Shown here: positions 1-64,000 of the stretch, one piece after another
How positions within the stretch are numbered: position 1 is the stretch's first letter
Layout: each line of letters starts with the position of its first letter
NCBI RefSeq assembly: GCF_910592395.1
Contig: NC_088317.1
Location: 15,004,001 to 15,068,000, forward strand
Reading direction: 5' to 3'
Origin: Lineus longissimus
Taxonomy: Eukaryota > Nemertea > Pilidiophora > Heteronemertea > Lineidae
Length of the DNA stretch: 64,000 bases
Translations under genes and position numbers: made by a program
Notes under the pieces: generated by a model
What the model saw: only the letters and a program-made list of their open reading frames with translations
The model's database searches: none
Told to the model about the DNA's origin: nothing

Positions 1-75
1 TCATACAGAAGCAAAAAAATTGTTGATCAGAAGTAGGGTGTGTTTTAATTAACGCCCAGTGGCAATTCATTTCAG

Positions 76-3000
76 ATCATCACTAAACAAGGCAACGCGT
101 CACCGACGGCGCCACTAACCACGAATATTGCTTACGATAGAAACAATAGACGTATGAGGTATGTTCAGAAGGCCATGTCGATTAAACGGAATCGACGGAA
201 TCAACTGAAACTCTACGGAAACAATGCTAAAACTGCATGAAATCGCATGACAATTAAAGAATGTTATTACTAATAATAATTACAACATTCCCCGGCTATT
301 AGATCGCTATAGTTATCGAGAACTAAATTTTTACAAGCCGGCCCGGGGATTAATTTACTTCTCGATAACTATAGCTATATAACAATAATGATGACTTTAT
401 TCACATGAACTAATACATGTAGTTTGTCGTGATTACAATCTATACTGTCCAGATTTACATGACATTACAAGATGGCGAAAAGAAGAAGGACAAAGAAACT
501 AGCTAAACTATAATAATTTTTCGATTTTTAGAGCTGAAAGCTTCATCGACGTAACGAATGGTATCAATCAATATATCCATATAAAGGTAAGTACCTTTTC
601 ATCTAACATTCTGTCGATTGTCTGTGACCATTCGTGGAAACTGCCAGACCGGCTTTAACCTTTTCATTACCAACGTCTTGTGACCATCATGTTTATTTGC
701 ACTGGCCGGTATCGGCCTGTGACAATGTCAACCCCAAGAAAGCTGTTTCGAGGAGGTCAATGGTATCAAGATTCACCCAGATAACCCTTGGAAAAGACAA
801 TAGAACAAGGGGAAAAACGACCTGGGTGCAAGCGGGCTTTGTTTAGAGACAATAGACCGTGTATTGGGCTAGGCCTGAATTCTTTTAACTCCAAGGTAAG
901 GGGCCAAGAAAGTAATGGCCAATTTTGTAGATAGTGTGGCCCTTTCTCATCACTATCCCATTCCCATTCCGGCACCAATATTCATTCGACAGAGAATTAA
1001 ATTCTAGACAAAACCAGCTTGATGTACATACATGTAGTTCCGATTGGCCGTCACATAAAAGTGGCCGATTTCCAACAAGCCAATAATAGGCTCGACTTTG
1101 GGGCTAGTTTAAGTCAAATTCTGCTTTCGGAAATCAGCGAACATGCGACAAGAGTGCTTATTTTGGTTGGCCAGGCCAAGTCATCAATACGTTTTTTTAT
1201 TACAGGATGATCATCTTATAACATATCTACCAGTGACAGAAAAATGCTTCACTAATGACGTTTCAACCGATATGATGTTCAAGACATATGAAGTGTCGGC
1301 AAATGCAACATACTTCGGAAGAACAAAGCTGGGAGATGTTTGGCACCACAAACAGGGGTTTCCAGTATTTCCTGGTAAGCACAATCTCCAACCCCAGCCT
1401 TGTCCCAAGTCACTGCAATGCGCCTCCGCCAATTCCTGACGCTAGGTTGGATTGTAGCTACATTGACCGGAGCGATCGACCACCCAAATATCATGACATC
1501 TCGCAGGGAGGCGCGTGGTTTTACCAGGCAGCTCCAACCCGTGAAAGGAATTTTAGGCATCGTCGAGTGAATACATTTGTTCCCCGCTCTCAAACAAGAC
1601 GTGACATTTCTCACCGTTCCCCAAAGGGAAAATTATATACACCCACTCGCTAGCTGTCTTTTATGTATGGAAACACTGGGAAATTGGGAACATCGAAAAT
1701 CGTTACATCGGGTCAAAGTTGCATCATCTATTTTCCTTTGATTTTTGTCGAATTTAAAACAAAAATAAAAAAAATAAACTTACTTTGAACCAACAATGTA
1801 CAATGTACTTTTCAACAATTTGGTCCCATTGTATTAAACCGCTGTTGTATTTGACTGATGCATAATACCAAGAATTTATAAAAACTAAAGAATTTTGAGC
1901 TTCAGAAATTAAAAAAATTTAAATTCTTTTCAAAAGGGTGGGTAAAAGTTTCCTGAACTCAGATAATAAATATTAATTCATTGTAAATCATATTACCAAG
2001 ACGAACAAAATTATACCATTATCAGCTCTGAACTCCTAGAGATAAAGCAGACAAAGCGCATTTTGTCTAAGAGACCCGATGCTTGTCGCGCAGAAGATGA
2101 GCCTAAATGACACCAGGAGATAATGGAAGAAATTGATGTGCTCATATTTCACAAAAGGCAGACAACAGAGAAATGAACAAACAGTCCGCCTCAACCTGCC
2201 AAGCTCAGAGCGACATGCGCCTACTTTTGCTGTGACGGGTCACATTTTCTATTAGCCTAATAATTGCTACTAAACGAATAACACTATTTGAGGCATGCAT
2301 TTTGTAACAAAAATCAAGCAACAACCAGCCAATAGTAGTGATAGCCATTGAAGAGAAGAAATATCTTGCAAAAGCCCCCTATTGTCAAAAGTTGGAACCT
2401 AGTGCTAGTTAAGTTGCTATGGTATTGGTTCCAATTTCTTAGTCTTTATTTATTCTTGATAATACCACCAGCTTATTAGATGCAGTAGCCTATTAATCTG
2501 GCCTATTCCTCATCCGTTATGAGCACTAAACTAAGGGATAGTAAGTATCAAAAAGATTTACCAGCCATGGTTTTCCCCGAGTACCGCATGAAAAATGACC
2601 CTGCTTGATTATATGCAGCTTGAGACAATCGAGCGAGGTTTATAAATAGAATGTCTGATCAAGTAGACAGGGCATCTTGACGCAAGGGCCCAACGCGCCG
2701 CGTAGCGGCAAAAAAGCGAAGCTGGCGAAACATTTATAACGGGTCACCGTCACTTATTATTGGACTTATAGCGCATTTACGGGGTTGCAACTATTTTGCT
2801 TTATAGTGTCACCAGGAAAGAAAAGCATGCGACCTAACGCCGATCTATTTGTATAAAGTGATAATTGGAAGGTATATAGTAGGAAATATCAATAAAATAA
2901 TCATTCCATTTCGTCTTTTGAGGGCATTTTTGATTGTAAAAAATATATGTGTACGTCACCGTAGTCTCTGCAATGATAATTTTATCAGAGCAGTCTCGCG

Positions 3001-6000
3001 CAAGTAGAAGTTCTTTACCTGTTAGTTCTTCACTTATTAGTCTCAACGTCTGGCGCAAAGCCAGACGTTTTCCATTACGATTTCACTACGATGTTTGACA
3101 AGAAGGAGCAGTGCGCGAGATATGCTAATGAGCAGACTTCCCTCGCTTGAGTTTCTGAAGAATGTTCCATATCGCGCGAAGCTCATCACTACTGATTATG
3201 ACAGGCGTGCAACGGTAGGTATCTGCTCCCCAACTTCCACCCTAATACGGTACAATAAGTTACCATTTGATGGGAATGGGACAATGCCCTCACTGTGTAT
3301 GGAGTCATAGGGATAAGAAGACATTATTCATTAGTGTTGGTACAAGTGATTTTGCCCAAAAAGCATGCGCATTCAAAAAACAAAATATGCAAGGTATCAC
3401 GTACATGACCATGACGACGTGCAGAAAGTGCACTGGCCAGTGCATACCCTATGGCTATGTACTAGCAAACATGGTAAACATGAACAACATCATTATTCAT
3501 CGGCAGTTCATTTTACTCCGAGCTTTTCCTGAAACATATAGCCATGATGATTAGGCCTACCATGTACCATGACCAATAACAGCACTAGATCATGTAGATG
3601 AGCCGTATAATCCTGCATGGCGCATGTGGGGCATGCGTCTAAACCAAAGCCCCAAAATCACTTGTTTTGGTCTATTTCAGTTTCACTTGTGTTTCCCCCG
3701 TCTCCCAGTCCATAATACATTTACAGTTTACAATCCCCGATCATGGCCCAACAAAAGGTCATCGGTTGACTAAAGGAACACAACTGTTCAATGTATTTAT
3801 AGTTGAATGCGATCAAACTACGTCTTTTCAATCGTGGATTGTAAATTTAACCCCATGGGCCTAGGGAAGGCCCTATAACAATACTTTCGACACAGTTATT
3901 ATCTCCGCTGCCTCCACCATGTTACACACAGTGCTCACTGCTGATTCTAAAATGCGCCACCTAGTCAAAACAGGACATATGTTCTTCTAGGAATAGATCT
4001 CTTTCCAATATTTCGTCATTCCACTATCGTCATCACCTCATCATACTTTCATTGACATTACAGGCACACATCCACAGAGCACTCTTCAAATCATCTACAC
4101 AGTGGTTATCCAACTAGGATTATAAAGGTAATTTCTTAGCCCCGCACAGTGGGTTTCAGTCTTGATAAAGGGGCACTATCCAAGATAAAGTTACAAGAAG
4201 TAGTCAATAGGGGTCTCTCACCTCTCACTGTATGTCCACACTATTCACGCTTGTACGAGGAATACATTCAATGCTGAATCTAACAACACCCAGTGCCCTT
4301 ACTCTGTATATTAGTCACTGGAAGATGGCCCATTTCACTCCTTCCTTCTACTTCACCTATAGTCTCATGGCAAACGCCTCGGTTCTATGATATCACATTC
4401 ACTTTCAGCTGTCATGCAACGCAACAACTGTGCTATCTGCCATCGCACATCAACGAAGAAGTGCAGCCGCCCACATTCCACCTCACGTCTGTCCGAGCAG
4501 CTGCAATCCTCGAGGACGCCCCACTGTACCACGATTTCACTACGATGTTTGACAAGAAGGAGCAGTGCGCGAGATAGGCTAATGAGCAGACTTCCCTCGC
4601 TTGAGTTTCGAAAGAATGTTCCATATCGCGCTAAGCTGACCACTGCTGACCATGACAGGCGTGCATTGGACTGGTACTGGTTGGAATTGAACATTGAATA
4701 TGCTGGTGGTGACGCTTTCTGATGAGAAGTTGGTCGTGACTGATTCAGTATCCTTGGACTTGTCCACAGCATCGTTCAATCATTGCTCTCTGAGCTGCCT
4801 TGATTCTGTACTTACCCAAATACTAAGACCAAACGCCTGTTGACTGTGCTTTAAGAGAGACTGGCGCCATGCCTAGAGATATGACTGACCCCTATTGGCA
4901 AATTTGTATGACTTTATCTTGCCTACCTAGCTGCTGCCTATAGTCTCCCTTTAACTGCGGAACACTTCAAAGTCGATAAAATGCCATGTTCCACCTTTAA
5001 ATGTGTTCAGACCGCCATTTTCAAAATAATCAAGTCAGGACACTGCCTTCTAGTCTCATAATAAATTTTGCTTTCCTCAATAATAACATTTCTTCTTCTT
5101 CAATGCTTTCATCATTCCAAACTTCTCCTCCTCGGACTTTTACAGGGGTACAGTCATGGCAATCAAAACCCAAATACTGAGACCAAATGCCTGTTGACTG
5201 TGCTTTAAGAGAGACTGGCGCCATGCCTAGTCTCTCTTAAAGCACAGTCAACAGACACCAACCCCCTCAGACTCAGAAACCACAAACGCCCAACCCTTCC
5301 TGCTACCTTAATACTTCTGGATCCACAATGTATTGACATTGCTCAGCTTCCAGTACAGCATGCAAGTACGTTGTATATGTTATCCATTTCAAACAAGTTG
5401 ATCGGCTATTACTCATAAACGGCTTCGCTGTACACACAACGGTAACAAGTTTAGCGTGATGCCACTATCAATTGCTGTTGCATGCTCGTGTAGCGGTCGA
5501 TATATCGGCAAGCGTTTTTTGGTCACGTTCAAAAACCGCAAAATATTTTCTGTTGAAACTTACGCAGTGTCCAAAGAATATTTAAGGGCAAACCATGTGA
5601 ATTTGTTTTTAAAATCCAGGTCATAATAGCAGCGAAGTGGTCATGGAAAGTGAGCCTGTGTGATCGAAAAACGAGTTCACCATACATGTAAGCTTATATG
5701 CTGCCAAAAATGTATAAGGCGAGCGATTGATGATGCTTAATTATGCCATCGACATGTCCCGCATGAGGGCGAGGGGCACGGTAAACTGAGGCGCCGGCTA
5801 AGTGCTATTAACAGCAGATCTGAAGGTATAGGCCCGATGCATACTGCCTCAATTAACTCCCGATAATACCGGTCCTTTATTCTTTTAGGTCCAAATCTCA
5901 AAACGGGCATGGCAGATATCTATCTTACATTGACTGATGATGGGAGCTGTTTACCTGTGTCAATAACAGCTCACCTCAGTTCACTTAAGGTGAACGCAAC

Positions 6001-7283
6001 TATATCGTAAGTACCCGTCATCAAAAATGAATTGTACATGTGTATGGCTAGCCAGGTCTGTTGGTAGGTATGTTGAGAATAATATGACTTTTGGAAATAG
6101 AACACGGTTTGTTTGCCAAAACTATTTTTCTTTTAAACCTACATGTAGTTCATTTTTAAATGTTTTTTCACAAAAAAAACGAGATTTTATACACGGTATT
6201 TTGGGCAAATAATTTGAGTTAGTTGATAACATTCATTGGAAAACTAGGTTTATTTGCGTTCCGAAACTTTTTTTTCAAGAAACACAGTTTGTTGGTTATT
6301 TTCATTTTGGCAAAAGAATTGTTTCTTTTTTAAAGCAGGTTTGTTTCTATTTAAAGGGGACTATAGGCAGGAGCAGAGGGGCTAATTTGGCCATCTTCAG
6401 GTGACTAATATACACAGTAAGGGCCCTGGGTCATGTCCGGTTCAGCACTAAATGTATTCCTCGTACAAGCGTGAATCATTTCGACGTACTGTGAGATGTG
6501 AGAGACCCATATTGGCAACTTCGTGTAACTTCATCTTGCCTGCCTATCTGCTGCCTATATTGTCCCTTTAAGGGAAACAAACCTAGTAGTTGGAGAAGAA
6601 AAAATACAAAAAACACCCTCTTGTCTGTTTAATTGAACAAACTAACGGCTAGCCCAATGAAATAGGCTCGCCATACATAAATATATAGAGTTATTCAGAA
6701 GAAGAAAAAACTGCCGGTCTTTCAAAGTTGTATATCTGAGAGATGGACGCACAAAAAGTAGGCCAACATGTATCTTTAATTAGTGCATATCTTGATAATC
6801 TTGAAGTTAAATGTCGATGTTTTTTTGTGATGCAGAGGCTTTAAATCTAAAAGTTATTAGAGGCATAATTTCAGAGAAAAATGTAAATTACTGATACTGC
6901 GATATTTGAGGCGTCCTACAATTATGAGGACAAGGCAACAAGCTACTAGATATAACACTGTCAGTTTAGATTAGGAACATGTTCTGATTCGCCCGCATCG
7001 TTCGTCCGCATCGATCTAAGTAGTATTACCCGATCAAATTAGGAATTCGGTATCTCGAATTTGGAATGAGCCTCCTGGGCGTTCGTAATATACCGTTCCT
7101 GGAGCACTCTTGTTTCAATGCTTATATGTTTTCAAAATCACAAGACGCTTTTATTTGCAAATTGGTGACTTTGTGTAAAGAGTGACCTATATATCACATT
7201 GCCTCCTCTCGCGTTTCAGATTCGACGACATAACAATCGGGATTAAAGACACAAGCATATGGGCGATTCCAGACTATTGCTAG
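76..7283 (+). CDS. Ependymin-related secreted protein, copy 1 (5' exons outside window)
   Basis: Five exons are visible: 76-158, 532-586, 1206-1374, 5889-6006 and 7220-7283 (TAG stop). Each is bounded by AG and GT, with phases 0/2, 2/0, 0/1, 1/2 and 2/stop, so one frame runs through. Family landmarks are FDRNN-like 'YDRNNRR' in the first visible exon, one Cys in 'EKCF', 'ANATYFG', the 'DDGSCLPVS' block, and the C-terminal 'GIKDTSIW...DYC' just before the stop. This order matches vertebrate EPDR1 and invertebrate MERP proteins, which are secreted or lysosomal lipid-binding glycoproteins. The signal-peptide exon and the W-containing exon 2 must lie left of position 1. Intron 3 is about 4.5 kb because of a 3.2 kb insertion (2525-5724). 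Family assignment rests on motif order and exon phase, not a database search. Confidence 0.83.
302..378. repeat. Short inverted repeat in copy 1 intron
   Basis: A 17-bp arm starting near 309 ('gctatagttatcgagaa') is matched by its exact reverse complement ending near 376. The matching intron of copy 2 has different sequence here, so this may be a small unit-specific insertion. Confidence 0.5.
3048..3071. repeat. Short palindrome in the multi-copy element
   Basis: The arms 'aacgtctggc' and 'gccagacgtt' are separated by five bases. The same hairpin is present in inverted orientation near 60800 and, degraded, near 61366. Confidence 0.6.
5192..5253. repeat. 62-bp hairpin with 25-bp perfect arms
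   Basis: The arm starts 'tgttgactgtgctttaagag' and its exact reverse complement follows a 12-bp loop. An identical hairpin is at 58109-58170 in the inverted copy. A single arm is also seen near 4837 and 58463. Confidence 0.75.
6351..6571. mobile_element. TTAA-flanked MITE in copy 1 last intron
   Basis: TTAA occurs at both ends (6351-6354, 6568-6571). The inverted ends begin 'aggggactataggcag' and close 'ctgcctatattgtccct'. Related ends are near 4951, 22961, 29320, 42366 and 58384. The size is about 220 bp with no coding capacity. A TTAA target is typical of piggyBac-type elements; that class is an inference. Confidence 0.65.
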
Positions 7284-7422
7284 GGCGTCACCTGCATACT
7301 TTCTAGGGTCCCGCCGGTATTCCGAAAACGCTGCCCGAGGGATTCTAACAGTGCACTTACTTCAGCGAATGAAAAGTATACAGGCCTGTTACCAGCCAAT
7401 TCACTCATTCAAAGTGTACATT

Positions 7423-7428
7423 AATAAA
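7423..7428 (+). terminator. Polyadenylation signal of ependymin-related copy 1
   Basis: AATAAA lies about 140 bp after the copy 1 stop codon, in a stretch that is nearly identical after copy 2. Confidence 0.6.
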
Positions 7429-7449
7429 GGCACTCCTGCATTAATCATT

Positions 7450-7645
7450 TGTTCCTTCGTTTTCTTCTTCTTCGTCGACAGTTTTCTTTGTATTATTCTT
7501 CTTCATTGACATTTTTCTCTGTATTATTCTTTTCAGCTGAAAAATGTATATGTATCATTCTTGTCAGTCGACATTTTTCTTTAAATTCTTCTTCATCACT
7601 TACAGTTTTCTTTAAATTATTCTTCTTCGTTGACAAAAAATTGCC
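7450..7645. repeat. Pyrimidine-rich minisatellite after ependymin copy 1
   Basis: Degenerate units of about 30-40 bp contain 'ttcttcttc' followed by 'acagttttctttaaat'. The equivalent array after copy 2 (28920-29190) has more units. Confidence 0.65.
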
Positions 7646-7649
7646 CAGC

Positions 7650-8569
7650 AAGACGGTTGACGATTAAATCTACGCCAGGTCTGATTCAACTGGATTTTTA
7701 CCATTGATTTATGTAGCTGAGGGTCTCTACTTTCAGAAACTGTTGATGACATGTTGTTACCCTTGAGTAATTTTAAGAATTCAAGATGGCGTCCAACAAA
7801 CACTAACTTAGATTTGAACCCAGACCAGTGTCAGTCTAAGTTACCCCCTTCAATGTGTACTACCTTGATGAACAACCCTAACACCATAATGATTTTCATT
7901 TAGATTAACTAATTTATTAAAACCGTACATTTGGTATCGCAGGGCAGTGTGTACAGAAAATCATAAATTGTCACAAACTACGACTTTGGACGGATATAAT
8001 TAATTGTCCATAGGTTTTTAAAAATATCACAGAGATAGAATAAGATAATTGAATGCGGTTTTCAGCAGAGAATGGTATACCTAGTTGGTCATGTATCAGT
8101 TGTATTTGGCCTGTGCGTCATTTGCCAAAAAAATACTGTAGCCAGGCCATAAGTGAATCATATTAGTAGGGGATTATTCAAGACACGCCCAACTATTCCT
8201 CATTTCTTAACATTTCTGAAAAAAAACCCAGAATAATCGGAAGGTGCGCACTGTGCGAAAATTTGTGCACCGTGTACGATTTAAAATTGTGACGATTAAT
8301 GTTTTGCCATGGTGCAGGCGAAACAGGTAGATGAAAAGTACTTAAGAATTTCAGACTAAGTTAGTTTTTGTCGTGGCTATTCCAGGAAAATGAATTACTG
8401 CCTACAACCCTGTGCCCATTAAACGGATTGGGATTCTAAAAATACACTAACAATTGCATTAGTTGGACCGTTGCCAAAACAGGCGACGAGGTTGGACAAC
8501 GTGCGATCGGCGATGACCTTTGCCCTCTTTAAGTTTTCACAAAACTTCATACAAATTCACCTGGGCTAT
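7650..8569. other. Intergenic stretch, no gene seen
   Basis: Only short chance reading frames. No splice-bounded exon or recognisable repeat end was identified. Confidence 0.5.
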
Positions 8570-8788
8570 TGTGGTGATCTGCTGGACCAAGGTCAGTGTG
8601 AGAGGCTTCGGCCGGGCGGCGTCAATAGTCCGTGGTCCGGTGGATCACCGTGCCATCTCCCCAAAACTGTGTAGAGGGACCGGAGGTGAGGAAGAGGTTG
8701 TGTGTGTAGAGTTCTAATAAAGGTGGTTATTATGAAGGGGAGCATTCCGAGTTGTTCCTAATTAAACACTGAGGAGCCGTGTTTCACA
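8570..8788 (+). repeat. 5' LTR of Gypsy element 1
   Basis: It starts TGTGG and ends ...TTCACA. It contains AATAAA at 8716-8721. It is followed at once by 'tggaggcagcg', a plausible tRNA primer-binding site. The end point is inferred because the 3' LTR is truncated after about 35 bp. Confidence 0.55.
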
Positions 8789-9390
8789 TTGGAGGCAGCG
8801 TTTTCGGGTGTTAGATGCCTCATGCCCCGACAATTGCAAGTTTGTACGAAGAATATCACGCTACCCGCTGAAATTTTGTATAGTCTCGAGCAACGCAAAA
8901 TCTGGCCACGAGTGTTGGATGCTGTCAAGTCGAACTTCAGCACTTCTGCGCTGGATTTGTAACCTGTCAATGCCTAAATTGTAATAATTGAAGTCTTTGG
9001 GAGGTGTTAGGCCTGTGTCTATGACGTCAAACCTGTTAGGCCTGCGATTTTCTACTTCTGTGAAAACCAGTCTCGCGCATTGCACTACACTGATGCACTC
9101 ATTTTTGTGTGCTGGAGAGGGATTGTGCTAATGCGCTATATGCTTGATCCCTGGTATTATGATCTGTAGTACATTTCTCCAGTGTATCATGGGTATTGTG
9201 ATGGTTGTGATGAAATAAGAGGCTTGACTGGTTGGGAATAAAGTGAACCTGCCCTAGTGTGCTGTATGTGCAGAAAGTACGGATAAGATTACCTGTACAG
9301 AAGATTACTAATTGCTGTGACAGGGCTGTTTTGTGTTTGTTAGTGGTATACTGGAACCTATGGTATACTGAAAATAGGAATCTTGTGAAT

Positions 9391-10670
9391 ATGGCCAACA
9401 TACAGATTGTAAATGAACGGACTCCAGGACAGGCCCGACAAAACCCAGCAGTGGCGACACCACTGCGCCCGCCGCTGAATCAACCTACAGCGCCTCAGGG
9501 ACTCTCGGGCCACAATCCATACCGAAGACAACCAGTGCGTCAGAACCTGGGTGGAGGTGCCCGAACCTTGGACCTGTCACCGGTAACACCTGGTACGGCT
9601 ACAATGGTGGAGAATCCGAGACCCAAGACTGGGCAAGTAGTGCAAGGTGCACCACCAAGGATGCCAACCACCATCGAAAGCAGCACCTCTCGACATCAGT
9701 TGACCCCACCTGGACCAATGGCGAATCAAAGCGTAGGGGACGCTGATATAATGGCATCCTTCTTAGATTTTACCTACCTTGTTGACACATTGAAGCAGAG
9801 GACCCCTGTGTCGCACTCTCAACCTGCTGCCAAAGCACAGGCACCCAAGAACTTCATGGTAATTCAAAATTCAGAATTTGGTTAGAGAGGTTCAATACCT
9901 TTGCTGATCCAACCAAAATCAAAGTTGGGGGCCGGGGGCAGCAACTACTTTCAAGGCTTGACCACCACGCCTATGTTGCCGTGGCGAATCTCCACCTTTC
10001 ACCAACATTGCCGTTTGATGAGTTCTGCGCTGCCCTTGAGCGCCGCTTCCACAACACAACAAAGGAGGATTATAAGTTGCAACCCGAGCTCATACCCAAG
10101 GTGGGTCAGAGACATATGAGACTTTCTCGGATGCTCTATTGGAACTAGCCTTGAATGCCTCCCCGATAGTGGTTGGGAGTTGCAGCGGGAAATGACCCTT
10201 GATCAATTCCTTTTGGGGGTGAGGGCCGCTGACTAAGTGAAGCAACAGCTACTGATGAGCTCGCCCAAGACCCTTGAAGAGGCCATCAGGAAGATTCGCC
10301 AGCTTGAATCGGCTCAACTCCTCCTGAAGCAGGGAGCGTGACATCAGGAGAATGCTAAGACATCAAGTGGCACAGCCAAGCCTAAGGTAGCCAGTGCAAC
10401 CACTGGGGCGACCTCACCGGTGGCCGGGTCATCAGAAATGAGTCAGGTCCTGGATCTTCTACAGAAAATGGACACCCGAATTGGAAAGTTAGAAAAGTCT
10501 GGTGGCCCTGAAGGTGGCCGTGACGTGCGTGAACCAGGGATCTGCTGGAATTGTAAGCATGCAGGCCGGACACCAGGCTGGTCGGTGCCAAAGCATCACG
10601 TGTTATACTTGTGAAGGCACAGGGCATATGTCTGGATCTTGCCCAAAGAACAAGGACCAGGGAAACTCAA
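9391..10670 (+). pseudogene. Gag of Gypsy element 1 (frameshifted)
   Basis: A proline- and glutamine-rich frame starts 'MANIQIVNERTPGQ' (9391) and stops at 9885. Gag-like sequence then continues in other frames. Near 10540-10660 one frame gives two CCHC-type zinc knuckles, 'CWNCKHAGH' and 'CYTCEGTGHMSGSCP', the usual nucleocapsid signature. Several frameshifts make the gene non-functional. Confidence 0.65.
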
Positions 10671-11089
10671 AGACGAGGTCGTCGCGGGGCGGCGGTCCTC
10701 CAACAACAGTCAGTAGCTCCAGCTTCAGTTTTGCAGGGGGATGTCCAACCAGGTTTCCGGGATTTTGCTCTAAATACCACAGAGACGGGCTCTGCTCTAG
10801 TCATGTCCAGTTTTGGTTACATTCCCCAGCCTGCTGAGCCAATACTGGTTACTTGGAGCGAGAGGAGTACCACGATGGCCCCGCTGGATGACAACAATTT
10901 TAGTAAGGGAGGGGAGAGTACTAGAGACTCTGCTCTAGTTATCTCTGGTACTCAGTCGGCACCGCTCTGGACAAGCCCGAGAAGGTAACAACATCACCTT
11001 CGAAGCTGACACCTAACCTTACAACAGCTGAGTCCAACCCGACTAGAATTCTACCTATTGGTCAAATTGAATTCAAAGACAGCAGTCTT

Positions 11090-12900
11090 TATGTGAGTGG
11101 TGAAGTCGATAACACACCCACCACAATGTTGCTTGATACAGGTGCTGCTCTCACACTAGCCAGCAGCGCATTGTGGGGAAAGTGTCCAGGGAGATCGCGT
11201 CAAGAGCTACAGAAAGTTGAAGGGAGTTTGCAGTCAGCCACTGGTGAGGAATTGAAGATGATTTGAATGGCAGAGGTCAACCTTCGCCTGGGATCTTTAG
11301 AGTTCAAACATCCCGTGGTGATTGTGGACAACCTGACACCTGACTGCCTACTTGCGAGTGAATTTCTGCAGGCCCATGACTGCAGTATCAGCTATAAGAC
11401 TGCGATCTTGGAAGCTGGCGACTGCGAGATTCCACTGAGAAACCAACAGGGTGGGCCAAAGGTATGCAGATTCGTCCTAGGTCGGGGTTTCCGTATACCA
11501 GCTGGTATCGAGATGATCCTACCTGGAAAGTTATCCAATGGACGGAAGGAGAGTCACCTGACACCAGGGATACTGGAAGCAGCAAAAGGGAAGCACCCTT
11601 TTATCACGGGAAGATCGCTGTTGTCCTCTGATTATGGTAAAGTTCCGGTGAGAGTGGCTAACTTTACGGATAAGCCTGTTTTTATCAGGCCTGAAAGAAC
11701 AATCAGTTGGTTCCATCCTGTTGCTGAGATAGGATCGGCGGAGGGAACACTGTCCTCAGAGCAAGACACGAACCTGAGTGAGACCACCCAAGAGACTCCA
11801 AGTCTGAACATCTTCAGTGCTAGTGCACCAAAGTCTGAGCAAGAACCACCATCGGCTCCAGGGAAGGACAGCTCCGAAGAAGATAAGGAGCGGCTGGCCG
11901 CACTGCTTGAGAAGCTGGAACTCAGTGAGCTGGATCTTGCAGAGGAACAAACGGCTGCAGTGGTTGATTTAATTGCACGACACCAGTATGTGTTTTCAAT
12001 GGCGATTTCGATCTCGGCCAGACCCAGGTGGTTCAGCATACAATTGATACTGGTGATGCCCGCCCGATCAAACAACATCCAAGGCGTCAGCCGCCCCATC
12101 GACAGCAGTTTGTGGACAAGACGATAAAGGAGCTGATGGATCACGACCTATTTCAGGAAGGACAGGACCCTTGGAGTTCTCCAATAGTACTGGCCCGGAA
12201 ACACGATGGCTCAATCCGTCTGTGTGTTGACTGTCGAAAGATGAATTCCTGCTCTGTCAATTCAACCAAACCATTGCCCAGAATTGACGAAAGCCTCAGC
12301 AAGCTGTCAGGCTCAAGGTATTTCTCATGCCTGGATTGTGCCAGTGGCTACTGGCAGTTGGATGTGTCACCTGAAGATCGAGCCAAGACGTCGTTTGTTT
12401 CAGGCACCAAGGCAGTATGAATGCCGTGTAATGCCCTTTGGCCTGACTGGAGCTCCTGCTACCTTCACCAGGCTAATGAGCTCTTCGGGGGCCTAGATTA
12501 CTGCCTGGTCTACCTGGATGATATAATCGTTCATTCTGCGACGTTCGAGGGACGTATCGCTGAGCTGGAGGAGGTCTTCACTCGCCCAGAGCAAGCTAAC
12601 CTAAAGCTGAAGCCTTCAAAGTGCAAGTTATTTCGATCCCTCATGAAATTTCTTGGCCACAAAGTGACGGCAGACGGGATTAATATGGATGAGGAGAAGG
12701 TCAGAAAGGTGGCCGATTTGCCCACTCCATCAAACATGTCAGAGGTCCGCACCTTTATGGGGCTAACGACTTATTATCAAAAGTTTGTTCCTGAGTTTGC
12801 CAACATTGCCTCTCCACTGCATCGTCTCACCCGGAAGGAGGTGCCATTCGTCTGGCCAGAGCATTGTGAGCAGGCATTCAAACTTTTGAAGGAAAAGAGA
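11090..12900 (+). pseudogene. Protease and reverse transcriptase of Gypsy element 1 (broken)
   Basis: The retropepsin site Asp-Thr-Gly-Ala is at 11135-11146, with a stop at 11264. A frame 11267-12127 continues the protease C-terminus. Reverse transcriptase shifts frame near 12028 ('HTIDTGDARPIKQ', 'SPIVLARKHDGSIRLCVDCR'), again near 12410 ('VMPFGLTGAPATFTR'), then has the catalytic 'YLDDII' near 12510 and 'FLGHKVTADGI'. Similarity stops near 12890, where an RNase H domain should begin. Confidence 0.75.
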
Positions 12901-12976
12901 GGTCTGCAACGCGTGCTATTTGATGTTTGTTATAGCAGACTACGATTGAAAGAACGGAAGAGGTTCAACGTTTCTT

Positions 12977-13696
12977 TTGCCGCAGACATTGTTTGATGTT
13001 TCGACAGCCTTGACTTCAACGGTAATCCCAACACTTAAAAAGGTAGAACGCGAGATGAAGCCACAATGGGAGATCAGCGAAAACCACCTGCTGACCATGC
13101 TGTCGGATCTGGAGATATTCGTTAGAGCTTTGCATGTTGGTGATCAGGAACTCGTGGACATAAGGAGATTCTCGCAAAGGCTGATCGTGAAGATTTGAGG
13201 TTTAAATGGTATGAACAGGAGGCCAATCCCCTTACTTTCCGATTCAATGTTTCTCAGACTGAAACCAATCTGGCACCTTTTTCCGATGGCCTATACCGGC
13301 CAGAGGGCCAAGGAGTTGCAGGTCATGCTCGAAAATGTGCGGCTGCGTCTAAGGATAAGCGATATTGTGTTGAACCACGGGCTAAATCACACTAACCATT
13401 ACGGGGAGCCTGAGGAGGACATGGTTGTAGGACATCGGTGGCTTCGCAATCAGTACCCGGTGTCCCGCCTGTATCACTTGGTACCACCAGTATCCCTGCG
13501 ACTTGCAGCAAATCAGCACCAGCAGAACAACGCCAACAGGTTCTGCCAAATGATGGAGAGGGTTGGGTTCATCTCAATTCCCCATCCAGCCATCACTGCC
13601 CACCCGGCATTCGATCGGGACGAGTTCCACTATAGTGTGGAGGCGAAGAAGGAGGTTGCGCTTACGCTGATTGATTTCGTTCGCAGCCGGGACTGA
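12977..13696 (+). pseudogene. SGNH/GDSL-hydrolase-like frame inside Gypsy element 1
   Basis: One frame runs from 12977 to 13696 with a single TGA at 13196-13198. The part after 13211 (161 residues) shows three spaced blocks of SGNH esterases: 'LLSDSMF' in place of the usual G-D-S block, 'NHGLNHTN' resembling the G-x-N block, and 'DRDEFHYS' carrying the Asp-x-x-His pair, followed by an amphipathic helix. Such domains hydrolyse acyl esters. The Gly to Ser change at block I and the internal stop suggest decay. It could also be an env-like frame of unknown function. Confidence 0.5.
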
Positions 13697-14189
13697 ACCC
13701 CTCTCCTAGCGCTCTGTAGGGAGTGGGGGGGACCGTGTCGCTCTGGCCTGGTGTTCTTGGTTGCTTTCAACTCACTCACTCTTGTGCCATCCACTACATG
13801 TACATCGGCGGAAATCATGGAACAACTCCGCTGAACTTTGTGTTTTGTGACTTGACTTGGAATTACTGGACTGTGTTGTCCCACGTCATATGGTTATGCT
13901 CTTCTGAACTGGAATATTGTGCAATTGCTGAGTGTTTGTGTGTTCATTCTTATCATGTAGTGTAGGCCTCTATGCCTGATTTGTATTCTTATGTGGTGTA
14001 CTGCTGCGGTAACTTGGAGGCTGCACCTGTGTTTTATTGATGTTGATGTGGACTTGACTGTACTCATAGTCTATATTTTATTAGTGAATTAGTGTGAACC
14101 CATATAACTTGAGGTTCAGGCCTAGGCCCACTGCCATTATTTTGTACTAGATGTATATATGTGTTCAACTCTGTGAGGTTGAACAATTT

Positions 14190-14237
14190 TGGTGGGGATG
14201 GTGTGGTGATCTGCTGGACCAGGGTCAGTGCGCGAGG
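14190..14237 (+). repeat. Polypurine tract and truncated 3' LTR of Gypsy element 1
   Basis: 'ggtggggatgg' lies directly before the LTR start at 14202. The next 29 bases match the 5' LTR start with one mismatch, then the similarity fades. Confidence 0.6.
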
Positions 14238-15335
14238 CGCGAGAAAACTCGGCAGAGATTCCAAACGAACAATATCACCCAGCGCCACTCAAGGACAGCT
14301 CAAAACAAGAGCTACCTTGGTTAAGGGATGTTGACGGAGTAGTCACCTTTTCCGAAAATGACTTCGGAAATAGGAAGATGCAGAGTTCGTCTACATCACT
14401 AATTCACCCTAAAAAAATTCTTACAACTACAGCGGTTTATATCACATTTTAACATTCTATACAGCTTTAGTCCAGTTTACTAACACAGGCGCCGAAACAA
14501 GCAAAAGTTAGTTGAGAGATGCATCACTACATCACTACTACAGCACTGCCACTGACGCTACTGTCAGTGTAATGCTGCATTATGTTGCTCAATACGAATG
14601 TAATTGAAGTAAAAAACCGCCCACTCTTTTAATAAAGGGTCCAGTCAATCAAGTTTGTACACGAATATATTGCCATTAGAGATACATGTACATGTATATA
14701 TGATTTCCCTGATCATGACTGGAAGGGGCGTTAATTAACATTGTGTTTTTTTTAATCATATAAGTATTTAGTATAGTCTACATGAATTGTATGATTTATT
14801 TTCTAGATCTCTACCGTACGCATGCATGCGTGTTTGTGCCAGTGGGTTTGAACCACACGTCCAAAAGAAGTGCTTGTTTTGTAGCGCCATGGTAAAAAAA
14901 CACTGAAGAAAGCGCCACCTATACATGTATGTTAAAATCCCCCAAACCTTGAAGTCATCACACATATCGTATAACAAAATTTCATGGTTTGAAACGGCTT
15001 GGATGAATCTTGCTCAGTCTGGGAAAAAGTTATGAGGGTCTAGCTTGGCCAAATATTGGCCTTCTGGAATCTTTTTGATAACCTGTCATCAGAATTGATA
15101 ATGTCCTTCTCACCCTAAAGTCAATATTTATTCACCCGTCCTCCACGTCACCGTTGTCAGCTGAAGATTCCGGCCGACCTTGAATTAGAACAGATAACAT
15201 ATTTCTGATAGCAAATATCCTGATTAAATCCTCGTTGATTATAATATCAGGCTTTGACGGCCCAGCTCCACACCACCAGTCTCAACAAAGCCAGAGATAT
15301 CGTCATTTGACTGAAGGAGATTCGGCAGAAACGAG
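14238..15335. other. Gap between Gypsy element 1 and ependymin copy 2
   Basis: No exon or repeat was recognised. The last 100 bases before the ATG at 15336 are presumed promoter and 5' leader; an AT-rich 'gattataatatc' lies about 95 bp upstream of the ATG. Confidence 0.35.
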
Positions 15336-18300
15336 ATGAATTTCAGCATCTTTGCTATACTTTTGGGAATCGTAGGTGTTACCTGGGGCTCACCTCTCGC
15401 AGCATTACATGGAACAAGGGTTGCAAGAGATGTCGGAGGCGCAGCACCACCGCGTTGTGGTATGTATTATTGTTGCAATTTCATGACACATTCCCAACCC
15501 CATCGGTTCAAACTGCCCAAATGGATCATGGCGGCGTACGCGAGAAGGGGCGGCTAATGGTCCATGTTTATGTAATTCACGTTGCCAGCGTTTCCAAAAA
15601 TGCGTGATCAGTCTATCGCTGTTCGCTTGTGGCATTTTCCTTGTTCCGTGATCGCTTGTGAACTTGTGATGCGTCACATACAAAATGAACCTTTGGTTGA
15701 CTTGGGGCCTACTGGTGGTTCCCATTGCTTGTATCAGGGAACTCGCAATGGACAAAAATGATGGAGATAACGGAAACAACGCCACAAGTCCACAAGTGTG
15801 ACATGGCAACGGGGTATGGATACGCCATTTGAAGATTTCTCGACACTTTTTCCGGAGCCCGTTTTCTTTTTGTCAGCAGTCAGGTCATGTCGCCCAATCA
15901 TGGCGTTCCGCCCTCACCGCCAAATTTAGATGGAGGCACGCTACCGGTACACCCGATCGGGTTTTTACAATTCCGCGCAAAGGGGATATTTAGACAATAG
16001 CGTTGCGACTGCTCTTTATAACAAATATCAAGATGGTATATATCATATACCCGAAGTAAACTGATCCGGCAGAAAAGACCACGAAGACCTCCAAAAAATG
16101 CCCCATAAATCCATTCAAATTCATCCAAAGTTCCGGACAGTGTTGCATGAGCGGACGGCGTTTAACAAAAACCCCACTTCTTAACGTTTCAGAGTTTATT
16201 TTGAGAGAAATGTGTGAAAGATGCATGAAGCATTTAACGCTTCACCTGAGCGTGCAATACAAAAATTCAATAAAAATATCCTTGCACGAGAATGCTCGAG
16301 ACCATTTCTCGTGGAATCCAGACTCGGACTGCTGAAAGACCGTTCGCTTTTACGTCATTTTCAATGTCGTCCTTAATTTTTTACCTTGAAATTCAGCCAC
16401 GTCCCGAAGTCAGCTCAAGCGTTACGTCTTCCTCGACGATTCTGGACAAAAATTACGAAACTTGCATTTTTGTCTTCATTATTTGCTATTTATAGTGATG
16501 TTTGTGGTATATGATAAATAAGGCCGTAGAAAATCATCTCGTGCTATCTGGATACTCGGATCAGCCACTCGCGCAGTTTTCTTATTTTTGTGTTTTTTCT
16601 CGCAGTTATTCCGCCACTCTGGGAAGCAAAATCAAAAGTAAGTATGGCTTTTCGCAATGTTCCGAGAATGTCTGATTGTTCACAGAACTGCTTGGCTAAT
16701 GCAGCGGTCAATTTAAACCCTGACACCCCCCTGGTCAGGCGTTCGACACTTTATAACCATTTTTGAAATTTCAATGCGCCCAGGGATCGACCCTTTTGCA
16801 CCCAGGGTGGTGCAGACATGCACCAGAACTTCACCACCCTAGGTTGGTTGCACAGGTCAGGGCTTCGACTGTTCTTCACCATTGAGAAGACAGACGTACG
16901 TCAGGATATCACCATATTAATAAAAACAGGAAAAAAAAGAATGTGTCAAAGAGAACAACAATAAAAACAATCATATTGCCCCAACTAATTTTTTTGTCAA
17001 AGTCACTCTTCGAAAGGAGACAATAATAAAACAACTCGCGTGGGATTTGTGAGTGCGCAGAACACGCGAGTGATGGTCTTCGGCCTGAAAAATCACAGAC
17101 CATCACAAGTGTGTTCTGCGCACTGACACAAATCACACGAGAGTTCTTTTATGATTATCATACCAAGATGTTCGCCAAAAAAGGCAATTCAGTGCTCAAA
17201 ATCTGTGAAAAATTGCCCGCTGCCGGCCACCATGACATCACGTCATGAAACATGAATGTTCCACTGGTGACACAACTTCGTCGATGCCTGGCGGGCGACG
17301 CTTATCGGGAAATTCGTGACGTCATCCAAGAGACGAAATCCACGGTAATTTCTGCTCACCTTTTCACATGTGTGGCCATCCCAAACTCGCACAGTGCCGA
17401 AATTAAAATTCAATTTCAGACACTTGAATTGGTAAAATTCCGCCATCTTGGATATCGGCATCCTGAGATTCAGGTGTTTTCAACACTGCGTCACCACCAC
17501 TTCAAACTCCAAAGTCTTATCCAGGCCTAGTAAGTGCCACCTTCTTTCATAAAATGGCTTGTTTTATCAATAAATAACAAAATATGAGCTTTGTAAATAA
17601 AACCCGCGATGTTCTGGTGTGTTTTTACGTGAATTTATTGCAAACTATCAATGCAGCGTAGTGCAGCCATCGTGTTCTCGGGCGTAGTGGTGATGCGATA
17701 GCCTCTTTGCAATTGTAAAGATTCTTTTCATTTCCACATCCGCGGTACTGCTTTTCAAGATGGTGGCAATTCACCAGTTCTAGAGGCGTTGTAAGGAACG
17801 AAATCAGCGCCTCTAGTGTCAAGATTGTGGCCATCCCCGCCATCTTGCCTATAATAGTGATATTATGATAATGAGGTGATCTGATGGTGATACGCCGTCG
17901 TTGGCCGGGCAAGATTCCTGATCGCCAGACGTTCGCCACCAAGGAAAAAGCCATGCGCCACGCATTCGACAAAGCTAATTCTCCTGATGTCCAGACTGTC
18001 GACAATTTTTCACCGACATCTTTTCAGCTTATCGCCATGACATCGTCGTTTGAAAAAAAATCCTTTGCTCAGACATCGACGCTAAATCGACGTCGATCCC
18101 TGACCAGGGGGGTGTCAGGGTTTACATTGACCGCTGCATAAATAGGCATGGTTCCAAAAAGGTGCGGTTAATGCAAAAACCGCCCGGTGATATTGATGAT
18201 ATTATTGATCGAAACGTGTCACGAATACAATAAAAGTTCCTTAAAAATAAGAATTGTTTCACATTTTTCAACTGAAAACTAACTGATATTTAAACTATTG

Positions 18301-21300
18301 AGATAGCACGTGGCGCAACGAACTAGATGGAAGATGGCAAAAATGTGTCTAAGGGTTGGAAATATCAGCAATAAACCTCGTGAGAGTCAGAGTTCATACA
18401 AAAGCAAAAACAATTGTTGATCAGAAGTAGGGTGTGCTTTAATTAACGCCCAGTCGCAATTCATTTCAGATTATCGATAAACAGCGCAACGCGTCACCGA
18501 GTCAGCCACTGATTAACAATATTTCTTTCGATAGAAACAATAGACGTATTAGGTATGTTCAGAAAGATGGGAGCACACAGAACCAAATAAATGTGTGCGA
18601 GATCTAAGTACATGTATATGCATATTTATTTTCCATATAATATGCTACATCTTCGTTTTGAAATACCTCCGCGACACGATTTTGTAAACGTGTAGTGCTC
18701 CCGGCTTTAATGTGCTCAATGTTTGAATACACGCGGTGATGGGTCTCAATGCCAGGGGCAGATGTTTATTTTATAAATTTCTGGTTCAAATGTCAACTCC
18801 TGTATCGGAGATGGGAGCGACATGCAATCGGTATCAAACTCAGTGACTGTATACCAGTTTTATAACCCTAAACGAAGATATTTTTCGTAATAATAATGAT
18901 GACTTTATTCACATAAACTAATACATGTAGTTTGTCGTAATTACAATCTATACTGTACAGATTTACATGATATTACAAGATGGCGAAAAGAAGCAGTACA
19001 AAGGAACTTACGAAACTATAAATTTTTCGATTTTTTAGAATTGAAGCCTCCCTCGACGACGTATCGGAGGGTGTCGTTCAGTATATCCTTTTTAAGGTAA
19101 GTACCTTTTCATCTAACATTCTGTCGAATGTCTGTGACCATTCGTGGAAACTGGCAGACCGGCTTTAACCTTTTCATTGCCAACGTCTTGTGACCATCAT
19201 GTTTATTTGCTCTCGCCGGTTTCGGCCTGTGACAATGTCAACCCCAAGAAAGCTGTTTCGAGGAGGTCAATGGTATCAAGATTCACCCAGATAACCCTTG
19301 GAAAAGACAATAGAACAAGGGGAAAAACGACCTGGGAGCGGGCTTTGTTTAGAGACAATAGACCGTGTATTGGGCTAGGCCTGAATTCTTTTAACTCCAA
19401 GGTAAGGGGCCCAGAAAGTAATGGCCAATTTTGTAGATGGTGTGGCCCTTTCTCATTACGATCCCCTTCGTTGCATACCACCCGGCTGACGAGTGATACG
19501 TTCTTGACTCGACCACCCTTAGCCTCCAGGCTCTAGGTTTGTCCACAGCTCGCTAAAATCAGTCGTATGGACTCGGCCAAGTCCGGCACCAATATTCATT
19601 CGACAGAAAATTAAATTCTAGACAAAACGAGCTTAATGTCAGCGAACATGCGACAAGAGTGCTTATTTTGGTTGGCCAGGCCAAGTCATCAATAAGTTTT
19701 TTTATTACAGGATGATCGTATTATATCCTATCTACCAATCGTAAAAAAATGCTTCACTGTTAATGACGTTTCAACCGAATTGATGTTGAAGACATATGAA
19801 GTGCCGGCGAATGCAACATACTTCGGAACAACAAACTTGGGAGATGTTTGGTACCACAAACAGGCGTATCCGTTGTATATCCGTAAGGCCAATTTCCAAC
19901 CCCAGCCTCGTCCCAAGTCACTGCAATGCGCATCCGCCAATTTCTTACGCAAGGTTGGATTGTAGCTACATTGACCGGAGCGATCGACCACCCAAATATC
20001 ATGAGATCTCGCTGGGAGGCGCATGGTTTTACCAGGCTGCTCAGCTCTGAACTCCTAAAGATAAAGGCTATACAACGCATTTTGTCTGAGAGATAAAATT
20101 GACTAGGCCTACATAATTTCCCGTGCTATGGCGTGGTGGTGGGCATTCTTTGTCTTCGAGGGTTTTTAGAACCTCGTCGAAATACCATTTCCTCCGCTAT
20201 TAGTCTAATAATTGCTACTAAACGCCGCGAGTAACTCTATTTGAGGCATGTATTTTGTGACAAAAATCAAGCAACAACCAGCCAATAGTAGTGATAGCCA
20301 TTGAAGAGAAGAAATATCTTGCAAAAGCCCCCTACTGTCAAAATTTGAAACCTAGTGCTAGTTAAGTTGCTATGGTATTGGTTCCAATTTCTTAGTCTTT
20401 ATTTATTCTTGATAATGCCACCAGCTTATTAGATGCAGTAGCCTGTTAATCTGGCATATTCCTCATCCGTTATGAGCGATTGATGATGCTTAATTATGCC
20501 ATCGACTGTCCCGCATGAGGGCGAGGGTCACGGTAAACTGAGGCGCGGGCTAAGTGCTATTAACAGCAGATCTGAAGGTGTAGGCCAGATGCATACTGCT
20601 TCAATTAACTCCCGATAATACCGGTCCTTTATGCTTTTAGATTATACTGTCGAAACGACCATGGCAGATATCTATCTTACATTGACTGATGATGGGAGCT
20701 GTTTACCTGTGTCTATGACGGCTCACTTCAATTCATATCAGTTTAACAGAACTGCATCGTAAGTACCCGTCATAACAAGATGTCTAAGGGCCTGGCGCTC
20801 AGCTGAGTTAATATCATTAATATCTTCCCGGTGTTTAGTTCATTATGCATGAAAATGGCATGCTCCATGGTATTTGATATCCTTTTGCGTTCACTACGGT
20901 ACCAATGTTTTTGGTTGACATAATTATGCCACTGTTGGAACATTCTCATGGTTTATGGTATGCACCTGTTGATGGGCCATATGAATAAAAACTAGCATAA
21001 GCTTTTACTTCAGATTTTGAAGTATTTAGTATGCTTCAAAAATTGGAATAGTTTAGTACTTGTGAAAGCAAAGGATTTTTAGAAATCAGTATTTGCTACC
21101 AAGTCAAGTAAATGCTGGACTACATAAGAACGAAAATGTAGGATAAACCTTTTACTTGGTAGTATAAATGTATTTTCTTGGAATCATGTAGCCTTTAAAA
21201 GTCGAAGTGAATGGTTGGTTGTTCCTCTTTGCCGGACTGCATTCACATTTTGTTTGGTGGACATGTCATGCAAGAATTGGTCAAACCATACATCCATTTA

Positions 21301-24300
21301 TGGAGAATCAGAGTGCATGGATTCCGAGTCATTAAAAATGTCTAAAGAATTATTCTTGGGTCATGAAGGGAAACCTGCGTTGTTTAGTATGAAAGTGAAA
21401 AATATGAGAGAGTTAAGAAAATTATGTTTTATTGAACAATAGTAAGTTTTGATTGTCTGCTTGGCTCCTTGCCAGTTAAATAACATGTGACTATACACAA
21501 AATAGAAAACTTTGATGGAAATTGTAAATCATTTTTTTATCTATCAGGGGAAAACAAGCTGATGATGATCAAGTAAATCATTCATGAGAAATCGTTTTGT
21601 TGCTGAAGCTTGCATGACAAAGTTAATGCTAAACCTTTTCTTGTGCTCTACTGCGCCACCGTAGTTTTCTATTTAGACCAGCGATGACGTCATTTCTGGT
21701 GATTCCCAACGCTATTTGGTATTGTACAGTATGCAATGTATTTTTTCAGCGCTGTCAGTTGCCGAAGAGAATGCCGTAGCTCCCTCAATTTCCAATCAAT
21801 TTTTATGGGAGTGACATTATTGTATTGCTTAGAATGTCTACTTTTTACTCATGAAAGAATCGTAGAACTAAAACTTAATAGGCGAACAGAATCATGCCGA
21901 TTCACTGCACATACTGTGGGAATTCTCCACTTCAAAATACATCGGCGATGTCATCGCGAACAGAGCATGCACTTCCGATATCGTTTTCACAGAAATGTGG
22001 CCAAATTTTCAAGAACTAATTTCTGAAAGTAGTCCCTAAAGACCTTATGACTACCACTGAAACGAACTAGTGATAATATCGCCTACCAGACTACCGTAGT
22101 ACTAGCCCGTAGCCAGGTAGCGGGCCATCGTCATCGAGCTGAGTGTCATTGAGCTCCAAGATTATTGCACATGGAGTAAACAACATGCCGCCATTTTGTC
22201 TCCGCTTCGGTATTTCGTAGGCCTCTTATAATGCACCCAACATAATAAGGCCTTACATCGTCGATTGAATAGGAACACCACACAAAACAAAATAAAGTGG
22301 GGGTACAATGATTACGAAGCTGAAGTGAACAGTGATTTATTCTTGGAGCTACTGCTGTTTTTTTGTGTAGCTGCCATGTTTTGAGAACTGGCAAATAGGA
22401 GACTTCATTGATGGCTGACGTCATCGGGCGGGAATTTGAATCAGCAGAAATAATTAAAAGGCAGGTAGCGCCCTCTCCTGTTAAAATTTTGAACTTTTTC
22501 TCAAAAAAATAGTTTTTCAAGAATTTTATCTTAATATTAAAGCATATTTCGACTAATTCTGCTGCTCCTAGGCCGATATAGGCCAGTTTCCTTCATGCGC
22601 TCTCGCTCGCAGGAAGTAGGTCGAATGGCGACAAATTTTGTTTTGAAAGTAGAGTTTGACCAGAAGTATCCAGAAATGCAAAATTGAAGTCTCTAGGTCT
22701 TACGGTTACAAAATGTGCCCCTGTGGACAGATGGATGGAGTGACTGACTGGCGGACAGACGCCACTCGAATAGCTATTTGATAAGCTCAGCAGACCTTCG
22801 GTCAGCTGAGCTAAAAATGAATTGTACATGTATACATGTATATGGCAAGCCAGGGTTTTTTTTCATTTAATCATCTTTTTTTAGAAACACAGTTTGTTTG
22901 TTGGTTATTTCTATTTTGGCAAAAAAACTAGTTTCTTTTTTTAAGCAGGTTTGTTTCTATTTAAAGGGGGACTATAGGCAGGTGCAGAGGGGCTAATTTG
23001 GCCATCTTCAGGTGACTAATATACACAGTATTAAGGGCCCTGGGTCATGTCTGATTCAGCACTAAATGTATTCCTCTTTCGGGAAGCCTTTGGATGAGTT
23101 GGGGTTTCCATTGTAAAGCGCATTGAGCGGACAATTGTCTGGATACTGCGCTATATAAGCATCATTTATATATACTGTGCTCGCGCAGTTACCTCGTCGT
23201 CGAAGGCGTTCCCAAACAACATTGAAGGTGTAAACCGAAGTCACAACTAATAGGGGCTAAACTGATGAGTGCATGGCTTAACACAAAGAGGATCTATTTA
23301 GGGGAATGTCTCTGTCCATTGCTTTTGTGGAATTCAACGTTTCAGGGCGTTGATAATTTGCATAGGCAAAGGTCGTAAGTATGGAGATTTGCTCATTTCG
23401 GGCAGTGTTCGGGACTGTTTTCATAATACCCAAATACAATTTACTGAAGGTATTGTCGCTCGATTAATAAGAGAGTTTAGGAGACAGTCCAGCTGACACG
23501 TCCCCGCTAACGCAGTTTTTTTACAAGCAAGTACTGTAAAAAGATATTTACATTTAGCGGTAGTGTTTTCGGGAGTGTGCTAGAAGACCTAAAGACCGAG
23601 TCAGAATTATGGTTATCAAATGGACAACCGATGTATAACTAAAGAACGTAATTAGTTAAATTCGTTTCAATAATATCCGTTTCTTTACATTGAGATATCA
23701 GGCGGGTGAATTTAACTCAGGTTAATCTAACTCAGGTTCATCCTGGAACTGAACATCATTATTCTCTTCGTCAGTACTCAGTTCATCAGCTCCAAGTAGA
23801 AGCTCTTCACCTGCTTGTACCTCCTTAATAAGTCCGGTTGCTCGAAATGCACGGTCTGGAGCATCGGCTGAAACATCTGCCCATGCTTTGCTGACTATAG
23901 TAACCACATCCGCTAAATTTATTTTTGGACACTGTCCATCTGGTGTTGTGTTTCTCCATTTCCAGTTACTCCACTTAGCCCTTAGGGTGCATTTGAATCA
24001 TCTAATCACTGTCAAGTCCAGTGGTTGTACCAGTGACGTACATCCAGCTGGAATGAAGTCCAATAACATCCCGTCTTCAATGAGAGGAACCGTGAACTCC
24101 TCTGTCATATGTGGACGAAACCTGTCAAGAATAAGTAACATGTCTCCTGGTTCCGTATCCCGAGCAACTGGCAGTGCAATTTCATCCAAATAAAATTGGA
24201 GAGTGTCCCCGTTTTACCAACCTGTCCTAGATAACGTAACCCTTATATTATCAGGGATGTTACCGAGGTCTCTAATTTGACGAATGTATCCTTGCTCCCG

Positions 24301-27300
24301 AAAGATGATCTAAGCCGGCAGCTTCACTCCTCCAGTACCTATTGTCAATGCGATCGTACAACCGAGCTTGTGGTTGCCAAGGCTCGTGCGAATGTCCACA
24401 TTTTTAGTTCCTTTTGGTTCAGCTGTGTAACTTGACGGATAATCCAGCTGCATGAATGTCTCGTTCATGTTGAGCAAACGCTGCACATGCTGATCTCGGA
24501 CAGTATTCCTTATTTCTTGCTGAAACTCAGCAACCCGTGCTGCTGCATCCGCTGGAAGTCCGGCAGAATCTGTTGTACGCCGCGAAATACTATGTTCCAT
24601 CTTTTCATGAAATGCGTAACCCAACCATCGCTCGCACCATAGTTTGAACGTTGAGGACGGTCTCTTTGGATTCGTGCGCGTTCATCCAGTGGTAGGTTGT
24701 TCCTCCATCTATCGAATGCGAGGATGGCAGCATCTTGGAAGTCTTCTCTGGTCACCGGAAGTGCGTTTCGCCGTGACTGAAGGAAGGCGTCATGGACCAC
24801 CTTCTCAACTTCCGGCCAGCAACCATCGTGGTTTTCTCGAACTCGCCTTGCCTGCGGGGCCGTCTTTAGCTTTTCCATCAGGTCGTCGATGTTGCTTATC
24901 CATCCCCTCAGCGTTGTGGGTGGGATACGGTACCTCCGAGCATACTCGGCTGCGTTTAGAATTCGCCCCTGCTGGATGAAACCCTGGCTGTCAAGGACAT
25001 GTCGCACCTTTTCCTGAGTCGTATAGGAACGCAGTTTCCTTGGTAGCGGCTGCTGTTGGGCGTCTTCAGGGTTTGGGTCCATTGCCAGAGTTGGGATAAT
25101 AGCAATACAGCGACGAAAAGTTGAGCGAAGTTCATCATGACACTATATACGGCATCAATCAAGAATGCCCCAATCGAAAATCCTACCAATGGGCCAATTA
25201 CTAAGAGATAACCCTCATGTAATTCTATTACGAATACCTTAGTGGCTTTATTTCAAATAAAGGACATTGACAATGTTGAGCAATGTTGTAAGACTCTGAT
25301 CTACGATGTCAGCAACAAGCATTGGACATCATGTCTGCATGTGATGTAGATTTCAAATCCTAGTTATTATGGAAATTAGGGATCTTCCTATCGGTACAGT
25401 TGTCTGCCTATAGACCACCCTCATACACATGAGCCAATGGTCGTAACTTTAGAGAAAAGGCATAGGTACCTCCCCAACGACGAGGTAACTGCGCGAGCAC
25501 AGTATACACTCTAAAACCTTGTTTTTATGGGTACACATCCAATATTCCAGTCCATGGAATAGATTACGCCCCCCAAATCGCACTATAAAAGGGCTACTAA
25601 GATATATTCAAAGGCATGGCCAATGGGCCTTTCACCGCGGCAGAATTACATCTGGCCGACTTCAGTACGACCAATTTCAAGGTGTCCACGGCCGATTACG
25701 ACGATCGTTTGGACTGATAGGTTTTGTCACCAATTGCGCAAGAGTGGCAGACAGACATTCTAGGCCTGTATAAGCGGGTATCTAGTTTCAGTTGCTCACT
25801 TTGCCAATTGTGAAGATGGATGGTCAAGAGCCATTGCGAAAACGCCGGAGAAGTTATACAGTTAGAGAGAAAATAGCCTACTTGCAGGACCTTGAGGCTG
25901 CTCTGTTGGACGGAACCGTCAACAGCATGCATGAATTTGCAGAACACTATGGAATCTCAGTCCGAACAATGCAGAAATGGAATTTGTATGAACTAGAAGA
26001 AAAAGCTGGTGAAGGAAAAGGCAAAGTCCGACACGTAAAAGAGGGGAACATTGGTCTTTGGCCTGATGTTGAAGAGAGACTAATCGTCTGGTTTAGAGGG
26101 GTCAGAGAAAAAAGGCTGCCTGTCGCCGTCGAAGACGTCCAAGAGAAAGCTACGTCAATTTTCAAAGACTGATGGCACGCGTTACCCACTGACGATAGAC
26201 AAGATTTCATCCGCACTCGATCAGTCATGAACGAATTTCACGCTTCGAACGGCTGGGTTGCGAACTTTATGGACCGGAAATGTCATTCCGGAAAGCTAAC
26301 AAAAATACGACCACCCTCGCAGCTGATGCCGCCAATTGTGTGCAAGTGTTCAGAGACACGATCGACCGATTTGAAATTCCGATGAGACTTCTCTTTAACA
26401 TGGATCAAACGTTTGCCTTGTTTGAGCTACGACCAACGTACACATGCAGCATAAAGGGAGCAAAGTCCGTGGATATCCGCACCTCAAGGTCCAACACCAA
26501 ACTTGGATGTACAGTTACTCTTGCAATCACTGCAACCGGCGGAAACGTGGCGGCTCACGTGACTTTCCCAAATAAAGGATTCGTCAGGCAGCTTGCAGCC
26601 TTTGCGGACCAAGAGCTACCAGAAAACGTGGTCATAACTTCATCAGCAACAGGTTGGATGAAGGAGGAGACAGCCGAACATTGGTTTGAACACGCCTTCC
26701 AACCGTATATAACCGCAGAAGAGGCTGAACAGTTTTTGTTACTGGTCGATCGGTACCGGGTTCATCGAAAGGAAAATTTCGGTGTGCAAACTATGAACCT
26801 TGGGGGAATCCTCTATTTCATTCCCGCCGGTTGTACATCACTTGTCCAACCCCTGGACCTGACTGTCATCAGATCCCTCAAGAACCATATGCGCAAGAGG
26901 TGGAAAGCATGGAAAAAGAATCACACGGATAGAGAGGGCCGATGCGAACCAATTCAGCTGATGGATGTTGTCACCGTTGTAAGTGAGGCGTGGGCTGCTG
27001 TTGATGGGGCCGTGATTGAAAAGGGTTTTGAGATGGCATTGCGACCGGTCCCTATTGAAGCTGGGCCATTCCCCAACCTTGAGGAGGAGGAGGAAGAGGA
27101 GGAACCGGGTCTGGAATTCGTACAGGTGGAAAGGGACGAAATTAATATGGACTGAACTCTTATCATTTGGACGTTGAGCATTATGACATGTAAAAATTAA
27201 AGTGTCCGTTTAGGATTTGGGGGTAACTACTGCAAGAGTCCTTAATTATTGTTTCAGAATTGTTCTAGTAATCTATGGATAAATGGTGGAAACAGCAATC

Positions 27301-28742
27301 TTAATTGTGATAAGTAAGTATTCAAGTAGAATAAATGACTATGAAAGGAGAATCTTGTTTACTTGATTTTTCGACAATTACCCTATCCAAAACCTGTGGA
27401 ACTCTAGAGTAATTCTTATGTTCGGAACTGGCACCGTAAGCCTAGCATTCGCTAACGTTAACACAGGTTTTCATGTGCATTTTTAGCGTAAAAGGTGGTG
27501 TTAACGCTAGGGATTGTGTTATCGGAGCCAGTTCTTAACCTCTCGTGAAAGCACTCTTACATGACAAGTCCATACTATACAAGCGCTAACACTAACGTTA
27601 GTCTTAGGATTTCCTAAAACTCGCATTTATCCCAGATCTCGCCCCAAACCATCCAATCCCAATAAATCAATTCACCGATTAATTTTTGGAGCCACCCTGT
27701 ATAAAACCGCGAGTTGCAATAGGCCTTCTCACCCAATGGGATCAATTTCAAATCCAGACTACATGTCGATTTCACGACCCGAAAAGCGACTGAGTGAAGT
27801 TCCTTCAGACATTCATAGAGAACCCGACCTTAGCCAATCATGGTAAGGTCCCATTGTAAAGACACCATGCATGTGAAATTATTGGGCCGGTCACGCAAGA
27901 TTTTAATGAGGTGGACACTTGTACCCATAAAAACAAGGTTCCTCGTACAAGCGTGAATCATTCCGACGTACTGTGAGATGTGAGAGACCCATATTGGCGA
28001 CTTCGTGTTACTTTATCTTGCCTGCCTAGCTGCTGCCTAAACCTTGTAGTTGGAGAAGAAAAAGCACAAAAAAACTCCCTCTTGTCTGTTTAATTGAACA
28101 AACTAACGGCTAGCCCATTAAAATAGGCTCGCCATACATAAATATATAGAGTAATTCAGAAAGAAAAAACTACCGGTCTTTCAAAGTTGTACGTGTATAT
28201 CTGAGAGATAAACGCACAGAAAGTAGGCCTATCTTTAATTAGTGCATATCTTGATAATCTTGAAGTTAAATGTCGATGTTTTTTTGTGATGCAGAGGCTT
28301 TAAATCTAAAAGTTATTAGAGGCATAATTTCAGAGAAAAATGTAAATTACTGATACTGCGATATTTGAGGCGTCCTACAATTATAAGGGCAAGGCAACAA
28401 GCTACTAGATATAACACTGTCAGTTTAGATTAGGAACATGTTCTGATTCGCCCGCATCGTTCGTCCGCATCGATCTAAGTGGTATTACCCGATCAAATTA
28501 GGAATTCGGTATCACGAATTTGGAATGAGCCTCCTGGGCGTTCGTAATATACCGTTCCTGGAGCACTCTTGTTTCAATGCTTATATGTTTTCAAAATCAC
28601 AAGACGCTTTTATTTGCAAATTGGTGACTTTGTGTAAAGAGTGACCTATATATCACATTGCCTCCTCTCGCGTTTCAGATTCGACGACATAACTATCGGG
28701 ATCAAAGACCCAAGCATATGGGCGCTTCCAGACTATTGCTAG
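15336..28742 (+). CDS. Ependymin-related secreted protein, copy 2 (complete, 7 exons)
   Basis: Exons are 15336-15459, 16606-16637, 18470-18552, 19039-19096, 19711-19882, 20641-20758 and 28679-28742. Together they make 651 bp, or 216 residues plus TAG, close to EPDR1 length. Exon 1 encodes a signal peptide ('MNFSIFAILLGIVGVTWGSP') and ends at a Cys. Exon 2 is only 32 bp and gives 'VIPPLWEAKSK', the family's conserved Cys-x-x-P-x-x-W block. Later come 'FDRNNRR', 'QYILF', 'KKCF', 'VPANATYFG', 'GSCLPVS' and 'GIKDPSIW...DYC'. Four family cysteines are present, with possible N-glycosylation sites such as NAS and NAT. The start is the first ATG after an AT-rich leader. Introns 2 and 6 are swollen by transposons. 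The product is expected to be secreted; ligand and tissue are unknown. Confidence 0.85.
16700..18138. mobile_element. Non-autonomous DNA transposon, Harbinger-like, in intron 2 of copy 2
   Basis: Terminal inverted repeats of about 40 bp start 'tgcagcggtcaat' and include 'aaaccctgacaccccc'. They lie at 16700-16740 and, reversed, at 18099-18138. TAA flanks both sides (16697-16699, 18139-18141), as expected for PIF/Harbinger TWA targets. No transposase is visible. An internal hairpin of about 45-bp arms spans 17034-17147. Confidence 0.65.
17034..17147. repeat. Long imperfect hairpin inside the Harbinger-like element
   Basis: Arms around 'gtgcgcagaacac' and 'gtgttctgcgcac' surround a short centre near 17090, with a few mismatches. 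Confidence 0.55.
20776..22803. mobile_element. 2 kb insertion specific to ependymin copy 2, last intron
   Basis: Copy 1 continues directly from the 'gtacccgtcat' donor region to 'aaaaatgaattgtacatg', whereas copy 2 has about 2 kb between these points. The insertion ends with 'ggtcagctgagc', preceded by degenerate short direct repeats ('actgactggcggacagacg'). No protein was recognised. Confidence 0.55.
23077..23173. repeat. LINE/SINE-type 3' tail fragment
   Basis: 'attgtaaagcgcattgag' followed by 'tgcgctatataagc' resembles the common 3' tail of CR1/L2-like retroposons. It directly precedes pogo element 1. Confidence 0.4.
23176..25502 (-). mobile_element. Pogo-like (Tc1/mariner superfamily) transposon 1
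   Basis: Perfect 26-bp terminal inverted repeats lie at 23176-23201 and 25477-25502, beginning 'ctgtgctcgcgcag'. TA flanks both ends (23174-23175, 25503-25504), the superfamily's target duplication. A degraded transposase on the minus strand fills the interior. Confidence 0.85.
23722..25082 (-). pseudogene. Pogo-like transposase, element 1 (frameshifted)
   Basis: The reading starts at 25082. The N-terminal frame (190 aa, to 24510) holds a helix-turn-helix ('YTTQEKVRHVLDSQGF...RRYRIPPTTLRGW') for DNA binding. Frameshifts move the remainder to 24624-24310, 24189-23998 and 23907-23722. The DDE domain shows 'LLNMNETF' where an Asp is expected at the third position, 'LILDRFRPH' and 'LVQPLDLTVIR'. 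Loss of the first catalytic Asp and the frameshifts imply inactivity. An acidic C-terminus follows. Confidence 0.8.
25516..27940 (+). mobile_element. Pogo-like transposon 2
   Basis: Terminal inverted repeats of about 21 bp, starting 'aaccttgtttttatgggta', lie at 25516-25536 and, reversed, at 27920-27940. The transposase is on the plus strand, head-to-head with element 1. A clean TA duplication is not visible at the right end, where MITE sequence follows at once. Confidence 0.75.
25816..27155 (+). pseudogene. Pogo-like transposase, element 2 (one stop, one frameshift)
   Basis: The first frame (25816-26172) has the helix-turn-helix ('YTVREKIAYLQDLEA', 'HYGISVRTMQKW'). It ends at a TGA where element 1 has an Arg codon, consistent with a CGA-to-TGA change. 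A frameshift near 26275 leads to 26280-27155, which carries the whole DDE domain: 'LFNMDQTF', 'LLVDRYRVH' and 'LVQPLDLTVIRSLKNH', so all three acidic residues remain. The tail is Glu-rich. It is clearly related to element 1 but not a recent copy. Confidence 0.82.
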
Positions 28743-28881
28743 GGCGTCACCTGCACATTTTCTAGGGTCCCGCTGGTATTCCGAAAAAACTGCCCGTGGG
28801 ATTCTAACAGTGCACTTACTTCAAAGAATGAAAAGTATATGGGCCTGTTACCAGCCAATTCACTCATTCAAAGTGTACATT

Positions 28882-28887
28882 AATAAA
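28882..28887 (+). terminator. Polyadenylation signal of ependymin-related copy 2
   Basis: AATAAA lies about 140 bp after the copy 2 stop, at the position matching the copy 1 signal. Confidence 0.6.
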
Positions 28888-28919
28888 GGCACTCCAGCTC
28901 TTCATTAATCATTTGTTCC

Positions 28920-29190
28920 TTCGTTTTCTTCTTCTTCGTTGACAGTTTTCTTTCTATTATTCTTCTTCATTGACATTTTTCTCTATATTATTCTTCTCAG
29001 CAGAAAAGTTTATATGTATCATTCTTGTCAGAGGACATTTTTCTTTAAATTCTTCTTCATCACTTACATTTTCTTTAAATTCTTCTTCATCAATTACATT
29101 TTTCTTTAAATTCTTCTTCCGTCACTTACAGTTTTCTTTAAAATCTTTTTCGTCACTTACAGTTTTCTTTAAATTCTTCTTTGTCACTAA
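28920..29190. repeat. Expanded pyrimidine-rich minisatellite after copy 2
   Basis: About eight degenerate units with 'ttcttcatcacttaca' and 'ttttctttaaat' lie here, versus about five at the matching site of copy 1. Confidence 0.65.
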
Positions 29191-29459
29191 CGAAAGTCAG
29201 ATATGCGTGATAGATGCATATCAATCGACATATTGTGAGATGTGAGAGACCCCTATTGGCGACTTCGCGTAACTTCATCTTGCCTGCCTAGCTGCTGCCT
29301 ATAAGGCTATATTGTCCCTTTAACAAAATCGAGGTTGAAAGAGACCAACCACCAGGTACTTCGCATGTTGTATTCATTGTACCCAAGTATTGCAGCTGAG
29401 CGCCAGGCTCTTGGACTTCTTGTTAAATAGATGGCTCCCTTTTACCACAAAGCTCTGGG

Positions 29460-31398
29460 TGTATACAAAACCAAGACCTAAGACATAAGACCTAAGACCT
29501 AAGATCCCCCGAAGTACAAAACTAAGACCCAGGTACAAAACTAAGATCCCGAGGTACAAAACTAAGACCCGGGGAGGCCAATTCCAAACTAAAATTTTGA
29601 AGAAAAATATCAGAGTCTTAGTTTTGTACATCAGGGGATCTTAGTTTTGTACGTACAAAACTAAGATCCCCCGAGGTACAAAACTAAGACCCAATGCCAA
29701 ACTAAAATTTTGAAGAAAAATATCAGAGTCTTAGTTTTGTAGATCAGGGGATCTTAGTTTTGTACGTACAAAACTAAGATCCCCCGAGGTACAAAACTAA
29801 GACCCAATTCCAAACTGAAATTTTGAAGAAAAATATCAGAGTCTTAGTTTTGTACATCAGGGGATCTTAGTTTTGTACGTACAAAACTAAGATCCCCCGA
29901 GGTACAAAACTAAGACCCAATTCCAAACTGAAATTTTGAAGAAAAATATCAGAGTCTTAGTTTTGTACATCAGGGGATCTTAGTTTCCAAATTCTGCCCC
30001 TCTTTCGAATTCATTTTGATGTAGTAATATCACCTTTGAGATGCATGCAGTTGCTCCATCTGAATAATACCTCCATATGCACTATGCAGGCACGACCGGT
30101 CATCACTCTAGCATATACTCTAGCATATACGGCCTCCATCCAGCTCCACAAAAAGTGGCGAAACCGGTGCAATACTCCTTTGAGTCATTCGGAGGAGCGC
30201 CGCCATCGGAAGAGTTGGAACGAGTAAAATATGAACGTTTTCTTATCCATCAATTACATACTAACCGAGTCAAACAACGTTATTGCAATATAGGCAGAGA
30301 AGGAAGGAATATGATTATCAGTTTGATGAAGACTTTGCAAAGTTTCTTCTTGGGACTCTTGAAGGTCTGCCTCTACCAAATATCCCGATGGAAGTTTCTC
30401 CTCTCTCCAACTCACTACTATCGCTATTGACTTCGTAACATACACTAACATTCTTCGCTATCATTGCTAACTTCATTTACTAGAACACTGGCCTCTTTGT
30501 AGCCGATTATGTAACCCATAGTGGAAACACCTGACAGCGCCGCTCGGCATGATCCACGTGCTACTGGCATATTGCACCGGTTTCGCCACTTTTTGTGGAG
30601 CTGGATGGAGGCCGTATATGCTAGAGTATATGCTAGAGTGATGACCGGTCGTGCCTGCATAGTGCATATGGAGGTATTATTCAGATGGAGCAACTGCATG
30701 CATCTCAAAGGTGACATTACTACATCAAAATGAATTCGAAAGAGGGGCAGAATTTGGAAACTAAGATCCCCTGATGTACAAAACTAAGACTCTGATATTT
30801 TTCTTCAAAATTTCAGTTTGGAATTGGGTCTTAGTTTTGTACCTCGGGGGATCTTAGTTTTGTACGTACAAAACTAAGATCCCCTGATGTACAAAACTAA
30901 GACTCTGATATTTTTCTTCAAAATTTCAGTTTGGAATTGGGTCTTAGTTTTGTACCTCGGGGGATCTTAGTTTTGTACGTACAAAACTAAGATCCCCTGA
31001 TGTACAAAACTAAGACTCTGATATTTTTCTTCAAAATTTCAGTTTGGAATTGGGTCTTAGTTTTGTACCTCGGGGGATCTTAGTTTTGTACGTACAAAAC
31101 TAAGATCCCCTGATGTACAAAACTAAGACTCTGATATTTTTCTTCAAAATTTTAGTTTGGCATTGGGTCTTAGTTTTGTACCTCGGGGGATCTTAGTTTT
31201 GTACGTACAAAACTAAGATCCCCTGATGTACAAAACTAAGACTCTGATATTTTTCTTCAAAATTTTAGTTTGGAATTGGCCTCCCCGGGTCTTAGTTTTG
31301 TACCTCGGGGATCTTAGTTTTGTACCTGGGTCTTAGTTTTGTACTCTGGGGGATCTTAGGTCTTAGGTCTTATGTCTTAGGTCTTGGTTTTGTATACA
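29460..31398. mobile_element. Foldback-type element: 1.9 kb palindrome of tandem repeats
   Basis: The left arm 29460-30174 and right arm 30570-31398 are reverse complements, around a spacer of about 395 bp. Outer ends begin 'tgtatacaaaaccaagacct'. Each arm contains a tandem array with a 113-bp period: four units left (landmarks at 29599, 29712, 29825, 29938) and five right. Each unit is itself an inverted repeat of 'tacaaaactaagatcccc' and 'gtacaaaactaagac' around a 35-bp core. Next to the spacer the arms hold about 170 bp of unique, also inverted, sequence. The structure fits Foldback/Galileo-type elements; no transposase is seen. Confidence 0.8.
30175..30569 (+). other. Foldback spacer with a coding-like fragment
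   Basis: The spacer reads as 'ERVKYERFLIHQLHTNRVKQ', then after a one-base shift 'YRQRRKEYDYQFDEDFAKFL' and 'GTLEGLPLPNIPMEV', with a stop near 30431. The composition looks protein-like and ends cleanly, but I do not recognise the family. It may be a captured gene end. Confidence 0.3.
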
Positions 31399-31504
31399 TA
31401 TTGTCTGCATATTTCCTAATGCGTTGGAGTGTATGCCTAACCGAACTAGTAAAACGAGTAAAAGAAACACGGTAGCGTCACCTTCTTGAAATTGAATATT
31501 TCTG

Positions 31505-32875
31505 TTCAGCGGAATTGGCAGTTCCTCAACTACCTATGAAGTTGCTCAAAACATGATAGACATGGTGCGGGATTGGTGTATAAAGTGGCGTATGGCAGTG
31601 AACGTTGAAAAGACAAAAGTTATGCACTTTCGTAGGAAATGTGAAGCGCCAACTAATTATGTATTTCATTTTGGAGAACATGATATTGAGCGAACTAATG
31701 CCTATCGCTATCTGGGTGTAAAACTGAATGAATATTTAGATTATACCCACACTGCAGACGTGTTAGCGAAAGGGGCCTCAAAGGCTCTAGCAGGTATTTT
31801 AGCGAAGCATTTCTCGACGGCAAGAGGACTCATGTATAATTCGTATATACGCTTATATGACGCTCAGGTGGTGCCAGTGATGGACTACTGTTGCAGTGTT
31901 TGGGGTTTTAAAACTTATAGACAATGTGAGAAAGTTCATTTGCGGTGTTTAAGATCCTTTCTAGGAGTTGGTAAATTTTCAGCTATACCGGCAATAGTGG
32001 GCGACATGGGTTCCATACCGCTGTCTATCAGGCATCATGTCAAGATGTGTAACTTGTGGTTTAAGCTGTGTACTTTGCCTGTTCATAGAATTGCCAAACA
32101 CATATTTCTATGGGATTATGGGTTATCTAGACAAGGGAAAGATAACTGGTGCAAAAGTATAAAAACTATTTTGAACGATTGTAATATGACTAACATTTAT
32201 GATGCTCCCATGCTACACAGGACATTCTCAGCAGTAGAAAATAGGGAGCTTTCAGGCCGGATAAGGGACGCTCTCATGGCAAATTATGTGGTTAAATGGA
32301 AAAATGAGGTGGTGAACATGCCAAAACTACGAACGTTTAAGTTGTTAAAACAGGAATTCGGTACGGAGAGATATGTTTTATTGCCACTAAGTAGGGCAAG
32401 TAGGTCTACAATAGCAAGAATGCGTAACGGTACATTCCCTCTAGGTATAGAATTAGGACGATATCGGGGTGTGCCGCTTGAAAATAGAACCTGTAAGAAC
32501 TGTGGTGATGAAAAAGTGGAAGATGAGTTCCATTTTCTTTTGGAGTGTACAAAATATAGCCGAGAGCGGGTGGACTTGCTGTTGGATATTGGTGAAAATG
32601 TTGGTTCCATGGACCGGAGCGGTGGACTGAATGCGCTTCTGTCGAGTTCGGCAGTGGCAGGACGTGTAGCTAGCTATATACGACTCATCTACCAAATGCG
32701 TAAATAAATCGCCTCAAATCTTAAGTAGAATAAGTCGTGTATGGTCGGACCACCCCTCCCTTTGCCGCGGTCGACATGTTGCGCTCCCGTTTACAAATTA
32801 TGAATTATTGTGTCTCGTAAGCCTTTGCAGGCTGGCTTTTTGTAAAAGGTGACACGTTAATAAAATATATATATA
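31505..32875 (+). mobile_element. 5'-truncated LINE (non-LTR retrotransposon)
   Basis: It contains the C-terminal part of a reverse transcriptase frame, a 3' untranslated tail and a terminal AATAAAATATATATATAT run near 32858. The 5' end is cut within the reverse transcriptase, the usual outcome of incomplete target-primed reverse transcription. Confidence 0.75.
31510..32707 (+). pseudogene. LINE reverse transcriptase, C-terminal part
   Basis: An uninterrupted frame (384 codons from the ATG at 31553, and open upstream to about 31510) shows the 'W..KW.M.VN..KT' motif after the catalytic palm ('DWCIKWRMAVNVEKTKVMHF'), then 'NAYRYLGVKLNEYLDY', the thumb, and a C-terminal Cys/His motif 'CKNCGDEKVEDEFHFLLEC'. 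These are hallmarks of Jockey/CR1/I-type LINEs. The catalytic Y-x-D-D box and endonuclease are missing. The intact frame suggests a fairly young copy. Confidence 0.75.
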
Positions 32876-33743
32876 TGATGCAAGTAGAGTGCCTAGAATA
32901 TTCAGAGATCATTCACATCATCTACAAGTGCAGAATCATTTCTAGGAAGAGATCAAGCTTAGCAATGTGGCAGAGTATGCATGGCCATTATTACAACATT
33001 CACTTGAACTTGTTGGGAGGGAATTGGGACCATCTGAACAGATGAACTGAAATAAGGCCCCCATTACCAAGCATAGATTAATCTATGATTGCTATTACCC
33101 AAATTCGCACATCCCTATTCTATTGGCTTCAATTTTTTTTAATATTGAGTTAAGAGCTGAGCACTGTATAGTACTCCCAGGTATATGGCACGGCTTAACC
33201 CGCCAGGCATAGAGGAATTCCTTTATGGCCCAGTGGTTGGCGCGTTGCCCCCCCCCCCCCCCCCCCCGAGTGGAAGTTAAGCAACGTTGAGCGCGGTCAA
33301 CCTTTGGATCGGTGCCGGTGTAGAAGTTTAAAATGTCCTAGGATAGCATGCTCGGGAAACAAAGGATTCTATTATGCGCTTCAATCTCTGAGCTATTGAC
33401 GGTCAGGGTCTCTATAGAACCATCCGAGAATACAATAATCCCGAACACTTTTTCCAGGGGGGCATTTGTTACTGTTACACCGGCACGTACAATACAAGCG
33501 TCAACTGGGACAATAGTAGCTCCATAAACAATATTGGGTGATTGTAATGCTAGTATGGGGAAACCAGGCACCCAAGGAAACCTACACTGTCGAAGAGAGT
33601 CAAATCTCTATCACATTAATGTACCGCGACCATCACCGATACGCAAAGCAGGGCCCTCTGTTTAGCGAAATTTGTAGTCGAAAGTGAGCCCAAATTTCGA
33701 GTCAAAACGAACCCTACAGTACTGTACATTGACATTGTGCATC
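32876..33743. other. Stretch between LINE and Gypsy element 2
   Basis: It holds a poly-C run at 33249-33268 and, on the minus strand at 33571-33338, an open frame with 'IVYGATIVPVDACIVRAG' and 'EKVFGIIVFSDGSIETLT' that I cannot assign. No 5' LTR matching 38536 was found. Confidence 0.4.
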
Positions 33744-34659
33744 ATGCAGGCACCGATCAACCAACCCGTTGCGTTCAACCCAGTTGGTCACGATGGCCAA
33801 TGAATGGAAATTATGGCTAGAATGCTATGATTCATATTGCCTCGCCTCCGGTGTTGATAGGAAAGGGGCTGAAGTCCAGAAACACACTTTCCTACATTGT
33901 GTTGGAATGAAGACTCGTCGTAAGTTCGACAACTTGCAGGGCGAGAAAGGGACCGTCCAACAATGTAAAGATCTGTTGACCACCTATTTCGTGCCAAAAA
34001 GGAACGTGGTTGCAGAGCGTTATTCGTTTCGATCGCGGGCACAAAAGGACGATGAAACCGTTGACACGTATAGTAACATTCTCCGTGAACTGGCAAAAAC
34101 ATGCGAGTTTGGTAACTTAGAGGATGAAATGTTACGGGACCAAATCGTGGAGAAATGCCGGTCGTCCAAGTTACGTGAGAAATTTCTTGGACAAGAAACT
34201 CTGACACTTGATAAAGTACTCAAGATGGCTCGTTTATTCGAACAGGCTACAGCGGAAGCTAAGGTGATGAATGCCGGTGCTTCTTCGAAGACACACTCCG
34301 TGGATCGGGTCCAGTCAACGTCCGATAAGAAAGGTCGATCTCCATTTCACACATCGAAAGAATGTTTTCGATGTGGGAGAACTGATCATGCGCCAGATAC
34401 ATGTGGTGCGCGTACCGCTGTATGTAACACGTGTGGTGCAAAGGGGCATTACTCTAGAAAATGTTCCGAAAAGAAAGAGAAAGGTGACACTGCGTCTGAG
34501 AAAAAGGACAATGCTGCTAAGTTTAAACGTAAACCGCGCAATAAACCTCGAAAAACTGTTCGTCATGTACGGGAGGAAAATGCCGACTCCGATGAGGAAT
34601 TTGTTTGGAGCATCTCCTCGAAATCGAAGGAACGTGGACAACCTGTACTTGTGTTGTAG
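33744..34659 (+). pseudogene. Gag of Gypsy element 2 (one frameshift near the start)
   Basis: The likely start is ATG at 33744 ('MQAPINQPVAFNPVG'). One base shift near 33793 joins it to the main frame, which is open to 34659. The matrix/capsid-like region has 'WKLWLECYDSYCLASGV'. Two zinc knuckles, 'CFRCGRTDHAPDTC' and 'CNTCGAKGHYSRKC', lie near residues 198-230 of the open frame, followed by a basic tail. The frame would continue into protease but for the insertion starting at 34654. Confidence 0.75.
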
Positions 34660-35020
34660 AGCCCAGCTCTGATAAGAAGTGATAATAGGCCTTAATCATT
34701 ATATCGCCGAGACCTGCATTTTGACTTGTGTAAGGTTTGATAATGTAGACTTTGAATATCGAATGATATCGTTTATCAGGTTGGCCTGGGCGATTTGCAA
34801 TATTGCCATGTAAGTTAAAAGGAGTATGGAGAGCGATAGCTAGGCGAACGGATCGGAATCCCGTCTTTGAGGCCTAGTGTACCGACTCAATTCCCGATTC
34901 GTCTATTAAAGTGACCTTCATATCGGAAGATTGACGTCAAGAGTATACATTACTGCTGATGTTCACCTCGGATCTTCTATCGTTCCGAGGGAGAACAAGG
35001 ACCCGTTAGCGAACTACGAC
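34654..35020. mobile_element. 367-bp insertion at the gag-protease junction of Gypsy element 2
   Basis: ACTTGTG occurs at 34647-34653 and again at 35021-35027. Ignoring the insert and one ACTTGTG copy places gag and protease in the same frame with an uninterrupted junction. The insert has no clear terminal repeats and no coding capacity. Confidence 0.75.
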
Positions 35021-38000
35021 ACTTGTGAATGGACAGCGATTGAAAATGGTCGTCGATACAACGAAGAAATTCAGAGTCTATGGAGGGACTGAACTGAAAT
35101 GCGTTGGCTACTTTGTGGCAACATTAGTATGGCAACATACTTGTACCAAGACTAACGTCTATGTCTTGGAAGGTGAATCTGAGCCTCTCCTTGGGAGAAA
35201 ATCGTCGTTCGATTTAGGTATCTTGCGACAAGGTACTCATCACGCTGACACTGACAATGTGCGTAAAATTGATGGGAAAACCGATCCCTATGCCGAACTG
35301 TTAGAAGAGTTCAAAGATATATTCGAAGGGCATGGTCACATCAATGACTATGTTCATAAGGTTACGATAGATCCGAAAGTTGAGCCTGTCGCTCAACGTC
35401 TCCGCAGAAAACCTTATGCAATGGATGAAGCCATTGATAAGGAAGTGCAGAAGATGGTAGACATTGGTGTTATTGAAGGAATAGAAGAGGGATCTGAATG
35501 GGTCTCTAATCTGATTGCCATCCCCAAAAAGGACAAGAACGAAGTACGAATTTGTTGTGACCTACGTGAGGCCAACAAAGCTGTAATCAGGGAGCCTTAT
35601 CCTTCGCCTAGGGTTGAGGACATACTTGCTAAGCTTGAAGGCGCCAAGGTTTTTGCAAAACTTGACGCCAAGAAGGCTCTCTGGCAAATTGACCTTCACC
35701 CCGAGTCAAGGTCATTGACCACTTTTATCACCAAAAGAGGGACTTACCGTTATAAAAGGGTACCATTTGGTTTGGCTTCGAGCAGCGATGCATTCCAGAA
35801 GGCAATGGAGAACATATTCGGTGATATTGACGGTGTGATGATGGAGTGCGATGATATGATCCTGTATGCCGAGAACGATGAGAAACTGTTAGAAATCTTG
35901 CGAAAGGTGTTCCAGAGATGCCGAGATCGGGGAGTAGTTCTGAACAGGAACAAGGTTGAACTTGGACTCAAATGTGTCGAGGTTGTAGGACATTTGATGA
36001 GCCCTGATGGTGTCAGACCATCGCGTTCAAAAATCCGTGCTGTGGTGGATGCGCCCCCACCAAAGACTGCGAGTGAACTGCGTTCATTCTTAGGTACATG
36101 CGGGTATGTACAAAAGTTCATTGAGGACTATGCAAATATCTGTGAACCACTGCGTAGATTGTTGAAAAAAGACAATGAGTGGGTTTGGGGTGATGAACAA
36201 GAACAGGCATTTGTAAAGCTGAAAGAAGCTATCAGTAAGCAGCCATGCCTAGCTTATTACAAACTAGGTGCCCCTACTACTTTGATCACAGATGCGAGCC
36301 CTGTAGGCCTAGGTTGTATACTCCTGCAACGACAGAGTGATGGTGATTTGAAGCCAGTAGCCTACGCGAGCCGGTCGCTTAGCGACACTGAAAGGAGATA
36401 CTCCCAGATGGAAAGGGAAGCCTTAGGATGTGTATGGGGAATTGAGTATTTTCGAAACTATGTCTGGGGTTTGAAATTCAAACTGTTAACAGATCATCGC
36501 CCTTTGATATACATGTTCAACCCGACAGTGTCGACAATCGTACCCCCTCGTGTGCAAAGGTTACTCTGGCGACTACAGGCTTATGACTATGAGATCGAGT
36601 ACATAGTTGGTAAGAGAAATTGGGCCGATTGTTTCTCTAGAATGCCGCTACCAGCGAAGAGTAAAGAGAAAAACAGAGACTCATTAAATTTTGTAGATGA
36701 TAACATTTTGAGCATTGTGGATATTGCTGTTGGTCCCTTGGAAGCCATTACCATTGATAATTTGAAAGCTGAGTCAGCTCAAGATGAAGCCATTCAGAAG
36801 GTGCATAGCTATATTTGTTCAGGTTGGCCAGAGAAACTTGATGTTGAGGTAGAACCCTACTACAAGTACAGACATGAGTTGAGTACACTTGATACTTTGG
36901 TTTTGAGAGGCCAGCGTATAGTCGTACCTACTGCCCTGCGTGGCAAGGTTTTGAGTATTGCACATGAGACGCACCCAGGCATTGTGCGTACCAAGATTTT
37001 CTTGAGGCTTCGATTTTTCTGGCCTGGTTTGGACAGAGAAGTTGAGAATCTGATATCGAATTGTACAGCTTGTACATTCAACCAGCCATTGGTGCATGAT
37101 AGTCCATTGAAACCTTCAGAACTACCTGAAAAACTATGGCAGAAAGTTGCCATAGATATTTTCGGTCCGATCAAAGGTGAATACCTGATGACATTGATGG
37201 ATTATCATTCATCCTGGCCAGAGGCCATAGTTTTGCCTGATACCTCATCTGAGACCATTATTGTGAAATTGGCAGAGTTGTTTGCAAGGTTAGGTTTTCC
37301 AGAGCAATTATTGTCAGACAATGGCCAACATCTGATTGGTCATAAGGTAGAGACATTCCTGAAGTCATGTGGGATAAAACACCTTCGTAGTAGCCCATAT
37401 TACCCCTGTGGAAATGGCAAGGTGGAGCGATTTCATCGCTACTTGAAAAAGTGTCTGAAAGCCGCTGTGACTACTGGCAAGTATTGGCAATTAGAATTGC
37501 CAAAGATTTTGATGTCTTATAGGTCGACACCCCACCCTGCTTCTGGAAAGTCTCCATCATTGTTACTATTTGGTCGTGAAATGAGGACAAAACTCCCAAT
37601 CTTGGAGCAAAGTGTTAGTAAACCTCCTCATCAAGAGCATTATGATGCATATGCCCAGAAAATGAAAAAGTACGCTGATGAGAAACGTCATGCTCAGATG
37701 AATGACTTGAAAGTTGGTGACATAGTGTATGTCTCATGCTCAGATGAATGACTTGAAAGTTGGTGACATAGTGTATGTCTCATGCTCAGATGAATGACTT
37801 GAAAGTTGGTGACATAGTGTATGTCTCATGCTCAGATGAATGACTTGAAAGTTGGTGACATAGTGTATGTAGCAAACATGTTGAAAGGAGGAAAGTTGGA
37901 TACTAGATACAGCCAAGTGAAACATGTTATTGTTGGTGCAAAGGCAGAAAATACCTTTGAGGTTGTGAATGTAGAGACTGGAAAATCGTATGTAAGAAAT

Positions 38001-38303
38001 GCAAAGTTTCTGAGAAAAGTACCCCTTGTAGACAAGGATGATTGGAAATTTGAGGAAAATGAAGAACCCAGAGTTCAAAAGATTCCTGAGTTGGTAAATG
38101 TTGAGCAGAATCCTGGTGTAAGAATGGACAAGCCATGTGAAAGTAGAACCTCAGTTGAGAAAGATCCAGTGATTGTAGATTCTGATTTTGTACAGCCAAC
38201 TGTCCAGCGTCCTAGATCAGAGGTGATTTCTACTCCTGCTGTCACAAGCAAGTGTGGTAGAACTGTTAAACCCAATCCAAAATATAATGATTTTGTGTCT
38301 TAG
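35021..38303 (+). pseudogene. Pol of Gypsy element 2 (protease remnant, RT, RNase H, integrase)
   Basis: The open frame 35025-37751 (908 codons) starts inside the protease. 'VVDT' is followed directly by 'TKKFRVYGG', so the residues after the catalytic Asp-Thr are deleted. Reverse transcriptase follows ('WVSNLIAIPKKDKNEVRICC', catalytic 'ECDDMI' where Y-x-D-D is usual). RNase H has 'ITDASPVGLG' and 'LTDHRPLIY'. Integrase has the zinc HHCC region ('HETHPG', 'CTAC') and catalytic positions in 'VAIDIFGP', 'LLSDNGQ' and 'GKVERFHR'. Tandem 46-bp repeats bring a stop at 37749; the same frame resumes at 37821 and ends at 38303 with the integrase C-terminal domain. Confidence 0.85.
37691..37869 (+). 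repeat. 46-bp tandem repeat, four copies, in integrase tail
   Basis: 'atgctcagatgaatgacttg' recurs at 37691, 37737, 37783 and 37829. Three extra units equal 138 bp, a multiple of three, so the downstream frame is kept, but out-of-phase units create a stop. Confidence 0.9.
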
Positions 38304-38535
38304 ATATTCTATATTTGTATACATGTACTAGGACATTTATTTGTATTCTATTCTACAGAGACAATTTTGTGTGAATGTTCAAGATGTGATTGTTGGTATT
38401 GTTCCTACACACTGTATTGTGTACATTTGGCTTAGTATTTGCTACAGTTTAAGGTTTAGAGTTTATCATGTTTATGGTTTATCAGTTTTGAAGTCTAAAA
38501 TTTTAAGAGTACTAAAATTCAGAAAAGGAGGAGTT

Positions 38536-38716
38536 TGTAGTGTCTTATGTGAAACTATTGAGTGAGACCTGTAACATGATTATTATGTAAAACTGTTATG
38601 TGAGACAAGAACCGGAACCGGAAGTGTACTGATGAAAACGTGATTAAAACTAAAGAAGATTATCGTAATTAAATCTATCTTCATCTCTTAATTAGAGGAC
38701 GAAGACACAACACACA
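38536..38716 (+). repeat. 3' LTR of Gypsy element 2
   Basis: It starts TGTAGTG right after the purine tract and ends ...ACACACA. The end is estimated from the TG...CA rule, as no second LTR is available for comparison. Confidence 0.5.
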
Positions 38717-39336
38717 CCCTCCTTTTCCTATTCCTGGATCCGCCCCTGATAGGATAAACAGATTTTCGAGAGTTGGTGTGTACTAACATTGTCACTAACT
38801 TTAATCTCCATGGGGACTAATCCACAGCAATAACTGACAACACAAAATGTATTGTATCCAAGATGTGTTTCCTGTACACGCAAACGTAGATACTGACCAG
38901 ACCATAACTGCAACCAACGTGCAGAGCTGTGCGTAGGATCAAAAAATGTGGTTTTGGTTGGATGCTTGTAAGTTACATGTACACTGCGCAGGGCATACAT
39001 CAATTGTGATTGGGACCGTACCTAACAAAGGAACAATATTATACATTTTCCCTCTGCGGTACATTTCTGAGAGTATACAGCATGAAGTGTTTCTGCTTTT
39101 TCTCTGAATTTGCTTATTCAGAGAGCGGGTGCAAAAAAGTGTTCATAGAACAATAAAAAATATTGTGTTTTACAGCCTACATGTACACATGCGGGGTGGG
39201 GGGGGGGGTCATACTAATTTCACCTAGAATACAGTTTTCATAAACATATTTATGCCCACTTTTTTTTGGGGGGGGGTGTACTGGTACACAGCAGAACAAT
39301 TTTAGGGCACATAATTTTACCCTTTTATACTCTCAT
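38717..39336. other. Gap before the coiled-coil gene
   Basis: 'ctggatccgcccctg' near 38735 resembles a hAT-type terminus. Poly-G runs occur near 39200 and 39270. Nothing coding was seen. Confidence 0.35.
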
Positions 39337-42300
39337 TTAATCTAGAGAATTCAAAGACCCAGCAGTTCTTGGTCTAAACCTGGATGAACTAGGCCTCGTG
39401 TTCAAAGTATTACGCCTCGTGGAACTTGTACTAGGCCTTGTCAAATGTGTTAAACAATTTGGAGATTCATCTAGCGGATTTATAAAAGAGTCGGTCGACT
39501 CATCATCTTCTTCAATATCTTTATATGTTACTTGGCTAATTCTGCGGTCTGATAACTGTAGCCCGTACTTTCGCAGGCGCATCATGTAGTCGGAGTTGTA
39601 CTGGCCACCGGTGTAGTCCATGAATCTTTTGTAGTCCGTTTGTAGCTCCTGAAAAAAGACGATTACGTTTTCAATCAGAACTTTCACATAATCCAGGTTT
39701 GGGCCAGGCCTGCACCGGCTAAAACATGTCTCAAGACAATGTACCGGTACCAAAGCTAGACTTAACCTCTTGAATCACGGTGACCGACCAGTCGGTCATT
39801 TGGAAATAACGTTTTTTGCCAACGACCGACAGGTCGGTCTCAGTGAGATGGGACGCTAGTTTATTGCTTGTCTTAGCGTGTTTGATGTACAGTAGGGTCA
39901 GTTAGAACATGACTGGATAGATGGCGCCTCGGTAGCGGACTTTGGCGGTTGTATGCGGGCGCTATACATCGTGAAAGTCAGACCCAATTTCGCAACCACG
40001 TGACCATCCTGGGATCCCGGGATTTTCAAGTTTTGGGATTAAAGAGGTTAACTACCAATAGAAACCATACCCAACTAAACTGCTTCATGTATAACTCGAT
40101 AGAACAAGACTAAGAGATAATACTTATGACTTCGATAATTTGTTTGATACTGGAACTATTTTTGAACATGTTATAACCTGACTTAACGGTCCACAAGTTA
40201 GGCATTGTCTCACTGCTATCAGTTGATCAGCTCAGATAAATGGCTAAGATGCCATTGCTGTGGGATGGAGTTGCCGATGCAATGGAGTTGAGATCAGTAC
40301 GCCAAGAAACTGATAATCTATTGGGAGATATTTTGGCAGGGGTGATTTGCCGATGCATTTGAAGTGGAGCCTGGCCGACTGGTGATGACCAGTAATATAT
40401 AAGCAACCCGCAAACCCGTCGTCAACTGATTGACACCCCGCTGTAGATCAAGAATTCAAGATTTATTTCAGGAGTCATTAGCACTTACAAAAAAGTCTCG
40501 TTCCAGCCTCATCTTATGGTCAAGTTCTCGCTTATACTTTTTTGTCAAAATATCGTATCTGAAAAGCCGAAAGAAAATTCATGAAAGCGCAGACATCAAA
40601 AAGCAACCATCATAATATGTCACACCACTGGAGGATAAGTGCTCTGCACCATTTCTAATAAATGAGGTGCACCACTCTAAAAGATATTTCCCCAATTCAC
40701 GTTCGATGGTGCACTTGCAAAATAAAATGCTGGTTAAAATTTCACAGTTGAGAGGAGTGTATGGTGATGCCTTGATAAAACTGATGATGATTCTCCATCT
40801 TCCCACAACAGGCCTTTGTATCACTTCTTAAAAATATTCTAAATCAAAGCCCTGGTGAAATTACATGATTTGGGAAGATTACATTTCTGCACATATAACA
40901 TTGTCACACCGCTGTCCCATCAGAATGATGGCTTCAGATTGGGCAACGAATTTCTGACTACCACATGCTTGTGTATAAGGTACCATTCAGCAGGGCTTAT
41001 AGTGAGTGTGTTTGAGAAACAACCAAAGGCTTTCTATGGGAGGATGATGAAACTCCAACATTTTAGAAATTTGCAATGCACACACCGGACAGAGTAGAGT
41101 GTAGACAAAATTTACCTCTCTGCACATGAACTGTTGTCTATGAATAGGTTTTAAAGGGTGTAACCACTTGAGCGCGCGATACTTTTTGTGCCAAAACATC
41201 ACCCCTGCGATCTATACGCCGACAGAAACAGTTCAGACATTCAGCGAATCAATACCAAGCCATAACCTCGTCCATATGTACCATCAATTGTACAGTAGAC
41301 ACACATGGAATAATGTACAGAAATCTGCGTGTATGGAAGCACTCAGCCGGTTCGTCACAGGGTTTTTTTGCGCGCCATTACCTCGTCCGTATGTACCAAA
41401 AATTGTACAGTAGATACACATGGAATAATGTACAGAAACTGCGGGTATATGGACGCGTATAGACGCTCTCCACGGTCAAGTGGTTAAAGAAGGTCCATGT
41501 CGTCAGAGATTTGGACCACATGCTTAAAACATATGTGGCATTTTGAGGAGAAGGGCGCTACCACTGCCAGCGTGTGGACAGATTTGATAAGTGTCATGAA
41601 CGTCAGAGGTTAGATGAAACGGGGACCATGCAATATAACAGTACCTCCTATTGAGTTCATCAGTCTCCTGTTGATGTAGGACAGCTACCCTTGCTGCCTC
41701 TTCAGCTGCATCTTGTTGACATTTGGCAATCGTTGCTTCAACTGTAGCTTGTAAACGCTGCTGGAACTTTATCTGAAAACAGAAGGATCGAATTTATAAT
41801 AGAAAAATCGTCCTCTTTTTCTAATGAAAGTTTTGAACATGATCTCAGAGCAGTGTCCTCTACTCATCTACTGCCTGCCAGTCCACCAGACCAAGTTCAC
41901 CTATACCACTACAGTTAGCTTCAGAAGTAAATGTCCACATCCTTTAAGGCTGCTGCTTTTATGAAAAAAATTTGTGTTACCATACGAGGCACTGGTAGAT
42001 TACAGTCCAGTTTACCACCATTTGTTGTCAGCAATCTAACAAATGTTGGCATTGGTACAAGTTAGGGTTTAATTTCTACACCTCTCACCTTTTGAGCGTG
42101 TAGAGCCTCCGCTATGGCCCTCTCCCTCTCCAAGGCAAACTCGTTTCGTAATTTTTTGGAGTAGGTTGCCAGGGCATCCTTTATTGCCTCCTCCTTCAAT
42201 CGTTCACACTCCTCCCACTGAGCCTGCAGAGCCTCCTGTTTTTCCTTCTCACATTTTCTTAAGAGTTCTCGGACCCGTTCTTCTTCTAACTTATCCCTTT

Positions 42301-44122
42301 GTTCATTGACTTTCTTGGCTAACTTGGTGTAATACTGAATACAAACAAAATATTCTTGGGTTATGTTAAAGGGGGACTATAGGCAGGGAAGGATATTCAT
42401 CCAGGTTTTGGGGTGATAGGCCTATAAAAATTCTCGTCAGACCTCATTGGTTGGAATCGTGATTTTGGGTAATCCTACATATGTAATGGGCGGGCAAGAA
42501 ATATATGATCTGGTCTTATACAGCCGAATTAAGAGTATATTAGAATGTATGCTTGGACTTTTTACCACATCATGTGAGTGAGGCATGCAACTGCAAGCTG
42601 TTTTGCTTTCAGAACAAAAACTGTTTATTCTTGGCTGAATTATGCAAAGACTTTCCTTTCATTAAGAATTAAAGCTACCTGTCTTGATCTCCATCTCAGA
42701 CAGCCTAATCCTATCCCAAGGCAAAATAGCATTGGAGTTTACAAAGAAAAGTAAAGAGATCTTCTAAGCTTTTAATTTTCAATTGATAAAGCCTACAATA
42801 TGTGAATTGTAATGCCAGGGGATAATGTGAGCGTTATCAAACGGATCCTAATTGGATCATCGGAATTTAGATTTCTATACCGTGACAGAAAGATTTGCTG
42901 GGTGACATCTCAAAGCGGGACAAGGGGACTGTGTACTGTAAGTGAAGCTGGACGCCTTTTTGGATAGACAACTAACACATGATACTGTCTGCTTGTCCCC
43001 AACTGAATACTACCCGTAACCAGAGTCTTAGTAATTTGTATAGAAAGACTCTGCCGTAACTCAACTGTAACTTATTTTCCAAAGTAACATTCTTGATGCA
43101 TTTTCATGCCAATATCAAGGAAAAGTAGATCAACAGGTAGCATCTTTCATTAGTTTCAATGGAAATGCACCTCTTTTGAAAAGATGCAAGAGTTATTTTG
43201 GAAATTTACCCTCTTTTTACATTTTTTTGGAAATTTCACACCCAAGTTTTGAACTGAAAATGACCCCTTCCCGAAACAATTGGAGTGATCCCGGGGCCCA
43301 AAACATGCAAAAACTAAAGCATCAATAACATGAATACTTTCTTAATTCTTACCAACTTCTGAGCATCCAAAGCCCTTTGTTTATCATCTTCAAGTTCATG
43401 CCTTAGCCGTTTCATGGCGGCACGAAGTTCTCGAGCTGCACGCTTTTCAGCTGCTTCCACTGCATCGTCAATCTCCTTCTGTCGATCATCCTTCTTATTG
43501 GTGAATACTTTGGAGAGAACATCACTGCCTACCGCTAAAAAAGAAAAGTAAAGAAACATGTTGGTTAAAAGGCCTACCACTACCAGTACTATAGTACAGC
43601 GTTCAATCAAATATTGAAATTTGTAATTGAATTTGAGAAAATATGAAAATTGCGTAGGCCTATTATTCATAACACATGCAAAACTTGGCTTCACAGTCGC
43701 AGAAAAAGTGATAGAAAAAAAAAGGCCGCGGCTATTCTTACGACGATCCCTAATGCATTTTACATACAAACTACTGGTTATTCTTACGACGATCCTTTTC
43801 ACCTTTTTGGGCCTTAATCCTAACCCTGACGCTCACCCTGACCCTAACACTTACTCCTAGCGCCAACCCTAACCCTAACCCTTCCTTTACACTAGTCTTA
43901 TCTCCCTAGATCCTCAGTTTAATCTCTAAAATCGCCTAAATCCTAAGTTACGACTAGTCGTAAGAAGAGCCACTTTGAAAAAAAAACCAAAAGGGAGAGA
44001 GGAAAATTCTTACTCATCACATTTTCATGTCCAACACGTTGAGTTGTGAGCGTGGTCTTATTCAACATGCGTGATAAGTGATCCAGGGGATCCCTCGTCT
44101 TCCTGAGAACTATTGTTGACAT
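39337..44122 (-). CDS. Coiled-coil protein resembling C6orf163 (348 aa, 6 exons)
   Basis: Exons on the minus strand are 44122-44014, 43534-43353, 42334-42089, 41772-41645, 40558-40489 and 39648-39337 (TAA). All are GT-AG, with consistent phases, and total 1047 bp. The protein starts 'MSTIVLRKTRDPLDHLSRML'. Residues about 55-245 are a long charged helix rich in Glu, Lys, Ala and Gln ('DDAVEAAEKRAARELRAAMK', 'QEALQAQWEECERLKEEA'), predicted to form a coiled coil. The C-terminus has 'ELQTDYKRFMDYTGGQYNSD' and a Ser/Thr/Arg-rich tail. Length (human protein about 330 aa) and layout recall vertebrate C6orf163, whose function is uncharacterised. The gene model is strong; the family name is tentative. 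Confidence 0.75.
43730..43972. mobile_element. Short inverted-repeat element with telomere-like core, intron 1
   Basis: 'ggctattcttacgacgatcc' at the left is mirrored by 'gactagtcgtaagaagagcc' at the right. The core (43815-43890) is rich in CCCTAA/CCCTGA repeats. It lies within intron 1 of the coiled-coil gene. Confidence 0.5.
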
Positions 44123-46154
44123 CTTAAAAGCGTTGTTTTATGAGTATTTTGAGAATAAACAAGAGAAAAATCGAAAAACCCTTGACCGGAAGTTTACATG
44201 TTGCCTGGTGAAATCAGCGCCTCTATCTGTGGAAGGAGTAACTAATTAAAGGGACTATTATTGTATATTTTTATTCAGGCAGTGCAGTGACATGGGACTA
44301 TGTTTGTTGTATGTTATTCCAATATAGGCTAGATCCACTAAGCCCATCTTTTGTCAGCCTCGGCGGACTTAAGCCTAGCAATGTAATTATATGAGTAAGA
44401 CATGGCTTGCATTGCCAACATGTATACCCGGCATGTATATAGGTTTAAAGGGACAACTAAGGAGATATGGCCAGAGCCCTCTATCAAAACCTGTGTACAT
44501 TACGTGTACATTGTTGTGCATAACTTTTGGTAAAAAAGTACACCTTGGACCAATCAATCTGCACAAAATTTTATATGTGTCAAGAAGAACCCTTTGCCAA
44601 TAGCATAATAAAGTTTAAAAACATTCCAATACCGATTGCCTGAGAAAAAAAGATTTCCGTACACCATATCCATCAAAACGTCACTGGCGCATTGATATGG
44701 CTCTGTCAAAATACAAGTTCTAAACTGACCAGTGAGACCACAGTTTCTTAAATATATTATCAAAAAGCATATTTCGGTGCTGGCCTGACTCTGTAGATTA
44801 AGAATCAACCACAGATTGAGAATTAATTCCACTTTGGTCCATCCCAGCCATGTATTTACCACAACTTGACATTTTGTGCCACACTTCCGGTCGTGGATGA
44901 ATACATGTCTCTGCCCATATGATTTGTTTGGTTTGAGACAAGACCACTAATGAATATTCATAGGTTGGAGGGGGGGGTGGTTCAAATTTGGAGTAAAAAT
45001 GGCCGATATGGGTAAAAATGTCCACTTGTGTCAAACTTGTCTATCTTAAAAAAAGTTTCCGTGGTCAATCAGCAATTTAAATCGCACCAGTTACTCGCAA
45101 GACTAACCCGTATATCATATCCGAATTTCAGTTTCACTACTTGACGCATTCTTTGATGCGTCGCGGTCAAACATTGACAATTTAACTGCTAAAAGGCTTA
45201 AAAAATCAATTGTGGTCTTGTCTCGTTTTTCGTACAAAATTGCTTCCAGCAGGACCGTGGTTTCTCCAAGAAGAATCAACAATGTACTCTATAGAAACAG
45301 GGGCGCAGCTAGCCCTTGGTCGCGGGGGGGGGGGGGGGGGGGGGGGTGTCGCTTGAAATTCATATAAGTCATGTCCAAAATCATTTTATCTCATGCAAAA
45401 AAACATTTATCGTGGTAGGCTATGTAATGTTTTGACTCTATACATTATCGGTTGTGGTCCAGTCAGATAGGGAGCAGCCAGTCCAAAGGTCCCTGGTAAA
45501 AGCACGCCAGCGTCCCCGAGTTAGCTACGATCAAACCCCCCCCCCCCTCCCCCTTTAAAACTTTCAGTCTACGATTTTATTCTGAATTTTTTTTCTTTTG
45601 TCTTCAAAATATTGACGAGGGTTTAAACGAAACCATGCTTATGCTCGTTATTCCCTGGGGAACAATTTCCATACCGCAAATAGTTATCTTGATGGCATAT
45701 ACTTTTGAAAGACTTGGGTGCGTATCCCAACATAGCTCCCCACAATCATATTGATCGTCATCCGAAGGAAGTCGGGCCGGGTTAGTGTTTATAGCTTCTC
45801 CGTTTTTCTTGCCCTGTACACAAAGGGCCATGCAGATCTACCGGCGTTGTGCGAAAGTCCATCCTTCAGGAAAGGTGGGGGAGAAACCGATGTTCTCCAC
45901 CGGTAGGTCGGCATGACAAAGGGCCGGAGAAACGACATTGATGCCTGATTTCTCAGGATATTTGATCTTGATCATTATATATACCGGTATGATTTATTGG
46001 CGAATTACAAGTCCATACACAAAGGCCCAATCATGAAATGGATTAGGCTTCACAACTAAAAAAACCTACGCATTTCAATTCTACCTAATTATTAAATGGA
46101 CAACGCCTGTGATGTCTGAAGGGCACGAATATCCCTGCAGATCAAAAACACAAC
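44123..46154. other. Divergent intergenic region between coiled-coil gene and NEK gene
   Basis: The two genes point away from each other, so both promoters should lie here. A poly-G tract is at 45326-45346 and a poly-C tract near 45537. No gene or clear core promoter element was identified. Confidence 0.4.
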
Positions 46155-49100
46155 ATGGGAGACAAGTACAAAAAAATTGAACTTATCGGCTCCGGGACTT
46201 TTGGACGCGTTTGGCTCGTTTCGGCGGAGAAAACCGGTCGCAAATATGCGATCAAGGAGATCCAAGTCTCGGGGATGAGCAGTCGCGACAAGGAGCAAGC
46301 GCTCACGGAGGTGTCGGCCTTGGGACGGTGTAAGCATGTGAATATCATCAGATACAAGGAGGCGTTCGTGGACAAGGGGATGCTGAACATCGCAATGGAA
46401 TACGCGGACGGAGGTAGGGTCACGATTGCTATATTTACGTAACTTGCGTACGTCGTTGTTTTATGGTTGTCATACTTCATCGTTGTCACACGTAAAATTC
46501 ATGAATATATGATCATTGTTGCCATACGCAGTTTTCAGGAATAGCCTAGTTTATGATTGGCATACGTAACTTTCATGACTAAATCATGAATGACGTTACT
46601 TTCATGACTAGTTCATGATTGCCAACTTTCATGAGTAGTTCTTGCTTGTCATAGTACGTAAATTTCATGAATAGTTCTTGATTGCCAACTTTCATGAGTA
46701 GTTTTTGCTTGTCAGTACGTAAATTTCATGAATAGTTCATGATTGCCGTACGTAAATGTATCTTCATGAACAGTTCATGGTTTTCACATACGTAACTTTC
46801 ATGAATACATGTGGTTCATTATTTCCATGGGTAACTTCATGAGGTCATGATTGCAAGTGGTGACTTTCATGAGGAGTTCAAGATTGCCTTTTTTCTTCAG
46901 GCGATCTTCATACTAGAATCAAGCAACAAAAGGGTGTCTATTTTGCGGAGCAGGTCGTCCTGGACTGGTACACGCAGATTTGCTTCGGTCTGAGGTACAT
47001 CCACGGCAGGAACATTCTCCACAGAGGTAGGTACGGTAGACTCGGGCGAAAAAAGTAAAAAATGTCCCCCTGCATAAAGTGTCCGGTCCTATTGTATTCC
47101 GACGGACTATTGTACAGGTATGGTTCTATATACACAATGTACATGCTTCCCGAAATTTGTGGCTTGCATTGGAACTAACTTTTTCCCCCTTGTCCGTCAT
47201 TAAAGGCATTCAAGTGTGTTGGTCAACCATGACTATCTCCTTTGTCCCTCCACCATAAGGCCTAGTTTCCCCTTATGACATCACTATTTCGGACACTCAG
47301 CGCCCCATTTCTTGAAAGTGTATAGGTCGTGACTGTTGATAGCTAAGATATCAAAAGCGCTTTAGAGATAGCGCTGTACCTCGGCCATTTGATCCTTGGT
47401 CATTTCAAACTCCTACACTCGTCGGTAAGTCACTCCATTGGCAAATTTAAAAAAAGGTTATCCTGCATGGTACACCCTCCCCCCCCCCCCCCCCCCCCAG
47501 TCCAGCCAACGCTCCAGTGAGGGGGGGGGTTGAGTCATGTACACCAGTCCTGTACATTTCGTCATCTTTCCATTCAGATCTGAAGACCCAGAACATCTTC
47601 CTGACAAACACTGGCACCATCAAGATTGGGGATTTCGGTATAGCGAAGATTCTTCAGGACACCTCTGACCATGCCCGCACCGCTATTGGGACACCTTATT
47701 ACCTTAGTCCGGAGATTTGCCAACGGAAACCGTATCCTTTGAGTAATGGAGATCAAGAGTAAAGGAGATCAAAATACAATGTTACTTGGATTCTGACCAC
47801 AAAAGTATATGTGTTTATATGAACGATCCCCACACGAGAACTTCAAATGTTTACTTTCCGAAGCTGAATTTGCTCAGGAACATGGGAGATGCTCGGAGGG
47901 GTTGGAGCTGGTTCCTAGGGTTGGTTTCAGAAACTCCAAAGGTATAGTTAGTATGACGATCTCTTGTTTTCCTTCTTCCTTGACCTAATCATTTAGCTAT
48001 AACCACAAAAGCGACATCTGGGCATCGGGATGTGTTCTCTATGAGCTTACCTGTCTAGTCCACCCGTTCGATGGGATGAACTTCTCTGATCTCGTCCTCA
48101 AGATTATGCAAGGGCAATATAAAAGCGTCCCAAGGTAAGTAAGAGAAGGAAGAGTGGATACGGTGCAAGAATACTTCTACAGGGAGAGAGGAAGTGTATC
48201 AAGTCGAATGAAGATGGGTTTACGATCACCAGTTGGGCGCGCGGGGCTCAGAACTCTTTCAGACTGCTCGAGAGAAGAGGGCCAGCGTGGATACCAGAGC
48301 CACTATCATCTGAAATCAGAATAAGAACTTGTGAAGACAGTATCTTCTCTCGACTGTGACATTTTAAAGTGATCTTATCTGGCTTTCGGCAATTGTAAGA
48401 AAATCTCCGAGTGTTGAAGCATAGGTTCTTTTGGAAGTCAACCGGTTTGATAGTTAAAAAATGTTGCAACCTCTTTTCGTTGAGTTTTGATTTACCCATT
48501 CGAAAGGATATTGCCGAGGTCAGTCTTAGCATTTTCCTTTTCCTGTTTTGCAATTTCAGCCATTACAGCGCGTTGGTCGAGGACCTCATCTCGATTCTTC
48601 TACGAGTAGACGCTACCAAGCGGCCATCAGCTAGACAGATCCTCTGCATCCCCGTGATGCAACCCAATGTGGATGCTTACGTGCATAGGATGCATCATCT
48701 CCATGTGAATGTGTGCAACTCTCTGGCAACATTGAACATCTTTGAGAAAAGGAAGGTCCCGGATGCCGAGAAAGGGAAGTGCTATTTTACAGATGATGAA
48801 AAAGAGAATGTAAGTTTTCTTCTTCTTCACCTGCTTCTTCTTCTCCACCCCCTCCTCCTCATCCGCTCATTCGTCATCACGTATACTTAGGTTGAGTTAC
48901 TTCTGTACAGTTCTGATCTCCAGTCATTGGACTTTTGAGCTGTCTTCTGCATTTGCACCCTTTCTTCTTACAGTTCTTTTATAAGTTGTTGCATGGGCAA
49001 TCCACAAAAATCAGTCATGCTAGCTCGCCTTGTCCTTCTGTTCAAACTTCCTCAAAAACAATTGATTCCCAGTCAGTATTTGGAGTTTTCAAGAAGTTTA

Positions 49101-51552
49101 ATTTTTCGTCTCTAGGTCTCACCAGAAACAAGCACCCTGCCTCCAAAGCGACCAAGAAAATATTCACTGTCGACACCGAAACCTGAAGACGTCATGCGAG
49201 ACAAGCGGTCTAATTCTGCTGAATCGTCCAAAGAAGTTGTCAAACAAAACAAGGTAAGTAAATTAGACTTCGTATCAAGCAGCAAGGAAAACTGAGTGAT
49301 TGAATGAAACCTCGAATCAAGCAGTAAATATAGTACGTACAGCATATTACAAAATGGATGAAACTTTAAATCAAGCACCAAAAAAAAACTGGATGAATTA
49401 AACTTCGAATCAATCAGCAAAGCAGAACAAGGTACGGGAATGCGGTTCTTGCAGAAGGTACACTCCGGACCGACGTAGTGCACCGGCCTCATCATGTCAC
49501 CAGGTAAGAAAGACGATCAAGATGACAAAATTGACTGCATAGGAGTCTAGCAGAGGCGGCAGCCTACACATGGCGAAACATCCAAACTTGTGTGACAGGC
49601 GAGGCCGAGCTTTCGCTATCAGCACATTAATTGCTTTTTGTTAGAGAGGTGGCGCACCATTTATGACTTAAAGTTCATCGAAGATGTCTCCTAAAATAAT
49701 GAGTTTAGCCTCGAATTTTCAATCAGTTTCTGACATATATTTACTTTTAGATGAGCGTCAAGAACTCACCAAAGTACAGTCTCTACATGGACATCGTCAA
49801 GAAGCGAAGAGAGCAATCCCCTCTCGCTTCGCTACTGCTAAAACCAAAGCGTGACACGCCTGTGAGAGACAAGTCGAAACAAGAACCGCGACTCTCCCTC
49901 TTTGTTAATAGTGAGCAAGCCAAGAAGAAAAGAACACCATCCACTGCCAGCCAGTCTTCCCGGGAGTCAGCACAGTCCACTGCTAGTCAGCCCCTGCGGG
50001 AGTCGACACAGCCCACTGAGAGTCAGTCTTCGCAAAAGTCAACCAAGGCTTCTGCCAGTCAGTCTTCGTGCGTGTCAACACCATCCTCGGCTACCCAGTC
50101 TCTGGGGGAGTCAACCCATGCACTTCCCAAAGCTGGCCAGTCTTCGGGGGAATCAGTGTCCTCTGCTTCACGCGGACAAAGGCAGAATTATGCTGATGGC
50201 AGTGTCTTACTTGAAAGAAAACAAGTCAACCAGTCTGTTCCAAGCTTGCCGAAAGCTGTTTCGGAGACCCTAGAGAGAGTTGATAAGGAATTCGAAGCAA
50301 TAAAGGATCGTGTTCAGTCCCTGAGGAAAAGGAGTCTGAGCGACCATAGAGCTGCCCGCGAGGGTGCAGACAGGCAAACTGAAACTGGTGACGGCACTTG
50401 TGATGGGAAACAGGGCACTGAAAAACCTGAGCAGCCGAAGAGATCCAGCAGTCATGATAGGGTGAACAGCTACAAGGATGCCGAGGATACATCCGAGGCT
50501 GAAGAGATGGCTCCAAGTGGTGCGACAGACTCTTGCAATCCAGGAAAGGTGGAGTTGTCGAAAGAGCTTCTTCTGCTCGGTAGGAGAGATTCTGCCGGAT
50601 CAAGGTACACCCAGGACAGCATCACTCAAAGTCGTACTGAGGGAGGTACTGAAGCCAAAGGTGCAACTTCGAACACAGCGACGTCTGCCCGAGTGGTAGG
50701 AGAGGAGGGTACGGGATTGCAAGTAGAACTACGGAAAATAGGTAAGAAGCCGAGGCCGACGACAGAGAGTCTGAGGTCCGACAAACGTGGTTGCAAGAAA
50801 GACTCCAGGTCTAGAGAGAAGGCTAGAACAGAAACTGGCGAAAAAAGATCGGTTGAAACGGCATTTGGCACCGAAAAACCTCAGGTCTGTGGTAAGACTT
50901 ATAAGGTCGACATGAGTAGCTCAATGTTTGAGAGGGCTGGACGTGGCAGGACGTACGACTTGGACAGGAGCGGGAACGAGACAGATAGCAGTGCTCCTAA
51001 TCTCCCCACGGTCATCTTCCGCAGTGAAAGTAAGTTATTTTCTCTTCATCCATTTTAACTCAAGAGATTGATTGGCAGTCTCGTCGTATAAAAAGGAAAA
51101 TGAGTGAGGACCCCTCTTAAAGAAAAATGTTATCTTACTGCATTGTAACGACGAGTGTTCACCTCCAGCCATACCCTGGTAATTTATTCAGTCAGCATAT
51201 ATGTACATGTAGTTGTCAGCGTGTTTTTTTTCGCCAAAAATGAGCTCAAATCTATCCCTCCTATTCAGTACCGGAACCTCCAGCGATCTCGCCAGGCGAA
51301 GTGACTTCGATCCTTCACCGTCACGCCATCACCAACACAAGCTCCATTCTCCACCAGGCCGAGAGTCTGCGCTATCTCCTTGAGACTAAAATGGGCTATG
51401 AAAACTTTATGACGGCTTACCAGATGCTCAAGGATGCTCTAAGGAGTAAAACCCCCGTCGAAGAATTCAGTGCAGTGTTTGCAAGTTACTTGGGTTACCA
51501 TCCTCTTATATTTTGGTTGACACAACTGGAGGCGGCGTCAGAAATAAAGTAG
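46155..51552 (+). CDS. NEK: NEK-family serine/threonine kinase (901 aa, 9 exons)
   Basis: Exons are 46155-46413, 46901-47026, 47578-47731, 47997-48134, 48560-48809, 49116-49253, 49426-49503, 49751-51029 and 51269-51552 (TAG). Phases agree throughout and the total is 2706 bp. The kinase domain at the N-terminus has the glycine loop 'GSGTFGRV' (12-19), Lys34, catalytic HRD (127-129), DFG (147-149), and 'GTPYYLSPE', a NEK signature also seen in NEK1/3/4/5. A long Ser-, Lys- and Glu-rich tail follows, including a 12-residue repeat. A C-terminal block ('[20 protein letters not shown]') resembles the conserved NEK1/NEK4 end. NEKs act in mitosis, cilia and DNA damage; which subtype this is cannot be settled here. 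AATAAA lies at 51895-51900. Exon 7 is the least certain: its acceptor was chosen to keep the frame open. Confidence 0.88.
46440..46885. repeat. Degenerate minisatellite in NEK intron 1
   Basis: Units of about 30-40 bp with 'tttcatgaatagttcatgat' and 'tacgtaa' repeat about ten times, filling almost the whole intron. Confidence 0.7.
49940..50158 (+). repeat. 36-bp coding minisatellite in NEK exon 8
   Basis: Five 36-bp units (49940-50119) plus a partial sixth encode 12-residue repeats of the type [12 protein letters not shown]. They stay in frame but vary in sequence. Confidence 0.85.
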
Positions 51553-52906
51553 GACCACAATTACGCAAGTTGTTACCTAGATTGTGTCATGAATGCGGTT
51601 TCTCAAAACTTAAGAAGCTTAAAAAGTCCAGCTTATATCGAACTTAAATGTCGACCGCCTGTTCTCGTAGGCTTTTGTTTCAGGTTGGAGACATCGTCGT
51701 TTGACATGTTTGATATTGTGCTGCCTTTGAGAAAAACTTAAAGGTACAACTTGGGCATGCGATGTACATGTTGCATGCAATGTACCCATCTACTGAGGCG
51801 TGCAGGTGACTGCGAACACTGCGACATGAGTGTAACATCTGGGACATACATTTTCTTTTCTCTAACGGGTATCTGAACGGCCAGTTTCTTGAAAAATAAA
51901 TAAAAAAGCGCCAAAATGATTTATCAAAGTGACTGTATCGTGATTATTTTAAGCATTTCAGGTTATTTACAATTTCGTTATTATTATACTCGCTTCAGTT
52001 TATGTTGAAATTGATCTGTTTTATCTATTTTTATTATTATAAACATTACATATAATCAAAAAAATATAAATTATTGTTCTTATTAACTACATGTACATTA
52101 TTTATGAAAACGTGATTAAAAAATAGTTTGCCACTCTTCACGTTTTGTGTTATTCTTGTTGATCCATGCAGCCGAACGTGAACACAATGAGGTTCTTTCG
52201 AACGATTCTGTTCTTACATGTACATGTACATGCTTTTGTTGGGTTTTTTAATGATTGGCCCGTTGGCCCACTATGCATCCTGAGGAGATGTGGGGTTTAA
52301 TATTCGCTTCTCCCGCCTTTCACACCAACAATCACGACCATAGGTTTGTGTGCAGCTATGGACGGAGAAGCGAACATCATCCCCAATTTCCTTAGGATGA
52401 CTGTGCATGCAACAACGTTTGTCGGACAGATCCTTACGAGTGGTCTGTCGAAGAATTTAAGTACATGTATGGTCAAAGAATTGCATGTTGTTTGCCAATG
52501 GATAATATCATAGTCATGTGACATGTAACCTTCCCAAGAGGCAAGACAACTCAAAAACGTTCACAGATATCCATACTTCATTACCCCGGACAAAAGGTTG
52601 GTAACTGCATGTTGGATGTCATTAAAACCGGATATATTAACCATCATATTCTTGTGGTCGTCCCATCATGTTTTTTTTGCAGTCATACGGACGGCTTCTG
52701 TGAAATCTTTTTTCATTTTCACGCCACTAAATGGTCTATAAGTCCACCGACTCTCATTTCGACTATAGTTTCTGTAGACACCCCATTTGACGACTTCCAG
52801 TCTTTAATAATCTTCCCAACTGATGCCAGTACGGGCTCGCATTTCCGTCGTGGTCTCATTTCTACTGATGCCACTGGACGTACTTTTCCGTCCAATAGTC
52901 TCATTT
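51553..52906. other. Convergent 3' region between NEK and MOGAT genes
   Basis: It holds the presumed 3' untranslated regions of both genes. Simple ATGTACATGT repeats lie near 52210. No exon was seen. Confidence 0.45.
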
Positions 52907-55900
52907 TTACATGTACGTTATGTGAGTATCTTCACTCACTCCGAAACGTCCCTTGTGTTCTTCGAATAATTCCTCCAGCTTTTTTATGTAAATGGCATGC
53001 ATGTCTTTTATTTGTTCTCTGGACGGCTCGGCAATCTTTTCGACTGGTATCGGACTCCCAACTGAAAAAATAAATAAGAATTGAAATGGTCGTTTTATTG
53101 GAAAGTACACCAGCCACATCCTCTGCCAAAACGTCCCCAGTTGCTCAATGGTTGTTTCTCGGATTTTGTTTCAGTTACCACTTTTGCCTTTGTTTGGACT
53201 TACTTGCAACTTTGTAGGCTTTGAGCGATACATACCCACTGTATTTACAGGCCTCCTAAATGGCATCATTCCAAAATACTTCTGAATGAAGCCCCTCCCC
53301 ATTAGGATGGGCGGGGAGAATCCGGTGTACTGCATCAGCCATTCCTGGGCGTTGCGGAGTCGGGAGCCCTTTGGATTGCTAACTTGATGGTAGATGTCGT
53401 TCTCGCCAAATGAAAATACTGGCACGATGTCGGCCCTGTAATAAAAGCTAACTGTTCTTAAGTCCATTTGACACAAAATGTTTCAAAACACTGTATCTGA
53501 TGATGACACAATCTTTCTGCAGAAGTTCAGAGTTTTACCGCTAGTGGCGTTCAAACGTTGGTCCCACACGTGACTTAGCCTGTAGCCCCCTCGTCTTGAT
53601 TCATGTTGCTGTCTAACGAATCTAACGACCGGGTTTGTCACTTCTCAAAAAGCTTTGCTGAATACAGGCCACCACTTTGCTGTTATCCAAAATCATACGT
53701 CCGAGCAGTCGTGATATAAACAACATAAGGTTAATGCTAATTGTATCCTTACAATGGTTAAAGACAAGAACTTATAATGTCCTTACCCGTGCCTCATGGC
53801 TATTTTGATAAACCCTTTCCTCTCCTTCAGATCGATGCAGTATCTTCCCGGATGTGCCTCCAATGCTTCTTTAGCGCCCCCTATTATGATGACCACTGCA
53901 TTTCCTTTCCCCTCTCGTGTGAGCATCCATTCTATACTTCGCTTGGTAACGGCACACAATCCTGAAAACAAAAGTAACATTTTGGAGCCTTATCGAATTG
54001 ACGGCACTGAATGGAATAAACTGATGATAAACTCTTTAAAATCAGGGCACACTGGGGTTTAACGTTTTATAAGTTTGAAAAAAACAGACTTCATATATCA
54101 ATTTTAAGAGCATTAATTTATACTAGCATTGTACCCGTGGCGCAGGCAGGTTCAAATGGGCTATACCTTGAATAGATTGAATTGCAATGAAAATATAATG
54201 CAATATCAAAGGAGCAATATCGAATAGACAAATTAAACCAACCATTTGTCCACAGACTCGGACCCTGTGGCGTGCTGTATGCGTGCATATAAAAGTAAAT
54301 CAATTGGTCCGAATGAGATGATGAGGCAATGTGAATATACCTCGTTCCTTAGTCAGCAATATGCCCCTTTTTATACGGAGATGAAGGAGAACCCAGATAG
54401 GCCTTCACATGTCGGCCTCCAAATGGCTCGGACCAATTGCACTATCACTACTAAAACTTTAAAATGCGTGCTCCTCCTACATGTAGCATGATCTCGGGCA
54501 AGGCACTTAGTCGACAGGCAAGCTAGAAGTTCAGCACCGTGAGCAGCTCCTTGATAAGGCCATGCCAAGTTCAGAGTGCCTCTTCAGATACATCAAGTTT
54601 TGAAAGCTGTGGTGAGCACATTAACATACCATTGTAACCTTTAATTTGAAAATCCCTTCATAATCAAGGGCTAGCTCTGGCTAATACAGTACCAATATAC
54701 GATAGACCATCAATTTGACCCCAGCTCCTTACTGCGGGAAAACCCAAGTCCAGCAACCAAAAGTATCAAAATACATTTTTGTTTACATTTGAACTGCACA
54801 CATGCGTTTGTTTACAATTTCTTTCCCGCGAAATCTCGAAGATCAGGTGACCTACAATCGTGGATTGAAAATAACATTAACCTTGGTTCAGCAGGTCAAC
54901 ACGTGTACAGGCTGTTCCAATCATCCCCCTACAGCCAGCCGTTCAACAGGTAGTGTTAGTCACCCCACAGGGAGTGCAGGTGATTCATTAATCCCCTGCA
55001 TAACTGAACAGCAATGGCTTGGCTTCCGTGAGTGATAAGGAGAATTGACCGTGTCCGATTAAAAATCCCTCATTACTGCTCCGCTGAAGTAAATTTCCGA
55101 AAATAAACATGACGTTGCATCAGGATAACATATCACCTGCAAACGTGCAAAATTTCGAGACGAAACACGACTCCCAAATGGCACTTTAGCGAGCCGCCTT
55201 ATAGTATTATGATATAGATGTGTCCTCCAAAGTAGGGCAATAGCCTGATCTACATCACAATTTTGGTGAACCCGCCGCCTGGCTCTAACAAGCCAGTTGC
55301 TAGCCTGATTAGGTGATCTAGTTGTCAAACACCTGAAAGGCTATATCTTCAAAATGGATGGAGCAAATTGCCTTGATTTATGGCCTTTAAGTAGAGACAG
55401 CCGAATTTGCCAAATCATGGTTTAGGTGCTTCACGTTGCTATGACAACCAAATATTTTGATTAAACAGCAAATGCATCATAGGATTATATCTTTTGATAA
55501 ATGTGACCCATGCATGGAAGAAAAAAAGATTTTCAACTAGTATTAACCCGATATGGGCTGTTTAAAAACCGTCAAAAGTGAAAATTTCAAAAAAAAGTCA
55601 CTTTTTTCCCAAAAAGTTAAGCGATTTTTTTTTTCTCTTCCATGATGTTCTTAAGTAAGGTCTAAAGGTTGTTAAGCCACAGAAAGTTCCCCAGTATGTT
55701 TTTTTTAAACTTATAAAATGTTAAACCCCTGTGTGAGGGACGTATAGACCTTTAAGAGGTCGTCAAAAATGTGTGTTTGGCCTCTGTTGAACCATAATTA
55801 CATTTACATTTACCATAATCCGTAGAGATTCAACAGGACCGGACACTTTGTCCATGAGGTCATTTTCTACTTCTGCGCCTGCAGACTGAGTATTTGCTGC

Positions 55901-56935
55901 ATTTTGCGCATTAAAGTGATTTGTTTCTTACCTGCCAGCATCAAATATTCCCGATAAAAAGGAAAGTCAAATTGTCCTTTGAGTATCAAAAGAGATCTCC
56001 GCAGTCCAGGGAATATTTTATCTGCGTGTGTTCCATTTGTAGCAAAGTGCATAAATGCTCCAAATCCTAGAATCCCATGCGGATGATATGCAAAAACATA
56101 ATTCCGATCTGTAGCGATATCAACAGTTTTGTGCAGTTTCATCGGGAAATACTCCGCTGCGAGGCGCCACACACGCCAGTTCCTGGGTGATTCCAGGCGT
56201 CTTCCACCCTTCTCGGAAGTGTCCCGGTCCCACACGAACCACACCAGGTAGATCAGAGGGATGAAGTACAATCGAGTGGACAGAAGGTAGATGGCGAAGA
56301 ACAGGCAGCCAAAGCCCCCGAAGAGGAAAGTTCCGACAAATTTTAGGGCGCAAATGACCTCAAGGATTTTGATCCCGATCGCCATGACTGGACCTGTAAA
56401 ATAGATATTCATATGTACGTATAACATTGTTAAAGTCAAACCAGGCCCCAACTCCGCATATCAGCTATTACCTGTAGTTGAGGACTGCCAATTGACCCCC
56501 TCACCTGCATATATCGTCTTCCTTAAAACCACAAAATTCCGTGACGGGCGGGAGTGAGGTCGAGTTTTAACCTGTTGTTGTGATGACATTCTGATAACAT
56601 GAATTTTGTCATGATAATTCGTCCTAAAAGAAAAAGTCGTTGTCCCAGTTAACAAAAGCACTCTGTCACATCCACGTTTATGTGGTAATTTACAAATTTG
56701 GTTCACCAGGCAGGCCTTCCGATAACCGCGAATGTCAAAACCAGTATCGCGGATGATGACAGCCCTGCCGTGGCAGCTTGTGAGGACGACAGTCCCGGCA
56801 GCTTGTGAGGACGGCAGTCCCGACGGCTTGTGAGGACGATAATCCCGGCAGTTTGTGAGGACGACGGTCCCAGCAGGAAAATGCTGCAACCCATTATCTC
56901 AACAATGCATCTAACTTACCTCGGGTTTCAATCAT
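52907..56935 (-). CDS. MOGAT: MOGAT/DGAT2-family acyl-CoA acyltransferase (335 aa, 5 coding exons)
   Basis: Exons on the minus strand are 56935-56920, 56393-55932, 53961-53787, 53435-53236 and 53061-52907 (TAA). The total is 1008 bp, 335 residues, which matches MOGAT1/2 (about 335 aa) better than DGAT2 (388 aa). Hydrophobic segments at residues about 17-58 form the ER membrane hairpin. Family motifs are YFP (87-89) and the catalytic HPHG (109-112), then 'GNAVVIIIGGAKEALEAHPG', 'LKERKGFIKIAMRHG' and 'PVFSFGENDIYHQV'. These enzymes transfer fatty acyl groups from acyl-CoA to mono- or diacylglycerol in the endoplasmic reticulum. MOGAT versus DGAT2 cannot be resolved by eye. The first coding exon gives only five codons, 'MIETR'; a start at Met9 is possible. 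Confidence 0.9.
56750..56882. repeat. Short tandem repeat in MOGAT intron 1
   Basis: Units of about 25-29 bp with 'gcttgtgaggacga' and 'gtcccggca' repeat about five times. Confidence 0.65.
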
Positions 56936-58041
56936 CAGATAAAACGTAACTGCATTTCCTGCTTTGCTCCGTGGAGGAAACTCCTGACACTATTCATTGC
57001 TAACCATTGTCATTCATGACCTGCCTTAACAGCAAAATATTCACAGTTCACTTACTGGTCGTTGAAAGATTTTCTAAATCTTGAAATTAGGTTACAATAA
57101 GAACGACAATGACATAGATAGTAATTTTTAAGTGCTTGACTATACCGGGTGCCAAAAACAATAGGAGAGAGAAACAACATGATTTGAACCACCCCCCCCC
57201 CCCCCCCCGGATGCTGGTGTAGCAATAAGTCCGATGAAATGTTAAGAGCGGGGCTACTCTGTTGACCACCGCGTACGAGTGATTTTTGTCATGATCGCAG
57301 TGATTTTAATCGCTGGCAAATTACCGGGACAACCTTACCTGTTCCTCTGAAAGTGACTTCAGACGTTTTCTTTGTTATTCGCCAAGGTTGTGACGCCGCG
57401 CGTAATTTACTTTGCCAATGTTATCCTATAGGAATGTGCTCCGATATATTCGGATGTAATACATTTCGATCAATATCATATCGCACGCTATCTCAGATTA
57501 TCGTGGCCTATTAGTTGTTACTTGTAAATGACCGATATCTTAAATATCAGTTTGACACAGATTGTAATAGTCGACTTTAGTTGAGAGTGTTGGCCTAGAA
57601 ATATGTTTAACTCTACAAGAAACCTACGGTCGACTCTCAATGACTCGGGAGTGGATTCTGCCTCGTCCTGTCGCCCGGAAGATATCCAATTAGGATGACG
57701 CAATGGACCGCCCCGGGAGTCTATTTCATAGCTCCCTCGCCTAGATAAGAAGTAGTTGCCTCTACTACTCTATCGATCAATGAGTCGGTGAAGCAGTGAT
57801 AAATGCCCTCTCCAACGGAAAGTGTCGTTTCTTAATACTCTATGGTGATGGAAGCCCATGACCTCCATTACCTCGTGCGCCGGTGTAACAGTCGAAAATG
57901 CTACCCCCCCCCCCCCCCCCCGAAAAAGTGTCTGGCCCTTTGCTGACGAATTACATGATAATGTTCTACAGAAACGATGACCGTTAATACCTTAGAGAAT
58001 AAAAGCGCATGATAAAATCCTTTATTCCGTATCATTGTCAT
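56936..58041. other. Region upstream of MOGAT gene
   Basis: This is the presumed MOGAT promoter side. It holds poly-C tracts at 57186-57208 and 57905-57920 and no recognisable gene. Confidence 0.4.
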
Positions 58042-61000
58042 CCAGAAGTATTAAGGTAGCAGGAAGGGTTGGGCGTTTGTGGTTTCTGAGTCTGAGGGGG
58101 TTGGTGTCTGTTGACTGTGCTTTAAGAGAGACTAGGCATGGCGCCAGTCTCTCTTAAAGCACAGTCAACAGGCATTTGGTCTCAGTATTTGGGTTTTGAT
58201 TGCCATGACTGTACCCCTGTAAAAGTCAGAAGCATTGAAGAAGAAGAAATGTTATTATTGAGGAAAGCAAAATTTATTATGAGACTAGAAGGCAGTGTCC
58301 TGACTTGATTATTTTGAAAATGGCGGTCTGAACACATTAAAAGGTGGAACATGGCATTTTATCGACTTTGAAGTGCTCCGCAGTTAAAGGGAGACTATAG
58401 GCAGCAGCTAGGTAGGCAAGATAAAGTCATACAAATTTGCCAATAGGGGTCAGTCATATCTCTAGGCATGGCGCCAGTCTCTCTTAAAGCACAGTCAACA
58501 GGCATTTGGTCTTAGTATTTGGGTAAGTACAGAATCAAGGCAGCACAGAGAGCAATGATTGAACGATGCTGTGGACAAGTCCAAGGATACTGCATCAGTC
58601 ACGACCAACTTCTCATCAGAAAGCGTCACCACCAGCATATTCAATGTTCAGTTCCAACCTGTACCAGTCCAATGCACGCCTGTCATGGTCAGCAGTGGTC
58701 AGCTTAGCGCGATATGGAACATTCTTCCGAAACTCAAGCGAGGGAAGTCTGCTCATTTGCCTATCTCGCGCACTGCTCCTTCTTGTCAAACATCGTAGTG
58801 AAATCGTGGTACAGTGGGGCGTCCTCGAGGATTGCAGCTGGTCGGACAGACGTGAGGTGGAATGTGGGCGGCTGCACTTCTTCGTTGATGTGCGATGGCA
58901 GATAGCACAGTTGTTGCGTTGCATGACAGCTGAAAGTGAATGTGATATCATAGAACTGAGGCGTTTGCAATGAGACTATAGGTGAAGTAGAAGCAAGGAG
59001 TGAAATGGGCCATCTTCCAGTGACTAATATACAGAGTAAGGGCCCTGGGTGTTGTTAGATTCAGCATTGAATGTATTCCTCGTACAAGCGTGAATAGTGT
59101 GGACATACAGTGAGAGGTGAGAGACCCCTATTGACTACTTCTTGTAACTTTATCTTGGATATTATATTAGTATTGAACTTCTAGCCATGGAATATGAAGA
59201 AATTGAAGTTGTAGGCATGGAATATGAAAAATTATTCAACGGTGAAAGACATTATTCCATGAGGCTTTGCCGTGATCGCAAAGGACGCGACGTGATTGGT
59301 TCACATGCTAATGAGGTATGATAATGATAATTACCTCTATAAATGCTACTTGGATAGCGACTGTGTCGTTGACTGCAACAGTGGTCTATGTCAATGTGTA
59401 CCTGTAATGTCAATGAAGTATGATGAGGTGATGACGATAGTGCAATTATTAAATATTGGCAAGAGATCATACTGCAACATAGGTCTTGTTTTTGACAGAT
59501 GACTGTGCGACATTCCCATTGGGTCTTGTTAGAGTCAGCGCTGCATGTATTCCTTGTACAAGCTTGAATAGTTGTGACGGACTTTGAGGGGTGAGAGACC
59601 CCTATCGGCTACTTCGTCTAACTTTATCTTGCCTACCTAGCTGCTAGCAATAGTGCCCCTTTATCAAGACTGAAACCCACTGTGTGGGGCTAAGAAATTA
59701 CCTTTATAATCCTAGTTGGATAACCACTGTGTAGATGATTTGAAGAGTGCTCTGTGGATGTGTGCCTGTAATGTCAATGAAAGTATGATGAGGTGATGAC
59801 GATAGTGGAATGACGAAATATTGGAAAGAGATCTATTCCTAGAAGAACATATGTCCTGTTTTGACTAGGTGGCGCATTTTAGAATCAGCAGTGAGCACTG
59901 TGTGTAACATGGTGGAGGCAGCGGAGATAATAACTGTGTCGAAAGTATTGTTATAGGGCCTTCCCTAGGCCCATGGGGTTAAATTTACAATCCACGATTG
60001 AAAAGACGTAGTTTGATTGCATTCAACTATAAATCCATTGAACAGTTGTGTTCCTTTAGTCAACCGATGACCTTTTGTTGGGCCATGATCGGGGATTGTA
60101 AACTGTAAATGTATTATGGACTGGGAGACGGGGGAAACACAAGTGAAATAGACCAAAACAAGTGATTTTGGGGCTTTGGTTTAGACGCATGCCCCACATG
60201 CGCCATGCAGGATTATACGGTTCATGTGAGTGAACTTGTTGACATCTACATGATCTATCATCTAGTGCTGTTATTGGTCATGGTACATACTACATGGTAG
60301 GCCTAATCATCATGGCTATATGTTTCAGGAAAAGCTCGGAGTAAAATGAACTGCCGATGAATAATGATGTTGTTCATGTTTACCATGTTTACTAGTACAT
60401 AGCCATAGGGTATGCACCGGCCAGTGCACTTTCTGCACGTCGTCATGGTCATGTACGTGATACCGTGATACCTTGCATATTTTGCTCTTTGAATGCGCAT
60501 GCTTTTTGGGCAAAATCACTTGTACCAACACTAATGAATAATGTCTTCTTATCCCTATGACTCCATACACAGTGAGGGCATTGTCCCATTCCCATCAAAT
60601 GGTAACTTATTGTACCGTATTGGGGTGGAAGTTGGGGAGCAGATACCTACCGTTGCACGCCTGTCATAATCAGTAGTGATGAGCTTAGCGCGATATGGAA
60701 CATTCTTCAGAAACTCAAGCGAGGGAAGTCTGCTCATTAGCATATCTCGCGCACTGCTCCTTCTTGTCAAACATCGTAGTGAAATCGTAATGGAAAACGT
60801 CTGGCTTTGCGCCAGACGTTGAGACTAATAAGTGAAGAACTAATAGGTAAAGAACTTCTACTTGCGCGAGACTGCTCTGATAAAATTATCATTGCAGAGA
60901 CTACGGTGACGTACACATATATTTTTTACAATCAAAAATGCCTTCAAAAGACGACATGGAATGATTATTTTATTGATATTTCCTACTATATACCTTCCAA

Positions 61001-61184
61001 TTATCACTTTATACAAATAGATCGGCGTTAGGTCGCATGCTTTTCTTTCCTGGTGACACTATAAAGCAAAATAGTTGCAACCCCGTAAATGCGCTATAAG
61101 TCCAATAATAAGTGACGGTGACCCGTTATAAATGTTTCGCCAGCTTCGCTTTTTTGCCGCTACGCGGCGCGTTGGGCCCTTGCG
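58042..61184 (+). mobile_element. Unclassified multi-copy element, copy B (inverted relative to copy A)
   Basis: It starts 'tccagaagtattaaggtagc' and ends 'ttgggcccttgcg'. It is nearly collinear with the reverse complement of 2681-5330, including the 62-bp hairpin (58109-58170) and the fragment with 'FTFSCHATQQLCYLPSHINE'. A TTAA MITE end lies at 58384. Confidence 0.7.
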
Positions 61185-61185
61185 T

Positions 61186-61683
61186 CCAGAAGTATTAAGG
61201 TAGCAGGAAGGGGTGGGCGTTTGTGGTTTCTGAGTGTGAGGGGGTATAGTGGTGTATGTTGACTGTGCTCTAAGAGAGACTGGCATGCTCAGCTCAAGGT
61301 AATCTTTCGCAGTGTTTCTTCGGCCCAGATACATTGTGGTGGAAAACGTCCAGGTCTAGTACAATGAACGCCTGGCTTGCGCCAGACTAATAAGTGAAGA
61401 CTCTGTGACGTAGGCAAATACTTTTTACAATTAAAAATGCTCTCAAAAGACGATAAGGAATGATTATTTATTAACATTTCCTGAACTATATACCTTCTAA
61501 TTATCACTTTACATAAATAGGTTGGCGTTAGGTCGCGTGCTTTTCTTTCCTGGTGACAACATACAGCAAAATAGTTACAACCACACAATCGCGCTAAAGT
61601 CCATAATAAGGCCAAGGTGACCCGTTATAAATGTTTCGCCAGCTTCGCTCTTTTGCCGCTACGTGGCGCGTTGGGTCCTTGCG
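61186..61683 (+). mobile_element. Shortened tandem copy C of the same element
   Basis: It begins with the same 'ccagaagtattaaggtagca' immediately after copy B ends. It finishes with the same GCCGC hairpin and 'ttgggtccttgcg', but lacks most of the interior. Confidence 0.7.
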
Positions 61684-62335
61684 TTTGAAACTTAAAATTA
61701 GAAAATGTCTCCCTGGAACAGTGTCCAGTCTTAGTGTATTCTGACTGATTATGGTGTATGGTTTTATACAGGGAATGACCGTCAATAGCTCAGAAATAAA
61801 AGCGCATGATAGAATCCTTTCTTCTGACATTCTATCCATGGACATTTCACCGGCATAGAATCCGTGGGAAGCTCTATCGTAGAATACTTTTAAAACTGTT
61901 CCACCGGGTGCGGTAGCAAAATCTGTCCTTGGATAGAGTGTCCCCCGGAGTGGCCTTGAGTGTAACAGATCTATTGGAGGTCTTTAAAAGTCTCTATAGA
62001 ATCATAACTTAATCTGTCACCATGACAAGATCAGACTGCTAAGATCAAGGATCACGATCACTTCAGGAAATAACCCCCTCCAATCATTCTATCACGAGCT
62101 GCTCAAAACCCCACATGGCACGATGAAAATATAACGAAGAATAATTCTAATTCTATGCCGCATCAATTTTGGAACTGGCTGTATACTGCGGTCTCGGCGA
62201 GATCTCGCTCGATCACGAGACTAAAACGAGACTAGACGCCATTCACAATACGAAAGTTTCTGGTGATATTTTCTCATGAAAATAGTGAACGATTGGAGTC
62301 TTTGTGGGCCAAAGTGTGGCCGTGAGGAGGAATGA
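61684..62335 (+). promoter_or_regulatory. Presumed upstream region of cullin-4
   Basis: No repeat end or exon was recognised. The last 150 bp before the start are less AT-rich and contain 'gcgagatctcgctcgatcac'. Promoter function is inferred only from position. Confidence 0.3.
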
Positions 62336-63450
62336 ATGCCTCTTTCAAATGTCAATAAACCGCTTCTGCAGGAGCAGCAGAAAAAAGAAGGAAGTTCTCA
62401 TCACAAAAAACGCCGTCTAAGTGGGTCTCCCAGCACGAGCCCTGGCTCAAATTTTCACAGTGAAAACAGTAAAAGACTCAAGGTTGACACAATGACAGAT
62501 CCCCATAGAAGGGCTAATTTCTCGGCCCTTACTGGCCCTAGCAATGGACTGAATAGGAATCTGTCCCCTCTTAACAATAAGCCCACTCCAGCAAAAAAGC
62601 TTGTGATAAAAAATTTCAAAGGTAAGATTTTGTGAGGTGTGCAAAATTTCATCTCGTCTCGTCTGAGTTTCGCTCCATCAAGGCCAAGGGGCAATGCAGC
62701 AAGATTGCTAAGAAAGTAGTGCTGCAGTGAAGGACCCTTGTGTGAGAACGATGGTCGGAAACTAGTTGTTTTTTCAGTTGGAAAGTGCATACTGCCAGCA
62801 CAACTGAGGCCAAGGGGTTTAAACACAGATAGGCCGCTGAATCAGGTTTAGTTACTAGAAGAGGGAGCAAGAAATCCAGAGAGGTCTCGAATAGGCCTAG
62901 GCCTAGGCCTATATGATGTGAATTCCTTCATAGACATCTAACTATGTTTTAACCCCTTACTGTTGACCCTTGATTCAGTGGCTGTGGTTTAAAAATCTGT
63001 CTGTGTTTGGTCTTTCTCATCCCTTTTTACATCATCATCTCTTTTTTTACTGTTTCAGAAAAGCCGAAATTGCCTGACAACTATGGTGAAGAAGCTTGGG
63101 CAAAGTTAAAGGAAACAGTGGAAGCCATCCACAATAGGGTGTCGATAAAGTCGAGTTTAGAGGAGCTGTATCAGGTAACTTATTTCATAAAGACAAGAAT
63201 TCCTGGCAGTAAAGTTTCAAAAGTCAGTTATCTCAAAATTGTCATCTCAAGTAATATTCCTAATATATAAGAGTAAGAGTAAGGATGCATATGCTTGGGT
63301 GCAGCCAATTCATCAGTAAATTCTCTAATCTTCCCATTGACTTCTTTCTTTCCAGGCTGTTGAGAATATGTGTTCACATAAAATGTCCGCCAATCTCTAC
63401 GACCAGTTGAAGGTCGTCTGTGAGAAACATGTCAAGTCAAATACGCACCA
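62336..63450 (+). CDS. CUL4: Cullin-4, N-terminal exons (gene runs off the window)
   Basis: Exon 1 is 62336-62621, exon 2 is 63059-63174 and exon 3 is 63356 to about 63450 (donor tentative). Phases 1 and 0 agree. The N-terminus is basic with NLS-like 'KKRRLSG' and 'SKRLKV', as in CUL4B. Then come 'AKKLVIKNF', '[20 protein letters not shown]', 'SLEELYQ' and '[19 protein letters not shown]', the start of the cullin repeat domain that binds DDB1. CUL4 is the scaffold of CRL4 ubiquitin ligases (DDB1 plus DCAF receptors). An overlapping ATG at 62332 is out of frame, so 62336 was chosen. CUL4A and CUL4B are not separable here. Confidence 0.9.
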
Positions 63451-64000
63451 GTTTCTTGGATATCCTTTTACTATAAATACTAGTTCTAGCAATCAACCGA
63501 TTTTAGTTTTACAGTGTTATTATCCACGGAGCCATTTGTCAGGGCATCCCACCCTACCTTGGAAGAGCCACTCTACCAAGCTCTAGAATTTTGTTAAGGG
63601 TTTCTATGGGGCCACCCAACCATAAATTGCTGGCTAACCTACCTCTCGGCATGTGAAGCACACTGGCAAAACTTCTTGAATATCAGGGGTACCCTCCTTC
63701 CTGGAGAACTCTATTTTGGTGTGTAGATCTGCTACTTATAAGGTTAAATTATGATACACTTCAATTGCAATGTTACATACTATACACTGTGCCTCGAGTC
63801 ATTTTCGCACCAGCAGTGATGATGTTTCGATCGAGAAACAGATGGCATGATTGAGTTGCACACCACGTTGGATTCGACTGAATGAAGCTATGACTGAAGA
63901 GAGTTTTCAGAATGTTTTGTCATGTTTGTTAGGACAACTTGGTAAATTCTTGGCCTGATAGATTTGAAATGAACACCACGCTTTTGGCTGCATCGTAGGG
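63451..64000. other. Cullin-4 intron 3 to window edge
   Basis: No further cullin exon was recognised before the right edge. Confidence 0.5.

Follow-up and report, generated by a model that had tools for sequence, protein, structure and literature searches.

The window, i.e. the whole stretch of 64,000 nucleotides that was analysed, carries two open tandem ependymin-related (PF00811) genes, here called A and B, with five exons common to both. The features are as follows.

76..158, forward strand: gene A, shared exon 1 (AG/GT borders, open frame; A's own signal-peptide exons lie upstream of the window start)
532..586, forward strand: gene A, shared exon 2 (AG/GT borders, open frame)
587..949, no strand assigned: intron block 3' of A shared exon 2 (partner 19097-19455; 8/359 differ)
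1206..1374, forward strand: gene A, shared exon 3 (AG/GT borders, open frame)
5889..6006, forward strand: gene A, shared exon 4 (54-nt identical core flanked by two diverged ends)
6573..7219, no strand assigned: intron block 5' of A last exon (partner 28035-28678; 18/637 differ)
7220..7283, forward strand: gene A, shared exon 5, the last (stop codon; little diverged)
15336..15459, forward strand: gene B, first exon (contains the start codon and a hydrophobic leader; last residues APPRC)
16606..16637, forward strand: gene B, mini-exon of 32 nt (IPPLWEAKSK; first codon, Val, split across the splice)
18470..18552, forward strand: gene B, shared exon 1 (AG/GT borders, open frame)
19039..19096, forward strand: gene B, shared exon 2 (carries one extra codon relative to A; AG/GT borders, open frame)
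19711..19882, forward strand: gene B, shared exon 3 (carries one extra codon relative to A; AG/GT borders, open frame)
20641..20758, forward strand: gene B, shared exon 4 (AG/GT borders, open frame)
28679..28742, forward strand: gene B, shared exon 5, the last (stop codon; AG/GT borders, open frame)

Reading frames and splice borders are intact in both copies. Gene B is complete, its two 5' exons and five shared exons together encoding 216 amino acids. Its first exon was spotted on reading the sequence and then checked, while the mini-exon, which has splice borders and falls opposite the WEG stretch in the alignment with EPDR1, was the best among scored candidates; both were absent from the exon list of a preliminary description of this DNA. 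A tblastn search with the shared-exon proteins matched only A and B, with no third copy within the window, and Rfam gave 0 matches at gathering scores.

The ependymin-related identity proposed in the preliminary description was borne out by the Pfam Ependymin model, which matched A with 42.5 bits and B with 45.5 bits (full B, 44.5 bits), above the gathering cut-off of 32.3. The gene B product has exactly four cysteines (41, 113, 177 and 216), and the part of the gene A product inside the window has three; SCLP, i.e. a proline two residues after the third cysteine, is present in both. Among ependymin-related proteins, four cysteines make up profile 1, and a proline at this position is likewise conserved (PMC6280359); the cysteines of A and B would belong to profile 1 according to our own mapping. 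The gene B product has 216 amino acids, compared with about 213 for EPDR proteins, and a hydrophobic leader, a putative signal peptide, was recognized by eye; the two products are expected to be secreted and to adopt the EPDR fold, and are probably fat-binding. Adding the first exon and the mini-exon to B improved the E-value against EPDR1 from 0.0019 to 6.6e-6, over 180 residues, no better value being reached with the vertebrate protein. With vertebrate EPDR1 (PDB 6e7o, 6jld, 6jla, 6jl9; PMC6363788, PMC6608618) A and B share three conserved cysteines, and B also the fourth and the WEG/WEA stretch; the position of the glycosylated N130 is a further likeness, while a partner of the vertebrate C88 is missing.

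The shared exons differ at 89 of 486 sites (18.3%), compared with 95 of 2198 (4.3%) in aligned non-coding DNA (Fisher p 1.2e-22), a baseline made of 12 colinear blocks which, since inserts that do not align and the repeat array beyond the 3' ends were excluded, speaks for alignable non-coding DNA only. These blocks are uneven, ranging from 1.4% to 10.6% divergence. Tested against its own flanks, each of the first four shared exons is more diverged: 17/83 vs 3/87 for exon 1 (p 6e-4), 17/55 vs 24/510 for exon 2 (p 1.5e-8), 28/169 vs 13/232 for exon 3 (p 4e-4) and 23/118 vs 7/183 for exon 4 (p 1.6e-5). Exon 5 gave 4/64 vs 14/596 (p 0.087), and the contrast is therefore present in four of the five shared exons and absent from the last. 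As change points, the exon borders are loosely placed, with intervals often tens of bases wide. Neither base composition (GC 0.414 vs 0.413) nor CpG hypermutation accounts for the contrast, which persists outside CpG (71/422 vs 78/2032). Diverged exons amid similar introns, the central observation of the preliminary description, are thus real, as are about 71% identity in exon 532-586 (70.9% by BLAST alignment, 16/55 differing; 17/55 in the codon alignment) and about 97% in the intron that follows (8 of 359 aligned bases differ). The identical core of exon 5889-6006 also exists, but is 54 nt long rather than 60. Taken together, these data suggest that differences between the two proteins have been maintained, the remainder of both genes having been kept alike.

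It should be noted that this contrast does not amount to an excess of replacement changes. The count of roughly 50 replacement and 11 silent codons among about 160, with two single-codon indels, was reproduced (162 codons, 52 replacement, 12 silent-only, two one-codon indels), but, although described as the pattern of strong positive selection (or of repeated exon exchange), it does not show dN>dS once the 381 replacement and 105 silent sites are considered: dN is 0.213, dS 0.198 and dN/dS 1.07 (bootstrap range 0.66-1.91; 38.5% of replicates do not exceed 1). Intron conversion with a dN/dS at or below 1 had been named beforehand as the outcome that would count against selection; the observed ratio is about 1, and its interval spans 1. 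Two single exons give 3.3 and 2.1, with few silent changes each, and a mean ratio of 1 can mask individual sites above 1. The family-wide omega of ependymins is 0.155 (PMC1805737), compared with which a pair ratio near 1 is high.

Silent sites, like replacement sites, exceed the introns in divergence about fourfold. Codons encoding the same residue in A and B carry 13 changes over 70 silent sites, more than the non-coding rate predicts (p 8.5e-6); when one two-step serine codon is left out the figure is 11/69 (p 1.7e-4), and 6 of 42 fourfold sites in such codons are changed (p 0.009). In a codon likelihood analysis, performed with our own simplified model with a single omega for all sites, a free exon rate improved the fit (likelihood ratio test p 9e-5, or 0.004 when multi-base mutations are included); omega was 0.99 once this higher overall exon rate was allowed, and freeing it added nothing. 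The lowest AIC (8955.0) was obtained with a raised exon rate and multi-base mutations without free omega, compared with 8963.2 for omega plus multi-base mutations. The claim of strong positive selection stands in part: the exon/intron contrast is most likely due to some selection for difference, but the ratio is not clearly above 1. Nothing was found here in support of a venom or gamete link.

The explanation that we favour, with a probability of about 0.48, is an older duplication in which gene conversion homogenized the introns and selection preserved the exon differences. A and B, apparently working tandem genes, would have duplicated earlier than their introns indicate. Non-allelic gene conversion between them would homogenize introns and flanks, and selection would remove those conversions that overwrite coding differences, so that the exons would retain some 18% divergence, silent sites included via linkage. 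The diverged exons may in turn act as mismatch barriers, confining conversion to the introns, and the two products, if expressed, may have specialized, perhaps in the ligand they bind. A dS raised alongside dN fits old exons adjoining homogenized introns. This model also predicts a shoulder of intron divergence near the exons. Around shared exons 1-4, 37 of 604 non-coding sites differ within 100 bp and 25 of 721 farther away (p 0.026), and a within-block shift test gave p 0.0496; the shoulder is weak, and disappears (p 0.66) if the neighbourhood of exon 5, which was dropped after that exon proved little diverged, is added. We infer conversion from a single gene pair.

The distribution of the changes counts against this model in one respect. 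The silent excess lies mostly within 5 nt of other changes, as would also be expected from multi-base mutation or imported patches. The latter would be produced if conversion were limited to exons, distant older paralogues, alignable only there, donating short foreign patches and leaving the young introns untouched. This alternative, rather unlikely in our opinion but deserving consideration, corresponds to the repeated exon exchange also offered in the preliminary description, and accounts for the clustering of the differences (variance/mean 1.90 in 15-nt windows, a value reached in 0/5000 shuffles; 26 pairs of adjacent differences where 16.1 are expected, p 0.0024), and for the fact that silent changes share the patches, 9 of the 12 silent codons touching a changed-residue codon. 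Large tandem EPDR families, moreover, are present in several animals (PMC6280359). However, no donor is present within the window, where tblastn matched only A and B, and even a weak intron shoulder is unexpected under it.

We also regard as unlikely a young duplication followed by a burst of positive selection limited to coding sites, with multi-base mutations striking adjacent silent sites as well. With the intron rate alone as yardstick, omega is 5.0 (3.1 when multi-base mutations are included), and at silent sites over 5 nt away from every other change the rate (2/25) does not differ from that of introns; in mormyrid fishes, tandem epdl2 duplicates show positive selection at sites assigned to ligand binding and dimer formation (PMC9997568). 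Nevertheless, the dN/dS of 1.07 and the better fit of a free exon rate, with omega near 1, argue against it, as do the silent sites lying over 3 nt away from other changes, 5/37 of which differ (p 0.02). Given the raised silent divergence, a young duplicate under selection and nothing else is a poor fit.

It is a doubtful idea that the exons of an invertebrate ependymin array are exchangeable cassettes, exon-limited conversion moving short patches among several paralogues and the introns retaining a record of the latest duplication only; if true, the array would itself generate variants in binding, perhaps serving chemical communication among individuals. Finally, an artefact or a non-functional copy appears very unlikely: a non-coding divergence of 4% is within the allelic diversity of some marine invertebrates, but misjoined haplotypes of one very polymorphic locus are hard to reconcile with unrelated flanks (7600-15330, downstream of A, has a single match of 34 bp elsewhere in the window, and 29100-46000, downstream of B, matches 1-29000 in repeats only), and a decaying copy with intact frames and splice borders, lost constraint lifting exons at most to the intron rate and never above it.

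Specialization in ligand binding was considered by mapping the 16 groove residues named in PMC6363788 onto A and B, indel positions being counted as differing. When human EPDR1 is used for the alignment, differences fall on 10 of the 16 vs 44/148 elsewhere (p 0.012; 3/164 circular shifts match); the figures are 9/16 through mouse (p 0.05; 10/164 shifts) and 7/16 through frog (p 0.40; 42/164 shifts), and with MAFFT 8/15, 8/15 and 8/16 (p 0.09, 0.09 and 0.16). This is a hint, based on sequence alignment, of an enrichment in the groove, whose premise is weakened by the blue sponge carotenoprotein, in which the pigments lie at the dimer interface, outside the groove (PMC10470211).

Among the closest known parallels are the human red and green opsin genes (PMC3924837), tandem duplicates with conversion-homogenized introns and a peak of exon divergence tied to function. 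Introns far more alike than exons, a mark of the opsin type, are found in A and B as well (4.3% vs 18.3%), but conversion in opsins is evidenced by orthologue comparisons rather than by a single pair, and the peak described there is exon 5, compared with four of the five shared exons here. Bovine CEACAM1 and CEACAM32 (PMC7042247) are likewise paralogues most similar in their introns, with one coding exon strongly different; they belong to another family, however, and conversion was detected by GENECONV among several paralogues. The mormyrid epdl2 genes (PMC9997568) are EPDR tandem copies on which selection changed once they had duplicated, but GARD found no conversion in their coding alignment, which counts against the conversion model for A and B, and the available text of that study mentions no exon/intron contrast. 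Among the matches listed in literature searches on ependymins and positive selection, tandem gene duplication, gene conversion or concerted evolution, which covered few subscription papers, titles and the beginnings of abstracts report no such pattern in the family. On the best reading, the pair adds an ependymin case to an already published type, known from the opsins of primates and the CEACAM genes of cattle.

Several marine animals possess large families of ependymin-related proteins (PMC6280359). In crown-of-thorns starfish such proteins are candidate signals from one animal to another (PMC9759900), and in a blue sponge they act as carotenoid carriers (PMC10470211). The locus is a clear case in which a raw replacement-to-silent count mimics positive selection though dN/dS is 1. 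A pair whose exons resist or escape homogenization would mark the residues that distinguish the paralogues, and would show that intron similarity misdates duplicates of this sort.

The two tandem ependymin-related (PF00811) genes on the forward strand, A (shared exons within 76-7283) and B (within 18470-28742), have open frames and AG/GT borders in all five pairs of shared exons, and the partial product of each exceeds the Pfam Ependymin gathering score. The N-terminus of gene B is encoded upstream of the shared exons, by two further exons:

15336-15459, forward strand: first exon of gene B, with a start codon, a hydrophobic leader and APPRC at its end
16606-16637, forward strand: 32-nt exon of gene B, contributing VIPPLWEAKSK, with the splice junction falling inside the first of these codons

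With both, the gene B protein is complete (216 amino acids), and its E-value against human EPDR1 (6e7o) improves from 0.0019 to 6.6e-6, the gain coming from APPRCVIPPLWEA, which lines up with the N-terminal cysteine of EPDR1 and its WEG stretch. The gene A counterparts of these exons precede the window, and the A/B comparison is therefore restricted to five exons. Both genes are presumably expressed.

The duplicated block ends near 7635 (A copy) and 29195 (B copy), beyond which the A-side and B-side sequences are unrelated except for repeats. Arrays of a 31-nt tandem repeat, the longer one after B, lie directly past the 3' ends of A and B (7447-7638 and 28911-29195). The third shared intron of gene A contains a repeat (2675-5330), most of which recurs inverted at about 58-61 kb with 94-96% identity, and the last intron of gene B holds two pogo/Tc5-type transposase pieces (24513-25142, reverse strand; 26340-27155, forward strand; domains Tc5 HTH and CENP-B_N, and DDE_1). 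Reverse-transcriptase pieces (PF00078; 11968-12993, forward strand) of a retroelement, probably gypsy-type, lie between A and B, and an inverted repeat at 29578-31166 (597-nt arms, 99% complementary, 395 nt apart) is composed of 113-nt tandem units. Elsewhere in the window are protein-kinase exons (46113-46439 and 47451-47759, forward strand; the first nearest to NEK1 among PDB entries), a DAGAT-type (diacylglycerol acyltransferase) coding stretch (55870-56460, reverse strand), and a stretch at 62974-63267 (forward strand) that matches cullin-4B/4A in the PDB across 42-43 residues and gave no match in a Pfam search.

Coding sequence differs between A and B at 89 of 486 sites, and aligned non-coding sequence at 95 of 2198 (4.3%; 1.4%-10.6% by block), as measured in twelve colinear blocks, from which the 3' repeat array and inserts that do not align were excluded. 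The contrast is significant for four of the five shared exons and persists outside CpG; GC content is equal, and the transition share does not differ (48/95 vs 40/89, p 0.46).

The preliminary description had counted about 50 replacement and 11 silent codons and two indels, and claimed positive selection (or repeated exon exchange). The counts were accurate (of 162 aligned codons, 52 encode different amino acids and 12 differ only silently, and there are two one-codon indels), but set against 381 replacement and 105 silent sites they give dN 0.213, dS 0.198 and a ratio of only 1.07 (bootstrap 0.66-1.91), which does not sustain the claim of positive selection. By exon, the ratios are 0.64, 3.26, 0.83, 2.09 and 0.21, with few silent changes in each. 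When introns and codons were fitted jointly by likelihood (our own simplified model, with a single omega across all sites), lnL was -4528.7 under neutrality, -4485.5 with omega free (5.0), -4477.9 with the exon rate free (5.0), and again -4477.9 with both free (omega 0.99). Adding multi-base mutations gave -4476.6 with omega (3.1), -4472.5 with exon rate (3.2), and -4472.5 with both (omega 1.1, rate 3.0), so that a raised exon rate is favoured over a raised omega here too (p 0.004; AIC 8955.0 vs 8963.2).

Silent sites are themselves raised. The 70 silent sites in codons for the same residue show 13 changes (p 8.5e-6 vs the non-coding 4.3%), or 11 in 69 without one two-step serine codon (p 1.7e-4), and 6 of the 42 fourfold sites in these codons are changed (p 0.009). 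The change is patchy: nine of the 12 silent codons adjoin a changed-residue codon, and silent sites with no other change within 3 nt differ at 5 of 37 (p 0.02), while those with none within 5 nt (2 of 25) do not differ from introns.

Three processes can yield such a pattern. Multi-base mutation bursts under selection are one, and patches imported into the exons from older paralogues alignable in exons only are another. The third, to which we give a probability slightly below one half (about 0.48), is that after an old duplication selection would hold the exon differences while conversion would homogenise the remaining sequence; both the conversion between A and B and the selection against it are inferred from this one pair of sequences. 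This third process has published precedent, in human opsins, in a monkey duplicate gene and in bovine CEACAM1/32. The monkey gene, treated in the opsin paper, is presumably the colobine RNase. Passages of PMC3924837 describe frequent conversion in opsin introns with exon 5 as a divergence peak, and a coding sequence differing far more than the non-coding in that monkey gene; in a passage of PMC7042247, introns are the most similar part of CEACAM1/32.

Selection-held exons amid conversion predict a shoulder of raised intron divergence adjoining them. Around shared exons 1-4, non-coding differences number 4/64 at 1-8 bp, 8/84 at 9-20 bp, 11/180 at 21-50 bp, 14/276 at 51-100 bp, 15/349 at 101-200 bp and 10/372 at 201-400 bp (p 0.026 for a split at 100 bp and 0.0496 for shifts within blocks), the exon-5 neighbourhood having been dropped post hoc, after per-exon divergence had been seen. 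With all blocks included, the split gives p 0.0086 and the within-block shift test is null (p 0.66). The shoulder thus weakly supports conversion with selection-held exons.

EPDR1 is described in PMC6363788 and PMC6608618 as having a hydrophobic groove, and the human protein as binding fatty acids. A and B both retain three cysteines of EPDR1, together with the position of its glycosylated N130, and B retains the fourth cysteine; a glycosylation motif (NIS) at residue 69 of B is absent from A at the matching place. When the A/B changes were mapped to the groove, 10 of 16 positions differed with the human alignment, more than other positions, and 7 of 16 with the frog alignment, not more than elsewhere. 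A family-wide omega of 0.155 is stated for ependymin-related proteins in a passage of PMC1805737, and by that figure an A/B ratio near 1 is unusual within the family.
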